In this document: one piece after another, positions 1-40,697 of the stretch
Position numbering within the stretch: position 1 is the first letter of the stretch
Layout: the number at the start of each line of letters is the position of its first letter
Source: Halobacteroidaceae bacterium
GTDB taxonomy: Bacteria; Bacillota; Halanaerobiia; B1SED10-174
NCBI GenBank assembly: GCA_003554145.1
Contig: PWFS01000037.1
Span: forward strand, 1-40,697
DNA length: 40,697 nucleotides
Direction: 5' to 3'
Translations under genes and position numbers: made by a program
Notes under the pieces: model-generated
The model's database searches: none
Told to the model about the DNA's origin: nothing
The model's input: the letters and a program-made list of their open reading frames with translations, nothing else

Positions 1-53
1 GAATACAATACCCTTTAACCAGCAGGCAGGAAAGGAGAAAGGAGGTTATTACC

Positions 54-1073
54 ATTATTATTGAAAATAGTTCCGTAGCCATGGAATCCAGTTATCGTTT
101 TTTTAGTTATCAGGAAAGAAAGGCATCGGTAAGCTTGAGAAATACCTCCGGACCTAACCCGGATCAATTGGACCTTTCCCCTGAAGCTCAATCCAGACTG
201 AGTAACAGCCCTGTTGCGGAGGAAGAAAAACCCCTCTGGGAATTCAGGTTAAGCCAAGAGGATAAACGAAATATCCTCCTCCTGAAAAAGTTCATGGAAA
301 AGCTGACTGGTCGGGAAATTGAAATTAATATAATTACCGGGGTCACTATCAGTGAGGGGAATTTAAAACCTGAAATCAGGGGCACGGGAATGGACCTGGC
401 TCCCACTTTTGAACTGGATTTTACCCTGGAGGAAACAATTTTCGAACAGGAAGCGATGTCCTTTAAAACCAGGGGGACGATTACCACTTCTCAAGGAGAA
501 AAAGTTGAATTCCACCTGGAACTGGATATGAATCGGGAATTTTTCTCCCGTACCGAATTTTTGCTGGAGGAACAGGGCACCCGTCCTCTGGATCCACTGG
601 TCATCAATTTTGATGGCCGGGGCCCCCGGCTTGACAGTAATAAAATTGCCTTTGACCTGAATGCTGATGGAGAAAAAAACATGATTTCTTTCCTGGAACC
701 GGGTAGTGGTTTCCTGGTCTGGGACCGTAAGGGAAAGGAACAGGTTCAGGATGGTCGGGACCTTTTTGGCCCCGCCACAGGCAATGGCTTTGCAGAGCTG
801 GCGGCCCATGATCATGATCAAAACGGCTGGATCGACCGGGGAGACCCAATTTTTTCCGAGCTGCGCATCTGGACCCGGGGAACAGAAGGGAACAAAAAAT
901 TAATCTGTCTGGATCGAGCTGGAGTCGGCGCCATTTACCTGGGAAACATTTCTACTCCCTATAGTCTGAATGATCGGGATAATAATACCCATGGACTGCT
1001 GCAAAAAACAGGCCTTTTCCTGGGCACAGATCATACCCCGGGAACCATTCATCACCTTGATTTAATGATTTAG
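54..1073 (+). CDS. RTX/hemolysin-like EF-hand domain protein without RTX repeats (VCBS/hemolysin-associated type)
   Basis: ORF track 81..1073; motifs FDLNADGEKN, GSGFLVWDRKGKEQVQDGRDLFGPATGNGFAELAAHDHDQNGWIDRGDPIFSELRIW. SD AAAGGAGG (38-45) suggests initiation at ATT 54 rather than ATG 81. Confidence 0.7.
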   Translation: MIIENSSVAMESSYRFFSYQERKASVSLRNTSGPNPDQLDLSPEAQSRLSNSPVAEEEKPLWEFRLSQEDKRNILLLKKFMEKLTGREIEINIITGVTISEGNLKPEIRGTGMDLAPTFELDFTLEETIFEQEAMSFKTRGTITTSQGEKVEFHLELDMNREFFSRTEFLLEEQGTRPLDPLVINFDGRGPRLDSNKIAFDLNADGEKNMISFLEPGSGFLVWDRKGKEQVQDGRDLFGPATGNGFAELAAHDHDQNGWIDRGDPIFSELRIWTRGTEGNKKLICLDRAGVGAIYLGNISTPYSLNDRDNNTHGLLQKTGLFLGTDHTPGTIHHLDLMI

Positions 1074-1096
1074 TTTTGCCTTTTAGCAATTTTTTG

Positions 1097-1124
1097 GGCT
1101 ACCTTCCTGGTAGCCTTTTTTTTT
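1097..1124 (+). terminator. intrinsic terminator after ORF1
   Basis: GGCTACC-TTCCT-GGTAGCC followed by TTTTTTTTT. Confidence 0.85.
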
Positions 1125-1199
1125 GAAAAAAGAAAACCGGGGCATCAGCCCCGATCACTTTTCCCCAGAGATTTTCAGCCATTACTTCTGAAGCCCGAA

Positions 1200-1901
1200 T
1201 TAACCCTGAATATCAGATCCCAACTGCTTTTCATAATTATCCAGGAGATCCTGATCGACAGCCAGATAATAACCTCCCCGGCGCCCCATTCGCACGCCTA
1301 CTAATCCACTTTCAATCAGGGGGCGAATTATCCCCCGGATATAGGAGGGGGTAATATTCAACTCATCGCCCAGGACACTGGAATCTACTGGAGAGGCGTA
1401 AGAAGATTCCTTTTTCCGAAGGCAATTTATAATTTCATAATGGAGGGTCTGCCATTTTCTTTGCAGGAATTCCTGGACTTTTTGGGCATCATGGCCCACG
1501 GTTTTGTCCAGGATTTTATCCCGGGTCTGATTAATACGGTATTCGTTTATTCCCTCCTGAATTATTTCAATTAACCTTTTTATGGCCACCGGCTTGGTTA
1601 GAAACTTAAAGACCCGCCCTTCATTTACTGCTTTCATGGCATTGTCAACGTCAGCAAAGCCAGTAATCATAATTCGAATACTATCAGGTAATATCTGGCT
1701 GGCTTCTGCCAGAAACTCAATACCATCTCTGCCGGGCATTCGATAATCAGATAAAATTACGGCAATATCCTTATGGGCTTTTATTATTTCCAGCCCCTCT
1801 TCAGTGCTGCTCCCGGTTAAAACATCGAATTCATCCATTAAATGGCGTTTAAAAGCTTCCAGTACCCTGGGCTCATCATCAATAATCAGAATTTTTTCCA
1901 A
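1200..1901 (-). CDS. response regulator: REC receiver domain with C-terminal winged-helix domain
   Basis: KILIIDDEP, ILSDYRMPGRDGIEFL, IMITGFAD, KFLTKP receiver motifs; C-terminal YIRGIIRPLIESGLVGVRMGRRGGYYLA wHTH; TTG start after GGGGAGG. Confidence 0.9.
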   Translation of the reverse strand: MEKILIIDDEPRVLEAFKRHLMDEFDVLTGSSTEEGLEIIKAHKDIAVILSDYRMPGRDGIEFLAEASQILPDSIRIMITGFADVDNAMKAVNEGRVFKFLTKPVAIKRLIEIIQEGINEYRINQTRDKILDKTVGHDAQKVQEFLQRKWQTLHYEIINCLRKKESSYASPVDSSVLGDELNITPSYIRGIIRPLIESGLVGVRMGRRGGYYLAVDQDLLDNYEKQLGSDIQG

Positions 1902-1925
1902 GGTAAAACCTCCCCTTTTTTCCTT

Positions 1926-3983
1926 TCAATTTTTTTCTGTTCCCGATATTTTTAAAGGCAGATTTATGGTAAAAGTAGTTCCCTGACCAGGTTCAGAAGC
2001 AACCATTAATTCTCCCTTGTGCTTATTTACAATTATATCGTGGGCAATAGTAAGTCCCTGGCCGGTTCCTTTCCCCACCTCTTTGGTAGTGAAAAAGGGA
2101 TCAAAGATTTTTTCTTTGTTTTCCGAAGAAATCCCTGCCCCATTATCATTGATAATGATTTGAATGATTTCACCCCTGGAAAGGGTACTGATTTTGATCA
2201 GTCCTTTCTCAATTATTCCCTTTTCCCGGGCTTCAGCTATAGCCTGAGCAGAATTAACCACCATATTCAAAATAACCTGATTGATCTCCTCCATCCTACA
2301 AAAAATCTGGGGTAGTCCATTATCCAGATCCAGTTTAACTTCAGTTGCATACTTCCACTCATTTTTTGCTATTTCCAGAGTGCTTTTAATCCCCTCGTTA
2401 ATATTTCCCATCTTCATTTCCGCATCCCCGGGATGAGCAAAGTTTTTCATGGATAATACCAGGCGGTTAACCCTCTTTACCCCCTCAATAGCATCCTCCA
2501 GGGCGTGGGGAACTTCCTTCTTCAATTTATCTATCCTGGGGGGAGGATTTTTTATTTCTCCGTTAATATTCGAAAAAGCCTTCTGTAAAAAGCTCAAATT
2601 ATCCCCGATATATTGCATCGGCGTATTAATTTCATGAGCAATACCTGCAGCCAGCTGACCGATAGATTCCATTTTTTGGGATAATATGGCCCGGTCTTCC
2701 CTGCTTTTAAGCTCAGTAATATCTCCAAAAATCAATATATAACCCAGTGTATCTCCCTGTTCATTTTTTATCGGAGAAAAACTTTCGCTGATTACCCTGA
2801 CCTTACCCTCCCTGGTCTGCAAAATTGTATTGCTTTTCCGGGAAACCCTGTAAATCTTTTTTAAGGGTTCCCCAATAATATTTTCTCCATTCCAACCGGT
2901 TATTTCCATTGCAGCCCGGTTTATCATCCGGATCCTCTCTTCTTTATCCGTGGTTATTACTCCCTCCCTGATACTGCGCAGGGTAATATCCAGCAGCTCT
3001 TTCTCCGCAACCAGTTTTCTTTCCGTTTCTTGGCGGGCTTCAGTTTCCTGTAAAAAATACTTATTTAAATCTCGTAGTTCCCGATTGCGGTCCTCCAGAT
3101 CCTTCTGAAGTTCAATCTCCCGGCTAATATCTCGAGCCTGCAGTAAAACTTCCCCTTTTCCTGTTGCTGCCCTATTTAGATATTTCAAAGTCCACTGCCA
3201 GCAGGTTTTTTTGCGGTTAATTCCCCTCCTGATATGGCAAAATCCCCTTTTCTCTTTAATCTTCACTATCTCCTCAAGGGCAATTTTTAGTTCTTCTTTC
3301 CAACCCGGGGGCAGGAGGGTCATTATTTTTTCCCCTTCCCCATTACCTTCAAATTGTAAAATTTCCCGGGCCCGCTCATTGAAGTCAATAATTTCCCCCT
3401 GTGTATCCAAATGAAGGCTTAGTGTGTCCGCTTCCTGGAGGGCCTCTTCCCGCCGCCGCTTCTGACTCTGTTCCATAATTGTTATAAATAACGCCCCTCC
3501 ACCAGGACAGGTTTTTCGGGAACAGATAGAATAAAATGCGGGCTGTCCCTCAACTTCTATCCAACTGCCTGCATGGTCATCCAGGAAATTGGATCTGGAA
3601 TTCAATTGTGGCTGGAAAAATTCCCGGAATCTCCTCCCTCCTGCCAGTATCTGTCCCTGTTCGTTTAAAAAACCGAGCTCAATTCCCCGGGGATTGCCCC
3701 AGGACCCAATAATGGTTAACGTTGGAGCAATAATCCAGGGGGCTGCTACCCACAAAAGAAACAATAGCAGGCCTGTGGCCCCATTAACAATTAGCATTTC
3801 ACTGCCAGCAAGAAAAAAAAGAACAGCAAAAAGAGTTCCAGCAATAACCCTGATCTGCAGAGAGAAAAAAGCCATTCCCCCGGCAGCTAAAATCCCCAGA
3901 GCAATCAGCCAGACCATATTATTCCCCGGTATAATAAGAAAAAAGGGAAGCCCCAAAAAACAAATTCCATTAAATTTCAACAC
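1926..3983 (-). CDS. membrane PAS-domain sensor histidine kinase
   Basis: N-terminal hydrophobic helices, PAS regions, H-box QLAAGIAHEINTPMQYI, N/G boxes NMVVNSAQAI, DNGAGI, GKGTGQGLTIAHDII. Confidence 0.92.
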   Translation of the reverse strand: MLKFNGICFLGLPFFLIIPGNNMVWLIALGILAAGGMAFFSLQIRVIAGTLFAVLFFLAGSEMLIVNGATGLLLFLLWVAAPWIIAPTLTIIGSWGNPRGIELGFLNEQGQILAGGRRFREFFQPQLNSRSNFLDDHAGSWIEVEGQPAFYSICSRKTCPGGGALFITIMEQSQKRRREEALQEADTLSLHLDTQGEIIDFNERAREILQFEGNGEGEKIMTLLPPGWKEELKIALEEIVKIKEKRGFCHIRRGINRKKTCWQWTLKYLNRAATGKGEVLLQARDISREIELQKDLEDRNRELRDLNKYFLQETEARQETERKLVAEKELLDITLRSIREGVITTDKEERIRMINRAAMEITGWNGENIIGEPLKKIYRVSRKSNTILQTREGKVRVISESFSPIKNEQGDTLGYILIFGDITELKSREDRAILSQKMESIGQLAAGIAHEINTPMQYIGDNLSFLQKAFSNINGEIKNPPPRIDKLKKEVPHALEDAIEGVKRVNRLVLSMKNFAHPGDAEMKMGNINEGIKSTLEIAKNEWKYATEVKLDLDNGLPQIFCRMEEINQVILNMVVNSAQAIAEAREKGIIEKGLIKISTLSRGEIIQIIINDNGAGISSENKEKIFDPFFTTKEVGKGTGQGLTIAHDIIVNKHKGELMVASEPGQGTTFTINLPLKISGTEKN

Positions 3984-4043
3984 CTCCCCCTATAATTAAC
4001 GGAATAACTGCCGTTTTTTTTAATTTTTTCTCTCCAGTGGGAC

Positions 4044-4093
4044 CAAAAAAATACTGCAGCACCAGGATTTACTCCGGGGTTTACAGCAGTATT
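4044..4093 (-). terminator. second terminator-like hairpin upstream of the histidine kinase
   Basis: minus strand AATACTGC...GCAGTATT followed by TTTTT. Confidence 0.5.
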
Positions 4094-4110
4094 TACCGGG
4101 AAAAGGGAAT

Positions 4111-4168
4111 TAAAAAAGCAGAACGAGGAAGACTCCTTTTTCAGTAACAGCAGCAACCTTCCTCGTCC
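4111..4168 (-). terminator. terminator-like hairpin after pilin gene
   Basis: minus strand ACGAGGAAG...CTTCCTCGT then TCTGCTTTTTTA. Confidence 0.65.
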
Positions 4169-4183
4169 TTAAAGCTTGATTAT

Positions 4184-4681
4184 TCAGTTATTTTCAAAAG
4201 AAATTTTGTGAAGATAAATTGTGGCTTCAGATCTTTGCTTTTGACCTTCACCCTCATAACCAGAATAGATACTGGCCGAGATATGCGATTCGCTTCCATC
4301 CTGATCAAAGTCCAGCTGGTATCTTTCCAGGAAAATACTGGCCTGTAGATCTTCACCCAGGAATACTCCCAGATCCTGCTCACAGTTCAGGCTTCCTTTC
4401 CCATTTTCTATTTCATAATAATTCCAGGCCTGTCTTACTGCCTGTAATTCGGCCAGAGTGGCCGCCTCAATCCCCCTTTCCCGGAAACCATCAAACCGGG
4501 GAATAGTTACCATAGCCAGTAGACCCAGTATCGAAATGACAACCAGCAGTTCCACCAGAGTAAATCCTTTTTCCCTATCTATTTTGTTCACCCCCTTCCC
4601 GGAACCTTTATCATTTATTTCTATATTTTCCATTTTTTTCCTGCAAGGAATGTAATGTTTCCTTTGAGAAGTTTTGCTCAA
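4184..4681 (-). CDS. type IV pilin/pseudopilin-like protein with prepilin N-methylation motif
   Basis: EKGFTLVELLVVISILGLLAMVTIPRF class III prepilin signal; true start uncertain (ATG at ORF start or internal GTG/ATA). Confidence 0.85.
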   Translation of the reverse strand: MSKTSQRKHYIPCRKKMENIEINDKGSGKGVNKIDREKGFTLVELLVVISILGLLAMVTIPRFDGFRERGIEAATLAELQAVRQAWNYYEIENGKGSLNCEQDLGVFLGEDLQASIFLERYQLDFDQDGSESHISASIYSGYEGEGQKQRSEATIYLHKISFENN

Positions 4682-4716
4682 TGATATATAATTAGATGAA
4701 GAGGGAGGTGTTTTTT

Positions 4717-6129
4717 ATTAATCTAGTAACTGCAGGAAAAAACAAGTTTAAAATTTCTCGGCAGGGAAAAATGCAAACCGAATGTCACCTCTACCTTACT
4801 CCCGCCCTGGCTGAAAAGCTGGAACAGGATTGTATCCAACAACTTGTGGCAGCTGCTTCTCTGCCCGGATTGGTTGGTCCTGTCCTGGCCATGCCCGATG
4901 TTCACACCGGTTTTGGTCTTCCGATCGGGGGTATTATGGCCATGGATGGAACTGAAGGCCTTGTTTCTGCCGGGGCAGTGGGCATGGATATCAACTGTGG
5001 AGTTCGGCTGCTACAGACCAGCATTGATTATAAAGAACTCACTGATAAGCAGCTTAAACAGATTATGAAAAATATTCTGGACCGAGTTCCTGTGGGGCTG
5101 GGCAAGGCCCGCCCCTACAAGGGTGCTATGGCTTCAATTAATAAGAAGATCTTTCGGAAAGGGGCCCGGGCCCTGGTCGAAGCTGGTTATGGAAGGTGGG
5201 ATGACCTGGATAACACTGAAGAAAAAGGTGCTTTCTCCCTGGCCGATCCCAGGGCTCTAAGCAAAAAAGCCCTTTCCCGGAGCGATCAGTTGGGCACTCT
5301 GGGATCGGGCAACCATTTTATAGAACTGGGTTATGTGGAGCAGGTATTCAATTCTCAGGCTGCAGGAAAAATGAATCTGCAGCAGGGCAAACTAACCATC
5401 CTCATCCATACCGGAAGTCGAGGCTTCGGCCATCAGATTTGCACCGATTTTTCTTCCAGCATGGTTCAGGACGCAGCCAGGTATAAAATTGATCTTCCCA
5501 ATAAAGGTCTGGCTGCAGTTCCTATTGAATCGCCTGAAGGTCAAAAATACCTGCAGGCAATGGGCTGCGCGGTCAACTTTGCTTTTGCCAATCGTCAGTT
5601 AATTGCCCACCTGGTACGGGAAGCTGTCGGGGAGGCATTGCATGAAGTTCCTCACAGGCTGGGCTTAAATCAGGTTTATGACGTTGCTCACAATATTGCC
5701 AAGTTCGAAGAACATAAAAAGAAAAGGGTCTTGATCCACCGCAAGGGAGCTACTCGCGCCCTACCTCCTGATGACCCCCTGAATCCCCCTGCCTATAAAA
5801 AAACCGGCCAGCCCGCAATTATTCCCGGAAGCATGGGCACCGGCTCCTATGTAACTATTGCCCGAAAAAAAGCAGCGGAAACTTACTTTTCGGTAAATCA
5901 CGGGGCCGGCCGGGTTCTTTCCCGCTCCCAGGCCAAAAAACAGATTTCCAAAAATGATTTTGACCGGCAGATGGGTGATGTGCAGTACAACATCAGGGAT
6001 TATCGGAAAATTGTGGACGAAGCCCCTGGCGCCTATAAAGATATTGACGATGTGATTAACACCCTGGCTGATATTGATATTACCGAAAAAGTATGCCGTC
6101 TGAAACCACTGGCGACAATAAAAGGCTAA
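4717..6129 (+). CDS. rtcB: RNA-splicing ligase RtcB
   Basis: ORF track 4696..6129; AMPDVHTGFGLPIGGIMA, GAVGMDINCGVRL, LGSGNHFIELGYV, HTGSRGFGHQIC, YDVAHNIAKFEEH, PGSMGTGSYV, VNHGAGRVLSRSQAKK. Probable ATT start at 4717. Confidence 0.95.
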   Translation: MNLVTAGKNKFKISRQGKMQTECHLYLTPALAEKLEQDCIQQLVAAASLPGLVGPVLAMPDVHTGFGLPIGGIMAMDGTEGLVSAGAVGMDINCGVRLLQTSIDYKELTDKQLKQIMKNILDRVPVGLGKARPYKGAMASINKKIFRKGARALVEAGYGRWDDLDNTEEKGAFSLADPRALSKKALSRSDQLGTLGSGNHFIELGYVEQVFNSQAAGKMNLQQGKLTILIHTGSRGFGHQICTDFSSSMVQDAARYKIDLPNKGLAAVPIESPEGQKYLQAMGCAVNFAFANRQLIAHLVREAVGEALHEVPHRLGLNQVYDVAHNIAKFEEHKKKRVLIHRKGATRALPPDDPLNPPAYKKTGQPAIIPGSMGTGSYVTIARKKAAETYFSVNHGAGRVLSRSQAKKQISKNDFDRQMGDVQYNIRDYRKIVDEAPGAYKDIDDVINTLADIDITEKVCRLKPLATIKG

Positions 6130-6153
6130 AAAAGTCCCCCCGGGGACTTTTTT
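6128..6153. terminator. bidirectional terminator between rtcB and the convergent ATPase gene
   Basis: AAAAAAGTCCCC-CC-GGGGACTTTTTT. Confidence 0.85.
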
Positions 6154-6496
6154 ATTTCTTCATAAAAACGGTAATCTCTGTCCCCTCTCCCGGAGAAGTT
6201 TTAACCCGAGCAGCATCTGTCATCATCCCCACCAGGGAAAGACCGGTACCCTGAAAACTCTGCCCCGCCAGAGAGCCATAATAATCTTCCAGTTCTTCTC
6301 GACGAGGCCTCTCCAATTTTTTCTTTACTTCCTCTAATTTTTGTTGATCCATTCCTTCTCCATTATCTTTAACTTTGATCACTACTTCATCTCCAGAAAA
6401 ATCAACATCTACCTCAATCCTCGTAGCCCCTGCTTTTAAGGCATTATTGTAAAGTTCATCCACAATTCCCCTGGTGTTTCGTCGATGTGAATGCAT
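6152..6496 (-). CDS. standalone HATPase_c-type ATP-binding protein
   Basis: IVDELYNNALKAGAT, VKDNGEGMD, GTGLSLVGMMTDAA, SPGEGTEITVFMKK (N, G1, G2 boxes). Confidence 0.75.
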   Translation of the reverse strand: MHSHRRNTRGIVDELYNNALKAGATRIEVDVDFSGDEVVIKVKDNGEGMDQQKLEEVKKKLERPRREELEDYYGSLAGQSFQGTGLSLVGMMTDAARVKTSPGEGTEITVFMKK

Positions 6497-7741
6497 CTAT
6501 TTGCCCTCCCCTTTTTTCTTCTTCTTACTTCCCCCCTGATTAATCCACCTGCTGACTCCAACAAAAATGGTTCCCACCAGGCCTCCCGCAAATCCATTAT
6601 TATAAAGGTTCATTCCCCCATGAAATGGTCCGGAGTGCATAACAACTCCCAGGTGCACTATACCAGCCAGAATTCCCACCAGGGGACCAAAATTTCCTGC
6701 AACCGGGGCCAGGGTAGTTCCAAAGAGAGCGGCCAGCAGGGGTCCCGGGTCAGCAGGGCTGTGAGAACTGAAAAGGGCTGCCAGAAAAACCCCCAGCATT
6801 AGCGGCCATATATTTTTTACATGCTTGCCAAAGGCAGCAAAGCCCACCATGGTGAAAACACCACCCAGAGTTGGGCCGTTAAATTCACCTCCCACAATAA
6901 GGATGTAACTCAAACCAATCAGGCCTACGAGACCCATATTGAATAGGGTTGCTGGCATTCCTTCCTCGGTTACAAAATCAGAAACCAGGGTGCCAGGATA
7001 TTTCCAGAGCTTTCGGGTAGTTTTCCAGCCCGACCAGCCCACAATAAGCATTACCCCAAAATAAATGAAAAAAACCAGGCCCAGGAGCAACTGCTGCTGG
7101 GTATACCATAGCTCTGCAAGCAACAATTCTTCTCCCGCCAGCATCAGCATTGCAGTTAAGTATATTCCCACAACGCCACAGGTAAAGCCAACATTGTAAA
7201 GGTTAAAACCCTGATGATTGTGTAAAACGTGGGAGGCCATGGCGGGTAAAATCATACCTGTGACCATTCCCAGTATGACCCCCGCAGGATATCCCCAGTC
7301 CAGCCCAAAAGCTACCTGGGAAATGAGAGGTCCCAGGGCAGTTCCAAATAAAGCTACAACAATTACTGACCGAAAATTGTCCTTTTTTAATACCGCCGCC
7401 AGGGCTACCCCCGCAATTATTGGCCAGATATTAATAGGGGTTTTGCCAAAAAGGCCAAAACCAGCCATGGTAAAAACTGCAGCAATGGTGGGGCCCGAAA
7501 AATGGGTTTTACTGAAAAAAATCAGACCAAGCCCCATCAAACCTACCAGACCTGAATTAATCAGGGTAGCACCCACTCCACCTACAGCAAAATAATCAGA
7601 AATCAAAATACCGGGAACCTTCATTATGGCCAGAAAGCCATCCCAGGTGTATTTCAGAGTTTCTCCCGGCCATAAAAGGCCAATAATTATCAGAGCCAGC
7701 ATATAAAGGGTAAAAATCCGGTACCGCGTTTTTTCCTCCAT
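6497..7741 (-). CDS. DUF1576-like multipass membrane protein
   Basis: two internally repeated hydrophobic halves (FSGPTIAAVFTMAGFGLFGK / FNGPTLGGVFTMVGFAAFGK); stop codon directly abuts the ATPase ATG (TAG-ATG). Confidence 0.75.
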   Translation of the reverse strand: MEEKTRYRIFTLYMLALIIIGLLWPGETLKYTWDGFLAIMKVPGILISDYFAVGGVGATLINSGLVGLMGLGLIFFSKTHFSGPTIAAVFTMAGFGLFGKTPINIWPIIAGVALAAVLKKDNFRSVIVVALFGTALGPLISQVAFGLDWGYPAGVILGMVTGMILPAMASHVLHNHQGFNLYNVGFTCGVVGIYLTAMLMLAGEELLLAELWYTQQQLLLGLVFFIYFGVMLIVGWSGWKTTRKLWKYPGTLVSDFVTEEGMPATLFNMGLVGLIGLSYILIVGGEFNGPTLGGVFTMVGFAAFGKHVKNIWPLMLGVFLAALFSSHSPADPGPLLAALFGTTLAPVAGNFGPLVGILAGIVHLGVVMHSGPFHGGMNLYNNGFAGGLVGTIFVGVSRWINQGGSKKKKKGEGK

Positions 7742-7795
7742 TAAAACAAAACCCCTTTTCCCTTTTTTCCTCTAATCTTTAAATAAATTAAACCT

Positions 7796-8677
7796 TCAGG
7801 GACCTATTTCCTCTTTTTCCTCCCGCCCTGCAAGAAACATCCCCCAGACAATTAAAAGCCCCCCCAGATAACTGGGCATTGGGAGAAGCTCCCCCAGGTA
7901 AAAAAAAGCAAAAATCGTTGCAAAAACCGGTTCCAGAGCCAGAGCCAGGGCGGCAAAGGAGGCGGAAATAACCTGCTGGGCTTTATGTTCCCATAGATAA
8001 GCAAGGGCTGTTGCCCCCACACCCATATAGGCTATCTGTAACCATTGAATAGCTGAAATGTACCCCACTTCCCAGGGCTTTTGCGGAGCAAGAAAAAGGG
8101 CAAGAATTCCCATCAAAAAAGCCATTAGCAGGATCTGCAGGGCCACAAAGGGTGGGCCATCAGCCCGGGGAGCATAACGGGAAACAAAAACAATATAAAG
8201 TGCGAAAAAAATCGCACACAAAAAAACCAGGAACTCTCCCCAGCCAAAATGCAGACGGTCAATATAATTCAATAGATAAAGGCCAATTACCGCCAGGACG
8301 GCCCCCAGCAAACTCCCTTTTTTTAAAACCTCCTGGCCGGTAACCACGGCAATCAAAGGAACCATAATAACTGAAAGTCCGGTGATAAAACCGGCCTGGG
8401 AGGCGGTAGTCCAGTTTAAACCAAGAACCTGGGTCAGATATCCCCCAAAAAGCAAAAAACCAAGGAACAGACCCTGTCCCACGTGGGCTCGATTAAGGCC
8501 TCGTCGGCGAATACCTGACCATATTGCCAGGAATAATCCTCCCAGAAGAAAACGCCAGAAAAGAAAATAATAAAGGGAAACCTGCTCCAGGAGATCTTTC
8601 ATTACTGCAAAAGTAGTTCCCCAGATGAATGCTACCAGAATCAATAATAAGGCCCACTTATTTAATATTCCACCCAT
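7796..8677 (-). CDS. EamA/DMT superfamily transporter
   Basis: 10-TM pattern, LVAFIWGTTFAVMK, C-terminal LALEPVFATIFAFFYLGELL. Confidence 0.9.
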   Translation of the reverse strand: MGGILNKWALLLILVAFIWGTTFAVMKDLLEQVSLYYFLFWRFLLGGLFLAIWSGIRRRGLNRAHVGQGLFLGFLLFGGYLTQVLGLNWTTASQAGFITGLSVIMVPLIAVVTGQEVLKKGSLLGAVLAVIGLYLLNYIDRLHFGWGEFLVFLCAIFFALYIVFVSRYAPRADGPPFVALQILLMAFLMGILALFLAPQKPWEVGYISAIQWLQIAYMGVGATALAYLWEHKAQQVISASFAALALALEPVFATIFAFFYLGELLPMPSYLGGLLIVWGMFLAGREEKEEIGP

Positions 8678-9122
8678 TCTGCGGCCTCCCCGCGAATAAC
8701 AAACGACTGAAAATTAATGTAACAACTGTTGCCAGAATAAGCCGGAACCCAACCAGAACCAAAAAATTTGCTCCCACTGCTACAAACAGCAGGGTATCTT
8801 CAAAAAGAGAATGGCAGAGGGACAAAAAAAGGCATATCAACCACATTTCCCGGGTGGACAGCTCCCCCTCCCGGGAATACTGGATCAAAACTCCCGCCCC
8901 ATAAGAGAGCCCCAGAAATTGGCCCACCAGGAACGGAACCCCTGCTTGAGAGGGCAGGTTAAACCTGCTCAGTAATGGGATCAGAGGACGGGTCATTTTT
9001 TCCAACCACCCATAACCTTTTAATAGTTCCAGCGCTATCATTAACGGGATAATTATCAAAAAAATCTTCAGTCCCATTTCCCCCAGACCCCAGAATATGT
9101 CCATTCCTATTTCAATCAACAT
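8658..9122 (-). CDS. nucleoside recognition (Gate) domain membrane protein, half 1
   Basis: ORF track 8658..9134; hydrophobic protein with FLGLSYGAGVLIQYS and SLCHSLFEDTLLF; overlaps EamA start. Confidence 0.7.
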   Translation of the reverse strand: MLIEIGMDIFWGLGEMGLKIFLIIIPLMIALELLKGYGWLEKMTRPLIPLLSRFNLPSQAGVPFLVGQFLGLSYGAGVLIQYSREGELSTREMWLICLFLSLCHSLFEDTLLFVAVGANFLVLVGFRLILATVVTLIFSRLLFAGRPQNGWNIK

Positions 9123-9157
9123 CCCGCCCTCCACCTCCCCTCGGCTTTAATTCCATT

Positions 9158-9571
9158 TTACAATAACAGGTTCAGGATCAGACCGCTTATCAGAGAAAGC
9201 CCGATGCGCAGTGCCAGCAAAGCTTTAACCGGAACCCCTGACTGCCGGATAACCATCGTTTCCATGGGTAAACTGTGGGAAATAGTCAGCATTCCCCCCA
9301 GAATAGTTATTTCTCTGATGGTCAATTCTAAGCCTGAAATGGCTCCCACTGCAGCATAAATATTTATGGCCTGGCCCAGAATTAAGACCATAACAGCTTC
9401 TCCCGGCAAACCCAGGTAGGCCATAGCTGGCTTAAAAACTCCACTCAACCAGTCCAGTACAGGAGTATAACGAAGTATTGTAATCATAATATATACCGGG
9501 ACCATTATCCGCATTAAAATTAAGAAGGTCCTGATCCCATTATTCCATCCTCGAAGCAGGGTTTTTTTAAT
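9158..9571 (-). CDS. nucleoside recognition (Gate) domain membrane protein, half 2
   Basis: ORF track 9158..9514; frame stays open to an ATT at 9571 after SD GGGGGAG, adding (M)KKTLLRGWNNGIRTFLIL. Confidence 0.7.
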   Translation of the reverse strand: MKKTLLRGWNNGIRTFLILMRIMVPVYIMITILRYTPVLDWLSGVFKPAMAYLGLPGEAVMVLILGQAINIYAAVGAISGLELTIREITILGGMLTISHSLPMETMVIRQSGVPVKALLALRIGLSLISGLILNLLL

Positions 9572-10172
9572 TGTCCTCTCCCCCTCTGGCCTTTAATTTC
9601 AGGCCATCAAGGTCCCTGATAATTATTTTTTTTCGTTTTTTTTCAATAAGCCCTTGATCCGCAAAAACTCCCAGCACCCGGGTTACTGTAACCCGGGAAA
9701 CACCCAGCAGGTCTGCCAGTTCCTGATGAGAAAAGCACATTCCCTTTTCCCCCAGTTCCTCCTTTAGCTGAACCAGCAATCCCGCCAATCGGGAGGGGAA
9801 AAAGTTAAAGGTTAGGTCCCTGATTTCTCCCAGCAAAAAATCAATTTGCTTAAACAGGCTGAAAAGGAGAGCGCTCTCTTTTTCATTGTTTCCAAGAAGG
9901 TTTTCAATTTCTCCGTCCTGAAAAAATAATACCCGGGAATCCTCTTTAGCCTGGAGATAAATCCTGCAGTCTTCTTCCTCCTGGCTTAAACCGCTGACAT
10001 ATTGCCCCTCTTTTCCCAGGAAGAGAATACGTTCTTTACCCGCAGGGTTCAAGATATAAAACTTCACCAGTCCTTTGGCAATATAAGCCAGTGCAGGAGG
10101 TTCTTCATTGAGGAAAAGTACTTCATCTTTACTTAATTTGCTACCCCGGGAAAATTTATTCAATTTCTGCAC
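9567..10172 (-). CDS. Crp/Fnr family transcriptional regulator
   Basis: cyclic-nucleotide-binding-like N-terminus, HTH FSHQELADLLGVSRVTVTRVLGVF; probable TTG start at codon 4. Confidence 0.88.
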   Translation of the reverse strand: MQKLNKFSRGSKLSKDEVLFLNEEPPALAYIAKGLVKFYILNPAGKERILFLGKEGQYVSGLSQEEEDCRIYLQAKEDSRVLFFQDGEIENLLGNNEKESALLFSLFKQIDFLLGEIRDLTFNFFPSRLAGLLVQLKEELGEKGMCFSHQELADLLGVSRVTVTRVLGVFADQGLIEKKRKKIIIRDLDGLKLKARGGEDN

Positions 10173-10385
10173 CTCCCAGTATTTCCTTTAAGTTTTTCTG
10201 GAATTAATTTTTTTAATTTAGGGCAAAAATAAAAGCCAGGAAATTATTCCCGGCCGGGGATATCCTCACCCAGATTTTTTCCCGCACCAATCTCAACTGT
10301 GGGGCTAATTACCCAGGAACAAAAATAACTCCTTTTTTGGAGAGAACAGGAAAATCCTTCTTCAGTTCCCCATCATCCCGAAAAT

Positions 10386-10814
10386 TCACTGCCGACACTC
10401 CGAGCAATACCCCAGATATTTAATCTTGTGTTCTGTTACTTCAAATCCATACTGGCCTTCAATGCTTTTCATAAAATTTTCCAGCATTTCATCGCTAAAT
10501 TCTATAATTTTATTACAGGAAAGGCAGATAAGGTGATGGGGATGCTGATCTTTAGCCTCCAGCTCATAATAGCTGGTAGAATCTTCAAAGTTCAGTTGGG
10601 ATAAAATATTTAGCTCGCAAAAAAGTTCCAGGGTACGATAAACCGTCGCCAGCCCGACCTGATTCCCTTTTACCCTCAGAAGATGGTGGATATCTTCTGC
10701 TGTGAGATGCGCCCCCTCATTTTCCAGTAGAACCTCCATTATCTTCCTTCTGGGCCCAGTTAGTTTATAGCTGGCATGTAACAGTTTATTCTCCATTTCC
10801 TTTAAACGGGACAA
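10386..10814 (-). CDS. Fur family transcriptional regulator
   Basis: YKLTGPRRKIMEVL, HLTAEDI, VGLATVYRTLELF, HPHHLICLSCNKIIEF, YCSEC; TTG start. Confidence 0.92.
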   Translation of the reverse strand: MSRLKEMENKLLHASYKLTGPRRKIMEVLLENEGAHLTAEDIHHLLRVKGNQVGLATVYRTLELFCELNILSQLNFEDSTSYYELEAKDQHPHHLICLSCNKIIEFSDEMLENFMKSIEGQYGFEVTEHKIKYLGYCSECRQ

Positions 10815-10933
10815 GCCAGCTCCCCCTTTCCAGCGATAACAATTTTCATTCTCTACTTAAGTGTTTCCCCGGTAATAGCAAAAAACCTTCCCCAAAATCA
10901 CCATTAAGCCCCGGGACAGAAAAACCCCCAGTC

Positions 10934-10962
10934 AAAAAATGACCCCAGGGAGTCCTGGGGTT
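10934..10962 (-). terminator. intrinsic terminator overlapping the sleB stop codon
   Basis: minus strand AACCCCAGG-ACTCC-CTGGGGTC-ATTTTTTG. Confidence 0.8.
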
Positions 10963-11653
10963 AATGAGTAAAAACATGGTTCCCAATACGAGTTGCAACC
11001 GGGCGTCGAGAAATCCAGCCGGCATTGGTAGCAATTTCTGGATTATAAAAAAACAGAGAGCCCCGGGTTGGATCATAACCTGAAATGGCAGCTCGGGCAG
11101 CTTCCAGGGACTTTCTATCGGGATAAAGGTTGATTTGCCCATCAAAAGTAATGCAAAACTGACCCTCTTGCATAATTACTTTCCTGATGGTTTCCGGGAA
11201 CTTGGGGTCCTGAACCCTATTTAAAACCACAGCTCCCACAGCAACCTGCCCTTCAAAACTTTCTCCCCTGGATTCCCCGTAGATTACCCGGGCCAGGAGG
11301 AGAACTTCATCCTGAGGAACATCAAAATAGTATAACCCACTGATTAAATCCTGGGGAACACTTTCTAATGTCTCTGGACCAACCACACCGTCAACATGAA
11401 GCTGATTTTCCTTCTGGAACTTTCTGACCGCCTCTTCGGTCAGGGGGCCAAAAATTCCATCAATTTCCCGGGGATCATAAAAACCTTTTTTTGCCAGAAC
11501 ATGCTGCAGAACTGCTATGTCAGTTCCTTCCATTCCTGACCGCAGTAATCGATCGCCCAGCTCGATAAAATAAGCTGCCTCTGTGTAAAAGTTATAACTG
11601 ATTAAAATGAGGGCAATTAAAAGGGGAAGAAAAACAAATCTGAGTTTTCCCAT
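10961..11653 (-). CDS. sleB: spore cortex-lytic enzyme-like protein (PG-binding + cell wall hydrolase)
   Basis: PG_binding_1 repeat DIAVLQHVLAKKGFYDPREIDGIFGPLTEEAVRKFQ and hydrolase_2 motif LLARVIYGESRGESFEGQVAVGAVVLNRV. Confidence 0.9.
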   Translation of the reverse strand: MGKLRFVFLPLLIALILISYNFYTEAAYFIELGDRLLRSGMEGTDIAVLQHVLAKKGFYDPREIDGIFGPLTEEAVRKFQKENQLHVDGVVGPETLESVPQDLISGLYYFDVPQDEVLLLARVIYGESRGESFEGQVAVGAVVLNRVQDPKFPETIRKVIMQEGQFCITFDGQINLYPDRKSLEAARAAISGYDPTRGSLFFYNPEIATNAGWISRRPVATRIGNHVFTH

Positions 11654-11675
11654 CCGGATCTACCTCCATTGAAAT

Positions 11676-12173
11676 TCACGCCATAAGGCCAAGTTTTTTC
11701 TTGATTTTCATTTCCAGAAAACGCAGTATTTTGGTACTGAAGAACTCCTTTTGATCCTGGGGGGATACCAGAATGGTATACATCCCCATTCGATTGCCTC
11801 CCCAGATATCAGTAAAAAGCTGATCCCCTACCACCGCAACTTCTTCAGGCTCCAGGTCCAGAATTTGAAGAGCCTTTTTGAAACCTCGCCTGCGAGGTTT
11901 AACCGCCTGAGCCCGGGCCGGAATTCCCAGTTGCTTGGAAAGGGAACGGGCTCGCCGGGGAAGGGCATTAGAAAGCAAAACAACCTTTATACCCCGATCG
12001 CTGGCCTTTTCTAACCACTGGACCATTCTTTTTTCGGGAATATCCTGATCCCAGGGTAAAAGGGTGTTATCTATATCACAAATTATACCCTTTTTTCCTG
12101 ATTCTTGCAACTTTTGTAAATCCACCTGATCCAGACTGCCCGCAACTTCATTCGGCCGGAATCTTTCCAGCAT
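11676..12173 (-). CDS. yqeG: YqeG family HAD-IIIA phosphatase
   Basis: ICDIDNTLLPWD, VLLSNALPRR, VAVVGDQLFTDIWGGNRMGM. Confidence 0.92.
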   Translation of the reverse strand: MLERFRPNEVAGSLDQVDLQKLQESGKKGIICDIDNTLLPWDQDIPEKRMVQWLEKASDRGIKVVLLSNALPRRARSLSKQLGIPARAQAVKPRRRGFKKALQILDLEPEEVAVVGDQLFTDIWGGNRMGMYTILVSPQDQKEFFSTKILRFLEMKIKKKLGLMA

Positions 12174-12245
12174 AAAAAAATCTCCTTAATTTTCTCATTT
12201 TTCCTCTTTTTGGGGCTTAGTTATTATAGCACAAAATTAATTAAA

Positions 12246-12273
12246 TAAAAAGAAACCTCCAGTAAGAAGGTTT
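12246..12273 (-). terminator. terminator after mltG
   Basis: minus strand AAACCTTCTTACTGGAGGTTTCTTTTT. Confidence 0.65.
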
Positions 12274-12309
12274 TTTTCCTTCTCTGATTAATAATCTAAA
12301 CCTCAACAA

Positions 12310-13320
12310 TTAACGAGGCCTTAATTGCCGATGTTCTTCAAAGGTTCTACTGAAACTATGGGAACCATCAGGATTGGCAATATAAAAGAGATAATCTGTT
12401 TCCGCTGGATAAAGAGCCCCTAAAAGAGAAGACTGGCCAGGACTGGCAATAGGACCAGGAGGCAGACCCCGGTGCAGATAGGTATTGTAGGGGGAATCAT
12501 AATTCAGATCAACAAACAACAACCTGGATTTCCATTCGGGCAAAGCATATTGCACCGTAGCATCAATTTGCAATGGCATATCAATTTCCAGCCGATTATG
12601 GATAACAGATGCAATATAGGGGCGTTCCTCCTCTATTCTGGCTTCTCTTTCAACCAGAGAGGCCAGGGTAACTATTTCATGGATGTCAAAACCCATTTCT
12701 CGGGCTCTTTCCATTAACTCTGGATTCAGTTCCCAATCAAACCTCTCTACCATCTGTTTGATTATATCCCGGGGGGCACTTCCCTGGGGAAATTCATAGG
12801 TTGCAGGAAAAAGATAGCCCTGCAATCTATAATCCATTTTTTCCTTTTCCTCCGGAAGATAGGCAAAGGGGAGCTCAATTTCTTCAGCCTGTTTCAGAAA
12901 TTCTTTCGAGGAAAAATCACCACTTTTATCGGCAATTAATTGGGCGGTTTGCTCCATGGTAAGACCTTCGGGAACAATAACCCGGTAGGTTAAAACATCT
13001 CCCCTGGCAATTTTTTCTATCACCGAAAAAATGTGATGCTCGGGGTTAAAAGAATAACGCCCTCGGCGAAGAGAGTTTTCCCAGTCCATAATTCTCACCA
13101 CAATCCGGAAAAAATTGGAGTCGCCGATTACACCTTTTTCCTCCAGTATACTACCAATCTGACGGGTAGAGGCTCCAGCAGGAATAGTTACTTTCACTTC
13201 TTCTTCCAGAGGTGAAAGGATATTTTCTATAGCAAAAAAACCAGCAAACATGATTATTGCCAGCAGTAGGATTAAAAAAGATGAAATTTTTGCTCCCACA
13301 GGAGTTTTTACCCTTACCAA
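12310..13320 (-). CDS. mltG: endolytic transglycosylase MltG
   Basis: YceG motifs LASLVEREA, NRLEIDMPLQIDATVQYALP, YNTYLHRGLPPGPIASPG; likely TTG start at 13320 after AGGAGGGG rather than track start 13455. Confidence 0.93.
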   Translation of the reverse strand: MVRVKTPVGAKISSFLILLLAIIMFAGFFAIENILSPLEEEVKVTIPAGASTRQIGSILEEKGVIGDSNFFRIVVRIMDWENSLRRGRYSFNPEHHIFSVIEKIARGDVLTYRVIVPEGLTMEQTAQLIADKSGDFSSKEFLKQAEEIELPFAYLPEEKEKMDYRLQGYLFPATYEFPQGSAPRDIIKQMVERFDWELNPELMERAREMGFDIHEIVTLASLVEREARIEEERPYIASVIHNRLEIDMPLQIDATVQYALPEWKSRLLFVDLNYDSPYNTYLHRGLPPGPIASPGQSSLLGALYPAETDYLFYIANPDGSHSFSRTFEEHRQLRPR

Positions 13321-13348
13321 GCCTGCCCCTCCTCTCCTACTATAGATC

Positions 13349-13639
13349 CTATTCCTCTTCTCTTTCCTCCATTGCTGATTCAATTTTCCCCAGGGTTTCC
13401 TCGTCTTCAACTGCAACCCAGAGCTGTTCTCCGTCTGCATCTTCACAGATTTCAAAAACCACTCCGGTAACTTCTTCGTCTTCCTCGGCCAAATATTCTT
13501 CCGCGGGAATTAGAACAATATATTTTTTTTCTTCCACCTCAATTTCAGATTCAATATAAAAACGGTTTTCCCTGCCGTCTTCCTGCCGAAGAATAATCTG
13601 CCCGGTTTCCCGGTCAAAATCAATAATTCCTTCACTCAT
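13349..13639 (-). CDS. DUF1292 (YrzB-like) protein
   Basis: small acidic protein between ruvX and mltG, conserved order. Confidence 0.85.
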   Translation of the reverse strand: MSEGIIDFDRETGQIILRQEDGRENRFYIESEIEVEEKKYIVLIPAEEYLAEEDEEVTGVVFEICEDADGEQLWVAVEDEETLGKIESAMEEREEE

Positions 13640-14069
13640 CTTGCATCTCCTCCTTTCTACGCCCTAAAAAAGATTGTAAAATCAAAACTGCAGCAGTTTT
13701 GTCAATCAGTTTCTTTCTTTTTTTTCGGCTTAAATCCGCCTGCAAAAGGGTTTTCTCCGCTTCCATAGTTGACAGCCTTTCATCCCAGGTATGAACTGGG
13801 ATACCCCATCTTTGAGAGAGGATATCAGCAAATTCCTGCGCCTTTTCTCCCATAGGTCCGATACTCCCATTCATCATCCTGGGCAAGCCCACCACTACCT
13901 CTTCAACCTCATGCTGCTCTTTTATTTTATCCAGTTCAATCAGGTCCTGTTCCAGGGTCTTACGCTGCAATACCATCAGGCCCTGTGCAGTAATTTTCAG
14001 TGGATCGCTCAGGGCAAGCCCTATTGTTTTATCCCCCAGATCCAGGCCCAATATCCGCAAATAATTCAC
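13632..14069 (-). CDS. ruvX: Holliday junction resolvase-like RuvX/YqgF
   Basis: RILGLDLGDKTIGLALSDPL, VVGLPRMMNGSIGPMGEKAQEFAD, TWDERLST; TTG start likely at codon 4. Confidence 0.93.
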   Translation of the reverse strand: MNYLRILGLDLGDKTIGLALSDPLKITAQGLMVLQRKTLEQDLIELDKIKEQHEVEEVVVGLPRMMNGSIGPMGEKAQEFADILSQRWGIPVHTWDERLSTMEAEKTLLQADLSRKKRKKLIDKTAAVLILQSFLGRRKEEMQDE

Positions 14070-14300
14070 CCCATAATTTCAATTTTTCTCCTGAACCCTG
14101 TTTCCAACACGTTTCTCCTTATTCGGGACCTGATTGCTAAAATCCTGCCCCGACAATTTTAAAGGAGTCTTTTCCAGATTTTAAAAAGTGCCCTGGGTCC
14201 GGGTTAAAACAATTAAAGGCCCAGACCCAGAGCAACCCAACCCTATCTTGCGAGTCTCAAAGCATAATTTCCCAAAACCCCAACTTTTTTTAAGATCAGT

Positions 14301-14555
14301 TTAATCTTCCAGATAGGCCCTGACCAGTTCCTCTATAAGTTCGTCCCTTTCCAGGGTCCGGCTCAGGGTTCTGGCATTTTTGTAGCTGGTAATATATGCA
14401 GGATCACCGGAAAGGATATAACCGACAATCTGATTTATCGGGTTGTATCCCTTTTCCTTCAAAGCCGCATATACTTCCCGGAGAATCTGGGATGCCTTAC
14501 GGACTTCTTCTTTTTCCACCCTGAATTTTCGAGTGTCCTGATCTCTATCCTGCAT
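14301..14555 (-). CDS. ireB: IreB family regulatory phosphoprotein
   Basis: 84 aa, [31 protein letters not shown], between alaS and ruvX. Confidence 0.93.
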
Positions 14556-14600
14556 TCTCCCACCCCTCTACACATTTTTTTCTACTTAAAATATTCGTGA

Positions 14601-17264
14601 TTATTTATTCTTATCCTTTTCTTTTTGCAAAAACCTTTCCAGGTCCTGCAGGGCCTTTTCAATAAGCTCTGATTTCGGACCGCCGGCCTGGGCCATATCG
14701 GGTCTTCCTCCCCCGCCTCCACCCAGGATAGCCGCCATTTCGTTAACCATTTTTCCAGCATGAAGATTTTTTTCTTTTATCAGGTCCTGGGTTAGCATTG
14801 TCAGGAGCTGGGCTTTGCCCTTTTGTTCAGTTGCCAGTAAAATCAGGCCGCTCTCCAGGTGATCCCGGATCATGTCTCCCAGCTGTCTTAGTTCCTGTGG
14901 TCCATCAACCTCTACCCGCTGCCGGACAACTGTTATATCTCCAATTTGCTCCTTTTTCTGGAGGAGGTCCCGGGCCTGATCGGCCAGGGAATAGCTCTGG
15001 GCTTTTTGCAGCTTTTTTTGTAACAACTCTTTTTCTTTAACCAGTTGATCCAGCCTTTTTTCCAATTCATCAGGGCTGGCTTTAAACTGGCTGGCAATTT
15101 TTTGTAACCGCTGCTCCTGCTTATCAAAATATTCCAGGGTATTAAAACCGGTAATTGCCTCAATACGACGAATACCAGCCGCAATCCCGGCCTCAGATAT
15201 TATTTTAAAAGGACCCATAGAGCCGGTAGTCTGCAGGTGAGTTCCCCCGCAGAGTTCCTGGCTATAGCCGGGCCCAATATTTATCAGCCGAACCCGGGAT
15301 TGATATCTTTCCTCAAAAACTGCCAGGGCACCTCTGTCCCTGGCTTCACCCAGGGACATGTACTCAGCCCGAACCGGAAGGTTTTTTAAAATCTGCCGAT
15401 TTACCTCTTTTTCTAGAGCTTTGAGTTCTGCTGAACCGAGGGCTTTGAAATGAGAAAAGTCAAAACGGAGTCGGAGGTGATCAACCAGTGAACCCGCCTG
15501 CTGCACATGCGTTCCCAAAACCTGCCTCAGGGCCTGATGCAACAGGTGAGTCGCAGTATGGTTGCGGGCAGTAGCCATTCTCCTGCCCTCATCAACTTCC
15601 AGCCCCAGATTATCTCCAGGGGCAATGCTCCCTTCATTGATTTCCACTTCATGAAAAATCAGTCCCTCGTGCTGATAAGTGTCCTTAATCCGTCCCTTTA
15701 CACCCGAGTTGTAGAGCCTTCCCTTATCACCGGCCTGCCCTCCCCCTTCTGGATAAAAAGGGGTTTTATCTACAATCAAAAAACCGCTGTCTCCGCTTCG
15801 TAAATCCTCTTTTCTTTCACCAGGCCCCATGGTTTTTAGGACCCGGGCTTCCTCCTTAAGACTATCAAATCCAGTGAACCGGGTGGGTTCCAGTTCCTTG
15901 ACCAGGTTTTCCAGGCGAGAACCTTTTTGATCCCCGAAGCCCAGTGATTTATGGGCCTGATCCTTTCTGGCCCTTTCCCGCTGCTCTTCCATTTCCTGAT
16001 TAAATCCTTCCTCATCTAAATCCAGGCCCTCTTCATAAAGAACGTCGCGGGTCAGATCCAGGGGAAAACCATAAGTGTCATAAAGCTTAAAGGCCTCTGG
16101 GCCGCTCAGAGTTTTTCCTCCTTCTTGTTTCAGTTGTTCAATATAATCTTCCAGGATTTCCAGGCCCTGATCAATTGTTTCGGCAAAACGCTCTTCTTCA
16201 ATTCGGGTTATTTCGGCAATATAGCCTCCCCTTTCCAGCAGTTCTGGAAAAACCGGGCCCATTTTCTCCTGTAACAGGGGCATCAAACGAAACAAAAATG
16301 GCTCCTCCAGGCCCAGCTGCCGGCCGAACCGGGCTGCCCTTCGCAAAATTCGCCGAATTACATAGCCCCGGCCTTCATTGGAAGGTAGAGCCCCGTCAGC
16401 CAGGGCAAACCCAATTCCCCTGATATGATCGACAATTACCCGAAATGCCATTTCCTCCTGTCCCCGGCTTTCTGCAAAAGAGACTCCAGAGAGTTCTTCC
16501 AGATGTTTAATATAGGGGAGGAAAAGATCAGTTTCATAATTACTCGGGGCCTGCTGCAAAACTGAAGCCAGCCTCTCCAGTCCCATCCCGGTGTCAATAT
16601 TTTTTTTGGGCAGGGTTTCATATGACCCGTCTTCTTTTTTATCAAACTGGGTAAATACCAGGTTCCAGAGCTCCAGGAATCGATCACAGTCACAGCCAAG
16701 GGTGCAGCTGGGGCCGCAGCTGTATTCTTCACCTCGATCCCAATGGATCTCACTACAGGGTCCACAGGGGCCGAGTCCTATTTCCCAAAAATTATCCTCT
16801 TTTCCGAGAAAAGCTATTTTTTCCTCTGGAAAATCAATCTCCTCCCGCCATAAATCAAATGCTTCCTGATCATTTTCATAAACTGAAACCCAGAGTCTTT
16901 CGGGGTCAAGTTCCAGCTTTTCGGTTAAAAATTCCCAGGCCCATTTGATGGCATCTTTTTTAAAATAATCTCCAAAGGAAAAATTGCCCAGCATTTCCAG
17001 AAAAGTATGATGGCGGGCGGTTCGTCCCACATTTTCTATATCATTAGTCCGGATGCATTTCTGAGTTGTAGCCATCCGGGGGTGAGGTGGTTTCTTGCTC
17101 CCATCAAAAAACGACTTCAGTGGGGTCATTCCCGCATTAATCCATAAAAGGGTTGGATCATCCTGGGGAATAAGGGGAGCACTTTCCCAGATCAGGTGAT
17201 CCTTATCAGAAAAAAAGTCTAAAAAACTCTGCCGTAGCTCTTCACTACTCATCTTTTTCATTTT
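14601..17264 (-). CDS. alaS: alanyl-tRNA synthetase
   Basis: FLDFFSDKDHLIWESAPLIPQDDPTLLWINAGMTPLKSFF, HHTFLEMLGNFSFGDYFK, CGGTH; start ATG after CAGGAGG (track start 17291). Confidence 0.97.
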   Translation of the reverse strand, partial: KMKKMSSEELRQSFLDFFSDKDHLIWESAPLIPQDDPTLLWINAGMTPLKSFFDGSKKPPHPRMATTQKCIRTNDIENVGRTARHHTFLEMLGNFSFGDYFKKDAIKWAWEFLTEKLELDPERLWVSVYENDQEAFDLWREEIDFPEEKIAFLGKEDNFWEIGLGPCGPCSEIHWDRGEEYSCGPSCTLGCDCDRFLELWNLVFTQFDKKEDGSYETLPKKNIDTGMGLERLASVLQQAPSNYETDLFLPYIKHLEELSGVSFAESRGQEEMAFRVIVDHIRGIGFALADGALPSNEGRGYVIRRILRRAARFGRQLGLEEPFLFRLMPLLQEKMGPVFPELLERGGYIAEITRIEEERFAETIDQGLEILEDYIEQLKQEGGKTLSGPEAFKLYDTYGFPLDLTRDVLYEEGLDLDEEGFNQEMEEQRERARKDQAHKSLGFGDQKGSRLENLVKELEPTRFTGFDSLKEEARVLKTMGPGERKEDLRSGDSGFLIVDKTPFYPEGGGQAGDKGRLYNSGVKGRIKDTYQHEGLIFHEVEINEGSIAPGDNLGLEVDEGRRMATARNHTATHLLHQALRQVLGTHVQQAGSLVDHLRLRFDFSHFKALGSAELKALEKEVNRQILKNLPVRAEYMSLGEARDRGALAVFEERYQSRVRLINIGPGYSQELCGGTHLQTTGSMGPFKIISEAGIAAGIRRIEAITGFNTLEYFDKQEQRLQKIASQFKASPDELEKRLDQLVKEKELLQKKLQKAQSYSLADQARDLLQKKEQIGDITVVRQRVEVDGPQELRQLGDMIRDHLESGLILLATEQKGKAQLLTMLTQDLIKEKNLHAGKMVNEMAAILGGGGGGRPDMAQAGGPKSELIEKALQDLERFLQKEKDKNK

Positions 17265-17309
17265 TGCTACCTCCTGCCAGCAAATTTTCAAATATTTTTG
17301 GGGCGAAAT

Positions 17310-17530
17310 AAAAAAAGCCCTGCCCGATCAGGGGCGAGGACCATCCCGCGGTACCCCCCTGTTTTACTTCCACCAAACAGAAGCCTCGGGGGTTTTAACG
17401 CAACCCTTACGACAGATCTTTTCAATCTGCTGCTCCGGACTGGCCCGGCGGGAAAAGTAGGAACCTTCCACCAACCGATTCCTCTCTGCAATACTAATAC
17501 CCGCTTTTGTGCCCATCATCGCCTTTAATA
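17310..17530 (-). promoter_or_regulatory. T-box leader of alaS
   Basis: minus strand GTTGGTGGAAGGTTCC stem I element, T-box CAGGGGGGTACCGCGGGATGG, terminator GCCCCTGATCGGGCAGGGCTTTTTTT. Confidence 0.88.
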
Positions 17531-17536
17531 TAAATC

Positions 17537-17566
17537 ATATTACCTCATATTAGCTGGATCTGTCAA
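17537..17566 (-). promoter_or_regulatory. sigmaA-type promoter for alaS leader
   Basis: minus strand TTGACA - 18 nt - TAATAT, overlapping the 3' end of the upstream CDS. Confidence 0.65.
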
Positions 17567-18652
17567 GGGAATTACCTTTAAGACTGGTTTTTCTCCCGAA
17601 AAATTTTGATAAGCCACCCACTCTTTATCCGGTGATAAACGAGGAAAACCAGCCTGTTCTCTCTTTTCCAGAACGTCCCCTTTATCGACATCTAAGACCA
17701 GCAAATTAAATTTATCATCCTGATCAATGCTGGTAATTAACAGTTGATCTTTAAAAAGCTGACCACAGTCCGGGTAACCCGTGTGTCGGTCATTCCACAA
17801 CTCTCGGTCTCCCATTTTATCCAGGGCCAGAGCCCATTTTTTTTCGTTGTTCTCTATATCGAACCTGCCCACAAAAAGCTGGGTATTCATGGCCTCATCA
17901 TCCCATTCAACAAAAGAAGCAATAATTTGCCCATCTTCCAGCGAGGAAAACCCTATTAATTGTTCCTCCCCTGGAACCTCCCACAAAAGTTTTTTTTCTG
18001 CACCTGGTTCCACGGAATAAAGGCTTTGCCCACCAAGGGTAAGGGTCCCAAACGCAAATTGTTCAACAAAGAACACATCACCTGCAGGTCCCCAGCCAAT
18101 GGCCCCCGCCTTATATTCCTGACCAAACTGATAGGAAGTTAACTCCTTCTTCTCGCCCGTATCAAGTTTCATAACCAGAACGTCGGTGGGCATTTCCCAT
18201 TCTGCAGGAGAAGTATAGGCCAGGTACTTATAATCTGGAGAAAAAAGGGCCCGGGTATTAATTCCGGCCTCCTCAATCTGATGAATTATTTCCCCGGAAA
18301 AATCAACTACCTGTATTTCATCCCCTTTTTTGAGGGCCAAAAATCCCGGGTCCGCAGCAATATCCAGGATCTTGGTTTCCAGCCGCCAGCCCCGGGTTGA
18401 AATTATCTCTTTACTCTCTCCCGAAAAAGGATCCTGCTCAAAAATGCTGGTCCTTATCTGGCCTTCATCCTCTTTTTCCACCAGGTTGAGTATTATTTTG
18501 TTATTATCAATCCAGATATATTCTTTAATTGTTCCTTCTGCAGGAGGGGCAACAATATATTCTGGGGGTTTCTCTTCAGCAATAAAGAAATAAAAAACAA
18601 ATATTCCAATTATCAGCAGGCTCATAAAAATTAGCCGCCCTTTATTACCCAT
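17540..18652 (-). CDS. membrane-anchored TolB/WD40-like beta-propeller protein
   Basis: N-terminal TM FMSLLIIGIFVFYFFI, repeats such as FSPDYKYLAYTSPAEWEMPTD and RLSPDKEWVAYQN. Confidence 0.6.
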   Translation of the reverse strand: MGNKGRLIFMSLLIIGIFVFYFFIAEEKPPEYIVAPPAEGTIKEYIWIDNNKIILNLVEKEDEGQIRTSIFEQDPFSGESKEIISTRGWRLETKILDIAADPGFLALKKGDEIQVVDFSGEIIHQIEEAGINTRALFSPDYKYLAYTSPAEWEMPTDVLVMKLDTGEKKELTSYQFGQEYKAGAIGWGPAGDVFFVEQFAFGTLTLGGQSLYSVEPGAEKKLLWEVPGEEQLIGFSSLEDGQIIASFVEWDDEAMNTQLFVGRFDIENNEKKWALALDKMGDRELWNDRHTGYPDCGQLFKDQLLITSIDQDDKFNLLVLDVDKGDVLEKREQAGFPRLSPDKEWVAYQNFSGEKPVLKVIPLTDPANMR

Positions 18653-18714
18653 GGTGTCACCTCCCTGCTTTTTAGTTCCTCAATAAAAGGAAAAACCCTT
18701 TCTCCACCCTGGAA

Positions 18715-18741
18715 GAAAAACGAACTGCTGAAAAACAGCAG
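18715..18741 (-). terminator. tyrS terminator
   Basis: minus strand CTGCTG-TTTTT-CAGCAG-TTCGTTTTT. Confidence 0.75.
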
Positions 18742-18753
18742 CCCGAAAAGGAT

Positions 18754-19980
18754 TTATTTTACCCGGGCAAATTTTCGCTTGCCCACCCGCAGAATCATTC
18801 CACTGCGGGGAGTTATTTCTTGATTGGGGTCCTTTATTCTTTCCTCATCAACATAAACCCCACCCTGATTAATCAAACGCCGCCCCTCGCTTTTACTGGA
18901 TACCATGTTGAGGGCAGAAATTAAATGAACCAGGCGAACATTTCCCTGATGATCTTTTAATTCCTGGGGAACTTCTTCTTCCGGGATATCTTCAGGTAGA
19001 TGCCCTCCGGAAAAGACCCGGGAAAATTCTTCCTCGGCTTTTTGCGCCTTTTCCTGACCATGATACATTTCTACCAGGCGTCGGGCCAGAAATTTCTTGG
19101 CCTGCAGGGGGCTAAATTCTCCCTTTTTTATTCTTTCCCGATATTTTTCCAGTTCTTCTCCCCGCATATCAGTAGTCAGGGTTATATAGCTTTCCAGGAG
19201 ATCATCAGAGATCGACATGGTTTTTCCGTATATTTCTCTGGGGTCCTCGTTAATCCCAATATAATTATTTAGGGATTTGCTCATCTTTTGAACCCCATCG
19301 GTTCCCTCCAATAGGGGGGTCATAATAAGGGCCTGGGGGTTTTGACCATATTCTTTCTGCAGTTGCCTTCCTACCAGCAGGTTAAATTTTTGATCGGTTC
19401 CCCCCAGCTCCACATCGGCCTTAATAGCAATTGAATCGTAGCCCTGCAATAAGGGGTAAAAGAATTCCAGAATGGAGATAGGCTTACCCTCCTGATATCT
19501 TCTGGCAAAATCATCTCGCTCCAGCATACGGGCCACTGTGTACTTGGAGGCCAGGTTTAAAAATTCTTCGGGAGCCCAGGGGGAAAACCATTCACTGTTA
19601 AAAACCAGGTGGGTTTTTTCTGGATCTAAGATCTTGCTGAATTGGTCCTGATAGGTCTGGGCATTTTTCATAACCTCTTCTTCAGTCAGCTGTTTTCTTA
19701 TTTCTGATTTTTGAGAAGGGTCTCCAATTCTTCCGGTAAAATCCCCTATGATCAGGTACGCTTCATGCCCAAGGTCCTGAAATTCCCTCATTTTTCGAAG
19801 AGGAACAGTATGCCCGAGATGAATGTCCGGGGCAGTGGGATCCAGGCCCAGTTTTACCCTGAGGGGAGGGCCACCCTGATCCCTTTTTTTTAATTTTGCA
19901 ATTAGATCCTCTTCACCAATAATTTCGCTTAAACCCTGTTTTAATATTTTTAAACTATCCTGCCAGGCCAGGGTGACCAC
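18754..19980 (-). CDS. tyrS: tyrosyl-tRNA synthetase
   Basis: KLGLDPTAPDIHLGHTVPLRKM, GDFTGRIGDPS, GGTDQKFNLLVGR, KMSKSLNNYI, S4-like C-terminus. Confidence 0.96.
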   Translation of the reverse strand: MVTLAWQDSLKILKQGLSEIIGEEDLIAKLKKRDQGGPPLRVKLGLDPTAPDIHLGHTVPLRKMREFQDLGHEAYLIIGDFTGRIGDPSQKSEIRKQLTEEEVMKNAQTYQDQFSKILDPEKTHLVFNSEWFSPWAPEEFLNLASKYTVARMLERDDFARRYQEGKPISILEFFYPLLQGYDSIAIKADVELGGTDQKFNLLVGRQLQKEYGQNPQALIMTPLLEGTDGVQKMSKSLNNYIGINEDPREIYGKTMSISDDLLESYITLTTDMRGEELEKYRERIKKGEFSPLQAKKFLARRLVEMYHGQEKAQKAEEEFSRVFSGGHLPEDIPEEEVPQELKDHQGNVRLVHLISALNMVSSKSEGRRLINQGGVYVDEERIKDPNQEITPRSGMILRVGKRKFARVK

Positions 19981-19985
19981 CTCCT

Positions 19986-20035
19986 ATTAAAAAGAAAACT
20001 CCGCCACTCCGACGGAGATGTGGCCGGCTTTAATA
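19986..20035 (-). promoter_or_regulatory. terminator-like hairpin in the tyrS 5' leader
   Basis: minus strand GCCAC-ATCTCCGTCGGA-GTGGC-GGAG-TTTTCTTTTT immediately before the tyrS SD. Confidence 0.55.
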
Positions 20036-20471
20036 TCGGATATATTTTACCATAAAAAAGCGTTACCCGTCAATTAACTATAATATCCTTCCCTTTTAGG
20101 GGAAAATTATTTTGAAATCTTAAAAATACCCCACCCGAAAAAGTTTCTCTTCTGCCCTGAAAAAAACTTCACGTATTACACAGTTAAAGACCTGAATCAG
20201 GATATGGCAATAGCACTAATTACAGGGGAGAGCGGTTTTCATTCTTCTGCTGTTGACAGCCCGTCATGGAGGTCTACTGAAAAAAAACATAAAAACAGGG
20301 AGGAAAATTAAATGATAAAGAGAATAGTGATTGCACAACGAAAAAAAGTTTTCCCCATCCCGAAATTACGGGAGGGAATAATGTTCAGAAAAAAAAGAAA
20401 ACACCTTTCATTTTCTCTACCTCTTCCCATTTTATTATGTTATAATGACTGAGGAGAAGGAGGTTGGACCA

Positions 20472-22886
20472 ATGGCTTCTCGAAGAAAAATTCGAAGAAA
20501 AAAAACCCCGACAAAGGGCAAGGGCCTTTTTATTGCCCTGGTCCTTCTAATTTCTCTGGGTTTTGGAATAAGCATAGGCGCCGGAGCTTTCATAATCAGT
20601 GATACCCCCAATGTTTCCAGTTACGGCGACTGGCAATCAACAGAAACCACCCGTATTTTTAATTCTGAAGGTGAACTAATCCATCGTCTTTTCCGGGAAA
20701 ACCGGGAATATGTAACCCTGGACCAGATCCCCCTGGCCTTGCAGCAGGCGGTTCTAGCCATGGAGGACTCCCGATTCCTTCAACACAGTGGAGTGGATTA
20801 CCGGGGCTTGATAAGAGCATTACTGGTAGACATTCGCGAGGGGGGATATGCCCAGGGAGCAAGCACAATTACAATGCAGCTGGCCCGAAATGTCTTTTTG
20901 ACCCAGGAAAAGTTTATGTACCGCAAGATCCAGGAAATGTTCCTGGCCCATCAGTTTGAACGGCTATATACGAAAGAAGAAATTCTTGAGTTTTACCTGA
21001 ATGAAATTTTTATGGGACACTCTGCATATGGAGTACAGACCGCGGCCCATCAATATTTTGGCAAAGATGTCTGGGACCTGAACCTGGGGGAAATTGCCAT
21101 GATGGTTGGAATTATCCAGGCTCCCAACCGCCATTCCCCCTATTTCAATATGGATCAGGCTCGTTTTCGGCAGCAGGTAGTTTTAAATCGGATGTTAGAA
21201 TTGGACCTTATTTCCCAGGAGGAGGCTCAATTAGCTGCCGAAGAATCCATAGAACTGGCTGGTCTGGGAAAGGCCCAGGAAGATTTTGCACCCTATTTTA
21301 TCCGTTATGTTCGAGATGAGCTCCTGAAAATGTTTGGACCCCAGGTCGTCTATGGGGGGGGATTGCAGGTTTACACTACCCTGGATACCCGTATCCAGGA
21401 AAGTGCTGAGTTAACTGTTAAAAGCTTAATTGATGAAAATACTTTACCAACGGTTCAGAGAGATCAAATGACCGCGGACACCCAGCAGCCCCAGTTAGCC
21501 ATTATTACTATCGACCCCCAGACCGGGCATATTAAAGCCATGGTTGGAGGCCGGGGGGAAGATCAGTGGAACAGGGCTATTCAAAGCCGCCGACAGCCGG
21601 GGTCAGCTTTCAAACCTATTATTTATGCTGCAGCATTAAATGAAGGTTTGAGTCCTGGATCAGTAGTCCTGGACTACCCCACCCTGGATTTTTCTGATCA
21701 TACCGTAACCAGTGATGATGATCAACCCAAACCCTGGCCCAGAAATTTCAACGATGTATACCGGGGGTGGGTCACCCTCCGCTCCGCTATGAACCATTCC
21801 ATCAACGTTGCTGCTGTTAAAACCCTGAGTGAAATTGGAGTTAACAGTGCCCTGAATATGGCTCGGGACCTGGGGATTTCCAGTCTGGTTCCAGAAGATC
21901 GTAATCTGGGACTGGCCCTGGGAGGATTAACCCGAGGAATTACTCCTATGGAAATGGCACAGGCTTTTGGATCCTTTGCCAACCGGGGAATTCGAACCGA
22001 ACCCATAGCAATTTTACGGGTAAAAGATAATCGAGGCAATATTCTTTATGAAGCGAATCCCACCCGTGAAATTGCAATAAGTGAAGAAGTTGCCTATTTA
22101 ATGAATGATATGCTGCAGTCAGTTATTCAGGATGGTACCGGTTGGCGCGCCGACCTGGACCGACCCACTGCCGGAAAAACTGGCACAACTAATGATTACA
22201 CCGATGCCTGGTTTGTAGGTTATACTCCCGATCTGGTAACTGCAGTCTGGGTTGGGGAAGATTCCCCCCGGCCCATGAAGTATTTCCCCCAAACTGATGA
22301 TGAAGGTAATGTTGTTATCAATCCTCAGACCGGAGAACCCAATTATAGTACTACCCTGCACAGTTGGATCGCTGCTGAATTATGGGGTCGATATATGCGA
22401 GCTGTGGTTGAACCAATGCCCGTTACTCACTTCCCTTCCAAACCCCGGGACATTATTGAGGTTTCTATTGACCCCTTTACTGGAAAACTCCCCGGAAATT
22501 ACTCCCCGAAAGAGATAAGTGAGCTTTTTATTCGGGGAACTGAACCAGAAGAAAAGGAAAATCTGCATCAACCGATAAAAGAAGTTGAAATTGACACTGA
22601 AACCGGTCTCCTGGCAACATCGGACTGTCCTCCAGAGAATGTTCAAACTCGCCGTTATCAGAAGGATTCTGGGATTCAGGTTGGCGATGACGGTTCACCC
22701 ATTCATAAATTTGATTCCTCTACCGGAGTTCCCCTTACTGATGAGGAAGGAAATTATATTTTCGAAAAGAAACCGGATCAATCCTGCTGGGCTCATGGAA
22801 CCAGTCGGGAGGAAGAAGAGGAACAGGACGATGAACCGACTGACCGACTGTGGGATCGAATCTGGGGCACCGAAGATGATGATTAA
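20472..22886 (+). CDS. class A penicillin-binding protein (transglycosylase/transpeptidase)
   Basis: EDSRFLQHSGVDYRGLIRAL, GASTITMQLARNVFL, RQPGSAFKPIIYAAAL, SMNHS-type motif RSAMNHSINVAAV, TAGKTGTTNDYTDAWFVGYTP; start ATG after GGAGAAGGAGG. Confidence 0.95.
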   Translation: MASRRKIRRKKTPTKGKGLFIALVLLISLGFGISIGAGAFIISDTPNVSSYGDWQSTETTRIFNSEGELIHRLFRENREYVTLDQIPLALQQAVLAMEDSRFLQHSGVDYRGLIRALLVDIREGGYAQGASTITMQLARNVFLTQEKFMYRKIQEMFLAHQFERLYTKEEILEFYLNEIFMGHSAYGVQTAAHQYFGKDVWDLNLGEIAMMVGIIQAPNRHSPYFNMDQARFRQQVVLNRMLELDLISQEEAQLAAEESIELAGLGKAQEDFAPYFIRYVRDELLKMFGPQVVYGGGLQVYTTLDTRIQESAELTVKSLIDENTLPTVQRDQMTADTQQPQLAIITIDPQTGHIKAMVGGRGEDQWNRAIQSRRQPGSAFKPIIYAAALNEGLSPGSVVLDYPTLDFSDHTVTSDDDQPKPWPRNFNDVYRGWVTLRSAMNHSINVAAVKTLSEIGVNSALNMARDLGISSLVPEDRNLGLALGGLTRGITPMEMAQAFGSFANRGIRTEPIAILRVKDNRGNILYEANPTREIAISEEVAYLMNDMLQSVIQDGTGWRADLDRPTAGKTGTTNDYTDAWFVGYTPDLVTAVWVGEDSPRPMKYFPQTDDEGNVVINPQTGEPNYSTTLHSWIAAELWGRYMRAVVEPMPVTHFPSKPRDIIEVSIDPFTGKLPGNYSPKEISELFIRGTEPEEKENLHQPIKEVEIDTETGLLATSDCPPENVQTRRYQKDSGIQVGDDGSPIHKFDSSTGVPLTDEEGNYIFEKKPDQSCWAHGTSREEEEEQDDEPTDRLWDRIWGTEDDD

Positions 22887-22890
22887 GAAA

Positions 22891-22919
22891 AACCTGCAGC
22901 CGCAAGCTGCAGGTTTTTT
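22891..22919 (+). terminator. terminator after the PBP gene
   Basis: CCTGCAGC-CGCAA-GCTGCAGG-TTTTTT. Confidence 0.88.
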
Positions 22920-25275
22920 ATGCTTTAAGATTAACTATGGTTACCCCATCTCCACCTTCGCCTTCCTCCCCCCGGCGATAGGTCTCTACATGATGATGAC
23001 CTTCCAGCAACTCGTGGATTCCCTGTCGTAAAGCACCGGTTCCCTTGCCATGAATAATTTCCACTTTTTTCAAACCTGCCAGATAGGCATCATCAAGGTA
23101 TTTATCTGTTTTTTCCCGCCCTTCTTCCCAACGCATACCCCTGAGATCCAGGCTGGGCCTGATAGACTGGGCTTTAGATTGTTTATAGCGCTGGGTACTT
23201 CGGGGAGCAGCAGCTTCCTCAACAACAGGTAGTAGATCCTTTTTATCAACCCAGACCCGCATAACCCCCGCCTGAATATTTACCCGGTCCTGCTTTTCTT
23301 CTAAAACCACGCCTTCCTGATTCAGGGAGGCAATTTTTACTTTTTGACCGGGCTTAACCTGAAGGGGTTCTCGTTGGGAGGAGGACTTCCTGCCCACTAC
23401 GGTCAACTCTCTAATCCTGTCCTGTTGCGCTTTAATTGCCAGATTAAATTCATTGGCCATTCGATCCCCTCGGGGACCGGAATGTTTGCGAATCTCCTTA
23501 AGCAATTTGCTTCCTTCGGCTTTAATTTCTTCAACTATTTCCTGTGCCCGCTGAGAAAAATCGCTTACCATTTGCCGGTGTTTTTCTGCCAGTTCTGTTC
23601 TTTCCTTCTTTATTCTTTCCAGTTCTTCTTCCAGATCTTCCTTTTCCCGCTGCAGGGCTTCCTTTCTCTCCAGAACTTCATATTCTTCTTTTTCTATTCT
23701 ACTGATCATGCCGTCTACACTGGAACGGTGCTCTCCAATATAGCTTCGAGCCTGCTCAATTATTTCTTCCGAAAGCCCCAGACGCCTGGCAATGGCCAGG
23801 GCATTACTTCTGCCCGGAACTCCAACCAGCAACCTGAAGGTAGGAGATAATGTTTCCACATCAAATTCCACAGCGGCATTTTCAATTCCGTCACTGGTAT
23901 AGGCGAAAGCCTTCAATTCAGTATAATGAGTGGTAGCAACGGTTAAAATTCCCCGATTATGAAGATGCTGCAGAAGGGACATGGCCAGAGCAGCGCCTTC
24001 TTCGGGATCAGTTCCGGCTCCCACTTCATCCAGTAAAACCAGATCTCCTGGCCCAGCATTTTTTAAAAGGCGGACAATCTGGGTCAGATGTGAAGAAAAA
24101 GTACTTAAACTCTGTTCAATACTCTGCTCATCACCTATATCAGCAAAAATCCCCGCGAAAACCCCTATTGCACTCTCTTTTTCTGCAGGAATCAAAAGGC
24201 CGGATTGCCCCATCAGACAAATCAACCCTACAGTTTTAAGAGAAACAGTTTTACCACCGGTATTGGGTCCGGTAATAACCAGGGTATTAAAAGAATCTCC
24301 CAGGGAAACATCAATGGGCACTACTTCTGCCGGGGGCAGGAGAGGATGCCGGGCAGCTTTAAGGTTGATCGGCCCTGCTTTATTTAGCTTTGGTTCTGAG
24401 CAGTTAAATTCTCGACCCAAACCGGCTTTGCTCATAATAAAATCAAGCTGGGCAGCAGCTTCAAGACTCTTTTTTATTCCATTGCTCTTCCAGGCTATTT
24501 CACTGGTAATTTCTTTTAAAATCCGATAAATTTCTGCTTCTTCATCCCTTTGCAGAGTTCCCAGCATGTTATTCATCTCTACTACCGGCTGGGGTTCCAC
24601 AAATACAGTTTGCCCACTGGCAGAACGATCATGAATTATGCCCGGCAGCAGACTTTTTTTATCTGCTCGCACAGGCAGAACCAGCCGATCACCTCTAATA
24701 GTAACAACCGGGTCCTGGATAACTTTATCCAGCCTGGAATTCTGCAGGTATGAATCCATTTTTTCCCTGATCCGCTGGTTCAGGATTTTCTGCTCTCGTC
24801 GGATGGAATTTAACCGGGGGGAGGCATCATCCCTGATTTCCCCATAATTATCAATTATTTTATTTATCCTGTTCTCCAGGCCAGAAAAGTCCTCAATTTT
24901 CTCTTCATAGGCCTCCAGTCGGGGAAAAGACCAGCCCTCATCCTTATATTTGGCAAAGTAACCTTTAATTTTTTTAAAACCGTACAGGGTCTGGACCACC
25001 CTTGAAATCTGCTCCAGTTCAAGAACCTGGCCTTTTTCTGCTTTTTGCAGAGATTCACCAATGTTCTGAATGCCCCCAAAGGGAATGGGGCCACTCAAAA
25101 GAAGCAATTCCATCCCCTGGGCAGATTCCCTTAACTCTAATTCTACCTTCTCCAGCTCGACTCCCGGTTTTAATTTGCGGGCTTTTTCAATTCCCAGTTC
25201 AGTTGCAGCGTGTTGTTCAAGTTTTTTTAGGATCTTATCATATTCCAGTTTTTTCAGGGTATGCTGTTCCATCAT
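22918..25275 (-). CDS. mutS2: endonuclease MutS2
   Basis: Walker A VITGPNTGGKTVSLKTVGL, LVLLDEVGAGTDPEEGAALA, C-terminal Smr LDLRGMRWEEG...VEIIHGKGTGALR. Confidence 0.96.
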   Translation of the reverse strand: MMEQHTLKKLEYDKILKKLEQHAATELGIEKARKLKPGVELEKVELELRESAQGMELLLLSGPIPFGGIQNIGESLQKAEKGQVLELEQISRVVQTLYGFKKIKGYFAKYKDEGWSFPRLEAYEEKIEDFSGLENRINKIIDNYGEIRDDASPRLNSIRREQKILNQRIREKMDSYLQNSRLDKVIQDPVVTIRGDRLVLPVRADKKSLLPGIIHDRSASGQTVFVEPQPVVEMNNMLGTLQRDEEAEIYRILKEITSEIAWKSNGIKKSLEAAAQLDFIMSKAGLGREFNCSEPKLNKAGPINLKAARHPLLPPAEVVPIDVSLGDSFNTLVITGPNTGGKTVSLKTVGLICLMGQSGLLIPAEKESAIGVFAGIFADIGDEQSIEQSLSTFSSHLTQIVRLLKNAGPGDLVLLDEVGAGTDPEEGAALAMSLLQHLHNRGILTVATTHYTELKAFAYTSDGIENAAVEFDVETLSPTFRLLVGVPGRSNALAIARRLGLSEEIIEQARSYIGEHRSSVDGMISRIEKEEYEVLERKEALQREKEDLEEELERIKKERTELAEKHRQMVSDFSQRAQEIVEEIKAEGSKLLKEIRKHSGPRGDRMANEFNLAIKAQQDRIRELTVVGRKSSSQREPLQVKPGQKVKIASLNQEGVVLEEKQDRVNIQAGVMRVWVDKKDLLPVVEEAAAPRSTQRYKQSKAQSIRPSLDLRGMRWEEGREKTDKYLDDAYLAGLKKVEIIHGKGTGALRQGIHELLEGHHHVETYRRGEEGEGGDGVTIVNLKA

Positions 25276-25841
25276 TAATCACCACCTGTTTGAGCCATTA
25301 AGACCCTTTTTAAGACCTTCTTAATAAAATTCCCTTCAGTTTCAATATTTTTTCTGTCTGGAAACATTGAATTCTCATTGAATGAGAAATATATAGACTT
25401 CTTTTATATAAAAGCCCCTTTTTTAGCCTTCTAAAAAACATTTCACAGCTTGTTCCTGCTCAATTCTAAAAATAGTTTTATTCTTTTCCCATTGCCCTGT
25501 CCCAGCCCCCATTAAAGATAAAGGGAAGGGGCTGCCTTCCCATTTTTTGCAGGTGATCTTGTTTTGTCAGGCCTGCTTGAGAAATTCTTTCAATAGACTC
25601 CTCTACCAGAGCATCTTTTTCTTGCTCCCCAAACCTATTTCCCCCTTAATATAACCTTAAAGCAGAGTGGCTGTCAAATCCCATAGATCTGGAAAAAAAG
25701 CTCGACAAATTGACTGTAATCAGCTTTTTCCAGAAAGATAAGGGAGTTCCTTTTATGCAAAAAAAGGGATAAAACTCAAATTTTCGGGCAAAAAAATAAT
25801 ACCAGAGGAAAATCAAAATATTGCACAGGGCGCCCGATTTT

Positions 25842-26375
25842 TCATTCTCCCAGATTGCCCTCCAGGAACCCATCATTGGCCTGAAAAAAACGGTCCAGAT
25901 TTTCCTGCACTAAAGGGGTCAATTCCAGGAAATCACTGGCCAGGCGAGATGCTTCCAGGTGATCCAGCAAAACTTCGTATGGGACCCGGGCCAGCAAAAG
26001 CAGCAAGAGATAAACCACAACTCCTCCCTTTACGAGACCAAGCCCCGCACCACCAATACTGTCCACGACCGCCAGGAAAAGGAAACGGGTTAGTTTCTGC
26101 AAAAGAAAACCCAGGAGATTAACCAGAGCACTGATCACCATGGTTATCAGAACAAAAGCCACAATATTGGCCAGCACTGGAGGAAGGAGAAAAGTCTCCT
26201 GCAAAAACTCACTGACCAGGTGATAACGGTGCAGGGCAACCAGGACCCCCAATCCTATACCCAGAAGTGCAGCAGTCTGTTGCAATAACCCCCGCTGATA
26301 ACCCCGGACAAGGGAAAGGAGCAATATGGCCACGATACCAATATCCACCCAAAAACCTTCGGCCAAGAATATCAC
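25842..26375 (-). CDS. cvpA: CvpA family membrane protein
   Basis: 4 TM, VDIGIVAILLLSLVRGYQRGLLQQ; overlaps zapA stop. Confidence 0.85.
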   Translation of the reverse strand: MIFLAEGFWVDIGIVAILLLSLVRGYQRGLLQQTAALLGIGLGVLVALHRYHLVSEFLQETFLLPPVLANIVAFVLITMVISALVNLLGFLLQKLTRFLFLAVVDSIGGAGLGLVKGGVVVYLLLLLLARVPYEVLLDHLEASRLASDFLELTPLVQENLDRFFQANDGFLEGNLGE

Positions 26376-26638
26376 TCCTCCCGGGCAAAAAAGTCCAGCA
26401 ATTCTTCGTTTTCTTTTTTAAGCCTGACATATTCATTGCCCAATTCCATGAGGGCAAGTAAATAGAGCCGATTTCTCCCCAGGTTGGGAAACCTCTTTTT
26501 TACATCCCAGAGCTGAGAATCCACCAGGCGGGCAGCCTCTTTAATCTGTTCCGGACCGTCCCCTTTAAAAGAATAGGTTTGCCCCAGAAGGTTCACCCTG
26601 ACCTGATCCTGATAATTTTCATTTTTTTTCTGGACCAT
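26372..26638 (-). CDS. zapA: cell division protein ZapA
   Basis: VRVNLLGQTYSFKGDGPEQIKEAARLVD...LYLLALMELGNEYVRLKKEN, order pheT-zapA-cvpA-mutS2. Confidence 0.88.
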   Translation of the reverse strand: MVQKKNENYQDQVRVNLLGQTYSFKGDGPEQIKEAARLVDSQLWDVKKRFPNLGRNRLYLLALMELGNEYVRLKKENEELLDFFAREE

Positions 26639-26716
26639 AATTTTATCACCTTCTTATGTGCCCGTTTCTAAATCTATCTTTCTCATAATACCCTCTAAAT
26701 TCCTTCTTTTTTGTAA

Positions 26717-26748
26717 AATACCCTCCCCTTTTTATCAGGGAGGGTATT
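26717..26748 (-). terminator. pheT terminator-like hairpin
   Basis: minus strand ATACCCTCCC-TGATAAAAAGG-GGAGGGTATTTTAC. Confidence 0.6.
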
Positions 26749-26750
26749 CA

Positions 26751-29129
26751 TCATTGCCTGATTTCAGCTTCCAGCTCTTCCCCGGTTCGAGTAATTATCT
26801 GGTCCATTATGTCCTCAATTTCCTTATCGGTAAGGGTTCTTTCTGGATTGCGGAAAACGAGTCTGAAGGCCAGGCTCTTACAATCACCGGGTATCTGTTT
26901 CCCCCTGTAAATATCGAAGAGAATCAGATCTTCCAGAAATGGCCCACCATTTTCTTCAATAAGGGTAAAAACCCCACCTGCAGAAACTTCTTCTTTAACG
27001 ATTAAAGCTATATCTCTACTGATTGCAGGATAACGGGGAACTCCCCTGTAATTGGGAGCCAGGCTGGCTTCCCGGAAAAGGGGCATTAAATCGATTTCCA
27101 GGACCCCCACCCTACTCGGAAAGCGAAACTTTTCTTCCAGGCGAGGATGCAGCTCTCCAATGCATCCGACTTTTTCACCGTTAATGACGACCTCTGCCTG
27201 CCTTCCGGGGTGCAAAAACTCATGAGAAGAGTTATTTAAAGAGAGTTCCAACCCCAGTTCATCGGTTATTATTTCCAGGATCCCCTTTAAATCAAAAAAC
27301 TCCGGAGCTTCAACCAGCCAGGGAACTCCATCAGAAACTGCTCCCATTACAACAGCAGCAAGAGCCGATTTTTGATTTATCCCCCTCCCGGGAAAAACAT
27401 CTCCAACTTCATAAAGAGCTGCCTCCCTTTCCTGGCGTCTGGCATTAAAAGCAAGGGACCTGAGAAGTCCGGGTAGAATTTCCTGGCGCAAAAAAGAATT
27501 ATCACTGCTCAACGGGTTGGTTATTTTCAAGGGGGTTGAACAGTTTTGTTGGAGATTTTCCCCGGGGCTGATAAGCGGCATATTGAATGTTTGATGATAT
27601 CCTGCCAGGTGCATTACGTTCCTGATTTTTTCTTCGATATCCTGACCGGGCTTTTTCTGGCCCAACTCCATATCTACCCGGGGTAGAGTTGCAGGGATTT
27701 CTTCGTAACCGAAAACCCTGGCTACTTCTTCAATCAGATCCGCTTCGATCTTTACATCATTCCTAAAGGAAGGGACCTGAACCCGAAAGGCTCCTTCTTT
27801 CCGCCGGGAATCCTTCACTTTAAAGTGCAGTTTTTCCAGGATGCTCTTTATCTCCATACGAGATATATCTGTTCCAAGAACCTCATTAATCCGCTGCGGC
27901 CGAACCTTGATTAAAAGAGGCTCTTTTAACTGGGGGTAAATATCAACTATTCCCCCAATTACTTCTCCTCCTGCAATTTCACCCATTAACTGGGCCGCTC
28001 GCCGGGAGGCCCTGGTTATATTCTCGATATCAATTCCCCGTTCAAATCGATGAGAAGATGGACTGTGCAGGAGAAATTCTTTGGCAGTCTTTCTGATGCT
28101 GGCCGGATTAAAGCAGGCCGCTTCCAGGAGAATGTTATAAGTTTTCAAGGTTACCTCACTCTCCAGGCCTCCCATCACACCGCCCAGAGCCAGGGGTTTT
28201 TCTGTATCGGCAATCACCAGATTATGCTCCTTTAGCTCCCTTTCCCGGCCATCAAGAGTAAGCAGTTTTTCCCCTTCCTTTGCATTGCGAACTATTATTT
28301 TCTTATCCTTAATACAGTCATAATCAAAGGCATGCAGGGGTTGTCCCATTTCCAGCATAACATAGTTGGTGATATCCGCAATATTATTAACCGGTCGCAA
28401 TCCTGCTGCCAGAAGACGTACTTTTAACCACCAGGGGGACTCCTCCACCTTAACTCCTTCCACGATTCGTGCAGTATAACGAGAACAGCTTTCCAGTTCC
28501 TCAACTTCTACAGAAATCAGATCTTCCGCCCGCCCCGATTCCTGCTCTCCAGTTATGGGGGGATAGTTTATTTCCTGTTCAAATACTGCTGCCAGTTCCC
28601 GGGCCACCCCCAGTAAATTCAAGGCATAACCATAATTGGGGGTCAGATCCAGAACAAAAATATGATCATCCAGGTTGAAATATGGAGCAAATTTTTCCCC
28701 GGGTACTGCATCCTTATCCAGGACCAAAACTCCTTCTGCTTGCTCTTCCTGCAGATTCAATTCATCTGCGGAGCAAATCATCCCCTGGGATATTTCCCCT
28801 CGGATTTCAGCCTTTTTTACTTCCTGTCCTCCAGGCAGGGTGGTTCCAGCTGGAGCCAGAACTACCTTCTGCCCTTTCTGGACATTGGCTGCCCCGCAGA
28901 CAACCTGCAGGTCCTTTCTGCCCAATCCAACATTAACCAGGGTCAGATTATCAGCCCGGGGATGCTTTTTTATCTCCTGAATCTGCCCAATTAAAAGGTC
29001 CTTGTATTTCTTCTTCCAGTCTTCAATATAGTCTACTTCCAGTCCCAGAGTTGTCAGTTTTTCCGCAACTTCTTCGGGAGAAAGGTCTAGATCAATATAT
29101 TCTTTTAGCCAGTTATAGGAAACCCGCAT
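26751..29129 (-). CDS. pheT: phenylalanyl-tRNA synthetase beta subunit
   Basis: MRVSYNWLKEYIDL, tRNA-bd domain, B3/B4, FDX-ACB C-terminus. Confidence 0.97.
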   Translation of the reverse strand: MRVSYNWLKEYIDLDLSPEEVAEKLTTLGLEVDYIEDWKKKYKDLLIGQIQEIKKHPRADNLTLVNVGLGRKDLQVVCGAANVQKGQKVVLAPAGTTLPGGQEVKKAEIRGEISQGMICSADELNLQEEQAEGVLVLDKDAVPGEKFAPYFNLDDHIFVLDLTPNYGYALNLLGVARELAAVFEQEINYPPITGEQESGRAEDLISVEVEELESCSRYTARIVEGVKVEESPWWLKVRLLAAGLRPVNNIADITNYVMLEMGQPLHAFDYDCIKDKKIIVRNAKEGEKLLTLDGRERELKEHNLVIADTEKPLALGGVMGGLESEVTLKTYNILLEAACFNPASIRKTAKEFLLHSPSSHRFERGIDIENITRASRRAAQLMGEIAGGEVIGGIVDIYPQLKEPLLIKVRPQRINEVLGTDISRMEIKSILEKLHFKVKDSRRKEGAFRVQVPSFRNDVKIEADLIEEVARVFGYEEIPATLPRVDMELGQKKPGQDIEEKIRNVMHLAGYHQTFNMPLISPGENLQQNCSTPLKITNPLSSDNSFLRQEILPGLLRSLAFNARRQEREAALYEVGDVFPGRGINQKSALAAVVMGAVSDGVPWLVEAPEFFDLKGILEIITDELGLELSLNNSSHEFLHPGRQAEVVINGEKVGCIGELHPRLEEKFRFPSRVGVLEIDLMPLFREASLAPNYRGVPRYPAISRDIALIVKEEVSAGGVFTLIEENGGPFLEDLILFDIYRGKQIPGDCKSLAFRLVFRNPERTLTDKEIEDIMDQIITRTGEELEAEIRQ

Positions 29130-29140
29130 AAAAATCCTCC

Positions 29141-30160
29141 TTAAAACTGTTTTAGAAAACGAAGATCATTATCCCAGAGGTGCCGGATATCTTCGATTTC
29201 ATATTTATACATGGCCATCCGATCCAGGCCCATTCCAAAAGCAAAACCAGTAAATCTTTCCGCATCAATCCCTGACATTTCCAGAACCCGGGGGTTAACC
29301 ATTCCCGCTCCCAGTATTTCCAGCCATCCTGTTCGGGAACAGAGGGAACAGCCCTGACCCTGACACTTAAAGCAGGAAACATCTACTTCAGCACTGGGCT
29401 CGGTAAATGGAAAATAGGAGGGGCGAAACCTAACTTCCCGTCCTGCCCCAAAGATTTCCCTGGTCACCGCAATCAGAACCCCCTTGAGATGACTGAAAGT
29501 TATGCCCCGATCAATTACCAGCCCTTCCAGTTGATGGAAGACAGGGGAATGGGTAGCATCCAATTCATCAACCCGATAACACTTGCCCGAGGTTATCATC
29601 CGAATAGGAGGAGTCTGTTTTTCCATGGTCCGGACCTGAACCGGGGAAGTGTGGGTCCTGAGCAAAAGCCCACCTTCAACATAGAAAGTGTCCTGCATAT
29701 CCCTGGCTGGGTGATTTTCTGGAATATTTAAAGCTTCAAAATTGTAATAGTCTGTTTCCACATCGGGTCCTTCCTCAATGGAAAAGCCCATCCGCAAAAA
29801 CATGTCCTCCAGTTGCTCTATTATCAACTGCATGGGATGTATTCTTCCCCCCTGGAGGGGTTTTCCCGGCAGGGTAATATCTATTGCTTCCTCCTGCAAT
29901 CGTTGCTTTTCCTGGTCAGCCTTAAGAATCTGGAGGCGAGCTTCCAGTTCTTTTTCAATTATTTCCTTGACCTGATTGGCCTTCTTGCCAACTTTTGGTC
30001 TTTCTTCAGGGTCCAATCTGCCCATCCCTCGCAGCACACCTGTCACTTTGCCGTTCTTCCCCAGAAATTCAACCTGAAGCTGTTCCAGTTCAGCCAGATC
30101 ACGGGCTGAAGCAATTTTCTCCAGGGCTTCTTCCTGTAAGGCCTCAAGCTTCCTTTCCAT
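29141..30160 (-). CDS. pheS: phenylalanyl-tRNA synthetase alpha subunit
   Basis: HPMQLIIEQLEDMFLRMGFSIEEGPDVETDYYNFEALNIPENHPARDMQDTFY, GMGLDRMAMYKYEIEDIRHLWDNDLRFL. Confidence 0.97.
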   Translation of the reverse strand: MERKLEALQEEALEKIASARDLAELEQLQVEFLGKNGKVTGVLRGMGRLDPEERPKVGKKANQVKEIIEKELEARLQILKADQEKQRLQEEAIDITLPGKPLQGGRIHPMQLIIEQLEDMFLRMGFSIEEGPDVETDYYNFEALNIPENHPARDMQDTFYVEGGLLLRTHTSPVQVRTMEKQTPPIRMITSGKCYRVDELDATHSPVFHQLEGLVIDRGITFSHLKGVLIAVTREIFGAGREVRFRPSYFPFTEPSAEVDVSCFKCQGQGCSLCSRTGWLEILGAGMVNPRVLEMSGIDAERFTGFAFGMGLDRMAMYKYEIEDIRHLWDNDLRFLKQF

Positions 30161-30179
30161 TAAAATCCCTCCCCTGAAC

Positions 30180-30555
30180 TAAAAATTCCCCTCGCCAGCA
30201 AGGGACGAGGGGCCGCGGTACCACCCTATTTAACCACAAAGGTTCACTTAAGCCCTGTAACGGAGGGCAACCGGACAGCCTACTTGGTTTCAACTGTCAC
30301 CTCCGGAGCGAAATTTCACCGGGATGTTTTCAGAAGGCTCTCAGCCCCGGGCCCTCCTTCTCTAGAGAAAACATAACCCCGAATACCAACTCCATCTTCG
30401 GTCCATTATCAGATTATTTACATGGCATTAGAACGTTCGGAAAAGGTCAGCAGCCTCCGGTATACAATATAAGCATTGACCGAACCAGTCCGCTCAAATA
30501 ATCTCCATAAAAAGAGCGGGCAAATCTTCACAAGACCACTCCCTTTCCCCATTTA
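30180..30555 (-). promoter_or_regulatory. T-box leader of pheST
   Basis: minus strand T-box AGGGTGGTACCGCGGCCCCTCGTCCCTTGCTGGCGAGGGGAATTTTT. Confidence 0.93.
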
Positions 30556-30562
30556 TTTTAAA

Positions 30563-30591
30563 ATTATAACACAGTTTCAGGGGGTTGGCAA
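30563..30591 (-). promoter_or_regulatory. sigmaA-type promoter of the pheST T-box leader
   Basis: minus strand TTGCCA - 17 nt - TATAAT. Confidence 0.75.
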
Positions 30592-30720
30592 GAAAGGAAA
30601 ACGGGAGCCTCTGATCAGAATATGTTGATGATCATCCTCTCTTCCAACCTTAAGGGAATAAATACCAGGAACAAACCTGATAGAGATTAAGTTTCTCCTC
30701 ATCAGTTACAGAAATGGGAT

Positions 30721-31482
30721 TTAACTCTGCATGGCCCAGATAAGAATGGCACCAGCAGCTGCAACATTAAGAGACTCTATATCTCGGGCCAGAGGAATAG
30801 AAACTTTTTTTACGCTTCTCCCAGAAAAATCACCGCTAATCCCCCGGGTCTCATGCCCCAGAACCAGGGCACTTTTTCGGGCAAATTTAACCTGTCGAAA
30901 ATCCCTGCCCTGCCCTGGTTGAGCAACATATAGAGAAAAATCCCGGGGGAGTTCGGAAAAAAAGGAATCTCTTTCTTCTTGTTTAACTTTTCCAACCGGG
31001 ATCCAGAAAATTGCACCTGCAGAAGCCCTTAGGACTTTGGGTTGATAGGGATCGGCCCCTTCACCGAGAAGAATAATTCCATCCAGATCAGCTCCAGCAG
31101 CGGTTCTAATTAAAGTCCCCACATTGCCGGGGTCCTGCAAACCTTCCAGTAGGAGAAGCTTCTCTCCTCCCAGGAGTTCCTGCCAGGGATAGTAGGGTTG
31201 CTTAATTCGGGCAATAATTCCCCGGGGAGTTCGAGTTGGAGAAATCTTGTCCATGACTTCTTCTGATACCAGGGTAATTTTTTCCTTAAAATAAAACCCT
31301 TCGGTGGCTAAAAAGTCTTCGGTAGCCAGGATTTCAATAAAATCAATACCGGCCCGATTGGCTTCTTTAATAAGGTTGGGGCCTTCAAGAATAGTCTCCT
31401 GAGTTTTCTTCCTTTCTTTTCGGCTCTGTAAACTCGCCAGGTATTTAACCCGCGGGTTTTGCCGGCTGGTTATTTTCCCCAT
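30721..31482 (-). CDS. TrmH/SpoU family RNA methyltransferase
   Basis: ITSRQNPRVKYLASL, LLLEGLQDPGNVGTLIRTAAGADLDGIIL, VLGHETRGIS, IPLARDIESLNVAAAGAILIW. Confidence 0.93.
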   Translation of the reverse strand: MGKITSRQNPRVKYLASLQSRKERKKTQETILEGPNLIKEANRAGIDFIEILATEDFLATEGFYFKEKITLVSEEVMDKISPTRTPRGIIARIKQPYYPWQELLGGEKLLLLEGLQDPGNVGTLIRTAAGADLDGIILLGEGADPYQPKVLRASAGAIFWIPVGKVKQEERDSFFSELPRDFSLYVAQPGQGRDFRQVKFARKSALVLGHETRGISGDFSGRSVKKVSIPLARDIESLNVAAAGAILIWAMQS

Positions 31483-31610
31483 TTGAATTTTTGGTCCATC
31501 CTCTCCTGATCATTGTTTTGACAGAAAATCACCGAACCATTTCGGTGACAGGGAAGTATTCTATCCTTAATATGCATTCATCTGCTTCTGACCAGAACCT
31601 CCCCCTAGTA

Positions 31611-31638
31611 AAACCCCCTTCTCAAAAAAGAAGGGGGA
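31611..31638 (-). terminator. rplT terminator
   Basis: minus strand CCCCCTTC-TTTTTT-GAGAAGGGGG-TTTT. Confidence 0.8.
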
Positions 31639-31646
31639 ACTATTTT

Positions 31647-32000
31647 CTATTGTCCATTTTTTGCAATGGAAATCAACTGGCGAAAGCCTTCCTGATCGTT
31701 AACCGCCATATCGGCCAGGACTTTGCGGTTTATCTGCACATCAGCCTTTTTTAATCCGCTGATAAATTTATTATAACTCATACCGTTTTGCCGGGCCGCA
31801 GCATTTATACGGCTGATCCAGAGTCGACGGAAATCTCTTTTCTTTCGTTTCCGATCCCGGTAGGCATAACTCATGGACTTGATAACCTGTTCCTGGGCCG
31901 GGCGATATAATTTGCTTTTGGAACCAAAATACCCTTTGGCCAGCTTTAAAACCTTTTTGCGGCGGCGACGGGCTTTGGGCCCTCTTTTTACACGCGGCAT
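31647..32000 (-). CDS. rplT: ribosomal protein L20
   Basis: [39 protein letters not shown]. Confidence 0.98.
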
Positions 32001-32019
32001 AAAAAACCCTCCTTAAATC

Positions 32020-32217
32020 CTAATTATACGGAAGTAGTTTATCTATAACTTTCTGATCAGCAGCGGAAACTTCTTTGGGTTGCCGCAACTGTCGTTTTCT
32101 TTTTCCACTTTTGGAAGTCAGCTTATGTCTGCCAAAAGCTTTTTCATGCATTACCTTCCCTGAACCTGTCTTTTTTACCCTCTTAGCAGTTGCCTTGTGG
32201 GTCTTCATCTTTCCCAA
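32020..32217 (-). CDS. rpmI: ribosomal protein L35
   Basis: MGKMKTHKATAKRVKKTGSGKVMHEKAFGRHKLTSKSGKRKRQLR; TTG start. Confidence 0.97.
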   Translation of the reverse strand: MGKMKTHKATAKRVKKTGSGKVMHEKAFGRHKLTSKSGKRKRQLRQPKEVSAADQKVIDKLLPYN

Positions 32218-32229
32218 TTTAATTACCCC

Positions 32230-32748
32230 CTACTTTTTTTCACTAATAGGGCCGAATATAGCTATCATATTCCGGCCTTCCATCTTGGGCTTATTTTCCA
32301 GTTTTCCCAGATCTTTTATCCCTTCTTCAAAATGCCGTAATATTTCATGCCCCTGATCTTTATGGGTTATTTCCCGGCCTCGGAACTTTATGCGCAATTT
32401 AACCTTATCATTATTTCCCAGAAACTTCCTGGCCATGCGCAGCTTGGTATTAAAATCATGCTCCTCAATTTTTAAGCCTACCTGAACTTCTTTAACATTA
32501 ACTATATTTTGATTTTTCTTGGCTTCTTTTGCTTTTTTTGCCTGTTCATATTTATATTTCCCATAGTCCATGACCCTGCATACTGGCGGCTTTGCTTGAG
32601 GAGCCACTTCTACCAGGTCCAACTCTTTTTCTCCGGCCAAATTCAAACCATCACGTAAAGACATAATCCCAATCTGTTCGCCTTCAGCATCAATAACTCT
32701 AACCTGGCGGGCCTTAATAGATTCATTAACCCTTAGATCCTTGCTAAT
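32230..32748 (-). CDS. infC: translation initiation factor IF-3, AUU start
   Basis: track ORF begins at internal ATG 32664; frame extends 28 codons upstream to ATT 32748 (ISKDLRVNESIKARQVRVIDAEGEQIGI) with SD GGGGGTG and 7-nt spacer. Confidence 0.96.
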   Translation of the reverse strand: MSKDLRVNESIKARQVRVIDAEGEQIGIMSLRDGLNLAGEKELDLVEVAPQAKPPVCRVMDYGKYKYEQAKKAKEAKKNQNIVNVKEVQVGLKIEEHDFNTKLRMARKFLGNNDKVKLRIKFRGREITHKDQGHEILRHFEEGIKDLGKLENKPKMEGRNMIAIFGPISEKK

Positions 32749-32754
32749 CTCTTT

Positions 32755-32876
32755 TCACCCCCTGTTAAAATAAAAAAGATGGCACGCAGAGCCATCCGCA
32801 GAACAATTTTTAACCCGGTAAGCTCAACTGGCTACAGGGTGAGAAGCGGATGCTTCTGCTTTGTTATTCCTAAATC
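32755..32876 (-). promoter_or_regulatory. L20-type autoregulatory leader of infC-rpmI-rplT
   Basis: minus strand AACAAAGCAGAAGCATCCGCTTCTCACCCTG...CTGCGGATGGCTCTGCGTGCCATCTTTTTTATTTT; CATCCGC/GCGGATG pairing and terminator GATGGC...GCCATC-TTTTTT. Confidence 0.85.
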
Positions 32877-32905
32877 AGTATATCATAACCGTAAATCAGG
32901 GTCAA
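32877..32905 (-). promoter_or_regulatory. sigmaA promoter of the infC operon
   Basis: minus strand TTGACC - 17 nt - TATACT. Confidence 0.8.
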
Positions 32906-33006
32906 ATATTACTTGAAAAAAACCTCCTGATTTACCTCTGGCCTTTTTACTATTACCCTGTTTTCTCTTAAACCAGAAAAAAACTGGAAGCCTTCAGTTA
33001 AGTTCG

Positions 33007-33636
33007 CTACCCTTCATCCAGGAGAACAGCCCTACAGGGGGAGCCATCTCCACCTTTAAACTTTAAAGGAAAAGCAGCCAGAATATAGTCTCCAGCCTCA
33101 ACCTGCTCCAGCTGTAATCCCTCCAGGATTGCTATTTCCCGGGGCAAAAGGATATTATGAACAGGAAAGTTTCCTTCGGCCCGATCGACAGTTATAAAAT
33201 CCAGGCCCAGAAGTCGAATCCCTTTTTCAACCAGGAGTTCCGCAGCATCTGCCGTCAATGCAGGATGTTGCTGAGGAAACTGCCCTTCTTTTAACAACTT
33301 CCAACCTCCTGTTTTACAGATAATTCTCTGGGGCCTTTCCAGAAGGTGTTCTTCTAAATCAGAGGGCCGGATCAGGTTACAATTCCCCAGGTCGATGACT
33401 CTTACCGGGCCATAAAAAACATCCAGGGGCATCTGATCTATTGATTTGCCCTCTTCAACAAAATGAAGGGGAGCATCCAGGTGAGTCCCGCTGTGGGAAC
33501 TCATCACCACCCGACTCATATTACAGACTCCCCCCTCTGATTGAGCCTCAGATATTTTCCGAGAAAAGGGGGTATCACCAGGATAAATCAGGCTGTCCTC
33601 ACTCAGTGACATGGAGATATCCAATATTTTCATCAT
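33007..33636 (-). CDS. cyclase / kynurenine formamidase-like metal-dependent hydrolase
   Basis: LSEDSLIYPGDTPF, SSHSGTHLDAPLHF, LLGLDFITVDRAE. Confidence 0.88.
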   Translation of the reverse strand: MMKILDISMSLSEDSLIYPGDTPFSRKISEAQSEGGVCNMSRVVMSSHSGTHLDAPLHFVEEGKSIDQMPLDVFYGPVRVIDLGNCNLIRPSDLEEHLLERPQRIICKTGGWKLLKEGQFPQQHPALTADAAELLVEKGIRLLGLDFITVDRAEGNFPVHNILLPREIAILEGLQLEQVEAGDYILAAFPLKFKGGDGSPCRAVLLDEG

Positions 33637-33662
33637 TCAACTACTCCTTTGCCCGCTAATTA

Positions 33663-33690
33663 AAAAAATAACTCCCCGCAGGGAGAAAAA
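33663..33690 (-). terminator. terminator after tRNA-Val(GAC)
   Basis: minus strand CTCCCTGCGGGGAG then TTATTTTTTT. Confidence 0.75.
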
Positions 33691-33692
33691 AA

Positions 33693-33769
33693 TGGTGCAC
33701 CCTCCCTGACTTGAACAGGGGACCTCCTGCATGTCAAGCAGGCACTCTGACCAACTGAGCTAAGGGTGC
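33693..33769 (-). tRNA. tRNA-Val(GAC), CCA encoded
   Basis: minus strand GCACCCTTAGCTCAGTTGGTCAGAGTGCCTGCTTGACATGCAGG...GTTCAAGTCAGGGAGGGTGCACCA; anticodon loop TTGACAT. Confidence 0.95.
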
Positions 33770-33794
33770 ACGCCACTATATATCTGGCATTATT

Positions 33795-33823
33795 ATTATA
33801 ATATATTTAAAAGATTATGTAAA
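33795..33823 (-). promoter_or_regulatory. promoter of tRNA-Val(GAC)
   Basis: minus strand TTTACA - 17 nt - TATAAT. Confidence 0.7.
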
Positions 33824-33990
33824 CCCAAACTTCATCTGCGATTCGCAATTTAGAGAATAAAGCCATCAGTAGACCTTAAAAGAATTATGGTGCTACTAAT
33901 TTTTCTTCCTCATACATTAAGAAATTGAACAGATTTTTTCACCACTATTATGATTAACCAGTAAGAGTATATTAATCTTACGGGGGTGTA

Positions 33991-34711
33991 CAATTGGAAA
34001 GCCCCCACTTGAAGCCTGTTGATATTCTGATCAACGATCGAGGGTTTTTGTCCTGGAACATTGTAAGCCTGCTCAAAACAGACCGGGGCGTGGACGCCTA
34101 TATGCCACTAAAAAAAATATGGACGCCCTCAAAATAGCTTTATCGCTGGCTAAAGAAAAAGGGAAATGGTACAAACATCCCAATAAAAAGCAGAATACAC
34201 AGCAAGTGGCTTTAGTCACAAACCTCGGTCCCTACTGGGAGAGCAATAACCCTGATAAAGACGTAAACTTCAATGCCGGTGTAGTGCATAATAAAGCCAC
34301 TGATGAATACTTTGTTTTCATTACCACAGATCTGAGTCAAACAGCCAAAAACATAGTGGCTACTTATGAATTGAGGACAGAAATCGCAGAAGATTTGTGA
34401 CAGATAAAGGACTTCTGGCAACTGGAAGATTTTAAAAGAACAAAGTTTCCTGTGAACGCTTTCCATATAGTTTTGTTTTAGTGGGCTATCTCTTTTTCCA
34501 GATTTATACCATCACCGAAGAAGGGCACAAATATTGTGGCAAAGCATTGCCGGTAGCTGCAAGGAATTAAAAAGAAGAAGGTCCGACACCAATCATTATC
34601 TATGCAGGCCATTTCTTTGGAATATTTTCCTTCTGGGAGGCGATGCAATTGGTGATGAATTGCAGTGATGAAATAAGAGCTAAAATGGAACCAGTTCTAT
34701 CCAGGAGATAA
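33991..34711 (+). pseudogene. degenerate DDE transposase
   Basis: collinear fragments PVDILINDRGFLSWNIVSLLKTDRGVDAYMPLKK / MDALKIALSLAKEKGKW...ATYELRTEIAEDL*QIKDFWQLEDFKRTKFPVNAFHIV / LVGYLFFQIYTITEEGHKYCGKALPVAARN* interrupted by frameshifts and stops. Confidence 0.75.
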
Positions 34712-34812
34712 AAGAGCCAGAATTTTAAAAAAAAAATCAACCGAGAAGTGATTTTTTAAGAAGCATAGGTCTGCAAGAAAGCCAATAACACTAATCCTTT
34801 GGCTGTAGTATG

Positions 34813-34895
34813 CTATGCCCGAAAATTTCCACAATAACAATGCAAATTCAAGTCCTGGAAAGTTAATTTATATTCATCGATTAAATTTTCCGGGC
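34813..34895. repeat. imperfect inverted repeat
   Basis: ATGCCCG-AAAATTT ... AAATTTTCCGGGCAT, one bulged base. Confidence 0.6.
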
Positions 34896-35071
34896 ATTTG
34901 CAGTAATTGGGTAAGTCGTCATATTCAAATTGCGAAAAGCAGAAACTTTATCCCATTTTTTCTTTTAGGCAAAACCTTCTGGCCAATTAATCAGCGGGAT
35001 GATCAGGACCAAAAAAATGTTAGAATTATTCTCTCCTGATTTTTTAAAGCCCAGCTCCCCTGTATTTTTTC

Positions 35072-35100
35072 TTGACCCCTGGTTAGGGTCCCAGTATAAT
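35072..35100 (+). promoter_or_regulatory. sigmaA promoter of the bis-heme membrane gene
   Basis: TTGACC - 17 nt - TATAAT. Confidence 0.85.
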
Positions 35101-35113
35101 CAGATTATACTGG
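35091..35113. promoter_or_regulatory. perfect palindrome overlapping the -10 box (candidate operator)
   Basis: CCAGTATAATC-A-GATTATACTGG. Confidence 0.7.
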
Positions 35114-35129
35114 CAAAAAGGAGGACATT

Positions 35130-35522
35130 ATGTATATTACCCTGGCCTGGATAAATTTTGCTCTACTGATTCTGGCTTCTCTTTTATTTTTAAGCAGGCG
35201 CCTTTTTAAAAACCTGAGCAACAAAAAAAGCCCCCTGGGACTTTTTTTGCGCAGGATCATGCCTTTGCTAAAGGCAGTACACCCCCTGCTGGGCTTCAGT
35301 TTCATCGTAATCGGCTTTATTCATGGGTACCTTGCCTTGGGCGGTATAATGTTTCATTCAGGATTACTGGTCTGGCTGACTGCACTTTTGATGGGTCTTA
35401 TTGCCGGGGTGGGAAAAACAGTTAAGCCCCTGCAAAAACACTGGTTGAAACTCCACCGGCCCCTGGCCCTGCTCTTATGGGGTTTATTTCTATTCCATTA
35501 CTTTTTCCCCTGGGCAATATAG
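35130..35522 (+). CDS. 4-TM cytochrome b561 / ferric-reductase-like membrane protein
   Basis: 130 aa, four hydrophobic helices, two same-helix histidine pairs HPLLGFSFIVIGFIH and HRPLALLLWGLFLFH; SD AAGGAGG. Confidence 0.65.
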   Translation: MYITLAWINFALLILASLLFLSRRLFKNLSNKKSPLGLFLRRIMPLLKAVHPLLGFSFIVIGFIHGYLALGGIMFHSGLLVWLTALLMGLIAGVGKTVKPLQKHWLKLHRPLALLLWGLFLFHYFFPWAI

Positions 35523-35554
35523 AGATAATTTAAACCAAAAGTTGCACCTTTTAT

Positions 35555-36133
35555 TTATTTAATTATTGCATTAACGGCTGTCCGACTTGAGTGCCGCATT
35601 CGGAGATTATCAGAGGTGTTGTGGTAGGCTAGAATTACCGTAATTTTGTCTTCTGGATTCAGACCAGACAGGTTAAAACCCTGATCTTCAGGGAATTGGA
35701 GAGGGTAGGAAAACTCAATTACGGTAAATTCATTTTCCCGGGAGATAAAAAATTCTCCAAGAATAGAATCTTTTACTTCAGAATGGGTTCGGCCTGATCC
35801 TGCATCATTGCGCAGAAAACCTTCACCCCCATCAAAGTACCCAAGGAACATATTGGCCCCATCCATGCCCCTCCCCAGCTCATTAAAGCCTATTGAAATC
35901 CAGCCTTCAGTTTTAACTTTAAGATGAACAAAAAGATTTTCCTCATCCCGGGCCAGGAGTAACTGATATGGTTCTTGCTCCCAGACCTGTTCCTTATAAC
36001 CAGCAACCTCACCATTTATTTCCAGCTCTTCTCCTGCAAATCCAATAACCAGATTATCATCGCCATTTGCTGAGCCTCCCAGTAAAATCAAAAGAAACAT
36101 TGCCATCAGCACAACCCTACTCAAATTACCCAC
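35555..36133 (-). CDS. secreted DOMON-like domain protein
   Basis: signal peptide MGNLSRVVLMAMFLLILLGGSANG; KVKTEGWISIGFNELGRGMDGANMFLGYFDGGEGFLRN...ITVILAYHNTSDNLRMRHSSRTAV. Confidence 0.75.
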   Translation of the reverse strand: MGNLSRVVLMAMFLLILLGGSANGDDNLVIGFAGEELEINGEVAGYKEQVWEQEPYQLLLARDEENLFVHLKVKTEGWISIGFNELGRGMDGANMFLGYFDGGEGFLRNDAGSGRTHSEVKDSILGEFFISRENEFTVIEFSYPLQFPEDQGFNLSGLNPEDKITVILAYHNTSDNLRMRHSSRTAVNAIIK

Positions 36134-36220
36134 CTTCTTTCTTTTTTGATACTAAAAACTATTCCTGTTAAAATAAAAAATCCCTTTATTTTTTTTCATC
36201 AACTACTGTTTCTCTTTCTC

Positions 36221-36249
36221 TTGACGCTTATCCGAACCTCTTGTATAAT
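36221..36249 (+). promoter_or_regulatory. promoter of the tRNA cluster
   Basis: TTGACG - 17 nt - TATAAT. Confidence 0.85.
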
Positions 36250-36269
36250 AAAGATGGTTCTGAGGGGCG

Positions 36270-36345
36270 GGGCGAATAGCTCAGCTGGAAGAGCGCTTGG
36301 GTCACATCCAAGAGGCCACAGGTTCGAGTCCTGTTTCGCCCACCA
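36270..36345 (+). tRNA. tRNA-Val(CAC)
   Basis: GGGCGAATAGCTC...CTTGGGTCACATCCAAG...TTCGCCCACCA. Confidence 0.95.
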
Positions 36346-36350
36346 GGAAC

Positions 36351-36426
36351 GCGGAAGTAGCTCAGCCGGTAGAGCACAACCTTGCCAAGGTTGGGGTCGT
36401 GGGTTCGAATCCCATCTTCCGCTCCA
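36351..36426 (+). tRNA. tRNA-Gly(GCC)
   Basis: GCGGAAGTAGCTC...CAACCTTGCCAAGGTTG...CTTCCGCTCCA. Confidence 0.96.
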
Positions 36427-36430
36427 TTGT

Positions 36431-36506
36431 GGCGGCATAGCCAAGTGGCTAAGGCGGAGGACTGCAAATCCTCTATTCCCCAGTTCGAATCTGGGTGCCG
36501 CCTCCA
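36431..36506 (+). tRNA. tRNA-Cys(GCA)
   Basis: GGCGGCATAGCC...GAGGACTGCAAATCCTC...TGCCGCCTCCA. Confidence 0.96.
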
Positions 36507-36510
36507 TTAT

Positions 36511-36600
36511 GCCGGGATGGCGGAATTGGCAGACGCATCGGACTTAAAATCCGGTGGGAATTATTTTCCCGTGCCGGTTCGAGCCCGGCTCCCGGCACCA
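36511..36600 (+). tRNA. tRNA-Leu(TAA)
   Basis: GCCGGGATGGCGGAATTGGCAGACGC...CGGACTTAAAATCCGG, long variable arm, CCCGGCACCA. Confidence 0.96.
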
Positions 36601-36608
36601 GTGATAAC

Positions 36609-36637
36609 AAAGGTTCCCAAAATCGGGAACCTTTTCC
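36609..36637 (+). terminator. tRNA cluster terminator
   Basis: AAGGTTCCC-AAAATC-GGGAACCTT-TT. Confidence 0.8.
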
Positions 36638-36717
36638 ATTTTCGCTATTTTTTTGTTTTTGCCCACTATCTGCACACTATGTACCTTTTTAAGGGGTTTT
36701 TCTTTACCTTTTTTCAT

Positions 36718-36900
36718 TCACCCTCTATATACTAATGCAAAATCTTTATTCAAAGCATTGGAATGATCAAGGAAGTCTTTTTTTCGATTTTCATCGTCAC
36801 TAATATGGTTCATGGTTCTTTTGAGCAAGCTTACCTTATCTCCTGGGCCTTTTTCTTCCCACTCTTTGAAAATTACCCCATGGGGGTAGTGCTGACAATG
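36718..36900 (-). pseudogene. C-terminal gene scrap, possibly type I restriction HsdR-like
   Basis: minus-strand reading HYPHGVIFKEWEEKGPGDKVSLLKRTMNHISDDENRKKDFLDHSNALNKDFALVYRG*; no start or full domain. Confidence 0.3.
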
Positions 36901-37049
36901 TCGTGTTTTTTTATCCAGCTTTGCCGTTAAAGAAAAAAGCCCTAACCAGACCCATGATGGGAAGCAAATTCTCAGAACAGAAAAAGCTTCCCCTGGGACT
37001 GCGGGCTTTTTTAAACTAGAGCACCGGATTGCAAGTTTTAAATTAAAAT

Positions 37050-40000
37050 CTAGAATGTAGCTTCCAGTTGAGCTCCCAACTCCAACCCTCTAAAGTTAAT
37101 AAGACCATCCCCATTTATCCAGGGGAAACGGTAGCCAACTCGCCCCCCTAAACCAAATCTTTCATGGAAGGAATAAATAGCCTGCAAACCAACCTTAAAA
37201 CCTGGGCCCCAGAAACTCTCTATTAGCTGGCCGGTATCCACCTCTCCATCAATAAATTTTGCTCGATAAACCCCGGCGGCACCGGTTAAAATGAGATCAA
37301 CGGGGAGAAAATCCATTAAATCTGATAATTGATAAGCAGCAGTTAATAGAAATCCCATGTTGGATAGCGAGATATCAAGCGCTGAGTATTCAACCTTCAT
37401 CCACTCCATCTCAGCTCCCAGAGCCAGGCTTTCTAACCCGACATCTCCCAACCACTGACGCCCCCCAAAAATTAATACCATTCCCCCATCAAAAGTCTCA
37501 TCCTCTCCATATTCTGCAAGAATATGATCTTCAAATTCATTAAGGTTAAAGGTGCTGTACCCTGGGGCAAAATAGAAATCACGGTGACTTCGGGGAGAAC
37601 TAAAAATTGCCCTTATATTCTTATCCTCATCCATAGACAAAACCAATTGGTTTTCTTCCCCTATAGCAGAACCCTTCCACTCTTCAAACTCCCAACTTTC
37701 ATGGGGGATAGCCTCAATAGTTATTTTTGTATCTTCTTCTATCGCTTCCAGGTAGGGCAGGGCTACTTCGATATCGTTAATTTGGATTGAGCCCTTACCT
37801 TCTTTAACAATCATAAGGGTATATTCCTTGGGAGGAATAAGGGCAAACCTCGCCCTTATATCTAAGTCTGTTTGCAAATTATCTATAGTATGAATGGGCT
37901 GGGGTTCTTCAATTTCTGACCCATTTAAAACCCAGGCATCCAACTGGCTTTCCTCTCCCGGAACAGCTTCAATTGTTATTTCCGAGCCTTCTTCAACTTT
38001 CTGGCCCGGTTCAACCTGTTCCCCATTCATTATGGCCCTAACTTCCCCATAACCTTCGATAACACCATAGTCCAAAATATACCTGGTAATTGTAATAATT
38101 GATTCTCTAAACTCTTCTTTCCCTTTTTTCAACCTGGCAGCAGCTTCATCAATTGCAGCCTGGGTTATTACTTCATCTTCATAGGCCTGTTGGGCCTGGC
38201 CAATTTCCCTTCTGAATTTCTCATGAGCATCCAGAGGGACCTGCCCCTCTTCCCGACCTACATCCATAGTATCTTTGAGGATTATTGCTTCAGCTATCAG
38301 TTTACTTAGAGAACTCCTATCAACCTCAATTATAGCTGAGGAAAAAAGCTCCATTGCTGTTTTTAAATCCTGGTGGGCTCTATCCAGATCTTCCTGGGTT
38401 ATGTCCGATTTTTGATATGCCTCCTGGGCTAAATCAAGTATCTCTTTTAAATCATAATATGGCAGAGGGGGAATTTGACCATCACCACGGCCCACATTTA
38501 CCTGGTCTAACTTTTTCTGGGCTTCAACTATTGATGCTTGTAATCCCTGCCGATCCACCTGTATTATTGCTTGGGAAAAAGAAAGCTGGGCTTCCTGTAA
38601 AGCTTGAACGGCCTGGTCAGTTTCTTCCTGGGTAACTTTTGGTTTATTATATATTTCCCGGGCTTCATTTATTGCAGAAATAAATTTTTCGTGGGCCTGG
38701 GCCGGGGCATGTCCATCACCCTTGCCCCGGGGAATAAACTCCTTGAAAGCCTGGGCATCGGTAATAATATTCCCCAGTTCCTCTCTCTCTACAACTATAA
38801 CAGCTTCGGAAAAAGCCTTTTTGGCTTCAGTCAGGCTATTAACCGCATTATCTATATTCTGCTGGGTTGCTACAGGATCTTCATATGCTCTTTCTGCAGC
38901 CTTGATGGCTCCCTCCAGTGTTTCATAGTCTTTGGAGGGAATCTGCCCGTCACCCATTCCTTCTTCCTTTTCTCCTTTTAACTCCCAGGCCATCTTTATC
39001 GCCTGTTCCAACTGCATTCTATCTACTACAATTATTGATTCTTCAAAATTTATCTTTGCTTCTCTCAGCTCAATAACGGTTTCATCTGTTTCCTCCTGGG
39101 TTACTGCTGGCTTTTCCAGGATTTTTGTTGCTTCTTCTATGGCTTTCTCCAGCTCAGCATGAGCTTCTTCTGGAGCCTGACCATCACCAATTCCTACCGC
39201 TATTTCTTCCTGCAAATCAAGAGCTAGGGCTATGGTTTCCTCCAGCTCTTTACGGTTTACTTCTATTATGGAATCTTCAAAATCGTCCCTGGCCCTTTTC
39301 AGCTCAATAACAGTTTCATCTGTTTCCTCCTGGGTTACTGCTGGCTTTTCCAGGATTTTTGTTGCTTCTTCTATGGCTTTCCCCAGCTCAGCATGAGCTT
39401 CTTCTGGAGCCTGACCATCACCAATTCCTACCGCTATTTCTTCCTGCAAATCACGGGCCAGGGCTATGGTTTCCTCCAGCTCTTTACGGTTTACTTCTAT
39501 TATGGAATCTTCAAAATCGTCCCTGGCCCTTTTCAGCTCAATAACGGTTTCATCTGTTTCCTCCTGGGTTACTGCTGGCTTTTCCAGGATTTTTGTTGCT
39601 TCTTCTATGGCTTTCCCCAGCTCAGCATGAGCTTCTTCTGGAGCCTGACCATCACCAATTCCCACCCCTATTTCTTCCTGCAAATCAAGAGCTAGGGCTA
39701 TGGTTTCCTCCAGCTCTTTACGGTTTACTTCTATTATGGAATCTTCAAAATCGTCCCTGGCCTGAATCAAGCTTATTTCAGCTTCATAAACCTCCTGCTG
39801 AGTAACTCCAGGTTGGGTAAATACCTCTTGAGCCCGATCTACTTCTGCGGTTAAATCGGCATGGGTTTGCGGGTTAATCTGCCCATCCCCTTCCCCTGTC
39901 TGTACATCTGATAGCAACTCCCTAGCCTCTTCAATTAAGTCTTCCAACCCTGCTCTTTCAACTTCAATGATTGCATTCTTAAAACTGGCCTTCCCTTCCC

Positions 40001-40697
40001 TTAACTGATTTGATTTTTCCTTTATCTTTTGAGCAGTAACTCCAGGTTTTACTGCGATCTCCTGGGCCTGTTCTATAATAGTGGCAAAATTTTCATAAGC
40101 AGAAGGGGGCACCTGACCATCCCCTTCACCTGCTTCAATCTCTTCCTGCAACTCTCGAGCTGTAGAAATTGTTTGCTCCAATTCAGATCTGTCCCCTTCT
40201 ATTATGGCCTCCTGGAAATCAGTCAGGGCTTCTTCCAGGGTATTTTCTGCGGCATCCACCTCATTCTGGGTGGCAACAGGATCCTCATATACTTCCCGGG
40301 CTTCTTCTATAGCCTCGGTTAAAGCTGCATGGGCTTCTTCAGGGGCCTGGCCATCTCCCTCGCCCATCTCTATTTCTTCTTGCTTCTCTTTAGCTTCTTC
40401 TATACTTCCTTCCAGTCCGGTACGGTCTACCTCTATTATGGACTCCTGGAAATCAGCCAGGGCTTCTTCCAGGGTATTTACTGCGGCATCCACCTCATTC
40501 TGGGTGGCAACCGGATCCTCATATACTTCCTGGACTTCTTCTATTGCCTCGGCTAAAGCTGCATGGGCTTCTTCCGGGGCCTGCCCATCACCCTCGCCCA
40601 TCTCTATTTCTTCCTGCTTCTCTTTAGCTTCTTCTATACTTCCTTCCAGTCCGGTACGGTCCACTTCTATTATGGACTCCTGGAAATCAGCCAGGGC
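37050..40697 (-). CDS. C-terminal part of a giant FIVAR-like repeat protein with InlB/Flg_new-like domains and a C-terminal outer-membrane beta-barrel (5' end beyond window)
   Basis: 11 repeats of exactly 78 aa (GxGDGQ...TQxxxD), two repeats (GYGEVRAIMNGEQVEPGQKVEEGSEITIEAVPGE / GKGSIQINDIEVALPYLEAIEEDTKITIEAIP), alternating amphipathic C-terminus ending LELGAQLEATF*; frame open to 40697. Confidence 0.85.
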   Translation of the reverse strand, partial: ALADFQESIIEVDRTGLEGSIEEAKEKQEEIEMGEGDGQAPEEAHAALAEAIEEVQEVYEDPVATQNEVDAAVNTLEEALADFQESIIEVDRTGLEGSIEEAKEKQEEIEMGEGDGQAPEEAHAALTEAIEEAREVYEDPVATQNEVDAAENTLEEALTDFQEAIIEGDRSELEQTISTARELQEEIEAGEGDGQVPPSAYENFATIIEQAQEIAVKPGVTAQKIKEKSNQLREGKASFKNAIIEVERAGLEDLIEEARELLSDVQTGEGDGQINPQTHADLTAEVDRAQEVFTQPGVTQQEVYEAEISLIQARDDFEDSIIEVNRKELEETIALALDLQEEIGVGIGDGQAPEEAHAELGKAIEEATKILEKPAVTQEETDETVIELKRARDDFEDSIIEVNRKELEETIALARDLQEEIAVGIGDGQAPEEAHAELGKAIEEATKILEKPAVTQEETDETVIELKRARDDFEDSIIEVNRKELEETIALALDLQEEIAVGIGDGQAPEEAHAELEKAIEEATKILEKPAVTQEETDETVIELREAKINFEESIIVVDRMQLEQAIKMAWELKGEKEEGMGDGQIPSKDYETLEGAIKAAERAYEDPVATQQNIDNAVNSLTEAKKAFSEAVIVVEREELGNIITDAQAFKEFIPRGKGDGHAPAQAHEKFISAINEAREIYNKPKVTQEETDQAVQALQEAQLSFSQAIIQVDRQGLQASIVEAQKKLDQVNVGRGDGQIPPLPYYDLKEILDLAQEAYQKSDITQEDLDRAHQDLKTAMELFSSAIIEVDRSSLSKLIAEAIILKDTMDVGREEGQVPLDAHEKFRREIGQAQQAYEDEVITQAAIDEAAARLKKGKEEFRESIITITRYILDYGVIEGYGEVRAIMNGEQVEPGQKVEEGSEITIEAVPGEESQLDAWVLNGSEIEEPQPIHTIDNLQTDLDIRARFALIPPKEYTLMIVKEGKGSIQINDIEVALPYLEAIEEDTKITIEAIPHESWEFEEWKGSAIGEENQLVLSMDEDKNIRAIFSSPRSHRDFYFAPGYSTFNLNEFEDHILAEYGEDETFDGGMVLIFGGRQWLGDVGLESLALGAEMEWMKVEYSALDISLSNMGFLLTAAYQLSDLMDFLPVDLILTGAAGVYRAKFIDGEVDTGQLIESFWGPGFKVGLQAIYSFHERFGLGGRVGYRFPWINGDGLINFRGLELGAQLEATF
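38088..40697 (-). repeat. in-frame tandem repeat array, 234-bp period, 11 full units plus partial
   Basis: 40661-38088+1 = 2574 = 11 x 234; recurring segments such as ctgaccatcaccaattcctaccgctatttcttcctgcaaatca at 234-bp spacing. Confidence 0.93.

What the first reader, a model, noticed from the sequence alone, without database searches (positions are those of the whole stretch)
54..32748. Recurrent AUU start codons after strong Shine-Dalgarno sequences in four unrelated genes
Seen: (1) ORF1: AAAGGAGG (38-45), 8 nt, ATT 54, in frame with ATG 81. (2) rtcB: GGGAGG (4703-4708), 8 nt, ATT 4717; the track ATG 4696 lies upstream of the SD. (3) Gate protein: GGGGGAG, 6 nt, ATT 9571, in frame with no ATG/GTG/TTG before 9514. 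(4) infC: GGGGGTG, 7 nt, ATT 32748. Established: AUU is normal only for infC (and E. coli pcnB) because IF3 rejects it. Inference: this organism may tolerate or regulate AUU starts more widely, possibly placing several genes under IF3-level control.
Basis: partly seen in the sequence, partly recalled or inferred. Interest (0 to 1): 0.8.

Follow-up and report, generated by a model that had tools for sequence, protein, structure and literature searches.

The report
Genome-wide AUU, AUC, AUA, CUG starts
This uncultured bacterium and its close relatives appear to start about 4% of their proteins, including core ones such as NusG and tyrosyl-tRNA synthetase, at codons (AUU, AUC, AUA, CUG) that bacteria almost never use, behind very strong ribosome-binding sites, and standard gene finders would miss these starts.

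Summary
All four ATT sites are in the sequence as described. Three are well supported: infC (the known case), rtcB, and a Gate protein whose ATT is kept in four of five congeneric genomes. ORF1 is unresolved: no homologue, frame open to the contig edge. The idea behind the finding holds and is broader than stated. In a 25% sample of the genome (522 kb, 361 scorable genes), a start model with no codon preference ranks ATG, GTG, TTG, then ATT; ATC and ATA are also in the top seven. A strict scan finds 14 hits with a strong Shine-Dalgarno at 6-10 nt and ATT/ATC/ATA/CTG but no usable ATG/GTG/TTG (3.5 per codon, against 0.49 for the other 57 codons). At 43 orthologous positions in five related genomes, 40 carry a start-type codon and 30 a near-cognate one. 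nusG keeps CTG in all five congeners; tyrS is CTG here, TTG in three relatives. Other Bacillota show essentially only infC. IF3 residues and the initiator-tRNA anticodon arm look ordinary, so I favour extended SD pairing compensating for weak start codons. IF3-level regulation is untested. Everything is comparative sequence evidence; no expression data exist.

The parts
38..45 (+). Shine-Dalgarno AAAGGAGG of ORF1
   Evidence: sequence
54..1073 (+). ORF1 read from ATT 54 (unresolved: ATG 81, ATT 48/57/60 or a start beyond the contig edge remain possible)
   Evidence: no Pfam family; no homologue in G001-G005
4703..4708 (+). Shine-Dalgarno GGGAGG(TG) of rtcB, 8 nt before ATT 4717
   Evidence: SD score 13.5
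4717..6129 (+). rtcB (RNA ligase RtcB) with ATT start; ATC at the same codon in G001, G002, G003, G004 and in G005 of another genus
   Evidence: Pfam PF01139 E=3e-152; start alignment
9578..9584 (-). Shine-Dalgarno GGGGGAG of the Gate gene
9158..9571 (-). Gate (nucleoside recognition) protein with ATT start, overlapping the upstream gene's stop; ATT without adjacent ATG also in G001, G003, G004, ATG-ATT in G002
32756..32762 (-). Shine-Dalgarno GGGGGTG of infC
32230..32748 (-). infC (IF3) with ATT start, as in most bacteria
   Evidence: NCBIfam TIGR00168 residues 3-167 on model 3-167
19980..19985 (-). Shine-Dalgarno AGGAGG(TG) of tyrS, 8 nt before CTG 19971
18754..19971 (-). tyrS with CTG start (not in the finding); TTG at the same codon in G001, G002, G004
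   Evidence: NCBIfam TIGR00234
4184..4582 (-). prepilin-like protein with probable ATA start (not in the finding); an in-frame GTG inside the SD is a less likely alternative
   Evidence: Pfam N_methyl PF07963, residues 3-26 on profile 3-26

Best explanation
In this genus near-cognate start codons (AUU, AUC, AUA and CUG as well as GUG and UUG) are ordinary, if minor, start codons. The ribosome is placed by an extended Shine-Dalgarno sequence (GGAGGTG type) about 8 nt upstream, and fMet-tRNA with its CAU anticodon accepts a single mismatch at the first or third codon position. Shown here by sequence: the genes, the SD spacing, the in-frame excess of exactly these codons, and the fixed start position in related species with the codon switching among AUG, UUG, AUU, AUC, AUA and CUG. 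Inferred: that strong SD pairing is what compensates, that the product begins with Met, and that output is lower than from AUG. The four reported sites are samples of this (rtcB, Gate), the universal infC case, and one unresolved case (ORF1).
For: Unbiased 64-codon start model: ATG 223, GTG 53, TTG 52, ATT 7.3, ATC 3.3, ATA 3.0 of 361 genes. Strict scan: near-cognates 3.5 hits per codon, other codons 0.49. In-frame versus out-of-frame p = 9e-6. At in-frame GGAGGTG-type sites lacking a canonical start, the codon at spacing 8 is near-cognate in 14 of 26, at the seven other offsets 18 of 182 (p = 7e-7); the same offset carries the canonical codon at the other sites. Orthologues: 40 of 43 aligned positions are start-type codons and 30 of 43 near-cognate; nearly all other offsets are far lower. 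Examples: nusG CTG in 5/5 congeners, and in this genome a TGA follows the GTG of the SD so no canonical start remains; tyrS CTG here, TTG x3; CBS/DRTGG regulator CTG here, TTG x4, ATG in G005; accB ATT/ATC 4/4; TetR ATT/ATC 3/3; FAD oxidoreductase ATT 3/3; rtcB ATT/ATC 6/6; plsC ATC here and in G001, ATG in G005. Curated family models align residue-for-residue from the near-cognate codon (IF3, BCCP, NDK, permease).
Against: No proteomic or ribosome-profiling data. At spacing 8 the GTG inside GGAGGTG is in frame (26 of 43 orthologue positions), so for rtcB, accB and others a start inside the SD is not excluded gene by gene, only statistically. CTG is favoured less clearly than the AUN codons by the start model (1.9 genes). 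The excess is not significant in the congener G002 alone. The sample is a quarter of a draft metagenome-assembled genome.
Confidence: 0.83

Rival explanations
1. Relaxed start-codon discrimination: the lineage has altered initiation machinery (IF3, IF1, IF2, 16S rRNA or its methylation, ribosomal protein tails, initiator tRNA), so that near-cognate codons are accepted generally.
For: Genus-wide use, four different near-cognate codons, and core genes such as nusG and tyrS among the users.
Against: IF3 keeps the conserved basic residues (E. coli K110, R112, K123, K125, R131, R133, R168); its differences at 99 and 147 occur elsewhere too. The initiator anticodon arm GGGCTCATAACCC is present unchanged. 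16S rRNA, IF1, IF2 and modification enzymes were not examined.
Confidence: 0.3
2. IF3-sensitive regulon: the genes are deliberately kept on discriminated start codons so that their output follows IF3 level, as infC autoregulates.
For: infC itself has ATT; conservation of near-cognates in accB, nusG, rtcB; in Staphylococcus aureus the AUA start of ccpN responds to growth medium (PMC13009471).
Against: The codon drifts between TTG or ATG and near-cognate among close relatives (tyrS, CBS regulator, plsC), which argues against a strict regulatory requirement in those genes; functions are unrelated.
Confidence: 0.15
3. The true starts are canonical codons nearby: the GTG inside the GGAGGTG motif, or a downstream ATG/GTG/TTG without SD.
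For: In-frame GTG occurs 3 codons upstream at 26 of 43 orthologous positions; the G008 rtcB ATG aligns with that GTG; ORF1 has ATG 81.
Against: That GTG has no SD of its own and in nusG is followed by TGA. Near-cognates are concentrated at the spacing-8 codon only (14/26 vs 18/182). tyrS and CBS relatives have TTG at that codon although the same GTG is present. Gate, TetR, plsC, the ASKHA protein and infC have no such GTG. Downstream starts would cut conserved N-termini.
Confidence: 0.08
4. Chance or assembly error: ATT is common in an A+T-rich genome and MAG errors turned ATG into ATT.
For: Frame-blind counts of SD plus ATT are unremarkable.
Against: In-frame tests and conservation in independently assembled genomes.
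Confidence: 0.03
5. Translational coupling: near-cognate starts are used by ribosomes that have just terminated on the upstream gene.
For: Gate, accB and plsC starts overlap the upstream stop (-5, -5, -14 nt).
Against: Most others have no close same-strand gene upstream in the gene calls used, so coupling cannot be general.
Confidence: 0.05

Closest known systems
infC AUU start (bacterial IF3, autoregulated) and E. coli pcnB AUU
   Same: AUU start after an SD; infC of this genome is one of them, and most infC genes in 100-odd loci have ATT, ATA or ATC
   Different: There isolated genes; here about 4% of sampled genes of many functions and four near-cognate codons
Staphylococcus aureus infC (AUA), cvfC1 (AUU), ccpN (AUA) with extended SD motifs (PMC13009471)
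   Same: Conserved near-cognate codon, extended SD with suitable spacing, conserved between species; about 10-30% of AUG output was measured there
   Different: Genome-wide profiling there found four non-canonical sites; here about 14-16 candidates in a quarter of a genome, CUG included, and core genes nusG, tyrS, accB
Alternative near-cognate start sites found by N-terminomics or Ribo-RET in E. coli and Salmonella (PMC13245402, PMC11005335)
   Same: Initiation at AUU, AUC or CUG detected
   Different: Those are mostly secondary proteoforms of genes with a canonical start; here no usable canonical start is present
Rare bacterial CUG starts (0.024% of bacterial initiation codons, 0.86% of AUG efficiency; PMC11497404)
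   Same: CUG read by initiator tRNA
   Different: CUG is conserved at nusG in five congeneric genomes and in a corrinoid-activation-type ASKHA protein in three

Membership tests
Near-cognate start with extended SD (infC / pcnB / ccpN type) | start position carries a near-cognate codon and no usable canonical start | tested here: met
   Gate and infC: first canonical codon lies 19 and 28 codons downstream; nusG; rtcB only if the GTG inside the SD is discounted; not met for ORF1
Near-cognate start with extended SD (infC / pcnB / ccpN type) | strong or extended SD at favourable spacing | tested here: met
   SD scores 10-13.5, spacing mostly 8; the scan selects for strong SD, so this is partly built in
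Near-cognate start with extended SD (infC / pcnB / ccpN type) | conserved across species | tested here: met
   40/43 start-type, 30/43 near-cognate at aligned positions
Near-cognate start with extended SD (infC / pcnB / ccpN type) | lower output than AUG, and dependence on IF3 | not testable with these tools
   needs reporters or profiling
Altered initiation machinery | IF3 lacks residues needed for start discrimination | tested here: not met
   conserved residues present; the list of relevant residues is from general knowledge
Altered initiation machinery | initiator tRNA without the G-C anticodon stem or CAU anticodon | tested here: not met
   exact GGGCTCATAACCC present, two hits in this genome; whole tRNA not read
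Altered initiation machinery | changed 16S rRNA P-site elements or their methylases | not tested
   16S not found in the sampled stretches
Translational coupling | start overlaps or abuts the upstream stop | tested here: not met
   3 of 17 listed candidates overlap

The most novel reading that the evidence does not exclude
The lineage has globally relaxed start-codon selection, through a change in the ribosome or initiation factors not yet identified, so that the full set AUG, GUG, UUG, AUU, AUC, AUA and CUG works as ordinary start codons behind a strong SD, and dozens of genes per genome, essential ones included, cannot be annotated correctly with ATG/GTG/TTG.
Probability: 0.3. Interest if true: 0.78.

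Novelty: new variant of a known kind. Interest (0 to 1): 0.62.

Why it matters
Textbook bacteria have one or two genes with AUU starts and gene finders allow only ATG/GTG/TTG. A lineage in which roughly one gene in 25 uses AUU, AUC, AUA or CUG would make start-codon discrimination directly testable by comparing its IF3, initiator tRNA and ribosome with standard ones, would show how far SD pairing can replace codon recognition, and would mean that N-termini (signal peptides, first domains) are mis-annotated across such genomes. The fixed position with a drifting codon (CTG/TTG/ATG; ATT/ATC) also gives a natural series for measuring selection on start codons.

Tried and rejected
Frame-blind SD+ATT counts: uninformative. 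False positives removed by hand after homology: RlmH (L009, TTG two codons upstream), FabF (L008, ATG six codons upstream), RnfD and TadA (downstream ATG with SD). Special IF3 or initiator tRNA: no distinctive change. ORF1: no family or homologue. Reciprocal best hits between samples gave too few pairs for a codon-substitution table. Taxonomy look-up of the nearest named MAG failed. Class-wide nusG and ndk starts could not be read because loci were no longer cut out.

Full report
OBSERVATION. The four sites were read directly. ORF1 has AAAGGAGG at 38-45, eight bases, ATT at 54, in frame with ATG 81. rtcB has GGGAGG at 4703-4708, eight bases, ATT at 4717. The Gate gene on the minus strand has GGGGGAG, six bases, ATT at 9571, and no ATG/GTG/TTG in frame before 9514. 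infC on the minus strand has GGGGGTG, seven bases, ATT at 32748, and no canonical codon before 32664. The window is a complete contig (C214) of a draft metagenome-assembled genome of 2.10 Mb in 259 contigs, 94% complete. The nearest named record is a Bacillota MAG, isolate CSSed162cmA_81, with IF3 90% identical; its nusG hit has the same coordinates as that of G002, so it probably is G002. Next nearest by IF3 are mostly Halanaerobium, Orenia and Natroniella.

IS IT CHANCE? Genes were called with a dicodon model and starts assigned by an expectation-maximisation model that begins with all 61 sense codons equal. It converged to ATG 223, GTG 53, TTG 52, then ATT 7.3, with TCA 3.4, ATC 3.3, ATA 3.0, CCA 2.2, CTA 2.0 and CTG 1.9 of 361 genes. 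A stricter scan (strong SD at 6-10 nt, coding potential intact, no canonical start served by an SD nearby) gave ATT 6, ATC 2, ATA 1, CTG 5, that is 3.5 per near-cognate codon, against 28 hits spread over the other 57 codons, 0.49 each; two of these 14 (CTG and ATT, L013) belong to the same gene. In-frame versus out-of-frame counts differ (21/75 against 11/174, p = 9e-6), and still do without the window (17/61 against 9/141, p = 7.5e-5).

WHAT THE GENES ARE. Near-cognate candidates in the sample: rtcB, Gate, infC, a TetR regulator, a class II photolyase, a HepT-like protein, an FAD oxidoreductase and accB with ATT; plsC and an Fe-alcohol dehydrogenase with ATC; a DppB-type permease and a prepilin with ATA; tyrS, nusG, a CBS/DRTGG regulator and an ASKHA/ferredoxin-domain protein with CTG. 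Curated models place the near-cognate codon at the family's first residue within a position or so: infC residues 3-167 on model 3-167, BCCP 3 on 3, permeases 2 on 2 or 3 on 3, and, in the class relative G013, an NDK with ATC whose residue 1 falls on model position 1 to 3. Four first-round candidates proved false on inspection (RlmH, FabF, RnfD, TadA).

RELATIVES. Gate: ATT at the same codon in G001, G003 and G004, and ATG-ATT in G002. rtcB: ATC in G001, G002, G003, G004 and in G005 of another genus, each behind a GGAGGTG-type SD. Other orthologues: nusG CTG in all five congeners; tyrS CTG here but TTG in three; CBS regulator CTG here, TTG in four, ATG in G005; ASKHA CTG 3/3; FAD oxidoreductase ATT 3/3; accB ATT/ATC 4/4; TetR ATT/ATC 3/3; plsC ATC here and in G001 and ATG in G005; permease ATA here and ATT in G004. 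Over 43 aligned orthologue positions, 40 are start-type codons and 30 near-cognate; at neighbouring offsets near-cognates are 0-10 of 43. A start position that stays put while its codon moves among ATG, TTG, CTG, ATT, ATC and ATA is what real starts should show. The set was chosen from candidates found in this genome, so it measures conservation, not frequency.

THE GTG INSIDE THE SD. GGAGGTG at spacing 8 puts a GTG in frame three codons before the proposed start, so a GTG start is a fair rival for rtcB, accB, tyrS and others, and the G008 rtcB ATG aligns with it. Against it: in nusG of this genome that GTG is followed by TGA; it has no SD of its own; and among 26 such sites without a canonical codon nearby, the third codon after GTG is near-cognate 14 times, against 18 of 182 at the seven other offsets (p = 7e-7). 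The third codon is also where canonical starts sit at the remaining sites (46 of 77). Gate, TetR, plsC, ASKHA and infC are free of this ambiguity.

HOW COMMON ELSEWHERE. The same strict scan on loci from other Bacillota (236 genes, infC neighbourhoods) found near-cognates almost only at infC; I count three others, which is the level of noise (my reading of the list; the script's own infC filter was too narrow). In 200 kb of E. coli there is one doubtful hit. In the class relative G013 there are five in 327 genes, including ndk with ATC; in G005 four in 87 genes, of which rtcB and a dimethylargininase-like gene look convincing; in G002 four in 201, of which rtcB and the ASKHA protein are convincing. 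So the trait is clear in this genus, present in the family, and may be weaker in the class. These pools are small and not random gene samples.

MECHANISM. The codons used are those with one mismatch to the CAU anticodon at the first or third position; ACG-type codons are not enriched. IF3 keeps the conserved basic residues, and its changes at E. coli positions 99 and 147 occur in many other bacteria. The initiator anticodon arm is unchanged. I therefore favour compensation by extended SD pairing, as shown experimentally in S. aureus for infC, cvfC1 and ccpN (PMC13009471), over a changed machinery, but 16S rRNA, IF1, IF2 and the methylases were not examined. CUG in nusG and tyrS is the most surprising part, since CUG gave 0.86% of AUG output in E. 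coli (PMC11497404). Coupling to an upstream gene can apply only to Gate, accB and plsC.

VERDICT. About 14-16 near-cognate genes among 361 scored gives roughly 4%, which would mean some 60 genes in the whole genome; this is an extrapolation. The literature search covered only open-licence PubMed Central papers, so an earlier report cannot be excluded.

Noticed in passing
window 18754-19971 (-): tyrS has no canonical start at its SD; CTG 19971 follows AGGAGGTG by 8 nt, and three congeners have TTG at that codon.
   Followed up: yes
window 4184-4582 (-): Prepilin-like gene with ATA at the start position; an in-frame GTG inside the SD is an alternative.
   Followed up: partly
L202:9851-10273 (class relative G013): Nucleoside diphosphate kinase whose start codon is ATC after GGGAGGTG; the next Met is at residue 34.
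   Followed up: partly
L022-L101 and L263-L298: infC start position across about 115 loci: ATT 47, ATA 22, ATC 21; AUA and AUC together nearly as common as AUU.
   Followed up: partly
L003:7141-7235 (-): ARAGORN reports a selenocysteine tRNA (anticodon TCA), so selenoproteins are likely in this genome.
   Followed up: no
G001-G004: About 20 DppB-type permease matches per genome, suggesting a large expansion of peptide/nickel ABC importers in this genus.
   Followed up: no
window 54-1073 (+): ORF1 protein has no Pfam match and no homologue in five close relatives.
   Followed up: partly
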